From Limnomonas spitsbergensis (lineage: Eukaryota; Chlorophyta; Chlorophyceae; Chlamydomonadales), in NCBI GenBank assembly GCA_037349105.1, contig JAYJMM010000036.1:248001-312000 (forward strand): a DNA stretch of 64,000 nucleotides, read 5' to 3'. The notes below the pieces were generated by a model. That model ran no database searches. It was not told the DNA's origin and saw only the letters and a list, made by a program, of their open reading frames with translations. Each line of letters opens with the position of its first letter. The first letter of the stretch is position 1. Below, piece after piece: positions 1 through 64,000 of the stretch. A program made the position numbers and the translations under genes.

Positions 1-3000
1 ACGGATTATTGGCAGCGGCAAAATAGAGCTTTCAGTAGCTTTTGCTGACCCTGTCTGGCCCCACGGATTATTGACAGTGGCAGAATAGAGCTTTCAATAG
101 CTTTTGCTGACCTTGTATGGCCCCACGGATTTTTGGCAGCAGCAGAATTGAGCTTTCAGTAGCTTTTGCTGACCCTGTCTGAGTGCCCCACGGATTATTG
201 GCAGCGGCAGAATAGAGCTTTCAGTAGCTTTTGCTGACCTTGTCTGGCCCCACGGATTATTGGCAGCGGCAGAATAGAGCTTTCAGTAGCTTTTGCTGAC
301 CCTGTCTCAGTGCCCCCACGGATTATTGGCAGCGGCAGAATAGAGCTTTCAGTAGCGTTTGCTGACCCTGTCTGAGTGCCCCCATGGATTATTGGCTGCG
401 GCAGAATAGAGCTTTCAGTAGCTTTTGCTGACCTTGTCTGGCCCCACGGATTATTGGCAACGGCAGAAAAGAGCTTTCAGTAGCTTTTGCTGACCCTGTC
501 TGAGTGCCCCCACGGATTATTGGCAGCGGCAGAATAGAGCTTTCAGTAGCTTTTGCTGACCCTGTCTGGCCCCACGGATTATTGACAGCGGCAGAATAGA
601 GCTTTCAGTAGCTTTTGCTGACCCTGTCTGGCCCCACGGATTATTGGCAGCGGCAGAATAGAGCTTTCATTAGCTTTTGCTGACCCAGTCTGAGTGCCCC
701 CACGGATTATTGGCAGCGGCAGAATAGAGCTTTCAGTAGCTTTTGCTGACCATGTCTGGCCCCACGGATTATTGGCAGCGGCAGAATAGAGCCTTCAGTA
801 GCTTTTGCTGACCCTGTCTGCCCCCACGGATTATTGGCAGCGGCAGAATAGAGCTTTCAGTAGCTTTTGCTGACCCTGTCTGGCCCCACGGATTATTGGA
901 AGCGGCAGAATAGAACTTTCAGTAGCTTTTGCTGACCCTGTCTGAGAGCCCCCACTGATTATTGGCAGCGGCAGAATAGAGCTTTCAGTAGCTTTTGCTG
1001 ACCTTGTCTGGCCCCACGGATTATTGGCAACGGCAGAAAAGAGCTTTCAGTAGCTTTTGCTGACCCTGTCTGAGTGCCCCCACGGATTATTGGCAGCGGC
1101 AGAATAGAGCTTTCAGTAGCTTTTGCTGACCCTGTCTGGCCCCACGGATTATTGACAGCGGCAGAATAGAGCTTTCAGTAGCTTTTGCTGACCCTGTCTG
1201 GCCCCACGGATTATTGGCAGCGGCAGAATAGAGCTTTCATTAGCTTTTGCTGACCCAGTCTGAGTGCCCCCACGGATTATTGGCAGCGGCAGAATAGAGC
1301 TTTCAGTAGCTTTTGCTGACCATGTCTGGCCCCACGGATTATTGGCAGCGGCAGAATAGAGCCTTCAGTAGCTTTTGCTGACCCTGTCTGCCCCCACGGA
1401 TTATTGGCAGCGGCAGAATAGAGCTTTCAGTAGCTTTTGCTGACCCTGTCTGAGTGCCCCCACGGATTATTGGCAGCGGCAGAATAGAGCTTTCAGTAGC
1501 TGTTGCTGACCTTGTCTGGCCCCACGGATTATTGGCAACGGCAGAAAAGAGCTTTCAGTAGCTTTTGCTGACCCTGTCTGAGTGCCCCCACGGATTATTG
1601 GCAGCGGCAGAATAGAGCCTTCAGTAGCTTTTGCTGACCCTGTCTGCCCCCACGGATTATTGGCAGCGGCAGAATAGAGCTTTCAGTAGCTTTTGCTGAC
1701 CCTGTCTGGCCCCACGGATTATTGGAAGCGGCAAAATAGAACTTTCAGTAGCTTTTGCTGACCCTGTCTGAGAGCCCCCACTGATTATTGGCAGCGGCAG
1801 AATAGAGCTTTCAGTAGCTTTTGCTGACCCTGTCTGGCCCCACGGATTTTTTGGCAGCAGCAGAATAGAGCTTTCAGTAGCTTTTGCTGACCCTGTCTGA
1901 GTGCCCCCATGGATTATTGGCTGCGGCAGAATAGAGCTTTCAGTAGCTTTTGCTGACCCTGTCTGGCCCCACGAATTATTGGCAGCGGCAGAATAGAGCT
2001 TTCAGTAGCTTTTGCTGACCCTGTCTGAGTGCCCCCACGGATTATTGGCAGCGGCAGAATAGAGCTTTCAGTAGCTTTTGCTGACCCTGTCTGGCCCCAC
2101 GGATTATTGGCAGCGGCAGAATAGAGCTTTCAGTAGCTTTTGCTGACCCTGTCTGAGTGCCCCCACGGATTATTGGCAGCGGCAGAATAGAGCTTTCAGT
2201 AGCTTTTGCTGACCTTGTCTGAGTGCCCCCACGGATTATTGGCAGCGGCAGAATAGAGCTTTCAGTAGCTTTGCTGACCCTGTCTGAGTGCCCCCACGGA
2301 TTATTGGCAGCGGCAGAATAGAGCTTTCAGTTGCTTTTGCTGACCATGTCTGAGTGCTCCCACGGATTATTGGCAGCGGCAAAATAGAGCTTTCAGTAGC
2401 TTTTGCTGACCCTGTCTGGCCCCACGGATTATTGACAGTGGCAGAATAGAGCTTTCAATAGCTTTTGCTGACCTTGTCTGGCCCCACGGATTTTTGGCAG
2501 CAGCAGAATTGAGCTTTCAGTAGCTTTTGCTGACCCTGTCTGAGTGCCCCACGGATTATTGGCAGCGGCAGAATAGAGCTTTCAGTAGCTTTTGCTGACC
2601 CTGTCTGAGTGCCCCCATGGATTATTGGCTGCGGCAGAATAGAGCTTTCAGTAGCTTTTGCTGACCCTGTCTGGCCCCACGAATTATTGGCAGCGGCAGA
2701 ATAGAGCTTTCAGTAGCTTTTGCTGACCCTGTCTGAGTGCCCCCACGGATTATTGGCAGCGGCAGAATAGAGCTTTCAGTAGCTTTTGCTGACCCTGTCT
2801 GGCCCCACGGATTATTGGCAGCGGCAGAATAGAGCTTTCAGTAGCTTTTGCTGACCCTGTCTGAGTGCCCCCACGGATTATTGGCAGCGGCAGAATAGAG
2901 CTTTCAGTAGCTTTTGCTGACCCTGTCTGAGTGCCCCCACGGATTATTGGCAGCGGCAGAATAGAGCTTTCAGTAGCTTTGCTGACCCTGTCTGAGTGCC

Positions 3001-6000
3001 CCCACGGATTATTGGCAGCGGCAGAATAGAGCTTTCAGTTGCTTTTGCTGACCATGTCTGAGTGCTCCCACGGATTATTGGCAGCGGCAAAATAGAGCTT
3101 TCAGTAGCTTTTGCTGACCCTGTCTGGCCCCACGGATTATTGACAGTGGCAGAATAGAGCTTTCAATAGCTTTTGCTGACCTTGTCTGGCCCCACGGATT
3201 ATGGCAGCAGCAGAATTGAGCTTTCAGTAGCTTTTGCTGACCCTGTCTGAGTGCCCCACGGATTATTGGCAGCGGCAGAATAGAGCTTTCAGTAGCTTTT
3301 GCTGACCTTGTCTGGCCCCACGGATTATTGGCAGCGGCAGAATAGAGCTTTCAGTAGCTTTTGCTGACCCTGTCTGGCCCCACGGATTATTGGCAGCGGC
3401 AGAATTGAGCTTTCAGTAGGTTTTGCTGACCCTGTCTGAGTGCCCCACGGATTATTGGCAGCGGCAGAATAGAGCTTTCAGTAGCTTTTGCTGACCTTGT
3501 CTGGCCCCACGGATTATTGGCAACGGCAGAAAAGAGCTTTCAGTAGCTTTTGCTGACCCTGTCTGAGTGCCCCCACGGATTATTGGCAGCGGCAGAATAG
3601 AGCTTTCAGTAGCTTTTGCTGACCCTGTCTGGCCCCACGGATTATTGACAGCGGCAGAATAGAGCTTTCAGTAGCTTTTGCTGACCCTGTCTGGCCCCAC
3701 GGATTATTGGCAGCGGCAGAATAGAGCTTTCATTAGCTTTTGCTGACCCAGTCTGAGTGCCCCCACGGATTATTGGCAGCGGCAGAATAGAGCTTTCAGT
3801 AGCTTTTGCTGACCATGTCTGGCCCCACGGATTATTGGCAGCGGCAGAATAGAGCCTTCAGTAGCTTTTGCTGACCCTGTCTGCCCCCACGGATTATTGG
3901 CAGCGGCAGAATAGAGCTTTCAGTAGCTTTTGCTGACCCTGTCTGGCCCCACGGATTATTGGAAGCGGCAGAATAGAACTTTCAGTAGCTTTTGCTGACC
4001 CTGTCTGAGAGCCCCCACTGATTATTGGCAGCGGCAGAATAGAGCTTTCAGTAGCTTTTGCTGAACTTGTCTGGCCCCACGGATTATTGGCAGCGGCAGA
4101 ATAGAGCTTTCAGTAGCTTTTGCTGACCCTGTCTGAGTGCCCCCACGGATTATTGGCAGCGGCAGAATAGAGCTTTCAGTAGCTTTTGCTGACCCTGTCT
4201 GGCCCCACGGATTATTGACAGCGGCAGAATAGAGCTTTCGGTAGCTTTTGCTGACCCTGTCTGAGTGCCCCCACGGATTATTGGCAGCGGCAGAATAGAG
4301 CTTTCAGTAGCTTTTGCTGACCTTGTCTGAGTGCCCCCACGGATTATTGGCAGCGGCAGAATAGAGCTTTCAGTAGCTTTTGCTGACCCTGTCTGGCCCC
4401 ACGGATTATTGGCAGCGGCAGAATAGAGCTTTCAGTAGCTTTTGCTGACCCTGTCTGGCCCCACGGATTATTGGCAGCGGCAGAATAGAGCTTTCAGTAG
4501 CTTTTGCTGACCCTGTCTGAGTGCCCCCACGGATTATTGGCAGCGGCAGAATAGAGCTTTCAATAGCTTTTGCTGACCCTGTCTGGCCCCACGGATTTTT
4601 TTGGCAGCGGCAGAATAGAGCTTTCAGTAGCTTTGCTGATCCTGTCTGAGTGCCACCACGGATTATTGGCAGCGGCAGAATAGAGCTTTCAGTAGCGTTT
4701 GCTGACCTTGTCTTGCCCCACGGATTATTGGCAGCGGCAGAATAGAGCTTTCAGTAGCTTTTGCTGACCCTGTCTGAGTGCCCCCACGGATTATTGGCAG
4801 CGGCAGAATAGAGCTTTCAGTAGCTTTTGCTGACCCTGTCTGGCCCCACGGATTATTGACAGCGGCAGAATAGAGCTTTCAGTAGCTTTTGCTGACCCTG
4901 TCTGGCCCCACGGATTATTGGCAGCGGCAGAATAGAGCTTTCATTAGCTTTTGCTGACCCTGTCTGAGTGCCCCCACGGATTATTGGCAGCGGCAGAATA
5001 GAGCTTTCAGTAGCTTTGCTGACCATGTCTGGCCCCACGGATTATTGGCAGCGGCAGAATAGAGCCTTCAGTAGCTTTTGCTGACCCTGTCTGCCCCCAC
5101 GGATTATTGGCAGCGGCAGAATAGAGCTTTCAGTAGCTTTTGCTGACCCTGTCTGGCCCCACGGATTATTGGAAGCGGCAGAATAGAACTTTCAGTAGCT
5201 TTTGCTGACCCTGTCTGAGAGCCCCCACTGATTATTGGCAGCGGCAGAATAGAGCTTTCAGTAGCTTTTGCTGACCCTGTCTGGCCCCACGGATTTTTTG
5301 GCAGCAGCAGAATAGAGCTTTCAGTAGCTTTTGCTGACCCTGTCTGAGTGCCCCCATGGATTATTGGCTGCGGCAGAATAGAGCTTTCAGTAGCTTTTGC
5401 TGACCCTGTCTGGCCCCACGAATTATTGGCAGCGGCAGAATAGAGCTTTCAGTAGCTTTTGCTGACCCTGTCTGAGTGCCCCCACGGATTATTGGCAGCG
5501 GCAGAATAGAGCTTTCAGTAGCTTTTGCTGACCCTGTCTGGCCCCACGGATTTTTTGGCAGCGGCAGAATAGAGCTTTCAGTAGCTTTTGCTGACCCTGT
5601 CTGAGTGCCCCTACGGTTTATTGGCAGCGGCAGAATAGAGCTTTCAGTAGCTTTTGCTCACCCTGTCTGAGTGCCCCCACGGATTATTGGCAGCGGCAGA
5701 ATAGAGCTTTCAGTAGCTTTGCTGACCCTGTCTGAGTGCCCCCACGGATTATTGGCAGCGGCAGAATAGAGCTTTCAGTTGCTTTTGCTGACCATGTCTG
5801 AGTGCTCCCACGGATTATTGGCAGCGGCAAAATAGAGCTTTCAGTAGCTTTTGCTGACCCTGTCTGGCCCCACGGATTATTGGCAGCGGTAGAATAGAGC
5901 TTTCAATAGCTTTTGCTGACCTTGTCTGGCCCCACGGATTTTTGGCAGCAGCAGAATAGAGCTTTCAGTAGCTTTTGCTGACCCTGTCTGAGTGCCCCAC

Positions 6001-9000
6001 GGATTATTGGCAGCGGCAGAATAGAGCTTTCAGTAGCTTTTGCTGACCTTGTCTGGCCCCACGGATTATTGGCAGCGGCAGAATAGAGCTTTCAGTACCT
6101 TTTGCTCACCCTGTCTCAGTGCCCCCACGGATTATTGGCAGCGGCAGAATAGAGCTTTCAGTAGCTTTTGCTGACCCTGTCTGAGTGCCCCCATGGATTA
6201 TTGGCTGCGGCAGAATAGAGCTTTCAGTAGCTTTTGCTGACTTTGTCTGGCCCCACGAATTATTGGCAGCGGCAGAATAGAGCTTTCAGTATCTTTTGCT
6301 GACCCTGTCTGAGTGCCCCCACGGATTATTGGCAGCGGCAGAATAGAGCTTTCAGTAGCTTTTGCTGACCCTGTCTGGCCCCACGGATTTTTTGGCAGCG
6401 GCAGAATAGAGCTTTCAGTAGCTTTTGCTGACCCTGTCTGAGTGCCCCTACGGTTTATTGGCAGCGGCAGAATAGAGCTTTCAGTAGCTTTTGCTGACCC
6501 TGTCTGGCCCCACGGATTATTGGCAGCGGCAGAATAGAGCTTTCAGTAGCTTTGCTGACCCTGTCTGAGTGCCCCCACGGATTATTGGCAGCGGCAGAAT
6601 AGAGCTTTCAGTTGCTTTTGCTGACCATGTCTGAGTGCTCCCACGGATTATTGGCAGCGGCAAAATAGAGCTTTCAGTAGCTTTTGCTGACCCTGTCTGG
6701 CCCCACGGATTATTGGCAGCGGCAGAATAGAGCTTTCAATAGCTTTTGCTGACCTTGTCTGGCCCCACGGATTTTTGGCAGCAGCAGAATAGAGCATTCA
6801 GTAGCTTTTGCTGACCCTGTCTGAGTGCCCCACGGATTATTGGCAGCGGCAGAATAGAGCTTTCAGTAGCTTTTGCTGACCTTGTCTGGCCCCACGGATT
6901 ATTGGCAGCGGCAGAATAGAGCTTTCAGTAGCTTTTGCTGACCCTGTCTGAGTGCCCCTACGGTTTATTGGCAGCGGCAGAATAGAGCTTTCAGTAGCTT
7001 TTGCTCACCCTGTCTGAGTGCCCCCACGGATTATTGGCAGCGGCAGAATAGAGCTTTCAGTAGCTTTTGCTGACCCTGTCTGAGTGCCCCCACGGATTAT
7101 TGGCAGCGGCAGAATAGAGCTTTCAGTAGCTTTTGCTGACCCTGTCTGGCCCCACGGATTATTGGCAGCGGCAGAATAGAGCTTTCAGTAGCGTTTGCTG
7201 ACCCTGTCTGGCCCCACGGATTATTGGCAGCGGCAGAATAGAGCTTTCAATAGCTTTTGCTGACCCTGTCTGGCCCCACGGATTATTGGAAGCGGCAGAA
7301 TAGAGCTTTCAGTAGCTTTTGCTGACCCTGTCTGAGAGCCCCCACTGATTATTGGCAGCGGCAGAATAGAGCTTTCAGTAGCTTTTGCTGACCCTGTCTG
7401 GCCCCACGGATTTTTTGGCAGCAGCAGAATAGAGCTTTCAGTAGCTTTTGCTGACCCTGTCTGAGTGCCCCCATGGATTATTGGCTGCGGCAGAATATAG
7501 CTTTCAGTAGCTTTTGCTGACCCTGTCTGAGTGCCCCCACGGATTATTGACAGCGGCAGAATAGAGCTTTCAGTAGCTTTTGCTCACCCTGTCTGAGTGC
7601 CCCCACGGATTATTGGCAGCGGCAGAATAGAGCTTTCAGTAGCTTTTGCTGACCCTGTCTGGCCCCACGGATTTTTTGGCAGCGGCAGAATAGAGCTTTC
7701 AGTAGCTTTTGCTGACCCTGTCTGAGTGCCCCCACGGTTTATTGGCAGCGGCAGAATAGAGCTTTCAGTAGCTTTTGCTGACCCTGTCTGGCCCCACGGA
7801 TTATTGGTAGCGGCAGAATAGAGCTTTCAGTAGCTTTGCTGACCCTGTCTGAGTGCCCCCACGGATTATTGGCAGCGGCAGAAAAGAGCTTTCAGTAGCT
7901 TTTGCTGACCCTGTCTGAGTGCCCCCACGGATTATTGGCAGCGGAAAAATAGAGCTTTCAGTAGCTTTTGCTGACCCTGCCTGGCCCCACGGATTATTGG
8001 CAGCGGCAGAATAGAGCTTTCAGTAGCTTTTGCTGACCTTGTCTGGCCTCACGGATTTTCGGCAGCAGCAGAATAGAGCTTTCAGTAGCTTTTGCTGACC
8101 CTGTCTGAGTGCCCCACGGATTATTGGCAGCGGCAGAATAGAGCTTTCAGTAGCTTTTGCTGACCCTGTCTGGCCCCACGGATTATTGGCAACGGCAGAA
8201 AAGAGCTTTCAGTAGCTTTTGCTGACCCTGTCTCAGTGCCCCCACGGATTATTGGCAGCGGCAGAAAAGAGCTTTCAGTAGCTTTTGCTGACCCTGTCTG
8301 AGTGCCCCCACGGATTATTGGCAGCGGAAAAATAGAGCTTTCAGTAGCTTTTGCTGACCTTGTCTGGCCCCACGGATTATTGGCAGCGGCAGAATAGAGC
8401 TTTCAGTACCTTTTGCTCACCCTGTCTCAGTGCCCCCACGGATTATTGGCAGCGGCAGAATAGAGCTTTCAGTAGCTTTTGCTGACCCTGTCTGAGTGCC
8501 CCCATGGATTATTGGCTGCGGCAGAATAGAGCTTTCAGTAGCTTTTGCTGACCCTGTCTGGCCCCACGAATTATTGGCAGCGGCAGAATAGAGCTTTCAG
8601 TATCTTTTGCTGACCCTGTCTGAGTGCCCCCACGGATTATTGGCAGCGGCAGAATAGAGCTTTCAGTAGCTTTTGCTGACCCTGTCTGGCCCCACGGATT
8701 TTTTGGCAGCGGCAGAATAGAGCTTTCAGTAGCTTTTGCTGACCCTGTCTGAGTGCCCCTACGGTTTATTGGCAGCGGCAGAATAGAGCTTTCAGTAGCT
8801 TTTGCTGACCCTGTCTGGCCCCACGGATTATTGGCAGCGGCAGAATAGAGCTTTCAGTAGCTTTGCTGACCCTGTCTGAGTGCCCCCACGGATTATTGGC
8901 AGCGGCAGAATAGAGCTTTCAGTTGCTTTTGCTGACCATGTCTGAGTGCTCCCACGGATTATTGGCAGCGGCAAAATAGAGCTTTCAGTAGCTTTTGCTG

Positions 9001-12000
9001 ACCCTGTCTGGCCCCACGGATTATTGGCAGCGGCAGAATAGAGCTTTCAATAGCTTTTGCTGACCTTGTCTGGCCCCACGGATTTTTGGCAGCAGCAGAA
9101 TAGAGCATTCAGTAGCTTTTGCTGACCCTGTCTGAGTGCCCCACGGATTATTGGCAGCGGCAGAATAGAGCTTTCAGTAGCTTTTGCTGACCTTGTCTGG
9201 CCCCACGGATTATTGGCAGCGGCAGAATAGAGCTTTCAGTAGCTTTTGCTGACCCTGTCTGAGTGCCCCCACGGATTATTGGCAGCGGCAGAATAGAGCT
9301 TTCAGTAGCTTTTGCTGACCATGTCTGGCCCCACGGATTATTGGCAGCGGCAGAATAGAGCTTTCAGTAGCTTTTGCTGACCCTGTCTGAGTGCCCCCAC
9401 GGATTATTGGCAGCGGCAGAATAGAGCTTTCAGTAGCTTTTGCTGACCCTGTCTGGCCCCACGGATTATTGGCAGCGGCAGAATAGAGCTTTCAGTAGCG
9501 TTTGCTGACCCTGTCTGGCCCCACGGATTATTGGCAGCGGCAGAATAGAGCTTTCAATAGCTTTTGCTGACCCTGTCTGGCCCCACGGATTATTGGAAGC
9601 GGCAGAATAGAGCTTTCAGTAGCTTTTGCTGACCCTGTCTGAGAGCCCCCACTGATTATTGGCAGCGGCAGAATAGAGCTTTCAGTAGCTTTTGCTGACC
9701 CTGTCTGGCCCCACGGATTTTTTGGCAGCAGCAGAATAGAGCTTTCAGTAGCTTTTGCTGACCCTGTCTGAGTGCCCCCATGGATTATTGGCTGCGGCAG
9801 AATATAGCTTTCAGTAGCTTTTGCTGACCCTGTCTGAGTGCCCCCACGGATTATTGACAGCGGCAGAATAGAGCTTTCAGTAGCTTTTGCTCACCCTGTC
9901 TGAGTGCCCCCACGGATTATTGGCAGCGGCAGAATAGAGCTTTCAGTAGCTTTTGCTGACCCTGTCTGGCCCCACGGATTTTTTGGCAGCGGCAGAATAG
10001 AGCTTTCAGTAGCTTTTGCTGACCCTGTCTGAGTGCCCCCACGGTTTATTGGCAGCGGCAGAATAGAGCTTTCAGTAGCTTTTGCTGACCCTGTCTGGCC
10101 CCACGGATTATTGGTAGCGGCAGAATAGAGCTTTCAGTAGCTTTGCTGACCCTGTCTGAGTGCCCCCACGGATTATTGGCAGCGGCAGAAAAGAGCTTTC
10201 AGTAGCTTTTGCTGACCCTGTCTGAGTGCCCCCACGGATTATTGGCAGCGGAAAAATAGAGCTTTCAGTAGCTTTTGCTGACCCTGCCTGGCCCCACGGA
10301 TTATTGGCAGCGGCAGAATAGAGCTTTCAGTAGCTTTTGCTGACCTTGTCTGGCCTCACGGATTTTCGGCAGCAGCAGAATAGAGCTTTCAGTAGCTTTT
10401 GCTGACCCTGTCTGAGTGCCCCACGGATTATTGGCAGCGGCAGAATAGAGCTTTCAGTAGCTTTTGCTGACCCTGTCTGGCCCCACGGATTATTGGCAAC
10501 GGCAGAATAGAGCTTTCAGTAGCTTTTGCTGACCCTGTCTCAGTGCCCCCACGGATTATTGGCAGCGGCAGAATAGAGCTTTCAGTAGCTTTTGCTGACC
10601 CTGTCTGAGTGCCCCCACGGATTATTGGCAGCGGCAGAATAGAGCTTTCAGTAGCTTTTGCTGACCCTGTCTGGCCCCACGGATTATTGGCAGCGGCAGA
10701 ATAGAGCTTTCAGTAGCTTTTGCTGACCCTGTCTGAGTGCCCCCACGGATTATTGGCAGCGGCAGAATAGAGCTTTCAGTAGCTTTTGCTGACCCTGTCT
10801 GGCCCCACGGATTATTGGCAGCGGCAGAATAGAGCTTTCAGTAGCGTTTGCTGACCCTGTCTGAGTGCCCCCACGGATTATTGGCAGCGGCAGAATAGAG
10901 CTTTCAGTAGCTTTTGCTGACCCTGTCTGGCCCCACGGATTTTTTGGCAGCGGCAGAATAGAGCTTTCAGTAGCTTTTGCTGACCCTGTCTGAGTGCCCC
11001 TACGGTTTATTGGCAGCGGCAGAATAGAGCTTTCAGTAGCTTTTGCTCACCCTGTCTGAGTGCCCCCACGGATTATTGGCAGCGGCAGAATAGAGCTTTC
11101 AGTAGCTTTGCTGACCCTGTCTGAGTGCCCCCACGGATTATTGGCAGCGGCAGAATAGAGCTTTCAGTTGCTTTTGCTGACCATGTCTGAGTGCTCCCAC
11201 GGATTATTGGCAGCGGCAAAATAGAGCTTTCAGTAGCTTTTGCTGACCCTGTCTGGCCCCACGGATTATTGGCAGCGGTAGAATAGAGCTTTCAATAGCT
11301 TTTGCTGACCTTGTCTGGCCCCACGGATCTTTGGCAGCAGCAGAATAGAGCTTTCAGTAGCTTTTGCTGACCCTGTCTGAGTGCCCCACGGATTATTGGC
11401 AGCGGCAGAATAGAGCTTTCAGTAGCTTTTGCTGACCTTGTCTGGCCCCACGGATTATTGGCAGCGGCAGAATAGAGCTTTCAGTACCTTTTGCTCACCC
11501 TGTCTCAGTGCCCCCACGGATTATTGGCAGCGGCAGAATAGAGCTTTCAGTAGCTTTTGCTGACCCTGTCTGAGTGCCCCCATGGATTATTGGCTGCGGC
11601 AGAATAGAGCTTTCAGTAGCTTTTGCTGACTTTGTCTGGCCCCACGAATTATTGGCAGCGGCAGAATAGAGCTTTCAGTATCTTTTGCTGACCCTGTCTG
11701 AGTGCCCCCACGGATTATTGGCAGCGGCAGAATAGAGCTTTCAGTAGCTTTTGCTGACCCTGTCTGGCCCCACGGATTTTTTGGCAGCGGCAGAATAGAG
11801 CTTTCAGTAGCTTTTGCTGACCCTGTCTGAGTGCCCCTACGGTTTATTGGCAGCGGCAGAATAGAGCTTTCAGTAGCTTTTGCTGACCCTGTCTGGCCCC
11901 ACGGATTATTGGCAGCGGCAGAATAGAGCTTTCAGTAGCTTTGCTGACCCTGTCTGAGTGCCCCCACGGATTATTGGCAGCGGCAGAATAGAGCTTTCAG

Positions 12001-15000
12001 TTGCTTTTGCTGACCATGTCTGAGTGCTCCCACGGATTATTGGCAGCGGCAAAATAGAGCTTTCAGTAGCTTTTGCTGACCCTGTCTGGCCCCACGGATT
12101 ATTGGCAGCGGCAGAATAGAGCTTTCAATAGCTTTTGCTGACCTTGTCTGGCCCCACGGATTTTTGGCAGCAGCAGAATAGAGCATTCAGTAGCTTTTGC
12201 TGACCCTGTCTGAGTGCCCCACGGATTATTGGCAGCGGCAGAATAGAGCTTTCAGTAGCTTTTGCTGACCTTGTCTGGCCCCACGGATTATTGGCAGCGG
12301 CAGAATAGAGCTTTCAGTAGCTTTTGCTGACCCTGTCTGAGTGCCCCCACGGATTATTGGCAGCGGCAGAATAGAGCTTTCAGTAGCTTTTGCTGACCAT
12401 GTCTGGCCCCACGGATTATTGGCAGCGGCAGAATAGAGCTTTCAGTAGCTTTTGCTGACCCTGTCTGAGTGCCCCCACGGATTATTGGCAGCGGCAGAAT
12501 AGAGCTTTCAGTAGCTTTTGCTGACCCTGTCTGGCCCCACGGATTATTGGCAGCGGCAGAATAGAGCTTTCAGTAGCTTTTGCTGACCCTGTCTGGCCCC
12601 ACGGATTTTTTGGCAGCGGCAGAATAGAGCTTTCAGTAGCTTTTGCTGACCCTGTCTGAGTGCCCCTACGGTTTATCGGCAGCGGCAGAATAGAGCTTTC
12701 AGTAGCTTTTGCTGACCCTGTCTGGCCCCACGGATTATTGGCAGCGGCAGAATAGAGCTTTCAGTAGCTTTGCTGACCCTGTCTGAGTGCCCCCACGGAT
12801 TATTGGCAGCGGCAGAATAGAGCTTTCAGTTGCTTTTGCTGACCATGTCTGAGTGCTCCCACGGATTATTGGCAGCGGCAAAATAGAGCTTTCAGTAGCT
12901 TTTGCTGACCCTGTCTGGCCCCACGGATTATTGGCAGCGGCAGAATAGAGCTTTCAGTAGCTTTTGCTGACCTTGTCTGGCCCCACGGATTATTGGCAGC
13001 GGCAGAATAGAGCTTTCAGTAGCTTTTGCTGACCCTGTCTGAGTGCCCCCACGGATTATTGGCAGCGGCAGAATAGAGCTTTCAGTAGCTTTTGCTGACC
13101 ATGTCTGGCCCCACGGATTATTGGCAGCGGCAGAATAGAGCTTTCAGTAGCTTTTGCTGACCCTGTCTGAGTGCCCCCACGGATTATTGGCAGCGGCAGA
13201 ATAGAGCTTTCAGTAGCTTTTGCTGACCCTGTCTGGCCCCACGGATTATTGGCAGCGGCAGAATAGAGCTTTCAGTAGCTTTTGCTGACCTTGTCTGGCC
13301 TCACGGATTTTCGGCAGCAGCAGAATAGAGCTTTCAGTAGCTTTTGCTGACCCTGTCTGAGTGCCCCACGGATTATTGGCAGCGGCAGAATAGAGCTTTC
13401 AGTAGCTTTTGCTGACCCTGTCTGGCCCCACGGATTATTGGCAACGGCAGAAAAGAGCTTTCAGTAGCTTTTGCTGACCCTGTCTCAGTGCCCCCACGGA
13501 TTATTGGCAGCGGCAGAATAGAGCTTTCAGTAGCTTTTGCTGACCCTGTCTGAGTGCCCCCACGGATTATTGGCAGCGGCAGAATAGAGCTTTCAGTAGC
13601 TTTTGCTGACCCTGTCTGGCCCCACGGATTATTGGCAGCGGCAGAATAGAGCTTTCAGTAGCTTTTGCTGACCCTGTCTGAGTGCCCCCACGGATTATTG
13701 GCAGCGGCAGAATAGAGCTTTCAGTAGCTTTTGCTGACCCTGTCTGGCCCCACGGATTATTGGCAGCGGCAGAATAGAGCTTTCAGTAGCGTTTGCTGAC
13801 CCTGTCTGAGTGCCCCCACGGATTATTGGCAGCGGCAGAATAGAGCTTTCAGTAGCTTTTGCTGACCCTGTCTGGCCCCACGGATTTTTTGGCAGCGGCA
13901 GAATAGAGCTTTCAGTAGCTTTTGCTGACCCTGTCTGAGTGCCCCTACGGTTTATTGGCAGCGGCAGAATAGAGCTTTCAGTAGCTTTTGCTCACCCTGT
14001 CTGAGTGCCCCCACGGATTATTGGCAGCGGCAGAATAGAGCTTTCAGTAGCTTTGCTGACCCTGTCTGAGTGCCCCCACGGATTATTGGCAGCGGCAGAA
14101 TAGAGCTTTCAGTTGCTTTTGCTGACCATGTCTGAGTGCTCCCACGGATTATTGGCAGCGGCAAAATAGAGCTTTCAGTAGCTTTTGCTGACCCTGTCTG
14201 GCCCCACGGATTATTGGCAGCGGTAGAATAGAGCTTTCAATAGCTTTTGCTGACCTTGTCTGGCCCCACGGATTTTTGGCAGCAGCAGAATAGAGCTTTC
14301 AGTAGCTTTTGCTGACCCTGTCTGAGTGCCCCACGGATTATTGGCAGCGGCAGAATAGAGCTTTCAGTAGCTTTTGCTGACCTTGTCTGGCCCCACGGAT
14401 TATTGGCAGCGGCAGAATAGAGCTTTCAGTACCTTTTGCTCACCCTGTCTCAGTGCCCCCACGGATTATTGGCAGCGGCAGAATAGAGCTTTCAGTAGCT
14501 TTTGCTGACCCTGTCTGAGTGCCCCCATGGATTATTGGCTGCGGCAGAATAGAGCTTTCAGTAGCTTTTGCTGACTTTGTCTGGCCCCACGAATTATTGG
14601 CAGCGGCAGAATAGAGCTTTCAGTATCTTTTGCTGACCCTGTCTGAGTGCCCCCACGGATTATTGGCAGCGGCAGAATAGAGCTTTCAGTAGCTTTTGCT
14701 GACCCTGTCTGGCCCCACGGATTTTTTGGCAGCGGCAGAATAGAGCTTTCAGTAGCTTTTGCTGACCCTGTCTGAGTGCCCCTACGGTTTATTGGCAGCG
14801 GCAGAATAGAGCTTTCAGTAGCTTTTGCTGACCCTGTCTGGCCCCACGGATTATTGGCAGCGGCAGAATAGAGCTTTCAGTAGCTTTGCTGACCCTGTCT
14901 GAGTGCCCCCACGGATTATTGGCAGCGGCAGAATAGAGCTTTCAGTTGCTTTTGCTGACCATGTCTGAGTGCTCCCACGGATTATTGGCAGCGGCAAAAT

Positions 15001-18000
15001 AGAGCTTTCAGTAGCTTTTGCTGACCCTGTCTGGCCCCACGGATTATTGGCAGCGGCAGAATAGAGCTTTCAATAGCTTTTGCTGACCTTGTCTGGCCCC
15101 ACGGATTTTTGGCAGCAGCAGAATAGAGCATTCAGTAGCTTTTGCTGACCCTGTCTGAGTGCCCCACGGATTATTGGCAGCGGCAGAATAGAGCTTTCAG
15201 TAGCTTTTGCTGACCTTGTCTGGCCCCACGGATTATTGGCAGCGGCAGAATAGAGCTTTCAGTAGCTTTTGCTGACCCTGTCTGAGTGCCCCCACGGATT
15301 ATTGGCAGCGGCAGAATAGAGCTTTCAGTAGCTTTTGCTGACCATGTCTGGCCCCACGGATTATTGGCAGCGGCAGAATAGAGCTTTCAGTAGCTTTTGC
15401 TGACCCTGTCTGAGTGCCCCCACGGATTATTGGCAGCGGCAGAATAGAGCTTTCAGTAGCTTTTGCTGACCCTGTCTGGCCCCACGGATTATTGGCAGCG
15501 GCAGAATAGAGCTTTCAGTAGCTTTTGCTGACCCTGTCTGGCCCCACGGATTTTTTGGCAGCGGCAGAATAGAGCTTTCAGTAGCTTTTGCTGACCCTGT
15601 CTGAGTGCCCCTACGGTTTATCGGCAGCGGCAGAATAGAGCTTTCAGTAGCTTTTGCTGACCCTGTCTGGCCCCACGGATTATTGGCAGCGGCAGAATAG
15701 AGCTTTCAGTAGCTTTGCTGACCCTGTCTGAGTGCCCCCACGGATTATTGGCAGCGGCAGAATAGAGCTTTCAGTTGCTTTTGCTGACCATGTCTGAGTG
15801 CTCCCACGGATTATTGGCAGCGGCAAAATAGAGCTTTCAGTAGCTTTTGCTGACCCTGTCTGGCCCCACGGATTATTGGCAGCGGCAGAATAGAGCTTTC
15901 AGTAGCTTTTGCTGACCTTGTCTGGCCCCACGGATTATTGGCAGCGGCAGAATAGAGCTTTCAGTACCTTTTGCTCACCCTGTCTCAGTGCCCCCACGGA
16001 TTATTGGCAGCGGCAGAATAGAGCTTTCAGTAGCTTTTGCTGACCCTGTCTGAGTGCCCCCATGGATTATTGGCTGCGGCAGAATAGAGCTTTCAGTAGC
16101 TTTTGCTGACTTTGTCTGGCCCCACGAATTATTGGCAGCGGCAGAATAGAGCTTTCAGTATCTTTTGCTGACCCTGTCTGAGTGCCCCCACGGATTATTG
16201 GCAGCGGCAGAATAGAGCTTTCAGTAGCTTTTGCTGACCCTGTCTGGCCCCACGGATTTTTTGGCAGCGGCAGAATAGAGCTTTCAGTAGCTTTTGCTGA
16301 CCCTGTCTGAGTGCCCCTACGGTTTATTGGCAGCGGCAGAATAGAGCTTTCAGTAGCTTTTGCTGACCCTGTCTGGCCCCACGGATTATTGGCAGCGGCA
16401 GAATAGAGCTTTCAGTAGCTTTGCTGACCCTGTCTGAGTGCCCCCACGGATTATTGGCAGCGGCAGAATAGAGCTTTCAGTTGCTTTTGCTGACCATGTC
16501 TGAGTGCTCCCACGGATTATTGGCAGCGGCAAAATAGAGCTTTCAGTAGCTTTTGCTGACCCTGTCTGGCCCCACGGATTATTGGCAGCGGCAGAATAGA
16601 GCTTTCAATAGCTTTTGCTGACCTTGTCTGGCCCCACGGATTTTTGGCAGCAGCAGAATAGAGCATTCAGTAGCTTTTGCTGACCCTGTCTGAGTGCCCC
16701 ACGGATTATTGGCAGCGGCAGAATAGAGCTTTCAGTAGCTTTTGCTGACCTTGTCTGGCCCCACGGATTATTGGCAGCGGCAGAATAGAGCTTTCAGTAG
16801 CTTTTGCTGACCCTGTCTGAGTGCCCCCACGGATTATTGGCAGCGGCAGAATAGAGCTTTCAGTAGCTTTTGCTGACCATGTCTGGCCCCACGGATTATT
16901 GGCAGCGGCAGAATAGAGCTTTCAGTAGCTTTTGCTGACCCTGTCTGAGTGCCCCCACGGATTATTGGCAGCGGCAGAATAGAGCTTTCAGTAGCTTTTG
17001 CTGACCCTGTCTGGCCCCACGGATTATTGGCAGCGGCAGAATAGAGCTTTCAGTAGCTTTTGCTGACCCTGTCTGGCCCCACGGATTTTTTGGCAGCGGC
17101 AGAATAGAGCTTTCAGTAGCTTTTGCTGACCCTGTCTGAGTGCCCCTACGGTTTATCGGCAGCGGCAGAATAGAGCTTTCAGTAGCTTTTGCTGACCCTG
17201 TCTGGCCCCACGGATTATTGGCAGCGGCAGAATAGAGCTTTCAGTAGCTTTGCTGACCCTGTCTGAGTGCCCCCACGGATTATTGGCAGCGGCAGAATAG
17301 AGCTTTCAGTTGCTTTTGCTGACCATGTCTGAGTGCTCCCACGGATTATTGGCAGCGGCAAAATAGAGCTTTCAGTAGCTTTTGCTGACCCTGTCTGGCC
17401 CCACGGATTATTGGCAGCGGCAGAATAGAGCTTTCAGTAGCTTTTGCTGACCTTGTCTGGCCCCACGGATTATTGGCAGCGGCAGAATAGAGCTTTCAGT
17501 AGCTTTTGCTGACCCTGTCTGAGTGCCCCCACGGATTATTGGCAGCGGCAGAATAGAGCTTTCAGTAGCTTTTGCTGACCATGTCTGGCCCCACGGATTA
17601 TTGGCAGCGGCAGAATAGAGCTTTCAGTAGCTTTTGCTGACCCTGTCTGAGTGCCCCCACGGATTATTGGCAGCGGCAGAATAGAGCTTTCAGTAGCTTT
17701 TGCTGACCCTGTCTGGCCCCACGGATTATTGGCAGCGGCAGAATAGAGCTTTCAGTAGCGTTTGCTGACCCTGTCTGGCCCCACGGATTATTGGCAGCGG
17801 CAGAATAGAGCTTTCAATAGCTTTTGCTGACCCTGTCTGGCCCCACGGATTATTGGAAGCGGCAGAATAGAGCTTTCAGTAGCTTTTGCTGACCCTGTCT
17901 GAGAGCCCCCACTGATTATTGGCAGCGGCAGAATAGAGCTTTCAGTAGCTTTTGCTGACCCTGTCTGGCCCCACGGATTTTTTGGCAGCAGCAGAATAGA

Positions 18001-21000
18001 GCTTTCAGTAGCTTTTGCTGACCCTGTCTGAGTGCCCCCATGGATTATTGGCTGCGGCAGAATATAGCTTTCAGTAGCTTTTGCTGACCCTGTCTGAGTG
18101 CCCCCACAGATTATTGACAGCGGCAGAATAGAGCTTTCAGTAGCTTTTGCTCACCCTGTCTGAGTGCCCCCACTGATTATTGGCAGCGGCAGAATAGAGC
18201 TTTCAGTAGCTTTTGCTGACCCCGTCTGGCCCCACGGATTTTTTGGCAGCGGCAGAATAGAGCTTTCAGTAGCTTTTGCTGACCCTGTCTGAGTGCCCCC
18301 ACGGTTTATTGGCAGCGGCAGAATAGAGCTTTCAGTAGCTTTTGCTGACCCTGTCTGGCCCCACGGATTATTGGTAGCGGCAGAATAGAGCTTTCAGTAG
18401 CTTTGCTGACCCTGTCTGAGTGCCCCCACGGATTATTGGCAGCGGCAGAAAAGAGCTTTCAGTAGCTTTTGCTGACCCTGTCTGAGTGCCCCCACGGATT
18501 ATTGGCAGCGGAAAAATAGAGCTTTCAGTAGCTTTTGCTGACCCTGCCTGGCCCCACGGATTATTGGCAGCGGCAGAATAGAGCTTTCAGTAGCTTTTGC
18601 TGACCTTGTCTGGCCTCACGGATTTTCGGCAGCAGCAGAATAGAGCTTTCAGTAGCTTTTGCTGACCCTGTCTGAGTGCCCCACGGATTATTGGCAGCGG
18701 CAGAATAGAGCTTTCAGTAGCTTTTGCTGACCCTGTCTGGCCCCACGGATTATTGGCAACGGCAGAAAAGAGCTTTCAGTAGCTTTTGCTGACCCTGTCT
18801 CAGTGCCCCCACGGATTATTGGCAGCGGCAGAATAGAGCTTTCAGTAGCTTTTGCTGACCCTGTCTGAGTGCCCCCACGGATTATTGGCAGCGGCAGAAT
18901 AGAGCTTTCAGTAGCTTTTGCTGACCCTGTCTGGCCCCACGGATTATTGGCAGCGGCAGAATAGAGCTTTCAGTAGCTTTTGCTGACCCTGTCTGAGTGC
19001 CCCCACGGATTATTGGCAGCGGCAGAATAGAGCTTTCAGTAGCTTTTGCTGACCCTGTCTGGCCCCACGAATTATTGGCAGCGGCAGAATAGAGCTTTCA
19101 GTAGCGTTTGCTGACCCTGTCTGGCCCCACGGATTATTGGCAGCGGCAGAATAGAGCTTTCAATAGCTTTTGCTGACCCTGTCTGGCCCCACGGATTATT
19201 GGAAGCGGCAGAATAGAGCTTTCAGTAGCTTTTGCTGACCCTGTCTGAGAGCCCCCACTGATTATTGGCAGCGGCAGAATAGAGCTTTCAGTAGCTTTTG
19301 CTGACCCTGTCTGGCCCCACGGATTTTTGGCAGCAGCAGAATAGAGCTTTCAGTAGCTTTTGCTGACCCTGTCTGAGTGCCCCCATGGATTATTGGCTGC
19401 GGCAGAATAGAGATTTCAGTAGCTTTTGCTGACCCTGTGTGGCCCCACGGATTATTGACAGCGGCAGAATAGAGCTTTCAGTAGCTTTTGCTCACCCTGT
19501 CTGAGTGCCCCCACGGATTATTGGCAGCGGCAGAATAGAGCTTTCAGTAGCTTTTGCTGACCCTGTCTGGCCCCACGGATTTTTTGGCAGCGGCAGAATA
19601 GAGCTTTCAGTAGCTTTTGCTGACCCTGTCTGAGTGCCCCTACGGTTTATTGGCAGCGGCAGAATAGAGCTTTCAGTAGCTTTTGCTGACCCTGCCTGGC
19701 CCCACGGATTATTGGCAGCGGCAGAATAGATCTTTCAGTAGCTTTGCTGACCCTGTCTGAGTGCCCCCACGGATTATTGGCAGCGGCAGAATAGAGCTTT
19801 CAGTAGCTTTTGCTGACCCTGTCTGAGTGCCCCCACGGATTATTGGCAGCGGCAAAATAGAGCTTTCAGTAGCTTTTGCTGACCCTGTCTGGCCCCACGG
19901 ATTATTGGCAGCGGCAGAATAGAGCTTTCAGTAGCTTTTGCTGACCTTGTCTGGCCTCACGGATTTTCGGCAGCAGCAGAATAGAGCTTTCAGTAGCTTT
20001 TGCTGACCCTGTCTGAGTGCCCCACGGATTATTGGCAGCGGCAGAATAGAGCTTTCAGTAGCTTTTGCTGACCCTGTCTGGCCCCACGGATTATTGGCAA
20101 CGGCAGAAAAGAGCTTTCAGTAGCTTTTGCTGACCCTGTCTCAGTGCCCCCACGGATTATTGGCAGCGGCAGAATAGAGCTTTCAGTAGCTTTTGCTGAC
20201 CCTGTCTGAGTGCCCCCACGGATTATTGGCAGCGGCAGAATAGAGCTTTCAGTAGCTTTTGCTGACCCTGTCTGGCCCCACGGATTATTGGAAGCGGCAG
20301 AATAGAGCTTTCAGTAGCTTTTGCTGACCCTGTCTGAGAGCCCCCACTGATTATTGGCAGCGGCAGAATAGAGCTTTCAGTAGCTTTTGCTGACCCTGTC
20401 TGGCCCCACGGATTTTTGGCAGCAGCAGAATAGAGCTTTCAGTAGCTTTTGCTGACCCTGTCTGAGTGCCCCCATGGATTATTGGCTGCGGCAGAATAGA
20501 GCTTTCAGTAGCTTTTGCTGACCCTGTCTGGCCCCACGGATTATTGGCAGCGGCAGAATAGAGCTTTCAGTAGCTTTTGCTGACCCTGTCTCAGTGCCCC
20601 CACGGATTATTGGCAGCGGCAGAATAGAGCTTTCAGTAGTTTTTGCTGACCCTGTCTGGCCCCACGGATTTTTTGGCAGCGGCAGAATAGAGCTTTCAGT
20701 AGCTTTTGCTGACCCTGTCTGAGTGCCCCTACGGTTTATTGGCAGCGGCAGAATAGAGCTTTCAGTAGCTTTTGCTGACCCTGTCTGGCCCCACGGATTA
20801 TTGGCAGCGGCAGAATAGAGCTTTCAGTAGCTTTGCTGACCCTGTCTGAGTGCCCCCACGGATTATTGGCAGCGGCAGAATAGAGCTTTCAGTAGCTTTT
20901 TCTGACCCTGTCTGAGTGCCCCCACGGATTATTGGCAGCGGCAAAATAGAGCTTTCAGTAGCTTTTGCTGACCCTGTCTGGCCCCACGGATTATTGGCAG

Positions 21001-24000
21001 CGGCAGAATAGAGGTTTCAGTAGCTTTTGCTGACCTTGTCTGGCCCCACGGATTTTTGGCAGCAGCAGAATAGAGCTTTCAGTAGCTTTTGCTGACCCTG
21101 TCAGAGTGCCCCACGGATTATTGGCAGCGGCAGAATTAAGCTTTCAGTAGCTTTTGCTGACCCTGTCTGGCCCCACGGATTATTGGCAGCGGCAGAATAG
21201 AGCTTTCAGTACCTTTTGCTGACCCTGTCTCAGTGCCCCCACGGATTATTGGTAGCGGCAGAATAGAGCTTTCAGTAGCTTTTGCTGACCCTGTCTGAGT
21301 GCCCCCACGGATTATTGGCAGCGGCAGAATAGAGCTTTCAGTAGCTTTTGCTGACCCTGTTTGGCCCCACGGATTATTGGCAGCGGCAGAATAGAGCTTT
21401 CAGTAGCTTTTGCTGACCCTGTCTGAGTGCCCCCACGGATTATTGGCAGCGGCAGAATAGAACTTTCAGTAGCTTTTGCTGACCCTGTCTGGCCCCACGG
21501 ATTATTGGAAGCGGCAGAATAGAGCTTTCAGTAGCTTTTGCTGACCCTGTCTGAGAGCCCCCACTGATTATTGGCAGCGGCAGAATAGAGCTTTCAGTAG
21601 CTTTTGCTGACCCTGTCTGGCCCCACGGATTTTTTGGCAGCAGCAGAATAGAGCTTTCAGTAGCTTTTGCTGACCCTGTCTGAGTGCCCCCATGGATTAT
21701 TGGCTGCGGCAGAATATAGCTTTCAGTAGCTTTTGCTGACCCTGTCTGAGTGCCCCCACGGATTATTGACAGCGGCAGAATAGAGCTTTCAGTAGCTTTT
21801 GCTCACCCTGTCTGAGTGCCCCCACGGATTATTGGCAGCGGCAGATTAGAGCTTTCAGTAGCTTTTGCTGACCCTGTCTGGCCCCACGGATTTTTTGGCA
21901 GCGGCAGAATAGAGCTTTCAGTAGCTTTTGCTGACCCTGTCTGAGTGCCCCCACGGTTTATTGGCAGCGGCAGAATAGAGCTTTCAGTAGCTTTTGCTGA
22001 CCCTGTCTGGCCCCACGGATTATTGGTAGCGGCAGAATAGAGCTTTCAGTAGCTTTGCTGACCCTGTCTGAGTGCCCCCACGGATTATTGGCAGCGGCAG
22101 AAAAGAGCTTTCAGTAGCTTTTGCTGACCCTGTCTGAGTGCCCCCACGGATTATTGGCAGCGGAAAAATAGAGCTTTCAGTAGCTTTTGCTGACCCTGCC
22201 TGGCCCCACGGATTATTGGCAGCGGCAGAATAGAGCTTTCAGTAGCTTTTGCTGACCTTGTCTGGCCTCACGGATTTTCGGCAGCAGCAGAATAGAGCTT
22301 TCAGTAGCTTTTGCTGACCCTGTCTGAGTGCCCCACGGATTATTGGCAGCGGCAGAATAGAGCTTTCAGTAGCTTTTGCTGACCCTGTCTGGCCCCACGG
22401 ATTATTGGCAACGGCAGAAAAGAGCTTTCAGTAGCTTTTGCTGACCCTGTCTCAGTGCCCCCACGGATTATTGGCAGCGGCAGAATAGAGCTTTCAGTAG
22501 CTTTTGCTGACCCTGTCTGAGTGCCCCCACGGATTATTGGCAGCGGCAGAATAGAGCTTTCAGTAGCTTTTGCTGACCCTGTCTGGCCCCACGGATTATT
22601 GGCAGCGGCAGAATAGAGCTTTCAGTAGCTTTTGCTGACCCTGTCTGAGTGCCCCCACGGATTATTGGCAGCGGCAGAATAGAGCTTTCAGTAGCTTTTG
22701 CTGACCCTGTCTGGCCCCACGGATTATTGGCAGCGGCAGAATAGAGCTTTCAGTAGCTTTTGCTGACCCTGTCTGGCCCCACGGATTATTGGCAGCGGCA
22801 GAATAGAGCTTTCAGTAGCGTTTGCTGACCCTGTCTGGCCCCACGGATTATTGGCAGCGGCAGAATAGAGCTTTCAGTAGCGTTTGCTGACCCTGTCTGG
22901 CCCCACGGATTATTGGCAGCGGCAGAATAGAGCTTTCAATAGCTTTTGCTGACCCTGTCTGGCCCCACGGATTATTGGAAGCGGCAGAATAGAGCTTTCA
23001 GTAGCTTTTGCTGACCCTGTCTGAGAGCCCCCACTGATTATTGGCAGCGGCAGAATAGAGCTTTCAGTAGCTTTTGCTGACCCTGTCTGGCCCCACGGAT
23101 TTTTGGCAGCGGCAGAATAGAGCTTTCAGTAGCTTTTGCTGACCCTGTCTGAGTGCCCCCACGGATTATTGGCAGCGGCAGAATAGAGCTTTCAGTAGCT
23201 TTTGCTGACCCTGTCTGGCCCCACGGATTATTGGAAGCGGCAGAATAGAGCTTTCAGTAGCTTTTGCTGACCCTGTCTGAGAGCCCCCACTGATTATTGG
23301 CAGCGGCAGAATAGAGCTTTCAGTAGCTTTTGCTGACCCTGTCTGGCCCCACGGATTTTTTGGCAGCAGCAGAATAGAGCTTTCAGTAGCTTTTGCTGAC
23401 ACTGTCTGAGTGCCCCCATGGATTATTGGCTGCGGCAGAATAGAGCTTTCAGTAGCTTTTGCTGACCCTGTCTGGCCCCACGGATTATTGGCAGCGGCAG
23501 AATAGAGCTTTCAGTAGCTTTGCTGACCCTGTCTCAGTGCCCCCACGGATTATTGGCAGCGGCAGAATAGAGCTTTCAGTAGCTTTTGCTGACCCTGTCT
23601 GGCCCCACGGATTATTGGCAGCGGCAGAATTGAGCTTTCAGTAGCTTTTGCTGACCCTGTCTGGCCCCACGGATTATTGGTAGCGACAGAATAGAGCTTT
23701 CAGTACCTTTTGCTGACCCTGTCTCAGTGCCCCCACGGATTATTGGTAGCGGCAGAATAGAGCTTTCAGTAGCTTTTGCTGACCCTGTCTGAGTGCCCCC
23801 ACGGATTATTGGCAGCGGCAGAATAGAGCTTTCAGTAGCTTTTGCTGACCCTGTCTGGCCCCACGGATTATTGGCAGCGGCAGAATAGAGCTTTCAGTAG
23901 CTTTTGCTGACCCTGTCTGAGTGCCCCCACGGATTATTGGCAGCGGCAGAATAGAGCTTTCAGTAGCTTTTGCTGATCCTGTCTGGCCCCACGGATTATT

Positions 24001-27000
24001 GGCAGCGGCAGAATAGAGCTTTCAGTAGCGTTTGCTGACCCTGTCTGGCCCCACGGATTATTGGCAGCGGCAGAATAGAGCTTTCAGTAGCTTTTGCTGA
24101 CCCTGTCTCAGTGCCCCCACGGATTATTGGCAGCGGCAGAATAGAGCTTTCAGTAGCTTTTGCTGACCCTGTCTGAGTGCCCCCACGGATTATTGGCAGC
24201 GGCAGAATAGAGCTTTCAGTAGCTTTTGCTGACCCTGTCTGGCCCCACGGATTTTTTGGCAGCGGCAGAATAGAGCTTTCAGTAGCTTTTGCTGACCCTG
24301 TCTGAGTGCCCCCACGGTTTATTGGCAGCGGCAGAATAGAGCTTTCAGTAGCTTTTGCTGACCCTGTCTGGCCCCACGGATTATTGGTAGCGGCAGAATA
24401 GAGCTTTCAGTAGCTTTGCTGACCCTGTCTGAGTGCCCCCACGGATTATTGGCAGCGGCAGAAAAGAGCTTTCAGTAGCTTTTGCTGACCCTGTCTGAGT
24501 GCCCCCACGGATTATTGGCAGCGGAAAAATAGAGCTTTCAGTAGCTTTTGCTGACCCTGCCTGGCCCCACGGATTATTGGCAGCGGCAGAATAGAGCTTT
24601 CAGTAGCTTTTGCTGACCTTGTCTGGCCTCACGGATTTTCGGCAGCAGCAGAATAGAGCTTTCAGTAGCTTTTGCTGACCCTGTCTGAGTGCCCCACGGA
24701 TTATTGGCAGCGGCAGAATAGAGCTTTCAGTAGCTTTTGCTGACCCTGTCTGGCCCCACGGATTATTGGCAACGGCAGAAAAGAGCTTTCAGTAGCTTTT
24801 GCTGACCCTGTCTCAGTGCCCCCACGGATTATTGGCAGCGGCAGAATAGAGCTTTCAGTAGCTTTTGCTGACCCTGTCTGAGTGCCCCCACGGATTATTG
24901 GCAGCGGCAGAATAGAGCTTTCAGTAGCTTTTGCTGACCCTGTCTGGCCCCACGGATTATTGGCAGCGGCAGAATAGAGCTTTCAGTAGCTTTTGCTGAC
25001 CCTGTCTGAGTGCCCCCACGGATTATTGGCAGCGGCAGAATAGAGCTTTCAGTAGCTTTTGCTGACCCTGTCTGGCCCCACGGATTATTGGCAGCGGCAG
25101 AATAGAGCTTTCAGTAGCTTTTGCTGACCCTGTCTGGCCCCACGGATTATTGGCAACGGCAGAAAAGAGCTTTCAGTAGCTTTTGCTGACCCTGTCTCAG
25201 TGCCCCCACGGATTATTGGCAGCGGCAGAATAGAGCTTTCAGTAGCTTTTGCTGACCCTGTCTGAGTGCCCCCACGGATTATTGGCAGCGGCAGAATAGA
25301 GCTTTCAGTAGCTTTTGCTGACCCTGTCTGGCCCCACGGATTATTGGCAGCGGCAGAATAGAGCTTTCAGTAGCTTTTGCTGACCCTGTCTGAGTGCCCC
25401 CACGGATTATTGGCAGCGGCAGAATAGAGCTTTCAGTAGCTTTTGCTGACCCTGTCTGGCCCCACGGATTATTGGCAGCGGCAGAATAGAGCTTTCAGTA
25501 GCGTTTGCTGACCCTGTCTGGCCCCACGGATTATTGGCAGCGGCAGAATAGAGCTTTCAATAGCTTTTGCTGACCCTGTCTGGCCCCACGGATTATTGGA
25601 AGCGGCAGAATAGAGCTTTCAGTAGCTTTTGCTGACCCTGTCTGAGAGCCCCCACTGATTATTGGCAGCGGCAGAATAGAGCTTTCAGTAGCTTTTGCTG
25701 ACCCTGTCTGGCCCCACGGATTTTTGGCAGCGGCAGAATAGAGCTTTCAGTAGCTTTTGCTGACCCTGTCTGAGTGCCCCCACGGATTATTGGCAGCGGC
25801 AGAATAGAGCTTTCAGTAGCTTTTGCTGACCCTGTCTGGCCCCACGGATTATTGGAAGCGGCAGAATAGAGCTTTCAGTAGCTTTTGCTGACCCTGTCTG
25901 AGAGCCCCCACTGATTATTGGCAGCGGCAGAATAGAGCTTTCAGTAGCTTTTGCTGACCCTGTCTGGCCCCACGGATTTTTTGGCAGCAGCAGAATAGAG
26001 CTTTCAGTAGCTTTTGCTGACCCTGTCTGAGTGCCCCCATGGATTATTGGCTGCGGCAGAATAGAGCTTTCAGTAGCTTTTGCTGACCCTGTCTGGCCCC
26101 ACGGATTATTGGCAGCGGCAGAATAGAGCTTTCAGTAGCTTTGCTGACCCTGTCTCAGTGCCCCCACGGATTATTGGCAGCGGCAGAATAGAGCTTTCAG
26201 TAGCTTTTGCTGACCCTGTCTGGCCCCACGGATTATTGGCAGCGGCAGAATTGAGCTTTCAGTAGCTTTTGCTGACCCTGTCTGGCCCCACGGATTATTG
26301 GTAGCGACAGAATAGAGCTTTCAGTACCTTTTGCTGACCCTGTCTCAGTGCCCCCACGGATTATTGGTAGCGGCAGAATAGAGCTTTCAGTAGCTTTTGC
26401 TGACCCTGTCTGAGTGCCCCCACGGATTATTGGCAGCGGCAGAATAGAGCTTTCAGTAGCTTTTGCTGACCCTGTCTGGCCCCACGGATTATTGGCAGCG
26501 GCAGAATAGAGCTTTCAGTAGCTTTTGCTGACCCTGTCTGAGTGCCCCCACGGATTATTGGCAGCGGCAGAATAGAGCTTTCAGTAGCTTTTGCTGATCC
26601 TGTCTGGCCCCACGGATTATTGGCAGCGGCAGAATAGAGCTTTCAGTAGCGTTTGCTGACCCTGTCTGGCCCCACGGATTATTGGCAGCGGCAGAATAGA
26701 GCTTTCAGTAGCTTTTGCTGACCCTGTCTCAGTGCCCCCACGGATTATTGGCAGCGGCAGAATAGAGCTTTCAGTAGCTTTTGCTGACCCTGTCTGAGTG
26801 CCCCCACGGATTATTGGCAGCGGCAGAATAGAGCTTTCAGTAGCTTTTGCTGACCCTGTCTGGCCCCACGGATTTTTTGGCAGCGGCAGAATAGAGCTTT
26901 CAGTAGCTTTTGCTGACCCTGTCTGAGTGCCCCCACGGTTTATTGGCAGCGGCAGAATAGAGCTTTCAGTAGCTTTTGCTGACCCTGTCTGGCCCCACGG

Positions 27001-30000
27001 ATTATTGGTAGCGGCAGAATAGAGCTTTCAGTAGCTTTGCTGACCCTGTCTGAGTGCCCCCACGGATTATTGGCAGCGGCAGAAAAGAGCTTTCAGTAGC
27101 TTTTGCTGACCCTGTCTGAGTGCCCCCACGGATTATTGGCAGCGGAAAAATAGAGCTTTCAGTAGCTTTTGCTGACCCTGCCTGGCCCCACGGATTATTG
27201 GCAGCGGCAGAATAGAGCTTTCAGTAGCTTTTGCTGACCTTGTCTGGCCTCACGGATTTTCGGCAGCAGCAGAATAGAGCTTTCAGTAGCTTTTGCTGAC
27301 CCTGTCTGAGTGCCCCACGGATTATTGGCAGCGGCAGAATAGAGCTTTCAGTAGCTTTTGCTGACCCTGTCTGGCCCCACGGATTATTGGCAACGGCAGA
27401 AAAGAGCTTTCAGTAGCTTTTGCTGACCCTGTCTCAGTGCCCCCACGGATTATTGGCAGCGGCAGAATAGAGCTTTCAGTAGCTTTTGCTGACCCTGTCT
27501 GAGTGCCCCCACGGATTATTGGCAGCGGCAGAATAGAGCTTTCAGTAGCTTTTGCTGACCCTGTCTGGCCCCACGGATTATTGGCAGCGGCAGAATAGAG
27601 CTTTCAGTAGCTTTTGCTGACCCTGTCTGAGTGCCCCCACGGATTATTGGCAGCGGCAGAATAGAGCTTTCAGTAGCTTTTGCTGACCCTGTCTGGCCCC
27701 ACGGATTATTGGCAGCGGCAGAATAGAGCTTTCAGTAGCGTTTGCTGACCCTGTCTGGCCCCACGGATTATTGGCAGCGGCAGAATAGAGCTTTCAATAG
27801 CTTTTGCTGACCCTGTCTGGCCCCACGGATTATTGGAAGCGGCAGAATAGAGCTTTCAGTAGCTTTTGCTGACCCTGTCTGAGAGCCCCCACTGATTATT
27901 GGCAGCGGCAGAATAGAGCTTTCAGTAGCTTTTGCTGACCCTGTCTGGCCCCACGGATTTTTGGCAGCAGCAGAATAGAGCTTTCAGTAGATTTTGCTGA
28001 CCCTGTCTGAGTGCCCCCATGGATTATTGGCTGCGGCAGAATAGAGCTTTCAGTAGCTTTTGCTGACCCTGTGTGGCCCCACGGATTATTGACAGCGGCA
28101 GAATAGAGCTTTCAGTAGCTTTTGCTCACCCTGTCTGAGTGCCCCCACGGATTATTGGCAGCGGCAGAATAGAGCTTTCAGTAGCTTTTGCTGACCCTGT
28201 CTGGCCCCACGGATTTTTTGGCAGCGGCAGAATAGAGCTTTCAGTAGCTTTTGCTGACCCTGTCTGAGTGCCCCTACGGTTTATTGGCAGCGGCAGAATA
28301 GAGCTTTCAGTAGCTTTTGCTGACCCTGCCTGGCCCCACGGATTATTGGCAGCGGCAGAATAGAGCTTTCAGTAGCTTTGCTGACCCTGTCTGAGTGCCC
28401 CCACGGATTATTGGCAGCGGCAGAATAGAGCTTTCAGTAGCTTTTGCTGACTCTGTCTGAGTGCCCCCACGGATTATTGGCAGCGGCAAAATAGAGCTTT
28501 CAGTAGCTTTTGCTGACCCTGTCTGGCCCCAAGGATTATTGGCAGCGGCAGAATAGAGCTTTCAGTAGCTTTTGCTGACCTTGTCTGGCCTCACGGATTT
28601 TCGGCAGCAGCAGAATAGAGCTTTCAGTAGCTTTTGCTGACCCTGTCTGAGTGCCCCACGGATTATTGGCAGCGGCAGAATAGAGCTTTCAGTAGCTTTT
28701 GCTGACCCTGTCTGGCCCCACGGATTATTGGCAACGGCAGAAAAGAGCTTTCAGTAGCTTTTGCTGACCCTGTCTCAGTGCCCCCACGGATTATTGGCAG
28801 CGGCAGAATAGAGCTTTCAGTAGCTTTTGCTGACCCTGTCTGAGTGCCCCCACGGATTATTGGCAGCGGCAGAATAGAGCTTTCAGTAGCTTTTGCTGAC
28901 CCTGTCTGGCCCCACGGATTATTGGAAGCGGCAGAATAGAGCTTTCAGTAGCTTTTGCTGACCCTGTCTGAGAGCCCCCACTGATTATTGGCAGCGGCAG
29001 AATAGAGCTTTCAGTAGCTTTTGCTGACCCTGTCTGGCCCCACGGATTTTTTGGCAGCAGCAGAATAGAGCTTTCAGTAGCTTTTGCTGACCCTGTCTGA
29101 GTGCCCCCATGGATTATTGGCTGCGGCAGAATAGAGCTTTCAGTAGCTTTTGCTGACCCTATCTGCCCCCACGGATTATTGGCAGCGGCAGAATAGAGCT
29201 TTCAGTAGCTTTGCTGACCCTGTCTCAGTGCCCCCACGGATTATTGGCAGCGGCAGAATAGAGCTTTCAGTAGCTTTTGCTGACCCTGTCTGGCCCCACG
29301 GATTATTGGCAGCGGCAGAATTGAGCTTTCAGTAGCTTTTGCTGACCCTGTCTGGCCCCACGGATTATTGGTAGCGGCAGAATAGAGCTTTCAGTACCTT
29401 TTGCTGACCCTGTCTCAGTGCCCCCACGGATTATTGGTAGCGGCAGAATAGAGCTTTCAGTAGCTTTTGCTGACCCTGTCTGAGTGCCCCCACGGATTAT
29501 TGGCAGCGGCAGAATAGAGCTTTCAGTAGCTTTTGCTGACCCTGTCTGCCCCCACGGATTATTGGCAGCGGCAGAATAGAGCTTTCAGTAGCTTTTGCTG
29601 ACCCTGTCTGAGTGCCCCCACGGATTATTGGCAGCGGCAGAATAGAGCTTTCAGTAGCTTTTGCTGATCCTGTCTGGCCCCACGGATTATTGGCAGCGGC
29701 AGAATAGAGCTTTCAGTAGCGTTTGCTGACCCTGTCTGGCCCCACGGATTATTGGCAGCGGCAGAATAGAGCTTTCAGTAGCTTTTGCTGACCCTGTCTC
29801 AGTGCCCCCACGGATTATTGGCAGCGGCAGAATAGAGCTTTCAGTAGCTTTTGCTGACCCTGTCTGAGTGCCCCCACGGATTATTGGCAGCGGCAGAATA
29901 GAGCTTTCAGTAGCTTTTGCTGACCCTGTCTGGCCCCACGGATTATTGGCAGCGGCAGAATAGAGCTTTCAGTAGCGTTTGCTGACCCAGTCTGGCCCCA

Positions 30001-33000
30001 CGGATTATTGGCAGCGGCAGAATAGAGCTTTCAATAGCTTTTGCTGACCCTGTCTGGCCCCACGGATTATTGGAAGCGGCAGAATAGAGCTTTCAGTAGC
30101 TTTTGCTGACCCTGTCTGAGAGCCCCCACTGATTATTGGCAGCGGCAGAATAGAGCTTTCAGTAGCTTTTGCTGACCCTGTCTGGCCCCACGGATTTTTT
30201 GGCAGCAGCAGAATAGAGCTTTCAGTAGCTTTTGCTGACCCTGTCTGAGTGCCCCCATGGATTATTGGCTGCGGCAGAATATAGCTTTCAGTAGCTTTTG
30301 CTGACCCTGTCTGAGTGCCCCCACGGATTATTGACAGCGGCAGAATAGAGCTTTCAGTAGCTTTTGCTCACCCTGTCTGAGTGCCCCCACGGATTATTGG
30401 CAGCGGCAGAATAGAGCTTTTAGTAGCTTTTGCTGACCCTGTCTGGCCCCACGGATTTTTTGGCAGCGGCAGAATAGAGCTTTCAGTAGCTTTTGCTGAC
30501 CCTGTCTGAGTGCCCCCACGGTTTATTGGCAGCGGCAGAATAGAGCTTTCAGTAGCTTTTGCTGACCCTGTCTGGCCCCACGGATTATTGGTAGCGGCAG
30601 AATAGAGCTTTCAGTAGCTTTGCTGACCCTGTCTGAGTGCCCCCACGGATTATTGGCAGCGGCAGAAAAGAGCTTTCAGTAGCTTTTGCTGACCCTGTCT
30701 GAGTGCCCCCACGGATTATTGGCAGCGGAAAAATAGAGCTTTCAGTAGCTTTTGCTGACCCTGCCTGGCCCCACGGATTATTGGCAGCGGCAGAATAGAG
30801 CTTTCAGTAGCTTTTGCTGGCCTTGTCTGGCCTCACGGATTTTCGGCAGCAGCAGAATAGAGCTTTCAGTAGCTTTTGCTGACCTTGTCTGGCCTCACGG
30901 ATTTTCGGCAGCAGCAGAATAGAGCTTTCAGTAGCTTTTGCTGACCCTGTCTGAGTGCCCCACGGATTATTGGCAGCGGCAGAATAGAGCTTTCAGTAGC
31001 TTTTGCTGACCCTGTCTGGCCCCACGGATTATTGGCAACGGCAGAAAAGAGCTTTCAGTAGCTTTTGCTGACCCTGTCTCAGTGCCCCCACGGATTATTG
31101 GCAGCGGCAGAATAGAGCTTTCAGTAGCTTTTGCTGACCCTGTCTGAGTGCCCCCACGGATTATTGGCAGCGGCAGAATAGAGCTTTCAGTAGCTTTTGC
31201 TGACCCTGTCTGGCCCCACGGATTATTGGAAGCGGCAGAATAGAGCTTTCAGTAGCTTTTGCTGACCCTGTCTGAGAGCCCCCACTGATTATTGGCAGCG
31301 GCAGAATAGAGCTTTCAGTAGCTTTTGCTGACCCTGTCTGGCCCCACGGATTTTTTGGCAGCAGCAGAATAGAGCTTTCAGTAGCTTTTGCTGACCCTGT
31401 CTGAGTGCCCCCATGGATTATTGGCTGCGGCAGAATAGAGCTTTCAGTAGCTTTTGCTGACCCTATCTGCCCCCACGGATTATTGGCAGCGGCAGAATAG
31501 AGCTTTCAGTAGCTTTGCTGACCCTGTCTCAGTGCCCCCACGGATTATTGGCAGCGGCAGAATAGAGCTTTCAGTAGCTTTTGCTGACCCTGTCTGGCCC
31601 CACGGATTATTGGCAGCGGCAGAATTGAGCTTTCAGTAGCTTTTGCTGACCCTGTCTGGCCCCACGGATTATTGGTAGCGGCAGAATAGAGCTTTCAGTA
31701 CCTTTTGCTGACCCTGTCTCAGTGCCCCCACGGATTATTGGTAGCGGCAGAATAGAGCTTTCAGTAGCTTTTGCTGACCCTGTCTGAGTGCCCCCACGGA
31801 TTATTGGCAGCGGCAGAATAGAGCTTTCAGTAGCTTTTGCTGACCCTGTCTGCCCCCACGGATTATTGGCAGCGGCAGAATAGAGCTTTCAGTAGCTTTT
31901 GCTGACCCTGTCTGAGTGCCCCCACGGATTATTGGCAGCGGCAGAATAGAGCTTTCAGTAGCTTTTGCTGATCCTGTCTGGCCCCACGGATTATTGGCAG
32001 CGGCAGAATAGAGCTTTCAGTAGCGTTTGCTGACCCTGTCTGGCCCCACGGATTATTGGCAGCGGCAGAATAGAGCTTTCAGTAGCTTTTGCTGACCCTG
32101 TCTCAGTGCCCCCACGGATTATTGGCAGCGGCAGAATAGAGCTTTCAGTAGCTTTTGCTGACCCTGTCTGAGTGCCCCCACGGATTATTGGCAGCGGCAG
32201 AATAGAGCTTTCAGTAGCTTTTGCTGACCCTGTCTGGCCCCACGGATTATTGGCAGCGGCAGAATAGAGCTTTCAGTAGCGTTTGCTGACCCAGTCTGGC
32301 CCCACGGATTATTGGCAGCGGCAGAATAGAGCTTTCAATAGCTTTTGCTGACCCTGTCTGGCCCCACGGATTATTGGAAGCGGCAGAATAGAGCTTTCAG
32401 TAGCTTTTGCTGACCCTGTCTGAGAGCCCCCACTGATTATTGGCAGCGGCAGAATAGAGCTTTCAGTAGCTTTTGCTGACCCTGTCTGGCCCCACGGATT
32501 TTTTGGCAGCAGCAGAATAGAGCTTTCAGTAGCTTTTGCTGACCCTGTCTGAGTGCCCCCATGGATTATTGGCTGCGGCAGAATATAGCTTTCAGTAGCT
32601 TTTGCTGACCCTGTCTGAGTGCCCCCACGGATTATTGACAGCGGCAGAATAGAGCTTTCAGTAGCTTTTGCTCACCCTGTCTGAGTGCCCCCACGGATTA
32701 TTGGCAGCGGCAGAATAGAGCTTTTAGTAGCTTTTGCTGACCCTGTCTGGCCCCACGGATTTTTTGGCAGCGGCAGAATAGAGCTTTCAGTAGCTTTTGC
32801 TGACCCTGTCTGAGTGCCCCCACGGTTTATTGGCAGCGGCAGAATAGAGCTTTCAGTAGCTTTTGCTGACCCTGTCTGGCCCCACGGATTATTGGTAGCG
32901 GCAGAATAGAGCTTTCAGTAGCTTTGCTGACCCTGTCTGAGTGCCCCCACGGATTATTGGCAGCGGCAGAAAAGAGCTTTCAGTAGCTTTTGCTGACCCT

Positions 33001-36000
33001 GTCTGAGTGCCCCCACGGATTATTGGCAGCGGAAAAATAGAGCTTTCAGTAGCTTTTGCTGACCCTGCCTGGCCCCACGGATTATTGGCAGCGGCAGAAT
33101 AGAGCTTTCAGTAGCTTTTGCTGGCCTTGTCTGGCCTCACGGATTTTCGGCAGCAGCAGAATAGAGCTTTCAGTAGCTTTTGCTGACCCTGTCTGAGTGC
33201 CCCACGGATTATTGGCAGCGGCAGAATAGAGCTTTCAGTAGCTTTTGCTGACCCTGTCTGGCCCCACGGATTATTGGCAACGGCAGAAAAGAGCTTTCAG
33301 TAGCTTTTGCTGACCCTGTCTCAGTGCCCCCACGGATTATTGGCAGCGGCAGAATAGAGCTTTCAGTAGCTTTTGCTGACCCTGTCTGAGTGCCCCCACG
33401 GATTATTGGCAGCGGCAGAATAGAGCTTTCAGTAGCTTTTGCTGACCCTGTCTGGCCCCACGGATTATTGGCAGCGGCAGAATAGAGCTTTCAGTAGCTT
33501 TTGCTGACCCTGTCTGAGTGCCCCCACGGATTATTGGCAGCGGCAGAATAGAGCTTTCAGTAGCTTTTGCTGACCCTGTCTGGCCCCACGGATTATTGGC
33601 AGCGGCAGAATAGAGCTTTCAGTAGCTTTTGCTGACCCTGTCTGGCCCCACGGATTATTGGCAGCGGCAGAATAGAGCTTTCAATAGCTTTTGCTGACCC
33701 TGTCTGGCCCCACGGATTATTGGAAGCGGCAGAATAGAGCTTTCAGTAGCTTTTGCTGACCCTGTCTGAGAGCCCCCACTGATTATTGGCAGCGGCAGAA
33801 TAGAGCTTTCAGTAGCTTTTGCTGACCCTGTCTGGCCCCACGGATTTTTGGCTGCAGCAGAATAGAGCTTTCAGTAGCTTTTGCTGACCCTGTCTGAGTG
33901 CCCCCATGGATTATTGGCTGCGGCAGAATAGAGCTTTCAGTAGCTTTTGCTGACCCTGTGTGGCCCCACGGATTATTGACAGCGGCAGAATAGAGCTTTC
34001 AGAAGCTTTTGCTGACCCTGTCTGAGTGCCCCCACGAATTATTGGCAGCGGCAGAATAGAGCTTTCAGTAGCTTTTGCTGACCCTGTCTGGCCCCACGGA
34101 TTTTTTGGCAGCGGCAGAATAGAGCTTTCAGTAGCTTTTGCTGACCCTGTCTGAGTGCCCCTACGGTTTATTGGCAGCGGCAGAATAGAGCTTTCAGTAG
34201 CTTTTGCTGACCCTGCCTGGCCCCACGGATTATTGGCAGCGGCAGAATAGAGCTTTCAGTAGCTTTGCTGACCCTGTCTGAGTGCCCCCACGGATTATTG
34301 GCAGCGGCAGAATAGAGCTTTCAGTAGCTTTTGCTGACCCTGTCTGAGTGCCCCCACGGATTATTGGCAGCGGCAAAATAGAGCTTTCAGTAGCTTTTGC
34401 TGACCCTGTCTGGCCCCACGGATTATTGGCAGCGGCAGAATAGAGCTTTCAGTAGCTTTTGCTGACCTTGTCTGGCCTCACGGATTTTCGGCAGCAGCAG
34501 AATAGAGCTTTCAGTAGCTTTTGCTGACCCTGTCTGGCCCCACGGATTATTGGCAGCGGCAGAATAGAGCTTTCAGTAGCTTTTGCTGACCCTGTCTGGC
34601 CCCACGGATTATTGGCAACGGCAGAAAAGAGCTTTCAGTAGCTTTTGCTGACCCTGTCTCAGTGCCCCCACGGATTATTGGCAGCGGCAGAATAGAGCTT
34701 TCAGTAGCTTTTGCTGACCCTGTCTGAGTGCCCCCACGGATTATTGGCAGCGGCAGAATAGAGCTTTCAGTAGCTTTTGCTGACCCTGTCTGGCCCCACG
34801 GATTATTGGAAGCGGCAGAATAGAGCTTTCAGTAGCTTTTGCTGACCCTGTCGGAGAGCCCCCACTGATTATTGGCAGCGGCAGAATAGAGCTTTCAGTA
34901 GCTTTTGCTGACCCTGTCTGGCCCCACGGATTTTTTGGCAGCAGCAGAATAGAGCTTTCAGTAGCTTTTGCTGACCCTGTCTGAGTGCCCCCATGGATTA
35001 TTGGCTGCGGCAGAATAGAGCTTTCAGTAGCTTTTGCTGACCCTGTCTGGCCCCACGGATTATTGGCAGCGGCAGAATAGAGCTTTCAGTAGCTTTTGCT
35101 GACCCTGTCTCAGTGCCCCCACGGATTATTGGCAGCGGCAGAATAGAGCTTTCAGTAGCTTTTGCTGACCCTGTCTGGCCCCACGGATTTTTTGGCAGCG
35201 GCAGAATAGAGCTTTCAGTAGCTTTTGCTGACCCTGTCTGAGTGCCCCTACGGTTTATTGGCAGCGGCAGAATAGAGCTTTCAGTAGCTTTTGCTGACCC
35301 TGTCTGGCCCCACGGATTATTGGCAGCGGCAGAATAGAGCTTTCAGTAGCTTTGCTGACCCTGTCTGAGTGCCCCCACGGATTATTGGCAGCGGCAGAAT
35401 AGAGCTTTCAGTAGCTTTTTCTGACCCTGTCTGAGTGCCCCCACGGATTATTGGCAGCGGCAAAATAGAGCTTTCAGTAGCTTTTGCTGACCCTGTCTGA
35501 GTGCCCCACGGATTATTGGCAGCGTCAAAATAGAGCTTTCAGTAGCTTTTGCTGACCCTGTCTGGCCCCACGGATTATTGGCAGCGGCAGAATAGAGCTT
35601 TCAGTACCTTTTGCTGACCCTGTCTCAGTGCCCCCACGGATTATTGGTAGCGGCAGAATAGAGCTTTCAGTAGCTTTTGCTGACCCTGTCTGAGTGCCCC
35701 CACGGATTATTGGCAGCGGCAGAATAGAGCTTTCAGTAGCTTTTGCTGACCCTGTTTGGCCCCACGGATTATTGGCAGCGGCAGAATAGAGCTTTCAGTA
35801 GCTTTTGCTGACCCTGTCTGAGTGCCCCCACGGATTATTGGCAGCGGCAGAATAGAACTTTCAGTAGCTTTTGCTGACCCTGTCTGGCCCCACGGATTAT
35901 TGGAAGCGGCAGAATAGAGCTTTCAGTAGCTTTTGCTGACCCTGTCTGAGAGCCCCCACTGATTATTGGCAGCGGCAGAATAGAGCTTTCAGTAGCTTTT

Positions 36001-37540
36001 GCTGACCCCGTCTGGCCCCACGGATTTTTTGGCAGCAGCAGAATAGAGCTTTCAGTAGCTTTTGCTGACCCTGTCTGAGTGCCCCCATGGATTATTGGCA
36101 GCGGCAGAATAGAGCTTTCAGTAGCTTTTGCTGACCCTGTTTGGCCCCACGGATTTTTTGGCAGCAGCAAAATAGAGCTTTCAGTAGCTTTTGCTGACCC
36201 TGTCTGAGTGCCCCCACGGATTATTGGCTGCGGCAGAATAGAGCTTTCAGTAGCTTTTGCTGACCCTGTCTGGCCCCACGGATTATTGGCAGCGGCAGAA
36301 TAGAGCTTTCAGTAGCTTTTGCTGACCCTGTCTGAGTGCCCCCACGGATTATTGGCAGCGGCAGAATAGAGCTTTCAGTAGCTTTTGCTGACCCTGTCTG
36401 AGTGCCCCACGGATTATTGGCAGCGGCAGAATAGAGCTTTCAGTAGCTTTTGCTGACCCTGTCTGGCCCCACGGATTATTGGCAGCGGCAGAATAGAGCT
36501 TTCAGTACCTTTTGCTGACCCTGTCTCAGTGCCCCCACGGATTATTGGTAGCGGCAGAATAGAGCTTTCAGTAGCTTTTGCTGACCCTGTCTGAGTGCCC
36601 CCACGGATTATTGGCAGCGGCAGAATAGAGCTTTCAGTAGCTTTTGCTGACCCTGTCTGGCCCCACGGATTATTGGCAGCGGCAGAATAGAGCTTTCAGT
36701 AGCTTTTGCTGACCCTGTCTGAGTGCCCCCACGGATTATTGGCAGCGGCAGAATAGAGCTTTCAGTAGCTTTTGCTGATCCTGTCTGGCCCCACGGATTA
36801 TTGGCAGCGGCAGAATAGAGCTTTCAGTAGCGTTTGCTGACCCTGTCTGGCCCCACGGATTATTGGCAGCGGCAGAATAGAGCTTTCAGTAGCTTTTGCT
36901 GACCCTGTCTGGCCCCACGGATTATTGGAAGCGGCAGAATAGAGCTTTCAGTAGCTTTTGCTGACCCTGTCTGAGAGCCCCCACTGATTATTGGCAGCGG
37001 CAGAATAGAGCTTTCAGTAGCTTTTGCTGACCCTGTCTGGCCCCACGGATTTTTTGGCAGCAGCAAAATAGAGCTTTCAGTAGCTTTTGCTGACCCTGTC
37101 TGAGTGCCCCCATGGATTATTGGCTGCGGCAGAATAGAGCTTTCAGTAGCTTTTGCTGACCCTGTCTGGCCCCACGGATTATTGGCAGCGGCAGAATAGA
37201 GCTTTCAGTAGCTTTTGCTGACCCTGTCTGAGTGCCCCCACGGATTATTGGCAGCGGCAGAATAGAGCTTTCAGTAGCTTTTGCTGACCCTGTCTGGCCC
37301 CACGGATTTTTTGGCAGCGGCAGAATAGAGCTTTCAGTAGCTTTTGCTGACCCTGTCTGAGTGCCCCTACGGTTTATTGGCAGCGGCAGAATAGAGCTTT
37401 CAGTAGCTTTTGCTGACCCTGTCTGGCCCCACGGATTATTGGCAGCGGCAGAATAGAGCTTTCAGTAGCTTTTGCTGACCATGTCTGGCCCCACGGATTA
37501 TTGGCAGCGGCAGAATAGAGCTTTTAGTAGCTTTTGCTGA
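1..37540. repeat. Satellite array of 62/66-bp monomers
   Basis: The whole stretch is head-to-tail copies of one monomer, about 585 of them. The core contains CACGGATTATTGGCAGCGGC followed by AGAATAGAGCTTTCAGTAGC and TTTTGCTGACCCTGTCTG. Two length classes differ at the joint: a 62-bp form (CTGTCTGGCCCCACGG) and a 66-bp form (CTGTCTGAGTGCCCCCACGG), often alternating so that about 128 bp acts as a dimer. Indel variants (GGATTTTTTGG, TAGCTTTGCTG, GTGCCCCACGG) and point variants recur in blocks, showing higher-order repeat organisation. No gene or inserted element interrupts the array. Open frames of 60-110 codons here are periodic products of the monomer, not genes. The array begins before the window and ends where TTTTGCTGA gives way to TCTAGTTTACC. 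A centromeric, subtelomeric or heterochromatic role is possible, but sequence alone does not decide it. Confidence 0.97.
18611..34473. repeat. Higher-order repeat blocks within the satellite
   Basis: A rare monomer variant (TGGCCTCACGGATTTTCGGC) marks equivalent positions in larger repeat blocks. It starts at 18611, 19952, 22263, 24624, 27245, 28586, 30828, 30890, 33132 and 34473. The interval 1,341 bp occurs three times exactly (18611-19952, 27245-28586, 33132-34473). The interval 2,242 bp occurs twice (28586-30828 and 30890-33132), with one extra 62-bp monomer between. The interval 24624-27245 is 2,621 bp, matching the offset between a distinctive segment at 23459 and its identical copy at 26080. 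These exact recurrences indicate recent segmental amplification of multi-monomer blocks. Positions were counted by hand and could be off by a base or two. Confidence 0.85.
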
Positions 37541-37612
37541 TCTAGTTTACCTGTAAACCCTGAACTAGCCCCTAAACCCTATAACCTCCGAACCCGCCCC
37601 TAAACCCTATCA
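37541..37612. repeat. Degenerate CCCTAAA telomere-like motifs at the satellite edge
   Basis: Directly after the last satellite monomer there are several imperfect copies of CCCTAAA: GTAAACCCTGAA, CCCCTAAACCCTATAACC and again CCCCTAAACCCTAT. This is the plant/green-algal telomere motif class (TTTAGGG on the other strand), but only about four degenerate units are present. It is therefore an interstitial or decayed telomere-like patch, not a functional end. It fits a subtelomeric position for the array, or an old fusion point, but chance low-complexity sequence cannot be excluded. Confidence 0.5.
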
Positions 37613-38095
37613 GCCATATGACGGTGGGACTACCATGCCCAGAGCACATGAATGGGTTTACCTGATTTGGTTGACCCACGGTGGGTAAGCCACGCTATGA
37701 AATGATGGGTCTGCCATGGTGTGGTCATGTAGCGTGGGTGTAACCATCCCGGAGTCCCCACTGTGGGTCCCCCCATGTGGGGATCCCCGTGATAGTCAGA
37801 CGACCGTGGGTCAGCCTATTGCTGATGCCCCACTGTGGGTCCCCCCCATGTGGGGATCCCCACGATATGGGACCATGAGTGGTACCGCCCATCGCGAAAG
37901 CCCAGTGTGGGGGAATCCTCTCACTTGGACCCACCGTGGGAGTATCCCATCAGACATACCCCACTGATGCCAACCCATGACGGAGCCCTACGACATGTAT
38001 CCCCACGGTGGGGATACCCACTGGGTTTGGCCAATTCCCAGTGGGGCGGCCCACGGTGGCCGGCGCCACACCAATGTCCCCCACGTGCACTTTTT
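37613..38095. repeat. GC-rich palindromic tandem repeat
   Basis: This stretch is dominated by the palindrome-rich motifs CCACGGTGGG, CCCACTGTGGGTCC and ATGTGGGGATCCCC. The clearest pair, CCCCACTGTGGGTCC, starts near 37756 and 37828, a period of about 72 bp. More divergent copies continue to about 38080. Each copy can fold on itself (GGGGATCCCC, CCACGGTGG). The short overlapping reading frames on both strands have repeat-driven composition and are not credible genes. Confidence 0.7.
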
Positions 38096-38099
38096 CCGA

Positions 38100-38345
38100 C
38101 GCAGGACGGTAGGAGGGCAGGAGGGTGGGAGGGCAGGAGGAAAAGATGGTACAAGGATTGGAGGGTTGGAGGGTAGGAGGGTAGGAGGGCAGGAGGGTAG
38201 GAGGGCAGGAGGGCAGGAGTAAAAGAGGGTACGAGGATTGGAGGGTACGAGGATTGAGGGGATGGAGGGATGGAGGGTAGGAGGGTAGAAGGGCAAGAGG
38301 AAAATAGGTTAGGAGGGGAGCATGGTGGGAGGGTAGGAGGACAGG
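38100..38345. repeat. GGAGGGT/GGAGGGC minisatellite (G-quadruplex-prone)
   Basis: About 30 imperfect units of GGAGGGTA or GGAGGGCA run along the plus strand, occasionally broken by AAAAGA or GATTGGAGG. The many closely spaced G3 runs give strong G-quadruplex potential on the plus strand. Proline/leucine/serine-rich frames on the minus strand (PSYPPALLPSYPP type) are translations of this repeat. It lies just downstream of the 3' end of the minus-strand gene that ends at 38387. Confidence 0.85.
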
Positions 38346-38386
38346 GTGGTAGGTGGACAGAGTGAACCAAACTATGTTCAGATACA

Positions 38387-41300
38387 TTACCTTCTGATAG
38401 CAAGTGCAATTTCCTCCTCTCCGTCGGACACACTCAAGTCAGTAGGAATACGAGGTGGCTCGAGAAAATCTTGCAAGGGATTTAGACCTTTTAAGGAGGG
38501 ATCCCCATTGAGGGCAGCGATGCTGTCAGGAGCACCCTGTGTGTGCACATTGATCACAAATATGTGGTTGCATAAAAAAGCAATATGTCATTTACATTTT
38601 CTGAACATAACACATATTTCCCTTCCATCCCACACTGGTAACCTCACCTAGCAGGATCCCTGCCATGATAACAACATCTCAGAAAAGGACAAGAAGCCAA
38701 TCAAGGTAGCTGTCTGGTGCGTGATTGCTAAGATGTCACATGCTGGCAGGCACTTACCTTCATCAATAATGGTATCAACAAACGCAATTGCAGTCTGGTG
38801 ACCGCAAGCCATGATGATATGACCCGTCCTCCATGCTGCGGAACTTTCCTGATGGCGGTCCAGATATTGTGTACTTTGGCTGAGCTTGATTTTAATTGGA
38901 CGTCAAACAACTCAGTGATAACCCGTAGCGTTGAGTCCATGCGCGTCCTGATATCCTACACAGAGCATTGACCAGTTATTTTAGCATGTGGAAACAAATT
39001 GGTGAGCAAAACGTGTTCATAAATGAGCAAAACTGGAGCATCCATCTTACCTCATCAAGAGGCCAATAATCGTAATTTGCAGCATTCCAGCCTGCAACAA
39101 CACGATCCCTAGACCTAGGCATGCCTCTCTTGTATTTCATAGCCGGAAGAGACCCAGAAGTGTTAGACGAGCTGGCGGCTGAAGCAGCTTGAAAAAGGGG
39201 CGTTGAACAACCTTTCACGATGTCGCAGTATTGCGATGCATTAACTTTATTGCTCGTCTTCGTAGCGCTCCTCAACGTCTGAAACAAATACTCTGAAAAC
39301 CGGCTGGACAGCCTAGAAAAGTCGACCTTCACCGTCGTAAAATGCTGCCTAAATAGTTTGTTAGTCGAAATAACCATGGTGCATGTGAACACAACGTCGT
39401 GGCAGGTCTGTGACGTTAAACAATTAGAGTTGTTTCGGGCAGTCCTTGGCCCAACATTTCCCCGGAATTCTCGGTCTCGCATATCAATGTCCCGTTTCCA
39501 AAATCCGATGAACATAATGCAGAAAGCGGCATCCTCCACAATATCTAAGGGTAGGCGATCTTTAATTAAAAACATAGAGAGATATCTGTGTGCAAATTCA
39601 ATAAATAGGAACGTGCCATAGTTTTCTGGTGGAGAGGACCGTAAAGCATAATGAATGGAATATGTCTCTTGCACAGAACCGTCTGACATCCGCTTGAAAT
39701 CAAAAAGCTTAAGCATACCCTGCATGGATTGCTTGTCAGATGCGTCCATGTCAGCTGGAGAGAGACAAAGTGCGTCCATGTTCTGCATGATGAACGAAGA
39801 TGATACAAATAGGCCGCCAATATCAAGCCGCCGCACAGGCTGCAAAAACTGACTTCGTAGACGCCATCCGGTATGCAGCCAATCAATTATGTCCATAACA
39901 TGCATTCGAGAGCCGTCCATGTTGGTTTGCATAAAAAATTGTAAGGTCATTAGGTCGTGATCAATGGCTATGTCATTCAAAACCGGAGCCGGAGAGGGAG
40001 AAGGAGGGGGAAAGGGAGGAACAATTGAAGATGGAGGAGGGGGAGGGGGGGAAGCAAGGGGATACTTGCACAGCTGATACCCAATGTTAACCAACCGGCG
40101 GTCGCCGTCGTGCGTATGACCAATTAGCTTCAGTTTCGCTTCGCAGCTTCTTGCGCATGTGCAATAAGCAATGTATGTGAAGGTGAGTCCTATGTGGGCG
40201 GCACGCAACCAGCACTGTCAGCTTGAGGAAAGGTGACATAGACATGTAGGTTGCTTATTATCCTACTCACCTGCCAAATGAACTGCCAAATCCGCCAAGC
40301 TAGTTAAGTGGTAAATGTCTCATTAGAATTGTCATGAGCGAAGGCAAATAAAGGGAAGTGGGGAGCGCCTTGCACCAAAGGAACAAGTGTGTATGCATAT
40401 AAAGTAGAGGCTAGAGGACGTTCTTCTGCTGCTTGCCGAAATTGCTGTAGCGTAGTCACACAGAAGCTGCATGCAGATAATCCAAAAACGTGTATTTTGT
40501 TGGCCCGCACCGTGATATCGATTCGCTGTTGTAATGCAGATCCATCCTCCGACAAAAGAAAAAGGAGCATCAAGAAGGCCCCAAGCGCTTATAAGAGAGA
40601 CAACACTATCAAGAAAACCAGATGTGAGACCAAGAAGGTAAGGATATTCGAAAGAGGATTTCACTAATTTTGTCGTGCTTGAGGCAGGTCCCAGAAATAT
40701 TGTAGACACCCAGTCGTGCAACATTTGTCCACCAATTTGCATTAAAGTAACATACAATTTGGGTGGATGTCGGTGAAAGCGAGCGTTGGCGGCGGCCATC
40801 CAATAAGGCCTTGAAGCAATCTACCAGAGACGTTTGTAGGGCCTCGTGATCACGTAAGACGCCTGCTTGGGTTTTGAACATGGTGTGAGCTAGTAGGCCT
40901 GGACATAAATACAAGAACAGGCCATGACATAGATAAGGAAAGACATGAATACAAGCAATTACCTCACCTTGCTCAGTGGCAACATGAACAAGCTTCACCA
41001 ATTCGTTACAATCGCCTTGGTTCCTCATGCCTTTTAATAATAATTTCACTTCAGACAAAGCAGTTTTTGCACTTGCAATTTGGGCGCGCCCTCGGGTGAC
41101 TGCTTTAATCTCGTCCTTGCTCTGAGTAGCCAAAAAACTGCTTTTCGTCGAAGCGTGGGAATGGTCAAAAATCGGTTGTTGATGTGGCTAGCTTGAGAAT
41201 AGTCAATAGAGTGGGAAAGGGCAAGACTATTTGTAGAGGCCAACAGCTCAGACTGCAGTATAGGACAGTGCACACACGTGGATGCTGTGTCACAAAAAGA

Positions 41301-41876
41301 GCTGCGTGAACACCGTATTTCGCCTGTATACCGGGAGATGTTATACTGCAAGCAGAAATTTCGTATCGCCTGGGTACAAGGAGATCCGAGCAGACGATGA
41401 AATAGTTTGCGTACGACATAGAATGATGGAACCTCAAATGCTGCGTGTAGTTCCAGCAAAGATGGTGTGCTGCGTGGCTCAACAGCCGAAACGTGTATCG
41501 AGCTGCAAGGAATGCCAGGACATTGGCCTCCAATGTTGTTGACAACTGAGGTGCGGACCCCATGCTCCCATACGGCTTCAAAGTCAAAGGTCCGGCCCGC
41601 TCCAGTTGCTCCAGTTACACTGCTGGCCTTCCAACATTTATTGTTTGGGCAAACCAGCAAAAATTTCAAGAATGTCCAGCGGCTAGGACAACAACGTGCA
41701 TGTGTGCCATAGCAACACGAGTTGATGTCATGCAGCTTGTCGCAACATTCGCAGAGCGTGTGCGGCGCAAGAGGAGTCTGGCAACCTACAGGGGAAAATA
41801 AATCAGACTCAGGCATAAATTGCACAATACCTACGTTTGATGCTTGCGTTATGAATGTACGTGCCTTTGGGGTCAA
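38387..41876 (-). CDS. Multi-exon protein-coding gene of unknown function
   Basis: I do not recognise the product. Exon joins that keep frame, reading 5' to 3' on the minus strand: 41187-40968 (after an acceptor CAAGCTAG), intron 40967-40899 (GTGAGG...CCAG), an exon from 40898 to about 40600, further coding near 40560-40310, an exon ending at 40271, intron 40270-40190 (GTGAGT...ATAG), exon 40189-39051, intron 39050-38956 (GTAAGA...GTAG), exon 38955-38758 (66 codons), intron 38757-38537 (GTAAGT...ACAG), and final exon 38536-38387 (50 codons including TAA). The 5' part (41876 to about 41280) is a cysteine-rich frame (CECCDKLHD, CPNNKCW); its start and first donor are uncertain. The large exon has a proline-rich stretch, then a helical region containing LTSQTCHDVV and SRLSSRFSEYLFQTLRS. 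The latter faintly recalls the C-terminal acidic-residue region of some domesticated transposases, a weak impression only. Codon use is much less GC-rich than in the retroelement. Confidence 0.65.
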
Positions 41877-41929
41877 TGGCAGAAGATAAAATCTCCTCTC
41901 CGCTGGCGCCCCGTCACACTACTGGAAAT

Positions 41930-42120
41930 TTCACAGTAACACCATGGTTTACCATGGTAAATGCCCAACATGGTTAATTTACATGGCTGGCCAAGGTGCT
42001 ACCATGGTGGTACCAATGTTAACCATGGTATGTTTCTATGTTTGTCAATTTACCATTGTTATCTCTTGGTAAGAGGAATTACCATGATGTTACCAACGTT
42101 AGTCTATGTAACATTACTGG
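41930..42120. repeat. ACCATGGT palindrome-rich patch
   Basis: The motif ACCATGGT, or near versions (TTACCATGGTAA, CTACCATGGTGGTACC, TTAACCATGGTATG), recurs at intervals of 15-50 bases, making the segment rich in short perfect palindromes. It lies between two minus-strand genes and merges into the 41-bp tandem repeat that follows. No coding frame is convincing. It may be a decayed early part of the same minisatellite or a non-autonomous element remnant. Confidence 0.55.
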
Positions 42121-42300
42121 GTTGGCCGTAAGTTACTTAGTTACCCATGTAAAATTACCTTGTTGAACGAAAAGTTACTTAGCAACCAATGTGACTATAT
42201 TAGGTAGGCCGTATGTTACCTAGTTACCAATGTAAGATGACTAGGTTGGCCGTAAGCAACTTCGTAACCAACGTTACATTTCTAGGTTGACCGTAACGTG
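42121..42300. repeat. 41-bp tandem repeat, about 4.4 copies
   Basis: Units beginning GTTGGCCGTAAGTTAC, GTTGAACGAAAAGTTAC, GTAGGCCGTATGTTAC, GTTGGCCGTAAGCAAC and GTTGACCGTAACG start at 42121, 42162, 42204, 42245 and 42286. The period is 41 to 42 bases with diverged copies. The last unit overlaps the 3' end of the minus-strand gene relic that stops at 42282, so part of the repeat has been read into its C-terminus. Confidence 0.75.
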
Positions 42301-43154
42301 CGCCTCGCCAGCAGTAGGGATCTCCTCATCAGAATCGAGTCGGTGGTTGCATAGGTGCTTGAGGGGGATTCTTCTGTCAGCGCACGCAAGCTATGAAGGA
42401 TATCGAAGATCCGTGCGAACTTGGGAGTCTGGATTGTGAGCAATTTGAGCAAATGGTACAGGCTGAATACCAATGGGCTCCGCGCGGAATAGATGCCGGC
42501 AGATTCCAGGAGCACCTCCCACGTCTCACTTCCCAGCACTTTCAAGAAGGCGAAGTGGAGGAGGGCGTTTTCAGACCCCCAATTGGTGTCGATCATGCTC
42601 GTGACCACCTCACCCAACATCAACAAGCATCCTTTTGCATCCCTATGGGCAAGGGACTGGACGCTTTTTCACACGGGATCAGACAGCCACGCAAACAGAC
42701 GCACGTGCGGTGTTTTTATTCCACCCATGAGATATGCCAGCATAGGACTGCCGTTGATGCCCATCACTACGCTGTTGGTGGCAGCATTCAAGCAGATGGT
42801 TGGAACGAGCAGGTCAGCCAAGCCTTCATGGGCACGCATGCTCACGGACAGGGGTCAAGTACTCGCCACGACAATCGTCTGCTCCAAGCAATCGAAAATC
42901 CCCATCGTGAGAAGCTCGTTGTTGTTCGCCCAGTCACAGTCAAGGCAGGGCTTCGCTGCTTTGAGCAACGTCACGGTCATACTGAGTAGCATCAACAGCC
43001 ACGAGCACATCTGAGCCCCCTTCAGTGCGTCCTCCTCCTCCATCACTCTGACCACCCTCCCTAGAAGGCTCATCATGGTCTTGATGATGGCCTTGATCAC
43101 CACATTGACACATGATGATGGGATGGTATGTATCATGCAAACCGTCAGAAACAA
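42282..43154 (-). pseudogene. Helical-repeat (ARM-like) gene relic with two in-frame TGA codons
   Basis: One frame of about 290 codons keeps strong protein character: leucine-rich amphipathic helices such as KAIIKTMMSLLGRVVRVMEE, LLVPTICLNAAT and HFAFLKVLGSETWEVLLES, reminiscent of armadillo/HEAT-type helical repeats. It is broken by TGA at 42855-42857 and TGA at 42669-42671, and ends at 42282. Reading character is equally good before, between and after the stops, which argues for a decayed gene rather than introns. A likely upstream exon lies on the same strand around 43360-43265 (KDQWDLFVVIEETVRLM), separated by a stretch with a plausible GTATGG donor. Both stops would be arginine (CGA) after one C-to-T change, as expected of CpG decay. 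Alternatives are assembly errors or non-standard decoding. The parent protein is not identified. Confidence 0.55.
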
Positions 43155-43790
43155 AATGCAACAGGATGCACAACGTTTTGCTTAGCACATCCGTTTTTTG
43201 CACATGGATGCATGCAATTCCCACAACATATGCTTTTGGCATATCGATCGATGCATGTCATTCCCATACATGTGGCAGTTGGGGAGTCTGAGGCACGCTG
43301 TGACATGAGGCGCACTGTCTCCTCTATCACGACGAAGAGATCCCACTGGTCTTTCATGCTGAGGAGGATGGGGCCTATGATTTGGTGGTGGTGGTGGTGG
43401 TGGCGTGTGTCAAACGTTGTGGTAGCCAGGGAGGAGTGTCATATAGGACAGTGATAGGGTTCAGTGCCAGGGTTGGCAGGGGTGCCGGTGTTGGGGGTGC
43501 CAGGGTAACTGCATCAAAAGGTCACAGGTCTGGTGGTGACAACACTCTGGCAAGTTTGGTGAAATCGTTCATTCATTCATTCAAACCGACCGACCGACCT
43601 TCTCGGTGTTGAAACTTGTCGACCAGCGTACCAAACTATGTCCATATCTTGTTCAAGAGTTCCCTCCACGAGCCTAATTCGTTGCATCTCACGGAGCGGT
43701 CCCTTTGCAACAAATCCCTTAGCAAGATTCCTACGTGGTAGATGCTTTCCTCCAGCCCGTCACTGGTCAGATCCATTGGACGCAAGGGGA
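43155..43790. other. Flank of the retroelement with microsatellites
   Basis: No complete gene is visible. A (TGG)n run lies at 43384-43403, a (TTCA)n run at about 43568-43582 and a (CCGA)n run at about 43586-43599. A probable exon of the gene relic on the left occupies roughly 43265-43360 on the minus strand. The last bases before the element are CGCAAGGGGA. Comparing them with the sequence after the element (GGAACC from 63710) gives at most a 3-bp match (GGA), so there is no clear 4-6 bp target-site duplication. Confidence 0.6.
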
Positions 43791-44035
43791 TGTCGCACCA
43801 TAAAGCAGTAATCGTGCCAAAATGGTGTAAGCTGTCCTTACTGCCTTAGAGAGGCTCAAACTACTCACAACTAAGGTTCAACACCTGTACATACGTGCCT
43901 CTTGTACTACACAGCTGAGGTACAAGGGCTGTAAAGGGGTAACTTGGTACAGCGTACCGCATAAGAGCTAAGGCTGGGATAAGGCTGGCCTGCCCGGGCG
44001 CCCCTAGCTGTGGGTACCGCCCCTACTTTACTCGC
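43791..44035 (-). repeat. Repeat B2 (outer 3' terminus of the element)
   Basis: This 245-bp direct repeat is identical to 44677-44921 except for one base (CTGCCTTAGAG here, CTGCCTAAGAG in the other copy). Its plus-strand start TGTCGCACC is the outer 3' end of the element and supplies one half of the palindrome found intact at the B1/A2 junction. It overlaps the neighbouring A2 copy by the three bases CGC at 44033-44035. Confidence 0.93.
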
Positions 44036-44675
44036 GATGGTTGCTTCGGGTCCGTGGTGGACTTCTTCCCCACTGAGTGGCGGACACCTACGGGCGGACT
44101 CAGCGTCTACACGCTGGCCGCGAATGCGCGGCGCGTTAAGCTGTGGTTGGAACTTCTAGGTGACAGGCGTGGAGCTGGTCGCTTGTAGAGCTGCGACTAA
44201 AGGCCTGTCGGGTAGCGAACCCTGCAGGTCGTTATGAGTCACTTACCGCGTGTAGCGGGCGAAACCGTAGCCGTAGACTGCGGACGACGTAGTCCTAGGC
44301 AGGGCTGGGCTTCGGGTTAGGTGTTCTCGTGCTTGCTAGATGGCGGGGTCGCTGTTCTAGGCTTGACTGGCTTAGTGGTACTGGCTTTGATGCACTTCAC
44401 TGGGTAGGTCTCCGAGATCTAGCCGGTGCTGGTTACAAATAGAGGCCTGTCCACTTAAAAGGAACGAAGTGAACGTCAAGCGTGCAAGCCGGGATTCAAA
44501 GGTCCCGGCAAGCCCTATGCACTGAGTACGGGAAACCCTGCCTCAGACCTTCCCGAAAGTGGGAAGCTGGGCTCCTAACCCTAAAAAGGGGCTCCGCAGG
44601 GAAGCTGCGGAGTCTACGGGGACGCGTCAGCGGTCCCTACGGTTTTGGCACGTATACTGCATTATACCGTGACAG
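44033..44675 (-). repeat. Repeat A2 (internal copy)
   Basis: This 643-bp direct repeat equals 63068-63710 with a single difference (GCGAATGCG here against GCGTATGCG), and no indels. On the element's coding strand it begins CTGTCACGG and ends ACCATCGCG. It lies between B1 and B2, so the left side of the element reads B-A-B while the right end has A alone. It contains the 24-base segment at 44448-44471 that is complementary to the sequence just inside A1, but here no partner follows it. Confidence 0.95.
44488..44612 (-). other. Cluster of three hairpins inside repeat A
   Basis: Three perfect stems lie close together. GCCGGGA pairs with TCCCGGC (44488-44509, 8-base loop), CTTCCC pairs with GGGAAG (44549-44566), and CTCCGCAG pairs with CTGCGGAG (44592-44612, 5-base loop). 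The same set is at 63523-63647 in A1. In the sense transcript they would lie 60-190 bases from the start of A. A packaging, priming or promoter-proximal RNA structure is plausible; no known RNA family was recognised. Confidence 0.55.
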
Positions 44676-44680
44676 CTGTC
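44671..44680. other. B1/A2 junction palindrome GACAGCTGTC
   Basis: The meeting point of the two repeat types is a perfect 10-bp palindrome. The element's two outer ends carry its halves: the right end finishes in GACAG (63706-63710) and the left end begins TGTC (43791). Joining the outer ends in a circle would nearly recreate this site. That is the relation expected between internal junction and termini in split-direct-repeat elements. An imperfect inverted repeat (CACGTATA, spacer, TATACCGTG) lies alongside at 44649-44671 and at 63684-63706. Confidence 0.7.
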
Positions 44681-44921
44681 GCACCATAAAGCAGTAATCG
44701 TGCCAAAATGGTGTAAGCTGTCCTTACTGCCTAAGAGAGGCTCAAACTACTCACAACTAAGGTTCAACACCTGTACATACGTGCCTCTTGTACTACACAG
44801 CTGAGGTACAAGGGCTGTAAAGGGGTAACTTGGTACAGCGTACCGCATAAGAGCTAAGGCTGGGATAAGGCTGGCCTGCCCGGGCGCCCCTAGCTGTGGG
44901 TACCGCCCCTACTTTACTCGC
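44677..44921 (-). repeat. Repeat B1 (internal copy)
   Basis: This is the 245-bp direct partner of 43791-44035, differing at one base. On the element strand it starts GCGAGTAAAG directly after a purine tract, the position normally taken by the start of a 3' LTR (U3), and ends GTGCGACA next to A2. There is no copy of B at the right-hand end of the element, which is what makes the repeats split rather than ordinary LTRs. Confidence 0.93.
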
Positions 44922-44933
44922 CCCCCGCTCCTC
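44922..44933 (-). promoter_or_regulatory. Polypurine tract next to B1
   Basis: On the element strand the sequence GAGGAGCGGGGG is all purine but one base and abuts B1. LTR retrotransposons prime plus-strand DNA from such a tract immediately upstream of U3, so its placement suggests that B1 acts as the U3-like part of the terminal repeat. The assignment rests on composition and position only. Confidence 0.6.
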
Positions 44934-45907
44934 ACGAAACGCACACCGGGCGTGCGTGGGGAGCCGGACTAGGGGTGGTACTGAAACTGAGATCGGAAAA
45001 ATATGTACACTCAGAACTGGTGAGTTCCCTAACACGGAACCCTCCTAAACACCTGACTGCAATCCAACCAGTCGGTTTGAACAAAAGAAATCCACTGAAG
45101 AAAATCCACTGCAGGAAGTAACACAAGGAAATTCACCAAAGGATACTCACTGAAACCCGTGGCGAACCCTAGGTCCAACCAAGGTACTGAAAACTCGACT
45201 CAGGCCTCTGGGTTCCCGGTCTCTTTCTGGCCTGATCAGGGCATACAGAATCCGGTACCTTCACCATTGTCATGCTTGTTTGGAAGTCAAGAAAGGGTCA
45301 GAACCCCTGAAAAGCCATCAGAACTACGGGAAGCCAGCGGTCATCAGAATCCATCAGAAATCAGAAGTCAGAAATTATCAGACATCAGAACGCATCAGAC
45401 CATCAGGAATTGTCAGAATTCCTCAGAAACCATCAGAAATCAGAAGTCAGAAATTATCAGACATCAGAACGCATCAGCCCATCAGGAATTGTCAGAATTC
45501 CTCAGAAACCATCAGAAATCAGAAGTCAGAAATTATCAGACATCAGAACGCATCAGACCATCAGGAATTGTCAGAATTCCCCAGAAATCAGAACGCATCG
45601 GAAACCATCAGAAACCAGAATCCCACAGAAACCATCAGAAATCTACAGCGGGTCGCATGAGAATGACCCGAATCTTCAGTGGGGCTGATCCGGGCCTACA
45701 GACTTCTCCTGTTATTCAACCCTGAGCTCTGCATAGGAACACGGAAACCCGCTGCTCTCGCCCCACTGCACCGTTGACACCTGGCCCTAAGCTACAGGAG
45801 ACGTGTGCAGTAGCAGCGGTGCTTCTCCCAACCCGCCTCTACAGGTGGCTGGCCCTGTGGCGGTTCTATGGCTATTATCCCGCCCTGTCCCCCTTGGCTG
45901 TCTGCCC
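44934..45907 (-). other. 3' non-coding region of the element
   Basis: This is the internal sequence between the polyprotein stop and the purine tract. Its only clear structure is a 79-bp tandem repeat in the middle. If the final TAG were bypassed, ten further codons would be read before TAA. Plus-strand open frames here come from the tandem repeat and show no recognisable domain. Confidence 0.7.
45351..45600. repeat. 79-bp tandem repeat of ATCAGAA-type subunits, about 3 copies
   Basis: The marker TCAGAAGTCAGAAATTATCA begins at 45361, 45440 and 45519, a strict 79-bp period with very few differences. Each unit is built from shorter echoes of CATCAGAA and GTCAGAA, and partial copies continue to about 45650. 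It lies in the element's 3' non-coding region. Internal tandem arrays are known from some algal retroelements, for example TOC1 of Chlamydomonas, though with a different unit. Confidence 0.85.
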
Positions 45908-48900
45908 CTAGGCAGCTGTCTCCTCCTCTGCTCTGGCTGCGTCGGTGGCCGCTTTGGCCCTGCGCTGAACTGCCCTGGGGGTGACGTTGGCTTCTCCTCT
46001 GCCCGTTGTGTATGAAATGTCATACAGCCCGTTGGGCATGGGCCTGGCGATGCCCCGCTCCATCTGTTTAGTGGCCGGATTGGTGGCCATGACCTCCACC
46101 TCTGGCTTGTCCATGGCTCCTGTCTCCTGGGCTGCTCTGGCGGCTGCCCTGGTTGCCCGGGGCGCTGTCTCCTCGGGATGGGCTGGTTTGTTCGGTACTG
46201 CTGCTGCGGCCGGGCCCGGCACGCGGGTCCTTGATGCAGGCTCGCACCTGGGGCACATCCAATCGCCCTCGGGGATGGCATAGAGCGCTGGCGCGAGGCA
46301 GTCCATGTGCCAGCCGGTGTTGCATGCGTCGCACAGGAGCATGACGTCCCCCCGGTCGGGTAGGCGGCAAACTTCGCAGGACAGGCTGACGTTGGGCCTG
46401 GAGGTGCTGAAATCCACCCTGCCTTTCAGGTTGGGGAGGTGGCACGGGGAGCAGTTGACTGCGTTCTCTGTCACGGTCAAGCCATCGGCGCCCTCCAGTA
46501 CCAACGCCCCCGTCTCCCCCAGCCTCTGCACCCGCAGGATTTCCGGCCTGGCTTTGGGGTCGAGGCTGCGCCGCTCCGAAGCGTACCGGACGTACACGTA
46601 ATCCCCAACGGCGAACCGCCTGACCTGGGGTACATATCCTCCTCCGCGGATCCTGGCGTAGCGCAACTTGTCCCGGTGCTGTGCGATCTTCAGGTGCTCT
46701 CCCGCGACCGGAAGGGCCTCCTTGATCCTGGCCACCCTGGCGAGGAGCAGGTCTGCGGCCTCCTCCACTGTTGCCACTCGCGCTGTACTCCACAGGTCTG
46801 CCCCGACCTTGGAGGGGAACACTGGCTTCTGCCCGTACAGGACCTCGTAGGGAGCCATGCGCGTAGCCTGCTGAGGTGAGCACCGGAAACCCAGCGCCAC
46901 CCACGGGACCATCCTGTCCCACGAGTCGTCGCTGCTCCCGTCCCCGCAGCACTTGCGCAGGCCCGTCTTGAGGGTCTGGACAGCCCGTTCGGAAAGCCCA
47001 TCCGCCTGGGGATGGTTGGCGGAGGTGGTGCGATGGTCAATGAAGCAATCGAGTAACATGTCTTGGAACTCTCCCTGGAACTCTGTCCCCTGATCGGTGA
47101 CCACCTCTGCGCATCCCCCAAACCGTGCAACCACGTTTTGGAAGAATGCCAAGGCCGTCACGTCAGACGCCTTGCTGGGGATGGGGATAAGCTCCACCCA
47201 CTTGGAGTAGTGCTCTACACACACCATGACGTACCGGTTGCCCCTAGGCGTGGTAGTGAACGGCCCGCACAGGTCCACACCCCAGCGGAAAAATAAACCC
47301 TCAATAGGGAGTGGGTGCAGGTCTGGCTGCGTGTGATTGAACGTGGACGCCCTTGCCCTGTCGCACACCCCGCACTCCTGGACAGCCTTCCTGACCGCTG
47401 CTCTAAGCCCTCTCCACCAGTGCTGCTGCAGGATCATGAAGGCCGTGCGGTGGCTGCCGAAGTGACCGGTGCTAGCGTGAGCTTCCCTGATTACTGCCTG
47501 TCTGTCCTCGGGCCTGGGAACTACACACCGCCGTCCGTCTGGCATCACCCTTATCAGCACGCCCCCCCTCTCTGGTTCCCACTGGAAAGGTGCGGCTCTG
47601 CGCTGCACCCTGGCCTGTTCCCCTGCTTCTGCCCCAGGGGGGTGCATTTTTGATTGCAGGTAGTGCAGGACTGGCACGTCTGTCCATACGTCCACCCGGG
47701 CTGCAGGCCCTGCTGCGCAACCTGGCGGGTCCACGACCTCCCCTGTTTCGTCGTCAGCTACCCGGACGGGATCTGGGTCTGGGTCAGACTGCCCACCTGG
47801 TTCCTGGGCTGCATCCGCCCAGTCTGCTGCCGCTGACTCCCCCAAGCACTGCCGATATGTTGCTGCCGCTAGGTCCTCGCCGGAGCATGCTTTGCCTGCA
47901 CTGGCTAGGGCGCAATGTGTGGACGTCAGGGTCATGCCGATAGCCGGGTCGCGGTCCGGACCTGGTAAGCCAGCCCTGCGGGCCAGCTCCCTAGGGATGA
48001 TCTTGGCCGCCTCGAGGGCTATGGTGAGCCAAGCCTCGAGAGCCCAAGCATCCATGCACCTGCCCAAGGCGGCCCTCCTATCTCCTTCAGGGAAGTCTGG
48101 GCGGGGCAAAGTGGACCCCACTGCGTACCCCATGGCCCTCTCCCTTTCATTTGCATTTGGTTCCTGCAGGCCCCCCATGGGCCTGAAAACCATGCCGCTC
48201 TGCCCGTTCCGGAAAGCGTAGGATGCGGGGGTGGCCATGAGGCAGGGCAGCGCCCTCCTTGGTTGCCCAGACACATTGATGCGGTACCCGCCGTTATCGG
48301 GGCAGGCCACGACCTGCGCCCTACTACCCTCGTCCAGGATGTCATCCACAATACCGTCGTGCGGCCTATGCGATGCCTGGATAACAAACTCAATGTCTGC
48401 AGCTGGTGCTAGGTTGCCCCAGTAGTTACGCGTGCGGTGGGCATAGGAGCCCACTTGCGCTGCATCAAACAGGGAGGGCCTGCCCAGCATCCTGCACACC
48501 TCGCCGAAAGCCTCTACACTAGCCTTCTCGCTCCTCTGGTTTAGCTGCATAGCGACATTTTCAATCAGGTATGCTGGCGGCTTGGCCCTCTGCAGGATCT
48601 GCAAGGAGCCGAGCAGCTTGATAAGGGGGAAGAAAGACTTGCTCCTGGCCCCCTCGAGCCCCTTGCCCTTGCCTGCAGCCGACAAGTCATGGCACTCCCA
48701 TCCTGCTACCATAAACCACTGGCGACCCTGCTGTGCCCCAGCCTCTATGAAGTGCTGGGCAGTAATGGAGTACACGTCCTGGGGTAAAGCCCTGAACGCC
48801 CCCTCGACAGCAGGCGCTGGGAGCAATAGCGGGTATTGCTTGTGCAGCTGCACCAGTCTCCCCCCTGCGATCTCTCGCATGGTGGCACTGGTGTCGGCAT

Positions 48901-49801
48901 ACAGATACTGGATGACCGGGATGCCTGCTCTAAGCACCATCTCAAGCCCGGAGCACATACCTCCGAAGGGCTCGAACAGGACCACTCCCTTCTGCTCCAG
49001 GGCGTACACCGCCGCTGTCGGTAGGCATGCCGTATCCACCCCTGCACGGAGGTGGGCCGGAGTCGAGCGGGGCAGATCGGTCAGCACATTGTTGATCAGG
49101 TCCCTGGCCCGGGCCCTGCTATTGAAAGCTCTTTCTGCAGTACTGGCAGGCTGTGCCTGCTCATCGTCCTCATCCTTTGCGCTGGAGATAGCCTGGCCGC
49201 ACGGGGCCACTGTACATGCCGTCTCAGCGGCCCGCAGGCGGCGCACGCCTCGTCTGCCCTCTTGTGCCAGGCGCACCACCTGATCTGCGTGCCACTGGTT
49301 TACCCTGCCTAGGCCTGTGAGCAGAGCGACCTGAGATCCGCAGGTGGTCCCACTAGGGGTGTGTGGTTCAGGGGCGACATCGTCTAGCCTTGCTCCTGTG
49401 CGGTCGTCAGATGACGGGAGGGGTGACCTAGACGGGATATCTGCGTTCTGGTGGCAGGCCCCTGACCGGTGGACAATGGTAATGTCAAGCTCCTGGAGCA
49501 TGAGTGCCCAGCGTGCGTGCTGCCCCACTAGGGCCTGGTTATCCATGAGATAGGTGAGGGGTTCGTGGTCTGTGACCAAATGCACCTTGCACCCAAAGAG
49601 CATATGACGGTACGTCCGGGCAGCGTACACAGCGGCGAGCATTTCCCCCTGAAATGACGAGTAGTTCTTTTCGCTTTTGTTCAGGGAACGGGAAGTGCAG
49701 GCTACCATGTACTCCCTGCCGCTGTCGTCGCACTGCCCTAGCACCGCCCCTATACCCTGTTTAGAGAAGTCGGTGTACAACAGGAATGGCCTTGGTGGCC
49801 C
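45908..49801 (-). CDS. Pol C-terminal half: RNase H - cytosine methyltransferase - integrase - PHD
   Basis: This frame continues the upstream polyprotein in phase after its TAG; only seven codons separate that stop from the numbering start used here (residue 1 = codon 49780-49778, TTG). Domains: RNase H at about 1-118, C5 methyltransferase at about 262-592, integrase zinc domain and DDE core at about 764-990, PHD finger at 1133-1181, then a basic, alanine-rich tail. No ATG stands near the beginning. The first in-frame Met lies inside RNase H, after the catalytic Asp of YTDFS, so independent initiation would lose that residue. Synthesis by readthrough, or an earlier intact frame recently broken, is therefore more likely. 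The terminal stop is also TAG in the same local context (CTAGGGGC) as the internal one. Opposite-strand frames here are shadows. Confidence 0.93.
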   Translation of the reverse strand, partial: GPPRPFLLYTDFSKQGIGAVLGQCDDSGREYMVACTSRSLNKSEKNYSSFQGEMLAAVYAARTYRHMLFGCKVHLVTDHEPLTYLMDNQALVGQHARWALMLQELDITIVHRSGACHQNADIPSRSPLPSSDDRTGARLDDVAPEPHTPSGTTCGSQVALLTGLGRVNQWHADQVVRLAQEGRRGVRRLRAAETACTVAPCGQAISSAKDEDDEQAQPASTAERAFNSRARARDLINNVLTDLPRSTPAHLRAGVDTACLPTAAVYALEQKGVVLFEPFGGMCSGLEMVLRAGIPVIQYLYADTSATMREIAGGRLVQLHKQYPLLLPAPAVEGAFRALPQDVYSITAQHFIEAGAQQGRQWFMVAGWECHDLSAAGKGKGLEGARSKSFFPLIKLLGSLQILQRAKPPAYLIENVAMQLNQRSEKASVEAFGEVCRMLGRPSLFDAAQVGSYAHRTRNYWGNLAPAADIEFVIQASHRPHDGIVDDILDEGSRAQVVACPDNGGYRINVSGQPRRALPCLMATPASYAFRNGQSGMVFRPMGGLQEPNANERERAMGYAVGSTLPRPDFPEGDRRAALGRCMDAWALEAWLTIALEAAKIIPRELARRAGLPGPDRDPAIGMTLTSTHCALASAGKACSGEDLAAATYRQCLGESAAADWADAAQEPGGQSDPDPDPVRVADDETGEVVDPPGCAAGPAARVDVWTDVPVLHYLQSKMHPPGAEAGEQARVQRRAAPFQWEPERGGVLIRVMPDGRRCVVPRPEDRQAVIREAHASTGHFGSHRTAFMILQQHWWRGLRAAVRKAVQECGVCDRARASTFNHTQPDLHPLPIEGLFFRWGVDLCGPFTTTPRGNRYVMVCVEHYSKWVELIPIPSKASDVTALAFFQNVVARFGGCAEVVTDQGTEFQGEFQDMLLDCFIDHRTTSANHPQADGLSERAVQTLKTGLRKCCGDGSSDDSWDRMVPWVALGFRCSPQQATRMAPYEVLYGQKPVFPSKVGADLWSTARVATVEEAADLLLARVARIKEALPVAGEHLKIAQHRDKLRYARIRGGGYVPQVRRFAVGDYVYVRYASERRSLDPKARPEILRVQRLGETGALVLEGADGLTVTENAVNCSPCHLPNLKGRVDFSTSRPNVSLSCEVCRLPDRGDVMLLCDACNTGWHMDCLAPALYAIPEGDWMCPRCEPASRTRVPGPAAAAVPNKPAHPEETAPRATRAAARAAQETGAMDKPEVEVMATNPATKQMERGIARPMPNGLYDISYTTGRGEANVTPRAVQRRAKAATDAARAEEETAA
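46238..46384 (-). other. PHD finger after the integrase
   Basis: Residues 1133-1181 of the downstream frame show a complete C4HC3 pattern: C1135, C1138, C1150, C1153, H1158, C1161, C1176 and C1179, with GDWMCPRC at the end. The stretch DRGDVMLLCDAC followed by GWHMDC resembles PHD fingers that read the unmodified or methylated H3 tail. It occupies the place where chromoviruses carry a chromodomain, so a role in steering integration to particular chromatin is a reasonable inference. Which histone state it binds cannot be told from sequence. Confidence 0.88.
46811..47491 (-). other. Ty3/gypsy-type integrase (HHCC + DDE)
   Basis: The zinc-binding part is H768-x4-H773-x29-C803-x2-C806. The catalytic triad is D836 (GVDLCGPF), D896 (VTDQGTEF) and E931 (GLSERAVQTLK), with 34 residues between the last two, one fewer than the common 35. 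The segment PWVALGFRCSPQQATRMAPY and EVLYGQKP match the usual gypsy post-core region. All catalytic residues are intact. Its presence conflicts with the split-repeat termini, which usually accompany a tyrosine recombinase. Confidence 0.94.
48005..48997 (-). other. DNMT3/DRM-like cytosine-5 methyltransferase domain
   Basis: Motifs appear in the order of C5 methyltransferases: motif I LFEPFGGMCSGLE (268-280), an adjacent strand YLYADTSATMREIAG, motif IV GWECHDLSAAGKGKGL (360-375) with catalytic C363, motif VI YLIENVAM with E407-N408-V409, motif VIII SYAHRTRNYWGNL (445-457), and a motif IX/X region with ERERAMGY and RRAALGRCMDAW. HDLS and AHRTRNYWGNL resemble the DNMT3/DRM group more than DNMT1 or bacterial enzymes. 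The Pro before the catalytic Cys (PC) is replaced by Glu (EC), which could affect activity. Placement between RNase H and integrase means it would be made as part of Pol. Retrotransposon-borne DNMTs have been reported in dinoflagellates and charophytes (de Mendoza and colleagues, 2018). Confidence 0.88.
49427..49801 (-). other. RNase H domain of Pol
   Basis: YTDFSKQGIGAVLGQ (D4), GEMLAAVYA (E46), LVTDHEPLTYL (D71) and HQNADIPSR (D114) supply the four acidic residues of the retroelement RNase H fold. The TAG lies upstream of the first catalytic Asp, within the linker from the RT connection region, so termination there yields RT without RNase H or integrase. Confidence 0.92.
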
Positions 49802-49804
49802 CTA
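49802..49804 (-). other. Single in-frame TAG between RT and RNase H
   Basis: On the element strand the context is GAT GGC TAG GGG CCA CCA. The reading phase is unchanged on both sides and domain homology resumes at once. A small GGCC-ACCAA-GGCC hairpin can form two bases downstream. This is the only stop in 5,497 codons before the terminal TAG. It may be a programmed readthrough site or a recent CAG-to-TAG mutation; wholesale UAG reassignment is unlikely, because no other in-frame TAG occurs. Confidence 0.9.
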
Positions 49805-52800
49805 GCCATCTGGACCCGTTCCGCTGTAGTCAGGTCTGCGTAGCACCCTGCCTCCTTCGCACATCTCAGTTTTGATCAGCTGAAACGCCTGGGCCTGCTC
49901 GGGACCCCACACAAACGGGACCCCCTTGACAAGCAATGCGTTGATGCATGCGGCTTTGCGAGAGAAATCTGGGATGTAGCACCGGTAGAAGTTAAGGAAT
50001 CCCATGACCTCCTGAATGTTCTTGACCGATGCGGGTTCGGGCAGAGCCATGACGGCCGCTATTTTGGCTGCGTGCGGTGTGAGGCCTTGGGCCGAGACGT
50101 TGTGGCCTAGGTACTCCACCGTGGCACACCCAAACAGGGACTTGTCAGGATGCGCTCGCAGTCCTACCGCGTGGAGCATGTCTAGCATGAGCTCGACATG
50201 CCTGATGTGATCTGCAGGTGTGTCACTATACACCAGCAGGTCGTCAATGAAGGCCACACAGAAGGAGCTCAGGCCCGCCCTGGCTATCTCTTCCTCCATC
50301 ATACGCTGGAAGAAGGGAGGCCCGTTGCGCAGTCCAAAGTTCAACTTTGTGTACATCCATAGTTCCGGGCCCATCCAGAAAGCCGTTTTGGGCTGGTCCT
50401 CGACCTTGATCGGGATCTGCATGAATCCTGACCTCAGGTCCACCTTGCTAAATACTTTAGCTGTGCCCAGGTTCTGAAAGATAGTTTCCATCCTGGGGAT
50501 AGCAAACTCCTGCTTGGCCGTGCGGAGGTTCATTCTCCTCATGTCATGCGCAATGCGGTGATCTGACCACTCGCCTGTCTCGGCACACTTCTTGGCCGCT
50601 ACGACCGAGTTGGCTGCAAACTTGATGGGCCCTCCCTGGGGGACCCTGACAATAATGCCTGCCTCTATCATGGGCTGGCACTTCTCTTTGAAAATGGCTG
50701 CTTTAGGGGGTGGCATGTCCCTTGCTTTCTGAAAGCACGAGCTGTGCTCGTCCTCTAGGGCCAGCGTAAACTCACCCTGTGCACCGCAGTAGCCTGGCAG
50801 TTCAAGCATGGAGTAGGCGAACGCCCCCTGACGGTCCCGTAGGCTCTGCTCCAGCTGCTCCTGTTGCTCCCCAGTAAAGTCGGGGTGCTTCCCGAGCAGC
50901 CACCCCTCCTCAGTTTTGACGTACTCGGAGGGTGCGTGCACCACCCCTCCGGGCTGGAACATGTCGATGACTCCCCCTGCCAGCGGCTCCCCTGTTACTG
51001 CCTGTGGCCCTGCGCTGGATGTGCCCTGATCCCAGGTGCTTTGCGGACGGGGGGGCCGAGGGACGGGCATATCCACTGGGGGTCGCAGCCAACCAGGCTC
51101 CAGCTTGGCAGCTGCCTCCCTGCTGCAGACGAATGCTCCTTGTCCGGCAGTGAATCCCCCTCCTCGCACGCCCCTTCCGCTGGCCTGTGCCCCAGGGAGG
51201 CAGGAGAGCAGGAGCCACACCAATGCCAGGTGGCACAGGCAAGCTAGAAGGCCCCTGAACGCTGTGCAGGGAAGGAGACCCTTGCAGGCCGGCTGCTGTC
51301 TGGGGCTGGGCTGTGGTCCTGCAGGGGCTGCCGGTGACGGCGCTGCTGGCGGGCCCCGGTCCTCTGGGCCCTCCCGCCAGGAGAATTCCAGCTCCACCTG
51401 GCTGAACCTGGTGGGCGGCGATGGGCACCCTGTGCTGTTACTGGCGTCTTTTGCCGCTGCTTTCCTGCGTCGTTGGCGCGCGCGGGTCCTGGCGTTCCTT
51501 GCCCTTCGCGCTGCTGCGGCCCTGACCTTGGAGGAGTCCGCTGGTCTGTTTTCGCCCCTGCTGGTGGGGGTCTGATGTCCCTCTGCCGCTGTTGGACCTG
51601 TGCAGCCTGCAGCGGATCTGTAAGCGCCTTCCGGGCTGACAGTCTGGGCTCTGGCGCTGCTGCTGCTCCTGGCTGCGCTGCGCGGCTGTCTGCCCAGCTG
51701 GTGGGGCTGGAGCATCGTCCGCTGGATGGCCTGGTAGTTCCATAGGCTGGTTCTCTCCGGAACCCCCCACTCCACCGGCCAGTTGTCCAATGGTTCGCCT
51801 GCCTCTGGCCACCGCCCCTCGTCATTGGCCTTGATGAGCTCTGCCCCGATGGACAGGATCTGGGCGTACTGGACCGCGTGCATGGACGGCTGTAGGGGCT
51901 GGTCTGCTGTCTCCCTGTACCATTCCCTGAATGGCACTGGGCGCTGCTCCCCCCTTCTAGCCTGGTTGGCCTCGTCCTGCCTTCGCTCCTCGATGGCCTG
52001 CCTTACGTCGGAGATGGTTGCCCTGCTGTGCGCTGCCTTGAACACCACCTCCCTTTCACCTGGCAAGGCTTCCTGCGCGCTGCACCACCATCGCACCCCT
52101 AGCCTGGAGTCCTCCTCCATCTGCCATTGCCTGATGAAACCCAGCGACTGGTTCCTCTCGGGGCATGCCATGGCTAAGTGCCCCTGGTGGAAGCAGATGG
52201 CGCATCTGCCCTCTCGCAGGCGTGGTGCGGGGCAGGCGTGGTAGTCGTGCCCCTTTTTTCCGCAGCGCTCGCACGGCTCGCTGTGGACGGAGTGGTGGCC
52301 CCACGCCGGGGGAACTGCATCGCTGCAGCCGCAGCAGGCCCACACCCCCCGCCGGGTACCTCCTATGCCCGGCTTGTCCATGCAGGTGCCGCATGCCTTG
52401 GCGTGGCACCGACAACAGCGCCTGCTGGGCTGTTCTGTTGGGCTAATGCTTTCTCCGCATCCCAAGCAGCTTGGCAGCCTGGCCTCGGGGGTCATGCAAA
52501 ACTGGCACACTCTGGCTGCCCCTGTCCGCGGTGTTCTCATGCACAGGTCATGCCATGCCATTCCGCATGCGCTGCACCAGATCAAGCGTTCGCCTGCACG
52601 GGCCTGGTCGCACCCTGCGCATGGCTCCCTGCGCTCTTGGCCGGACCCAGAGGATTGGCCTGAGGTCCCGGCGCCGTCTGTGCCTGGGTCCCCCTCCAGC
52701 TCTGGCGGCTGTGCCTCGCTGAGGGCCCTTAATCGGCCGCGGAATGCCTGCCGCAGCTCCTCCGCTGCCTGGTTGCGTCCCTGCAGCCTGGGGTCGGGGC

Positions 52801-55800
52801 TGGGGTCTGGGACCATGCTCAGCCTGTAACGCAGGCTGGCCTCGATGCGGCCGCCCCTGGGCTCTGGGCCTCCCTGGGGGACTGGCCATGGTGCCCCGCC
52901 CTCGAGCCGCTGCCTGTCCCGTTGGGCCACAAACTGTCGTAACTCGTCGTCCCACTGCTCCTTGCTGAGATCTACACTCCTGTGATCGGGCTCCCCCTCG
53001 GCTGCCAAGCGTGGCGCGCCAGGGTCCTCAGGCTCAGGATTGCCGGCCTCGCTGTTGGTGTCGCTGAGCCCCCTGCTCCAGCTGGGTGAGGTGTCAGCCT
53101 GGAATTCCAGGGTTGCTGCAGGCTCTGGCCGCCCTTCTGTGGCTCTGCTCTGCTGGCTGTCCCCTTGCATATGCCCGGCTGACGGTGCAGTATGCTCGCT
53201 GGGCACTGCCACCCTCCCCTCTGGTGGCGCGGTGTGCCCTGCTGTGGCTGCTGGTTCCTCCTCGGAATCTGAGTCCTGTAGGAGCTGCGGCAGTCCTGCC
53301 AAGCTGTTCTCCTCGTCTGACTCGGGCCAATCCACCTCGTAGTTGCCCCCCCTCAGGGAGGTGAAGAAAGAATGCTCCCTGCTGCCTGGCTGCATGTTGA
53401 GGGTAGTTTCGTCGGGGCTGTGAGTGCTGCCTGGGCTGGTCGTCTCCCTGAATGCTCCCCAACGCCCCCGCGGCGTCTCTTGGCGGTCCGCTATGCCCCT
53501 ATCCAGCAGGCCTGTCAGGTCCCTCAAGGCCTCATCGTGATTGCTACCGCTGAACAGGGGGTGGAGCGTGACGGCTCCCCTGGGGTGCCTTTGCCACCAA
53601 AGGCGGACAGTGGCCGCCGGTGCAGACCAGTGGGGCAGCAAGATGGATGGGACGCCGTTGTAGTAGGCCGCCTGTTCCACCCGCATCCACTGCTGTAGGC
53701 AGCTCTGCAGCCTGCCTTGAGCAAAGGCTGAGAGGGTGAGGGCCTGCTCGCCCTGCCATGCGGTGGCGCCCGCTGCTGGCGTGCAGTGCGCTGACACGTG
53801 CGTTGGGCAGTCGGCTCTTTCTTGGGGTGCCCAAAGCTCGTCCACTATCTCGATGTTGTGGACAGCTGCTGACATCTGTCCTGGCAGCAATGTCCTGTTA
53901 AGGGCCATCATCATGATGGTCCACACCGCCGGGTCTGTTCCTCGGAAGGTGGACACCGCGTGCTCCTCTGCCCGTTCTACGGAGGGAAACCGGTCACTCT
54001 GCACCTGGGTAGCTGTCTTGAAGAAGAACCACACGGGCTGGTCATCGCGTGTGGCGTGCATGTGTATCCACGCCCGCGGTGCTGGGTGCGTCCACTGCCC
54101 CTCCAAGTCCTCGTGGTAGTGTGCCACCGCCAGCCGAACCGGGATAGCGACCCTGGCGTCACCTGGCTCGTACCCCCAGGGGACCGCCTGGCCCATGACC
54201 TCTCTGGCGATGTCTTGCCCCCTCTCGACGATCTCGGGGCATTGGCGAGGCGTTCCTGGGTGGAGGATCCCGGCACCGTCGTACCCGCTGTGGTCCCGCA
54301 GTGCCGCCAGGGCGTACGCCTGCCTGGCTGCTGCTTGTGTGGGTACGCAGACGGCTTGGTTGGCCAGGCACGGGTGGCGAGCGAGAGTCATGACGCAGTT
54401 CTCTGCCCATGGTGTCCGCATGAACCCGTCGTGGGCGTGCTGCCACATGCCGTATGCCCGTGCCGCGTCTGGTATCTCTTGGCTGGTCCTGAACTGCTCC
54501 TCTGCTGCGGTAATCCCCTCCTTGACGACGCTGCCCAGGAGTTCGCTGACGCAGTTGGCATAGAGAGGAGTTGGCCACGTGGAGCTCATGAACTCTTCCA
54601 TGGCCGTGCTAGGTCTGATGTGACCTTTAATGGCCGCAGCCAGGAGCCCCGCTGTGACAGCGTCCATGGGAAAGACCAACCTTGCTACTGCCTGCATTGC
54701 TGCCTGTCTGTCAACACAGATGACTTCCCCCCGCGGTACGCACCAATGGTTTTGCAACCTGCACAGGCCGTCCGCGCCCGCTCCGGGAAGGGTGATCATG
54801 GCCGCTGTGGCGGCTACCTCTGGCATGTCTGTTCCTGCCGGGTACCACTGCACGAAGCAATGCCTAGGCCAGGGCTCGCCAGGCCCTGGGCCCGGTGCGT
54901 CGAGGTCCTCTGCGTCTTCTACTGCGCTGAGGTCGCTGTTTCCCCAGTGGTCTGGGTTCTGCGGCTCCTCTGGTTCCCACCACTGCTCTCTTTCGCTGGG
55001 TACTTCCTCCTGCGTCCATGTCCTTTCTGTTGGTCCGTGCTCTGTCCTGCAGCTGCGGTGCCCGCTGCCTGCGGCTGGGGGCCGGCTGGTGACGCCCCCT
55101 GTGGCCCCATGGGCCTGCAGCGTGAAGCTGCTACCGCCTCCTTCCGCGGAAGCTGCCGGCCTTGGGCCTGCGGCGGGGGCCCCTGCCTCCGGGGTACCTG
55201 GGCACAACACGTCGGGGGGGTCGTAAATGTCCTGGGAAAGGTCGTCTGACTCTCCCTCCTGCCCTGAGGCCTCCCCTGATATCTCAGGGTCCTGTCTGTG
55301 GGCGCTGCCCTCTGACTCGCTGTTGCCCTGGTCTTCCCTGGCCCTGAGCGTGACTAGGAAATTTGCGAGCAAGGCGAGCCACCCCTCTTGAGGGGCTGGT
55401 GCTCCCATGCGTCGCAGGTAGTCCAGGAGTTCTAGGGCATGGGCTGTGCTCTTAGGGGCGTCTGCGGGCATGGTCAAGAGGCCATTGGTGGCAATTGCTT
55501 CCACGGCCACCCGCCAATGATGGATTTGCTGGGGCACCTCTCCGTTCCGTGCCTCCGTGGCCATCCCCTCTGGGTCCAACCCTGGCTCAGGCTCACGTCC
55601 TTCATGGAGGCCCCATGGTTGCCTTGCCTGCTCTTCCTGCCTTTCTAGGTATGCGTCATCCCACTCCTGTTCAAACCAGGTGTATGGTTCGTTGAACCCT
55701 GGGTCGTGCCCCCTGGGGGTGGTGGCGAAGCACCCATGGGCCCCTTTGCCCGCCCACCTGGGTCCCTCCGGTGGTCCTGGCAGGAAGTTGGCGGGCGGGG

Positions 55801-58800
55801 CGCCTGCCTGCCTGGCTGCCCATACCTCGAATGACTCGTCCTTGGCTGCCTCGAACAGGTCGCGGAGGTGTTCGCGCTGCTGGCTGCCGCTGGGGGGTTC
55901 CTCCTGCCTGAAGCGACTGTGTCCCGGGTTGTCCTGGGCTGGTGCTCGGCCCTCGCCCCCGCCGCTGGGTCTCCAAGGCTGGGCCTGCGGCTGGTTGCAT
56001 TCGAAGGCTAAGTGGCCGCTACCTCCGCACTTGTAACATGCTTCCTTCTGGGTAGGGGGTGCTCTGCCAGTCCTGCCCCGGGCAGAGTCCTCCAGCGGCG
56101 CCCACCTGACCATCCTGTTCTCCCCTGGCTCCTCGGCTGTCGAACGCCTTCCGGGGCTGTGGGCCTGGCTTTGCCGAATGGGGCTTCTGGCTCTGCCCTG
56201 CGGCCAACGCTCGCCGCGGGGGCTGCGTGGCGCCTCCCCTTCCCAGCGCCTGCCGCTCCCGCCTTCGGGTTCTCTGCTGCCGCGGTTGGGTGGGTTCCCT
56301 GGGGTAACGGGACTGCGGCTGCGGGTTCTTCTGTTCCTGCCTCCGCCGTCTGGGCTGAGGGCCTCCCTGCCCCTGGGCCGCTGGTTGCCACCGCTGGTGC
56401 CCTGCGGGGGTGGAGGTGGCCTTCTGTTTGGTGACCTCGCCCGAGGCTGCTGTGCGCCGTTCCTTCTCTCTGTCAGTTCCCCCGGCCAGCGCCCGTCCTG
56501 GTGCTGCTCGGTGCTTGGAGCCCGCCGCTCCCTGCTGTGGCTACTGCGCCGTGGGCTCCTTTCCCTTGGCTGACGCTCTGCGGCGCTGGCGCTCCTGGGC
56601 GCCCTGCCGCTGTCGGGGTTGCGGCTAGGGCCGCTGCCTGACTCCCTTGCCCGTGGAGAGGGGGTGCGGCTGGCCCTTGCCTTGGGCTGAATTCCCTGCT
56701 TGGGCTGGGCTCTGTTGTCCCGTAGAGACTGCAACAGGTCCTCCGGGTAGTCCCTTAGGCCAGGGTCGTCGAGCTCACTCATGACCTCTTGCACCTCAGT
56801 GGGCTTACCCCTGGGCGTTCCTTCTTGGCCGCCCTGTCCTCCTCCCCTGGCTTCCTTGCCTGGTGCCGCGTCCTGCTGCTGGGGCTCGACAGTTGTGTCT
56901 GCTGCAGGCTGCTGCTGCCTGGCCTCCCTGGCCCCGCTGCAGTCCTCCTGCTGGGCTCCACAGGGGCGCTGGGGGCCCGGCTCGGGGGCTGCCTCTGTGC
57001 CCTTGTACTCCTCCTTGTACCTCCTTTTGAGATCATTCACCTCTATGATCCACTTGGCGCATTCTCCCTTCCACCGTGCCATCTCCCTATCTGAAGCGCC
57101 GTCCGCCATTGCCCGGGCCTGCTCCATTTTGAAGGAATAGATGTCTGCCTCCCTGCTGGCGATTCTCTGCCTGGCTGCGACCCGGATGGCCCTGTTCAGG
57201 ACCTGGACCTGGGTCTCCAGGCTGCTGACGACGTCTGCCCTGGTAGCGTTTCTGTCTGCCTGCAGCTCAGACTCTGAATCAGTGGTTCCTTCATCGCTGT
57301 GGCTGGTGTCCTGAGTGTGCGCAACCGGAGAGCCTGGCTGGCAGCTGCCTCTGCTGTACGTGTCTACTTCCCGGCCCGGCTCGTTCTCCAGGAGCTCCCC
57401 TAGCCTCCGCTCGCATTCCTGGTCCGTATGCGATCTGCGCATGTCGCAATACGCGCAGGGGCCGTCCCTGTTGCGCAGGGCATTCCTGACCTCCTGTCGG
57501 ACTGTGTGCTCCTGCTCCATGGCCAGCCTCGCCTTGTCCCGCGCTGCTACGGGAAGGTCCATGGCTTTGCCGTCCTTGTCCCGCGCTGCTACTGAGGGGC
57601 CCCCGGCTTCGCCGCCCTTGTCTCCGCTGATGGGCCGGCTCCCGGTACCCCTGGTACCGTCCGGATCCGCCGGCGCTGCGTGAGCCTGGGTCCGGGCTAC
57701 TGGGTCTGCCTCTGGCGCTGCAGCAGGGTTGGTTCCCTTTTGCCCTGCTTGCTGGCGCGCTGCCTCAGTACCTGCGCCACGGGCCCCTTTGGCCTTGGCC
57801 GGCTTGGCCCCTTCTGGTGCTGCCGCAGGTGCCTCTGCCGCGGGCAGACGGGTGACACGGTTTGCGGCGACTGTAGTTTGCGTCGCAGGGCCGCCTCCTG
57901 TACCTGTCACCATGGCACATTGTGGGGTTAAGTCTGGGTTCATCTCGCCCCAATCTGCCGGCCACTCTTCAGGCACCCAGGCGGGGTCGTCCAAGCCTGC
58001 CCAGGTTGCCGCGGCCGCCTGGTGGGATCCTGCTGGTGATATCAGTTCTAGCGGCAGGGTGAGCCCGTCGGCTCCTCCTTGAGGGAACAGGGTGAGGCGC
58101 CCTGCGGCTTCTAGGACTCCCCCATACTTGAGGAATTCGGGGTTCCCTACCAGGTGCTCATACGCGTCAGGAGGCGTCTTGACCACCCTGACTGCTGCCT
58201 TCTCCACGATCGCATTCGGGCTTCCATACCCGTACACGACGTAGATGAACAGAATCCCGTACAGGTCTGCTCCTGCATTATCGGTTGTCCTGATCTTTTC
58301 ATCCGTCCTCACCAGCTTGGCCCCCATGGCTACCAGCTGTTCTGCTATGTTGACGGTGATGACATGGCATGAACATGCCGTGTCCATTAGTGCCTTCTGG
58401 GCCACCAGCACCTTCCCTTTCACCATGAGGCCTACGCACTGGCTGTAATCTCGCCTGTCGTTTGTGAAGTATTGTAGCCTCGGGCTGATGGTGATCTTAC
58501 GACCCTGACCTATCCAGCCCGGCTCACCACGGACCGGCGTGACTCCCATGGGCATGGTGGTGTGCGCCAGCGCTGTAAGTCGTTCGTTGATGTAGCCCAC
58601 CTGCGCACGGACATCGCACAGGCCGTCAGCTAGTCGCCTAAGAGCAAGCCTTTTCTCTCCCTTCCTGGAAGGGTGTTCAACAGCCAGTGGCTCCTCCTCC
58701 TCCTCACTGCTAGAGGAGGGTCTAAAGGACCGCGGCCTGGCGTTGTGGGCTGCCTGCTTGTACTCTCCAGGCTTGGGTGCCAGCCCAACCTGCGTCAGGA

Positions 58801-61800
58801 GGGCCACGGACTCGCTGAGCATTTCGGCCACCGTTTGGTGCCACCCATCCGGCTCAGCGAGCTCGGAGGGGCCAGAAAGGTGAGACAGATGAGCGGACTG
58901 CTGGCCATGCCCCGCCTGCCCCTGCGGCTGCCTCTGGGCTGGCCTGCCTCCTTGGTTCCTGTCGTAGGTCCTGTTCACGGGTGGCCCCTGCGGTCTTGGA
59001 GGCGGTGGATACTGCTGTTGAGGCGGCCGTGCCTGCCCCGTGGTGATGTCAGTGGCCAGGGGGGCAGGGCGGCGTTCATCTCTAGCCCTGGGAGTCCTGC
59101 AGTCCCTTGCCAGGTGGTCCAGGCTGCCGCATTGGAAGCAGGCTTTGGGGGCGCCCCCAGCGCTGTGGGTGCTGGTTGTCAAGGCTGTGGCTTGGTCGGC
59201 CCACCTGACGCCCTTGGCCCTGCTTTCCTGCCTGGCAGGCTGGCTGCTGTTCTGGTATGGCGCAACTCCTGGTCCATCCCCTCTGGGCCTGGCTTCCCAC
59301 TGGCTGGGCCGATCTCGCCTGCCGCGCCCCGCCTGTTGCTCCCCCTGGCTCCTCTGCTGATGGTCTCCTGGTCCTTGCCTGGAGTCCATGGCAGCCAGGT
59401 CCCCCAATTCCAGGGCGAACCTCTCCCACAGCAGTACCTGCTGCGTCAGGACCTCTACATGGGCCTCGTCTGTCATGTGCAGGTATCCTGGCACGGTCAT
59501 GATGAACGCTGTCAGCTTCACCCTGACTGCCCCTGGCAGCCCTTCGTAGAACATGTGGGCTACCGAATGCCTCCTGCCGAAGTGGTCCACTGCGTCTCTG
59601 GAGATTTGCAACAGCTCTGCTGTAGACATGACTCGGAAGGCGAATGCCTCCACTGTCTCCTCTGGCTTGACGCCTGGGTCCAAGGTGGTCTTGACCCCGA
59701 GTTTCAGGCCGGTGATTGCTGCCCTCTCATCTGAAGTCGGCTTGCCCACCTCCCTTTGGACCACCCTGATCCACAGGGTTAGCAAGGATACCTCACAGGT
59801 CGGCTCCTCCACTGGGGCTCTCCATGCTTCCCGGATCCGCTCGACCTCCCTGGAAGCTTTGTCTCCTTGCGGTGCTGATCGTATGGCGACCACCAGTGGG
59901 CCCACGCAGGCCGGCTTGGCTGTCCACATGTCCACCAAGGAGCGGACCAACAGGGCCATGGCTGAAGGAGACTGGCAAGACCCTGCAATCTCGCCAGCCA
60001 CCACAGCCAGGGCTGGCGGCTCGTCCGATAAAGCCAGGCGGTTGTGCGAGCCCCAAGAGCTGCAGGCCTGGCAGTATTGCCTGGCTGCGACTGCCCCCGG
60101 GTGGGACATGTCCAGCACTGGCACGTTGCCCTGAATGTTGGGGATCTTGGTGAACCGCGTTCCCCCAGCCAACTGCAGGATCATCTGTTGCTGCAGCCGT
60201 ATGTTTGTCTCCGCCTGCTCTTGGGCTATCCTTTCCCTTCTGCGCCTTGCAGATTCCCTGCTGGAGCCTGGGCCGCGCCCCTCTGTATCCTCCGAGCCTG
60301 ACATGCTGGGGTCCGAGCCAGATCCGCCGCCGCCGTTCCTGGTTGGGCTCTGCCTGCGCCGATCCCGCTGGTCTCTGCGGTCTGCGCTCAGGTGGGATTG
60401 CCTTCTACCGGATGGCCTACTGCCCTCCGAAGGCTGCCTTGCCGGGTCCTGGCTCCTACCCCCTTCTGACTCTGCCTGCCTGCTGGGCTGGTAGCTGCTA
60501 TGCCTGCTGGGCTGCGTTCCACCTGTGTACTCCCTTGCCTCGGAAGCTGACAGGCAGTCGTCCCTGCTGTCCTGTCTTTGCTGGTAGTCTCCCCCCGTGG
60601 GGCCTGCCGGGTTGATTTCCTGAACGACCCTCCTTCCTTGGCTGGGGCCTTGGCTCCTCTCCGGCCTGCCTCGTGCCTGCGCTGCTTGTCCTCGCAGGAA
60701 CTCAGCAATGTGGTCCACCTGGCTTTCTTGGCCGCTGTGCTGATCTACGAAGCGCAACAAGTCGTGAGATTCTTGCCTGCTGGCCCTCCTTGGCGCTGGG
60801 TCCTGCTGGAAGCTGGTTGCCCTGGGCTGTTCGCTGGCCGCTGGGCTGCTGGGTCTGGGTCTGCGCTCTACGTCTAGCCGCTGGTTTCGGAGGCTGGGCT
60901 CACTGCTGGCTTCCAGGCTCTCCCATCTGGCCTGTCGTGCAACAGGAACGGTCCCTTCCGTCTGCTGCTGCCATTGCCCCTCCCTGCGGTCATCTTGCTG
61001 TAGCCTGGATGCCTCGAACCCTTCCCACTCCTCGAGCTCCTCTTGCTCTGATTCGGGCTCCTCCAGATCCCCTGCTGTGCCGTTGCACCACTTGTCGGCA
61101 AAGGCCTTGACAGCCAGAGCCGCCTCTGGCCCTGCTGGTCCTCTGGACACTCTGCGCAGGGCCGCCAGCAGCGTTGCTCGGTCCTGTCCCGTGTGCGGGA
61201 TGCCCATAAGGGCCTTTGTTGCCCATTCCGCCAAGTGGTGGCTTTGGAACTCCTTGATAGCCCGGGCCTGATCGCTGAGGTGGACGAAACACTTGGAGCA
61301 CACCTGCTGCCATAGCCGCCCTGCCCATTGCAGGATGTCTGCCCACCCAATGGGCTGGAGTCCTGGTGGCTCTGCTGCACCCGGCTGGCTTATGCTCCCT
61401 GCGCGTTCTCCCACTGCCGGGCGCCGCTCTCCTGGGATGGGCGTCCACTCTGGATTGCTGAAATATCCGTAAAGGCTATGGGCCTGGCCGCTGTCCTCCT
61501 TTTCCCTGCTGGTGCCCTCTGCCACGGTCTCCTGGCTTGGCCTGTTTGCACTGGCTGGGAACCTGGACTGGGGTGTGCCGTATGTTGACGCCTCTGTTGC
61601 TTCCTCTGCCGGGATACGGGGCGGCCTTGCCTGTTTCACCCTGTGCAGATCTGGCCTGGGCGGGATTCCCGTTGGCGCCTGCATTCTTCCGTGCTGATCT
61701 GGCGGCACTACCTTGGCGTGTGGATCAGCCTGCGGCTGCCATATTCTGGTAGCCTGCATTGTCGTGGCTTGTGTGTCGCTGTATTTCTGCAGCTCCCGTG

Positions 61801-62401
61801 GCCTCCCTGTTGTTTCCGCTGACTCCCCTTGGGACTGCTGTTCGCTGGATCTCGTCCGCTCCATCCTGACCATTGTTGACTGGACCATCCCCTTGACCAC
61901 TGTGGGTTCAAGCTGGGGCTCCTGGTCTGGTCTGGGCTCAGCCTTGCCTCCTTCCCTTTCTGCCTCCGCAGGCAGGTCATCCGGAGGTCGTGCTGGCCCG
62001 CCACCCTCTCCTACACCACCGGTCTGAGACCTCACAGTGGGTGGCTCTGAGGTCGGATCCAGGGACTCATCGTCGGGAACCGGCCATTGCTCGTCCTCCT
62101 GGCTTGGGCCAGGGGGGATGCGCGCTATGCCGCCTCGTCCGATACCCCTGCGCGTCACTTGAACCTGCACCATACCCTCATCCAAGGCTAGGGTGCTATC
62201 GGCCCCTTGGACCTTGTTTTCCATTGTGCCTGCATATTCACCATCTGACAACCCAATGGCAATTAGCCTAGCTTCCTCTGCTACGGCTGCATTGATGGGT
62301 GTCATGGGGTCATTGCCTGGTTCCATTCCTCTCACTCGTGCACTGCGTCTTGCAGCCTCTGGATGCAGGTGACGATCATGATCTACCACTGCGTCCTGCA
62401 T
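49802..62401 (-). CDS. Gag-Pol N-terminal part: gag, protease, zinc motifs, RT (4,199 aa)
   Basis: The frame opens with ATG at 62401; an in-frame TGA stands 17 codons upstream. Order: low-complexity Q/R/P/S-rich N-terminus, small helical region (about 354-447), capsid-like gag (about 752-1004), CCHC knuckle (1087-1102), protease-like segment (about 1318-1437), CX2CX5HX4C motif (about 1648), coiled coil (about 1723-1798), long R/P/S-rich stretch, second CCHC knuckle (about 2121-2136), an unrecognised folded region (about 2512-2990), PHD-like finger with further cysteine clusters and knuckles (about 3258-3417), hydrophobic segment (about 3716-3740), and reverse transcriptase (about 3875-4110). 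At 4,199 residues before the stop it is several times longer than a usual gypsy Gag-Pol of 1,000-1,800. Repeated knuckles suggest that gag-like modules were duplicated or captured. Mature products would depend on proteolytic cleavage. Confidence 0.92.
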   Translation of the reverse strand: MQDAVVDHDRHLHPEAARRSARVRGMEPGNDPMTPINAAVAEEARLIAIGLSDGEYAGTMENKVQGADSTLALDEGMVQVQVTRRGIGRGGIARIPPGPSQEDEQWPVPDDESLDPTSEPPTVRSQTGGVGEGGGPARPPDDLPAEAEREGGKAEPRPDQEPQLEPTVVKGMVQSTMVRMERTRSSEQQSQGESAETTGRPRELQKYSDTQATTMQATRIWQPQADPHAKVVPPDQHGRMQAPTGIPPRPDLHRVKQARPPRIPAEEATEASTYGTPQSRFPASANRPSQETVAEGTSREKEDSGQAHSLYGYFSNPEWTPIPGERRPAVGERAGSISQPGAAEPPGLQPIGWADILQWAGRLWQQVCSKCFVHLSDQARAIKEFQSHHLAEWATKALMGIPHTGQDRATLLAALRRVSRGPAGPEAALAVKAFADKWCNGTAGDLEEPESEQEELEEWEGFEASRLQQDDRREGQWQQQTEGTVPVARQARWESLEASSEPSLRNQRLDVERRPRPSSPAASEQPRATSFQQDPAPRRASRQESHDLLRFVDQHSGQESQVDHIAEFLRGQAAQARGRPERSQGPSQGRRVVQEINPAGPTGGDYQQRQDSRDDCLSASEAREYTGGTQPSRHSSYQPSRQAESEGGRSQDPARQPSEGSRPSGRRQSHLSADRRDQRDRRRQSPTRNGGGGSGSDPSMSGSEDTEGRGPGSSRESARRRRERIAQEQAETNIRLQQQMILQLAGGTRFTKIPNIQGNVPVLDMSHPGAVAARQYCQACSSWGSHNRLALSDEPPALAVVAGEIAGSCQSPSAMALLVRSLVDMWTAKPACVGPLVVAIRSAPQGDKASREVERIREAWRAPVEEPTCEVSLLTLWIRVVQREVGKPTSDERAAITGLKLGVKTTLDPGVKPEETVEAFAFRVMSTAELLQISRDAVDHFGRRHSVAHMFYEGLPGAVRVKLTAFIMTVPGYLHMTDEAHVEVLTQQVLLWERFALELGDLAAMDSRQGPGDHQQRSQGEQQAGRGRRDRPSQWEARPRGDGPGVAPYQNSSQPARQESRAKGVRWADQATALTTSTHSAGGAPKACFQCGSLDHLARDCRTPRARDERRPAPLATDITTGQARPPQQQYPPPPRPQGPPVNRTYDRNQGGRPAQRQPQGQAGHGQQSAHLSHLSGPSELAEPDGWHQTVAEMLSESVALLTQVGLAPKPGEYKQAAHNARPRSFRPSSSSEEEEEPLAVEHPSRKGEKRLALRRLADGLCDVRAQVGYINERLTALAHTTMPMGVTPVRGEPGWIGQGRKITISPRLQYFTNDRRDYSQCVGLMVKGKVLVAQKALMDTACSCHVITVNIAEQLVAMGAKLVRTDEKIRTTDNAGADLYGILFIYVVYGYGSPNAIVEKAAVRVVKTPPDAYEHLVGNPEFLKYGGVLEAAGRLTLFPQGGADGLTLPLELISPAGSHQAAAATWAGLDDPAWVPEEWPADWGEMNPDLTPQCAMVTGTGGGPATQTTVAANRVTRLPAAEAPAAAPEGAKPAKAKGARGAGTEAARQQAGQKGTNPAAAPEADPVARTQAHAAPADPDGTRGTGSRPISGDKGGEAGGPSVAARDKDGKAMDLPVAARDKARLAMEQEHTVRQEVRNALRNRDGPCAYCDMRRSHTDQECERRLGELLENEPGREVDTYSRGSCQPGSPVAHTQDTSHSDEGTTDSESELQADRNATRADVVSSLETQVQVLNRAIRVAARQRIASREADIYSFKMEQARAMADGASDREMARWKGECAKWIIEVNDLKRRYKEEYKGTEAAPEPGPQRPCGAQQEDCSGAREARQQQPAADTTVEPQQQDAAPGKEARGGGQGGQEGTPRGKPTEVQEVMSELDDPGLRDYPEDLLQSLRDNRAQPKQGIQPKARASRTPSPRARESGSGPSRNPDSGRAPRSASAAERQPRERSPRRSSHSRERRAPSTEQHQDGRWPGELTERRNGAQQPRARSPNRRPPPPPQGTSGGNQRPRGREALSPDGGGRNRRTRSRSPVTPGNPPNRGSREPEGGSGRRWEGEAPRSPRGERWPQGRARSPIRQSQAHSPGRRSTAEEPGENRMVRWAPLEDSARGRTGRAPPTQKEACYKCGGSGHLAFECNQPQAQPWRPSGGGEGRAPAQDNPGHSRFRQEEPPSGSQQREHLRDLFEAAKDESFEVWAARQAGAPPANFLPGPPEGPRWAGKGAHGCFATTPRGHDPGFNEPYTWFEQEWDDAYLERQEEQARQPWGLHEGREPEPGLDPEGMATEARNGEVPQQIHHWRVAVEAIATNGLLTMPADAPKSTAHALELLDYLRRMGAPAPQEGWLALLANFLVTLRAREDQGNSESEGSAHRQDPEISGEASGQEGESDDLSQDIYDPPDVLCPGTPEAGAPAAGPRPAASAEGGGSSFTLQAHGATGGVTSRPPAAGSGHRSCRTEHGPTERTWTQEEVPSEREQWWEPEEPQNPDHWGNSDLSAVEDAEDLDAPGPGPGEPWPRHCFVQWYPAGTDMPEVAATAAMITLPGAGADGLCRLQNHWCVPRGEVICVDRQAAMQAVARLVFPMDAVTAGLLAAAIKGHIRPSTAMEEFMSSTWPTPLYANCVSELLGSVVKEGITAAEEQFRTSQEIPDAARAYGMWQHAHDGFMRTPWAENCVMTLARHPCLANQAVCVPTQAAARQAYALAALRDHSGYDGAGILHPGTPRQCPEIVERGQDIAREVMGQAVPWGYEPGDARVAIPVRLAVAHYHEDLEGQWTHPAPRAWIHMHATRDDQPVWFFFKTATQVQSDRFPSVERAEEHAVSTFRGTDPAVWTIMMMALNRTLLPGQMSAAVHNIEIVDELWAPQERADCPTHVSAHCTPAAGATAWQGEQALTLSAFAQGRLQSCLQQWMRVEQAAYYNGVPSILLPHWSAPAATVRLWWQRHPRGAVTLHPLFSGSNHDEALRDLTGLLDRGIADRQETPRGRWGAFRETTSPGSTHSPDETTLNMQPGSREHSFFTSLRGGNYEVDWPESDEENSLAGLPQLLQDSDSEEEPAATAGHTAPPEGRVAVPSEHTAPSAGHMQGDSQQSRATEGRPEPAATLEFQADTSPSWSRGLSDTNSEAGNPEPEDPGAPRLAAEGEPDHRSVDLSKEQWDDELRQFVAQRDRQRLEGGAPWPVPQGGPEPRGGRIEASLRYRLSMVPDPSPDPRLQGRNQAAEELRQAFRGRLRALSEAQPPELEGDPGTDGAGTSGQSSGSGQERREPCAGCDQARAGERLIWCSACGMAWHDLCMRTPRTGAARVCQFCMTPEARLPSCLGCGESISPTEQPSRRCCRCHAKACGTCMDKPGIGGTRRGVWACCGCSDAVPPAWGHHSVHSEPCERCGKKGHDYHACPAPRLREGRCAICFHQGHLAMACPERNQSLGFIRQWQMEEDSRLGVRWWCSAQEALPGEREVVFKAAHSRATISDVRQAIEERRQDEANQARRGEQRPVPFREWYRETADQPLQPSMHAVQYAQILSIGAELIKANDEGRWPEAGEPLDNWPVEWGVPERTSLWNYQAIQRTMLQPHQLGRQPRSAARSSSSARAQTVSPEGAYRSAAGCTGPTAAEGHQTPTSRGENRPADSSKVRAAAARRARNARTRARQRRRKAAAKDASNSTGCPSPPTRFSQVELEFSWREGPEDRGPPAAPSPAAPAGPQPSPRQQPACKGLLPCTAFRGLLACLCHLALVWLLLSCLPGAQASGRGVRGGGFTAGQGAFVCSREAAAKLEPGWLRPPVDMPVPRPPRPQSTWDQGTSSAGPQAVTGEPLAGGVIDMFQPGGVVHAPSEYVKTEEGWLLGKHPDFTGEQQEQLEQSLRDRQGAFAYSMLELPGYCGAQGEFTLALEDEHSSCFQKARDMPPPKAAIFKEKCQPMIEAGIIVRVPQGGPIKFAANSVVAAKKCAETGEWSDHRIAHDMRRMNLRTAKQEFAIPRMETIFQNLGTAKVFSKVDLRSGFMQIPIKVEDQPKTAFWMGPELWMYTKLNFGLRNGPPFFQRMMEEEIARAGLSSFCVAFIDDLLVYSDTPADHIRHVELMLDMLHAVGLRAHPDKSLFGCATVEYLGHNVSAQGLTPHAAKIAAVMALPEPASVKNIQEVMGFLNFYRCYIPDFSRKAACINALLVKGVPFVWGPEQAQAFQLIKTEMCEGGRVLRRPDYSGTGPDG
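50072..50780 (-). other. Reverse transcriptase domain
   Basis: The Ty3/gypsy RT landmarks are present: NSVVAAKKCAETGEWSDHRI, LRTAKQEFAIPRMETIF, KVFSKVDLRSGFMQI, PKTAFWMG, KLNFGLRNGPPFFQRMM, the catalytic box FCVAFIDDLLVYSD (both Asp near residue 4052), and SLFGCATVEYLGHNVSAQGL, followed by the connection GFLNFYRCYIPDFS. FIDD replaces the common YLDD/YVDD, a tolerated variant. No catalytic residue is missing, so the enzyme looks functional. Confidence 0.95.
51189..51252 (-). other. Hydrophobic segment between zinc cluster and RT
   Basis: About 21 residues, LLACLCHLALVWLLLSCLPG, followed by AQASG, look like a transmembrane helix or an internal signal sequence with a cleavage-like AQA-S. Such a segment is unexpected inside a gypsy Pol. 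It could anchor a processing product to membrane or simply be a buried helix. Confidence 0.5.
52150..52630 (-). other. PHD-like finger with tandem cysteine clusters and CCHC knuckles
   Basis: Residues of about 3258-3417 begin with a C4HC3-type finger (CAGC, WCSACGMAWHDLC, CQFC). They continue with CLGC, CCRCHAKACGTC and CCGC clusters, and finish with two CCHC knuckles, CERCGKKGHDYHAC and CAICFHQGHLAMAC. Combining a histone-reader-like finger with nucleic-acid-binding knuckles in one block is unusual. It is a second PHD-like module, separate from the one after integrase. Confidence 0.75.
53430..54868 (-). other. Unrecognised folded region of about 480 residues
   Basis: Residues of about 2512-2990 are less disordered than their surroundings and contain regular hydrophobic and aromatic segments: HCFVQWYPAGTDMPEVAA, CVDRQAAMQAVARLVF, YANCVSELLGSVVKEG, AWIHMHATRDDQPVWFFFKT and WTIMMMALNRTLLPGQM. 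I recognise no family. It sits between two zinc-binding modules, so it may be a captured cellular domain. The HATR tetrapeptide is not accompanied by the other residues of a tyrosine recombinase. Confidence 0.6.
55995..56042 (-). other. Second CCHC zinc knuckle
   Basis: CYKCGGSGHLAFEC (CX2CX4HX4C) is a canonical retroviral-type knuckle at residues of about 2121-2136. It follows a long R/S/P-rich stretch and precedes a helical segment. Because the first knuckle lies more than 1,000 residues earlier, beyond the protease, this looks like a second gag-like module. Confidence 0.85.
57005..57462 (-). other. CX2CX5HX4C motif followed by a coiled coil
   Basis: CAYCDMRRSHTDQEC (residues of about 1648-1662) is knuckle-like with five residues before the His instead of four. 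It is followed after an acidic linker by a heptad-rich helix, SLETQVQVLNRAIRVAARQR through IIEVNDLKRRYKEEYKG (about 1723-1798), likely to oligomerise. This suits a structural, Gag-like role downstream of the protease. Confidence 0.65.
58090..58450 (-). other. Aspartic-protease-like segment
   Basis: MVKGKVLVAQKALMDTACSC has the strand-turn pattern that leads to the catalytic Asp (D1340), but DTACS replaces the usual DTGAS/DSGAT. It is followed by IAEQLVAMGAKL, the expected helix, and by ADLYGILFIYVVYG. Placement after the gag knuckle is normal for a retroelement protease. The missing Gly next to the Asp makes activity uncertain. Confidence 0.68.
59095..60150 (-). other. Capsid-like gag region and first CCHC knuckle
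   Basis: Residues of about 752-1004 are helical and resemble retrotransposon gag: SLLTLWIRVVQREVGKP, ETVEAFAFRVMSTAELLQIS, HMFYEGLPGAVRVKLTAFIM and TQQVLLWERFALELGDL. The knuckle CFQCGSLDHLARDC (1087-1102) follows after a basic, glutamine-rich linker. Together they would form the particle shell and bind the RNA. Confidence 0.8.
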
Positions 62402-63044
62402 TGTACTATTGCTGGGTGCTGAGCAGCCGTGCCGGCTCGCTGTGTGGGCTCACAGCAGCAGGTCACTGGCTCAAAGCCTGCTTCCGTTCTCCTCTACCTT
62501 CTGCAGGCTGGTTAGGCGTTGCTAGACAGGTCAAGCACGGGTAAATTTTTTTAACCTGGTTCTGGCGGGTATTTTCACCTTCTGGACTGCTGTCTCGTCC
62601 GCTATCTTGCTGGTCTCGTCCGCTATTCCTCCGCTGATTCGTCGCGCAGCTTCCTCCTCGATCTCCGCAGGGCCTGCTCAGGCTGCAATCTGCAGCTTCG
62701 GGTATTCCTGCACACAGTCTTGGGTTGCCTGCTTTTAAACTCGGATCCCAGATCCTTGCTCACTTCTGTCAACACGCAGGCTGTGCACTCTACCACGGAT
62801 GCAGGCCACGTGCACAGGTAATATCAGCTGGGTTTATAACTCCACAGCCTGATCTTCAAGCTACGTCTGCTTCTGGGTTGCCACGCCCAGCGCAAGCAGG
62901 AATTGACTTGGGTTCTATGGAGAATCCTCTGCTAAGTGATTTTGAGCTGTCCAAGGTAGATCACTGCCTTCAAAAAGAAATTCAAGTTCACAGCACATGC
63001 ACCTTTAGCAGGATTCGCTGGATCAAGCTGATCAGGCTTAGACC
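62402..63044 (-). other. 5' leader of the element
   Basis: About 640 bases lie between the segment that follows A1 and the first ATG of the polyprotein. No other gene, tandem repeat or clear open frame is evident on the element strand. It is the expected place for packaging and translation signals, none of which I can identify by sequence. Confidence 0.65.
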
Positions 63045-63067
63045 CACTTCGTCCTTTTAAGTGGACA
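63045..63067 (-). promoter_or_regulatory. Primer-binding-site-like segment complementary to part of A1
   Basis: The 23 bases immediately inside A1 begin TGTCCACTTAAAAGGACG on the element strand. They are the reverse complement, with one extra base, of 63483-63506 inside A1. The RNA could therefore form a 23-bp stem closing a loop of about 415 bases. They occupy the usual primer-binding position but do not resemble the common initiator-tRNA site. Self-priming, known for Tf1-type elements, is the inferred role. Confidence 0.6.
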
Positions 63068-63710
63068 CGCGATGGTTGCTTCGGGTCCGTGGTGGACTTC
63101 TTCCCCACTGAGTGGCGGACACCTACGGGCGGACTCAGCGTCTACACGCTGGCCGCGTATGCGCGGCGCGTTAAGCTGTGGTTGGAACTTCTAGGTGACA
63201 GGCGTGGAGCTGGTCGCTTGTAGAGCTGCGACTAAAGGCCTGTCGGGTAGCGAACCCTGCAGGTCGTTATGAGTCACTTACCGCGTGTAGCGGGCGAAAC
63301 CGTAGCCGTAGACTGCGGACGACGTAGTCCTAGGCAGGGCTGGGCTTCGGGTTAGGTGTTCTCGTGCTTGCTAGATGGCGGGGTCGCTGTTCTAGGCTTG
63401 ACTGGCTTAGTGGTACTGGCTTTGATGCACTTCACTGGGTAGGTCTCCGAGATCTAGCCGGTGCTGGTTACAAATAGAGGCCTGTCCACTTAAAAGGAAC
63501 GAAGTGAACGTCAAGCGTGCAAGCCGGGATTCAAAGGTCCCGGCAAGCCCTATGCACTGAGTACGGGAAACCCTGCCTCAGACCTTCCCGAAAGTGGGAA
63601 GCTGGGCTCCTAACCCTAAAAAGGGGCTCCGCAGGGAAGCTGCGGAGTCTACGGGGACGCGTCAGCGGTCCCTACGGTTTTGGCACGTATACTGCATTAT
63701 ACCGTGACAG
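63068..63710 (-). repeat. Repeat A1 (outer 5' terminus of the element)
   Basis: This is the 643-bp direct partner of 44033-44675, with one base difference. It forms the outer 5' end of the element, beginning CTGTCACGGTATAATGC on the coding strand. It holds the hairpin cluster (63523-63647) and the segment complementary to the primer-site-like sequence (63483-63506). B does not follow it, in contrast to A2. Confidence 0.95.
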
Positions 63711-64000
63711 GAACCTTCGGAACATGGACACATGTAGTCAGGACGACCGCGAAGATGGAGATCACGTACATGGTGTGGTGTGGGGTATAGGTGAAATGGG
63801 TACATGTGTGGAGGTTGTGGAGTTTGTGGAAGATGTGGAGGTGGTGGAGGTGGTGGACGTGGTGGAGGTTGCGAAGTGCACGTGCAGACACATGCACCTC
63901 GGATCAATGGGAATGCGTTCACATGTATGAAAATGACTGCTATCCATGCGACTCAAGCGACTAATTTGAGTGCGATTCCTACTGTTCATGCTGTTCATGC
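63711..64000. other. Right flank with GTGGAG microsatellite
   Basis: Host sequence after the element. A GTGGAG/GTGGTG-rich tract runs from about 63806 to 63871. No gene is convincing; short overlapping frames on both strands reflect the repeat. The first bases (GAACCTTCGG) do not obviously continue the left flank. Confidence 0.6.

Follow-up and report, generated by a model that had tools for sequence, protein, structure and literature searches.

The window, a stretch of 64,000 nucleotides, holds a retroelement read from the minus strand. In the feature list, a and b are the refined repeat units (642 and 242 bp); A and B in the text are the repeats as first matched (643 and 245 bp).

43787..43790, no strand: left target-site copy GGGA, one mismatch against the right copy
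43791-63709, minus: the element within refined limits, ends TGTC/GACA; base 63710 is flank
43791..44032, minus: terminal b, at the coding 3' end of the element as inserted; its plus-strand sequence begins TGTCGCACC; one mismatch against inner b
44032..44033, minus: a/b joint, compared across loci; predicted fusion of both linear cDNA ends
44033..44674, minus: 3' copy of a, 642 bp, one mismatch against the 5' copy
44671..44680, no strand: palindrome GACAGCTGTC at the uncut b-GC-a junction, predicted integrase cutting site in a circle
44675-44676: spacer GC, 2 nt, between inner a and inner b
44677..44918, minus: inner b, predicted U3 start as set by reverse transcription
44919..44933, minus: purine-rich tract GAGGAGCGGGGGGCG bordering b on its 5' side, a predicted PPT
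45908..49780, minus: ORF of 1290 aa (RNase H, C5-methyltransferase-like segment, integrase, PHD finger)
about 46244-46378, minus: PHD finger, in the 1290-aa ORF
about 47009-47512, minus: integrase, H2C2 (E 8e-13) and rve (E 3e-11)
49802..62401, minus: ORF of 4199 aa (CCHC zinc knuckles, reverse transcriptase)
about 50096-50548, minus: reverse transcriptase, in the 4199-aa ORF
about 55994-56041, minus: CCHC zinc knuckles, in the 4199-aa ORF
63045..63067, minus: predicted primer-binding site, first part of the internal region; complementary to 63483-63506 with one bulged base in the window copy
63068..63709, minus: 5' copy of a, 642 bp; the element terminates here in GACA, 63706-63709
63468..63472, minus: TGTAA at a 238-242, a predicted poly(A) signal, with a counterpart at 44433-44437 in the 3' a copy
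63483..63506, minus: positions 204-227 of a, complementary to the primer-binding site and paired with it in the folded RNA; predicted to be both the 5' region of the RNA and the self-primer
63710..63713, no strand: right target-site copy GGAA, against GGGA at the left

Direct comparison confirms the order A1-internal-B1-A2-B2 given in the initial annotation, with A of 643 bp, B of 245 bp and one mismatch in each. The A copies (44033-44675 and 63068-63710) differ at 44123 (A/T) and the B copies (43791-44035 and 44677-44921) at 43847 (T/A); three bases (CGC) at the B1/A1 joint are common to both repeats. On the coding strand the window reads A - internal - B - A - B, and the standard form of the family is a(642) - internal - b(242) - GC - a - b.

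The order of domains in Pol, reverse transcriptase, RNase H and DDE integrase, is that of Ty3/gypsy elements. The integrase had been described at the outset as an intact HHCC + DDE enzyme; its H2C2 and rve matches bear this out, as do the D, D-35-E residues, invariant in the window protein and nine relatives, and the nearest integrases of solved structure are those of Ty3 and PFV. The methyltransferase segment matches PF00145 just below the Pfam cut-off. Several other loci have an open frame of about 5,470-5,514 aa, compared with 4215 in the window copy. The further claim, that no tyrosine recombinase is recognisable, also holds: a profile scan of eight ORF pieces, with smaller ORFs outside its scope, found none of these families, the hallmark of PAT and Ngaro elements, at E<=1.

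The split-repeat arrangement is confirmed as real and family-wide. All 40 sampled 5' ends carry a without b; of 40 3' ends scored with an internal probe, 28 read b-GC-a-b, 7 stop at the first b and 5 are altered. The b-a unit occurs at 40 loci (43 matches) with flanks unrelated to one another, and a further b follows each (39 complete, one cut to 61 bp). Two further subfamilies, in which a is 83% and 68% identical, have the same anatomy, and the palindrome is unchanged in both. Reverse-transcriptase loci number at least 134 in the genome, and exact 17-mers across the palindromic junction 975, against 4 for a reversed control. Split direct repeats of the PAT/Ngaro kind are present, and the identical complete LTRs that gypsy elements have at both inserted ends, which the initial annotation had named as the finding that would tell against it, were looked for and are absent, only a standing at the 5' end in 40/40.

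Long tandem arrays of an 885-890-bp unit are also found in the genome, and many of the 975 junction 17-mers sit in tandem arrays; their existence means that the number of units is altered by further routes too. Loci L041 and L042 have a common flank and look like a duplication.

One way to account for the structure would be that an ordinary gypsy element was rearranged once, recombined or misassembled, and was later copied through segmental duplication. The existence of tandem arrays of the repeat unit and the duplication-like pair L041/L042 would suit such an origin; 34 different target duplications at independent sites would not, nor would three subfamilies with a only 68-83% identical, nor a pairs that are identical inside one copy in 15 of 26 clean comparisons when divergence between copies has a median of 3%. 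The worry about misassembly is removed by the recurrence of b-a-b across 40 loci with unrelated flanks, and a one-off event, with the anatomy family-wide, is rejected as next to impossible.

Target duplications in gypsy elements are short and of fixed length, 4-6 bp. The present family conforms: a perfect 4-bp duplication flanks 34 of 38 copies (30 of 33 pairs, and 4 of 5 in the third subfamily), with 34 different sequences. The duplications of the window copy (GGGA/GGAA), of L016/L094 (GAGC/GAAA) and of C41 in the third subfamily (TTGC/TTTC) are imperfect; the fourth copy without a perfect one, L066/L052, has an altered end. The pairs compared exclude the mates of L003, L006, L014, L015, L020, L065, L067, L069-L073, L084 and L085, those of four of the seven b-only copies and those of several 5' ends. 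An empty site, proposed earlier as a check, is available for the C124 copy in the leader of another copy; it agrees at 115/120 with one TGTG and at 76/124 with two, which fits a single TGTG and confirms the target duplication. Insertion is DDE-type. Between the two inserted ends there is an imperfect inverted repeat (15, 15 and 14 of 21 positions in the three subfamilies), a score reached at 0/620, 0/614 and 0/618 other offsets; the ends predicted for reverse transcription match at 7, 6 and 6 of 21. In the third subfamily, expectations fixed beforehand were borne out: no b follows the 5' a, the duplication is TGCT, and the primer site, TGTCCTTTAGAAAGGGACGAAGT, is a perfect complement of the subfamily's own a.

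A second explanation would have a tyrosine recombinase of the PAT/Ngaro kind insert a circle by site-specific recombination, the DDE integrase being a passenger. The order A-int-B-A-B does equal that of PAT and Ngaro (PMC4157794). Against this stand the 4-bp duplications in 34/38 copies, whereas tyrosine-recombinase insertion is described as making none (PMC4157794), and the absence of any such family at E<=1 from the eight ORF pieces scanned. Target duplications and domain scans together lead us to reject this explanation as extremely improbable.

The boundaries predicted for reverse transcription lie elsewhere. The last 12 bases before b, within the purine tract, are identical in all 53 loci that show the border (54 examined); the tract includes C's and ends in CG, and GCG is common to both sides, so that the b start is ambiguous by up to 3 nt. 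The predicted primer site is complementary to a over 23-24 nt, covarying in three subfamilies; in this the family resembles Tf1 and sushi, where an RNA 5' segment is complementary to the primer site, if the a segment is, as predicted, the RNA 5' end. In ordinary gypsy elements the inserted ends coincide with the boundaries of primer site and purine tract. Here they do not: the element is inserted by the start of a and the end of b, the primer site borders the end of a and the purine tract the start of b, and neither a purine tract nor a primer site was seen at the TGTC or GACA ends. As the purine tract abuts b and the primer site abuts a, reverse transcription should yield an LTR b-GC-a. Its two ends, b start and a end, should then be just what is fused in the inserted 3' repeat. 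The predicted RNA, starting near a204 and ending near a255 of the 3' a, would lack the terminal b and the a/b joint; the meaning of TGTAA as a poly(A) signal follows PMC3439250.

The joint itself varies. Its standard form is ...CATCGCG|AGTAAAG...; elsewhere a adjoins the primer site, TGTCCAC, and b the purine tract. Among 43 readable loci 37 joints are standard, two have an extra T, two TG and one TGT, and one has a 197-bp loss; the extra bases (5/43) match the start of the primer site exactly, although TG can also be read as T plus a G from the purine-tract side. Loci L011, L018 and L019 differ by only 1-2 substitutions in about 2 kb, yet have joints with 0, TG and TGT, so the joint is not inherited. 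In the third subfamily a single joint was read; there AGTAAAG is preceded by an additional A that does not match the primer site and that may yet belong to the border of that subfamily's own b.

We consider it probable that this is a Ty3/gypsy-type element whose integrase cuts joined-end cDNA at GACA-GC-TGTC inside one LTR and inserts it with a 4-bp duplication, by which ordinary LTRs would become split direct repeats. Split repeats with exact 4-base duplications most likely mean insertion from end-joined, probably circular, DNA, not from linear DNA as in retroviruses. In this scheme, RNA would run from near a204 to near a255 of the 3' a; its 5' segment, judging by complementarity, would pair with the primer site next to a and prime reverse transcription in the manner of Tf1; plus-strand synthesis would set out from the purine tract beside b, and the linear cDNA would read [b-GC-a]-internal-[b-GC-a]; the a end, as joint variation suggests, would be ligated to the b start, at times retaining 1-3 nt of primer site; finally, to go by the anatomy, integrase would cut each strand of one b-GC-a on the 3' side of CA, so that GC is lost and the CA ends are recessed, as they are after retroviral 3' processing. 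What is found inserted reads a-internal-b-GC-a-b between 4-bp duplications. The integrases of PFV and HIV-1 cut palindromic 2-LTR junctions (PMC1180852, PMC1905944). The joined-end substrate would most likely be a 2-LTR circle; a linear concatemer is also possible. One-LTR circles would if cut likewise give a-internal-b copies, the form of 7/40 3' ends; a scaffold that may be a 1-LTR circle is mentioned in PMC5408684. Recombination between two b's explains such copies equally, and they are compatible with 1-LTR circles but no proof of them.

A linear route would dispense with the circle: reverse transcription itself would yield a-internal-b-GC-a-b cDNA ending in TGTC/GACA, perhaps by switching template where a ends and resuming where b starts, and integrase would handle it as usual. 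Reverse transcriptases do switch templates, and gypsy elements commonly have TG...CA ends and a short target duplication. But TGTC/GACA showed neither a primer site nor a purine tract, both of which border the remaining two junctions; joints with 0-3 primer-site nucleotides and one 197-bp loss resemble ligation of finished ends; and the inner b-GC-a still has the GC spacer that cutting would remove. A linear origin is unlikely.

The initial annotation had offered two alternatives: either split repeats and a DDE integrase were newly combined, or a 2-LTR circle had been opened within one of its repeats. Both are favoured together by the data. The combination exists in three subfamilies, but is not fully new: one published element, from Klebsormidium nitens, has the same repeat order, with no mechanism given in the section describing it (PMC5890265). 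The opened circle fits the anatomy, with a concatemer as the other possible substrate, and reads as a regular life cycle, not as an accident. Returning to joined-end integration, we lean towards the view that in an algal gypsy clade it is the normal cycle of a DDE integrase, reverse transcription and integration using different LTR ends. Each inserted copy would then be a circular permutation of the cDNA and a record of the ligation joint.

Retroviral DNA in circular form is generally regarded as a dead end. The proposal of 1984 that 2-LTR circles are integration precursors (the Panganiban-Temin model) was put in doubt by work on Mo-MLV, in which linear DNA was shown to be active (PMC11054761). 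Here is a natural family with an anatomy hard to get from linear cDNA, in which a written record of each end-joining is kept; the old question of circle integration can now be tested from sequence alone and with purified integrase. With a DDE family of this kind, split direct repeats can no longer be taken as a sure sign of a tyrosine recombinase, and automatic annotation could misfile such elements as DIRS or miss them with LTR finders. If the joined-end account is true, split direct repeats would be a signature of circle integration generally, whatever the recombinase, and the family a plausible bridge from gypsy elements to tyrosine-recombinase retrotransposons.

Distant relatives were drawn from genome contigs (six loci, of which L108, 22% identical over 151 residues, stands outside the palindrome count). 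The palindrome is present in three of five algal-type relatives (L103, L104 and L105); L106 and L107 show none in the 420 and 511 nt past the integrase match, where their contigs end. In L103-L107 no a/b repetition is visible in these contigs, and a 14-nt self-complementarity test, which recovers the pairing in the window copy, found no self-priming. Viral contigs gave seven pattern matches, none confirmed.

A literature search on the split-LTR combination found no match. The K. nitens gypsy element KnitGypsy-Dnmt3 has gypsy domains between repeats arranged as in DIRS (de Mendoza et al. 2018, PMC5890265, Fig. 4 legend), and shares with the window element the gypsy domain set, a C5 methyltransferase in Pol and the DIRS repeat structure. 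Its methyltransferase is of the Dnmt3 type, whereas the window element has only the sub-cut-off PF00145 match; the section describing it treats neither target duplications nor priming, joint variation or mechanism, and the words "target site" and "circular" are absent from the main text (PMC5890265). PAT, Toc, Ngaro and Viper likewise have split direct repeats; they are described as using a tyrosine recombinase with no target duplication (PMC4157794), whereas the window family has a DDE integrase and a 4-bp duplication. In DIRS-1, circular intermediates are thought to be the inserted form (PMC5633606). Green-algal gypsy polyproteins (Haematococcus, Volvox, Pleodorina, Tetrabaena, Chromochloris), compared as protein records only, have integrase followed by PHD, often with reverse transcriptase and RNase H and in some cases PF00145. 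Tf1 has ordinary LTRs. The RNA 5' end of Tf1 and sushi is complementary to the primer-binding site, as proposed here; Tf1 pairs 11 nt (PMC7175516), the window family 23-24 nt, with permuted termini. Retroviral 2-LTR circles, as described for PFV, also have a palindrome, and insertion removes the bases that separate the two CA ends (PMC1180852); in retroviruses that palindrome is the LTR-LTR joint, whereas in the window family it lies within the LTR, and the inserted copy retains the LTR-LTR joint.

The 643-bp and 245-bp direct repeats of the initial annotation (A and B) lie where it placed them, each pair with one mismatch. The minus strand codes, and in coding order the element reads a - internal - b - GC - a - b, a being the 642-bp and b the 242-bp repeat.

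44033-44675 and 63068-63710: the two copies of repeat A
43791-44035 and 44677-44921: the two copies of repeat B
43791, plus strand: TGTC, element end
63709: GACA, element end
Directly 3' of the 5' a: predicted primer-binding site, TGTCCACTTAAAAGGA(A)CGAAG
Directly 5' of b: purine-rich tract, GAGGAGCGGGGGGCG

The split repeats might have been peculiar to the copy in the window (G000:C36:248001-312000, in a genome of 260 Mb and 124 contigs), with ordinary LTRs elsewhere. They are not: all 40 of the 5' ends scored run from internal sequence through a into the flank, without b (0.3-0.9 kb read). Ends were sampled with internal-region probes, the 3' probe being independent of the repeats; the best 40 candidates of each DNA search were scored, so that counts are lower bounds. 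Among 40 scored 3' ends, 28 have b-GC-a-b, one of these minus its final two bases; in seven (L074, L075, L078 and L080-L083) the first b is the last; one (L077) has b-a-b with 197 bp missing at the joint; and four (L076, L079, L086 and L087) are rearranged or truncated. A genome search for the b-a unit gave, among the best candidates, at least 43 full-length matches at no fewer than 40 loci; an extra b is present at each of 40 b-a loci, complete in 39 and with 61 bp remaining in one. Two tandem a-b units occur in a copy on C20, three in one on C71. Of 26 clean comparisons of the a pair within a copy, 15 show no difference and the rest at most 4 in 642 sites; between copies the median difference is 3%, taken over a, the inner b and internal sequence close by.

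Several loci show other arrangements. At L087 (C21:287300-289100), b-GC-a is followed by the primer site, 24 nt long, beyond which a-GC-b lies inverted, resembling a self-primed hairpin or self-integration product; at L076 (C119:3780800-3782600), the primer site directly follows the 3' a and different sequence comes next, which suggests a deletion or dimer form. Long tandem b-GC-a arrays (G000:C15:1173899-1215563, C18:10350-21009 and C18:96616-110870) look like a satellite derived from the element's LTR; that on C15 has at least 41 b-GC-a junctions, mostly 884-890 bp apart. Two 5' ends 20 kb apart (L042 and L041, at G000:C27:1659669 and 1679697) have their right flank in common, likely a segmental duplication.

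Insertion is of the integrase type. A perfect 4-bp duplication lies outside TGTC and GACA in 30 of 33 copies paired by both ends: 25 of 28 with a single a-b unit (a sister-subfamily copy and L077 counted in), both with tandem units, and all three pairable a-internal-b copies. The exceptions are the window copy (GGGA/GGAA), L016/L094 (GAGC/GAAA) and L066/L052, which has no perfect duplication and altered terminal bases. In a third subfamily four of five copies have perfect duplications (TGCT, TAAG, CTAA and TTTA), the one on C41 being imperfect (TTGC/TTTC). The overall figure is 34 of 38, with 34 distinct sequences, the expectation by chance being about 1 copy in 256. An empty site, proposed initially as the measure of target duplication, is known for the C124 copy, as it sits in another copy's leader: the joined flanks match at 115/120 positions with one TGTG, and at 76/124 with two.

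The coding region specifies RT, RNase H, integrase H2C2 and core domains and a PHD finger, with a C5-methyltransferase match slightly under Pfam's cut-off. The window protein and nine relatives share the D, D-35-E residues without exception; among integrases of known structure, Ty3 and PFV are nearest by sequence. The claim that a tyrosine recombinase is lacking withstood a profile search (no model matched at E<=1 across the eight ORF pieces scanned). In the window copy the frame is broken between RT and RNase H (49802/49780); open frames of ~5,470-5,514 aa occur at several other loci, and RT was scored at 134 or more loci, from 1160 candidates. Upstream of RT, the long ORF has a weak second PHD-like match at 52499-52621 (minus strand; E 0.005, under Pfam's cut-off). 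Other repeats are a 79-bp tandem repeat lying between the polyprotein ORF end and the inner b (45351-45580), a dispersed 100-bp direct repeat of at least nine copies (7865-33052), and a satellite-like repeat throughout G000:C3:44552-155404, with spacings of ~1-3 kb.

Where would reverse transcription start and stop? Over 23-24 nt the predicted primer site is the complement of a 204-227 in the same RNA, the window copy having one bulge, and the folded leader pairs the two in all three copies folded. The two segments covary: the sister subfamily has one additional A in both. For the third subfamily, predictions were made beforehand from the 3' end only, the position of the 5' a being found alongside; the 5' end read agrees with the predicted primer site (TGTCCTTTAGAAAGGGACGAAGT), duplication (TGCT) and a without b (28 nt of flank read). 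The final 12 bases of the purine-rich tract are identical at all 53 loci showing the border. TGTAA, which in Chlamydomonas is the main poly(A) signal and precedes the poly(A) site by a mean of 14 nt (PMC3439250), is at a 238, and at 240 in the sister subfamily. From the positions of primer site, tract and TGTAA, the LTR made by reverse transcription would be b-GC-a, with U3 beginning at b and U5 finishing at a; the terminal b and the a|b joint would both be absent from the RNA.

The ends of a linear cDNA, [b-GC-a]-internal-[b-GC-a], would then be joined. Opened at one of its two b-GC-a sites, the joined molecule, whether circle or concatemer, would yield the main form, a-internal-b-GC-a-b. A 1-LTR circle opened at b-GC-a would give a-internal-b, the form of 7/40 3' ends; recombination between b repeats accounts for these copies equally well.

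Under this joining scheme, the fusion of a to b in the inserted 3' repeat (CATCGCG|AGTAAAG) would be the right cDNA end joined to the left. Joints are standard at 37 of 43 readable window-subfamily loci; the others have an added T (two), TG (two) or TGT (one), or have lost 197 bp of a (one). The sister copy's joint has an extra T and the third subfamily's single joint read an extra A. The added T, TG and TGT match the primer site's first bases, as imprecise primer removal would predict. Three copies 1-2 substitutions apart in ~2 kb (L011, L018 and L019) have joints with 0, TG and TGT; the joint is thus formed anew at insertion and is not inherited.

The two inserted ends are imperfect inverted repeats of each other, TGTCGCACCATAAAGCAGTAA / TGTCACGGTATAATGCAGTAT, with 15/21 matches (15/21 in the sister and 14/21 in the third subfamily), a level reached at 0/620, 0/614 and 0/618 other offsets in window, sister and third subfamilies. 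For the predicted reverse-transcription ends the figures are 7, 6 and 6 of 21, or 10, 9 and 8 at the best of 49 small shifts. In uncut b-GC-a the inserted ends are opposed as GACA-GC-TGTC; a cut 3' of both CA would leave recessed ends with a 2-nt overhang, the GC being lost. Genome-wide, the 17-mer spanning this junction has 975 exact matches, versus 4 for the reversed control.

Among 120 listed of 223 integrase-PHD relatives, the named organisms are green algae (Haematococcus, Volvox, Pleodorina, Tetrabaena and a Chrzof record, taken as Chromochloris; 42-51% identical), the exceptions being two bacterial MAG records that are probably mis-binned. A green-algal host is therefore likely. Five contigs (L103-L107) with integrases 46-48% identical, filed in bacterial or archaeal MAGs (by label Halorubrum, Mollicutes, Synechococcales and Halanaerobiaceae), encode algal-type gypsy polyproteins and are likely mis-binned as well; the ends of L105 overlap by 127 bp, resembling a collapsed repeat. 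GACAGCTGTC occurs once each in L103, L104 and L105, at 1033, 1150 and 419 nt beyond the end of the match to integrase, and was not found in the 420 and 511 nt available there in L106 and L107. Given its presence in three of five, the predicted cutting site probably predates this family.

Domains and duplications agree with Ty3/gypsy membership; unlike ordinary members, inserted copies do not carry a complete LTR at each end, and their termini do not coincide with the predicted priming boundaries. The family is Ty3/gypsy, in a new variant form. The history of the circle model is covered in PMC11054761; among titles and abstract openings, with subscription journals mostly outside the search, no report was found of joined-end insertion as the normal route of a DDE-integrase retroelement. 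For an element of K. nitens, a figure legend gives a DIRS-type repeat structure combined with gypsy domains (de Mendoza et al. 2018, PMC5890265); the terms 'target site' and 'circular' are absent from the main text. The first 11 bases of Tf1 RNA pair with its primer site (PMC7175516), and the element here would likewise be self-priming, its primer site pairing with its own RNA over 23-24 nt. The predicted cut is similar to that of PFV integrase at the 2-LTR palindrome (PMC1180852). Tyrosine recombinase elements have split direct repeats and insert without duplication (PMC4157794); unlike them, the element here has 4-bp duplications and a DDE integrase.
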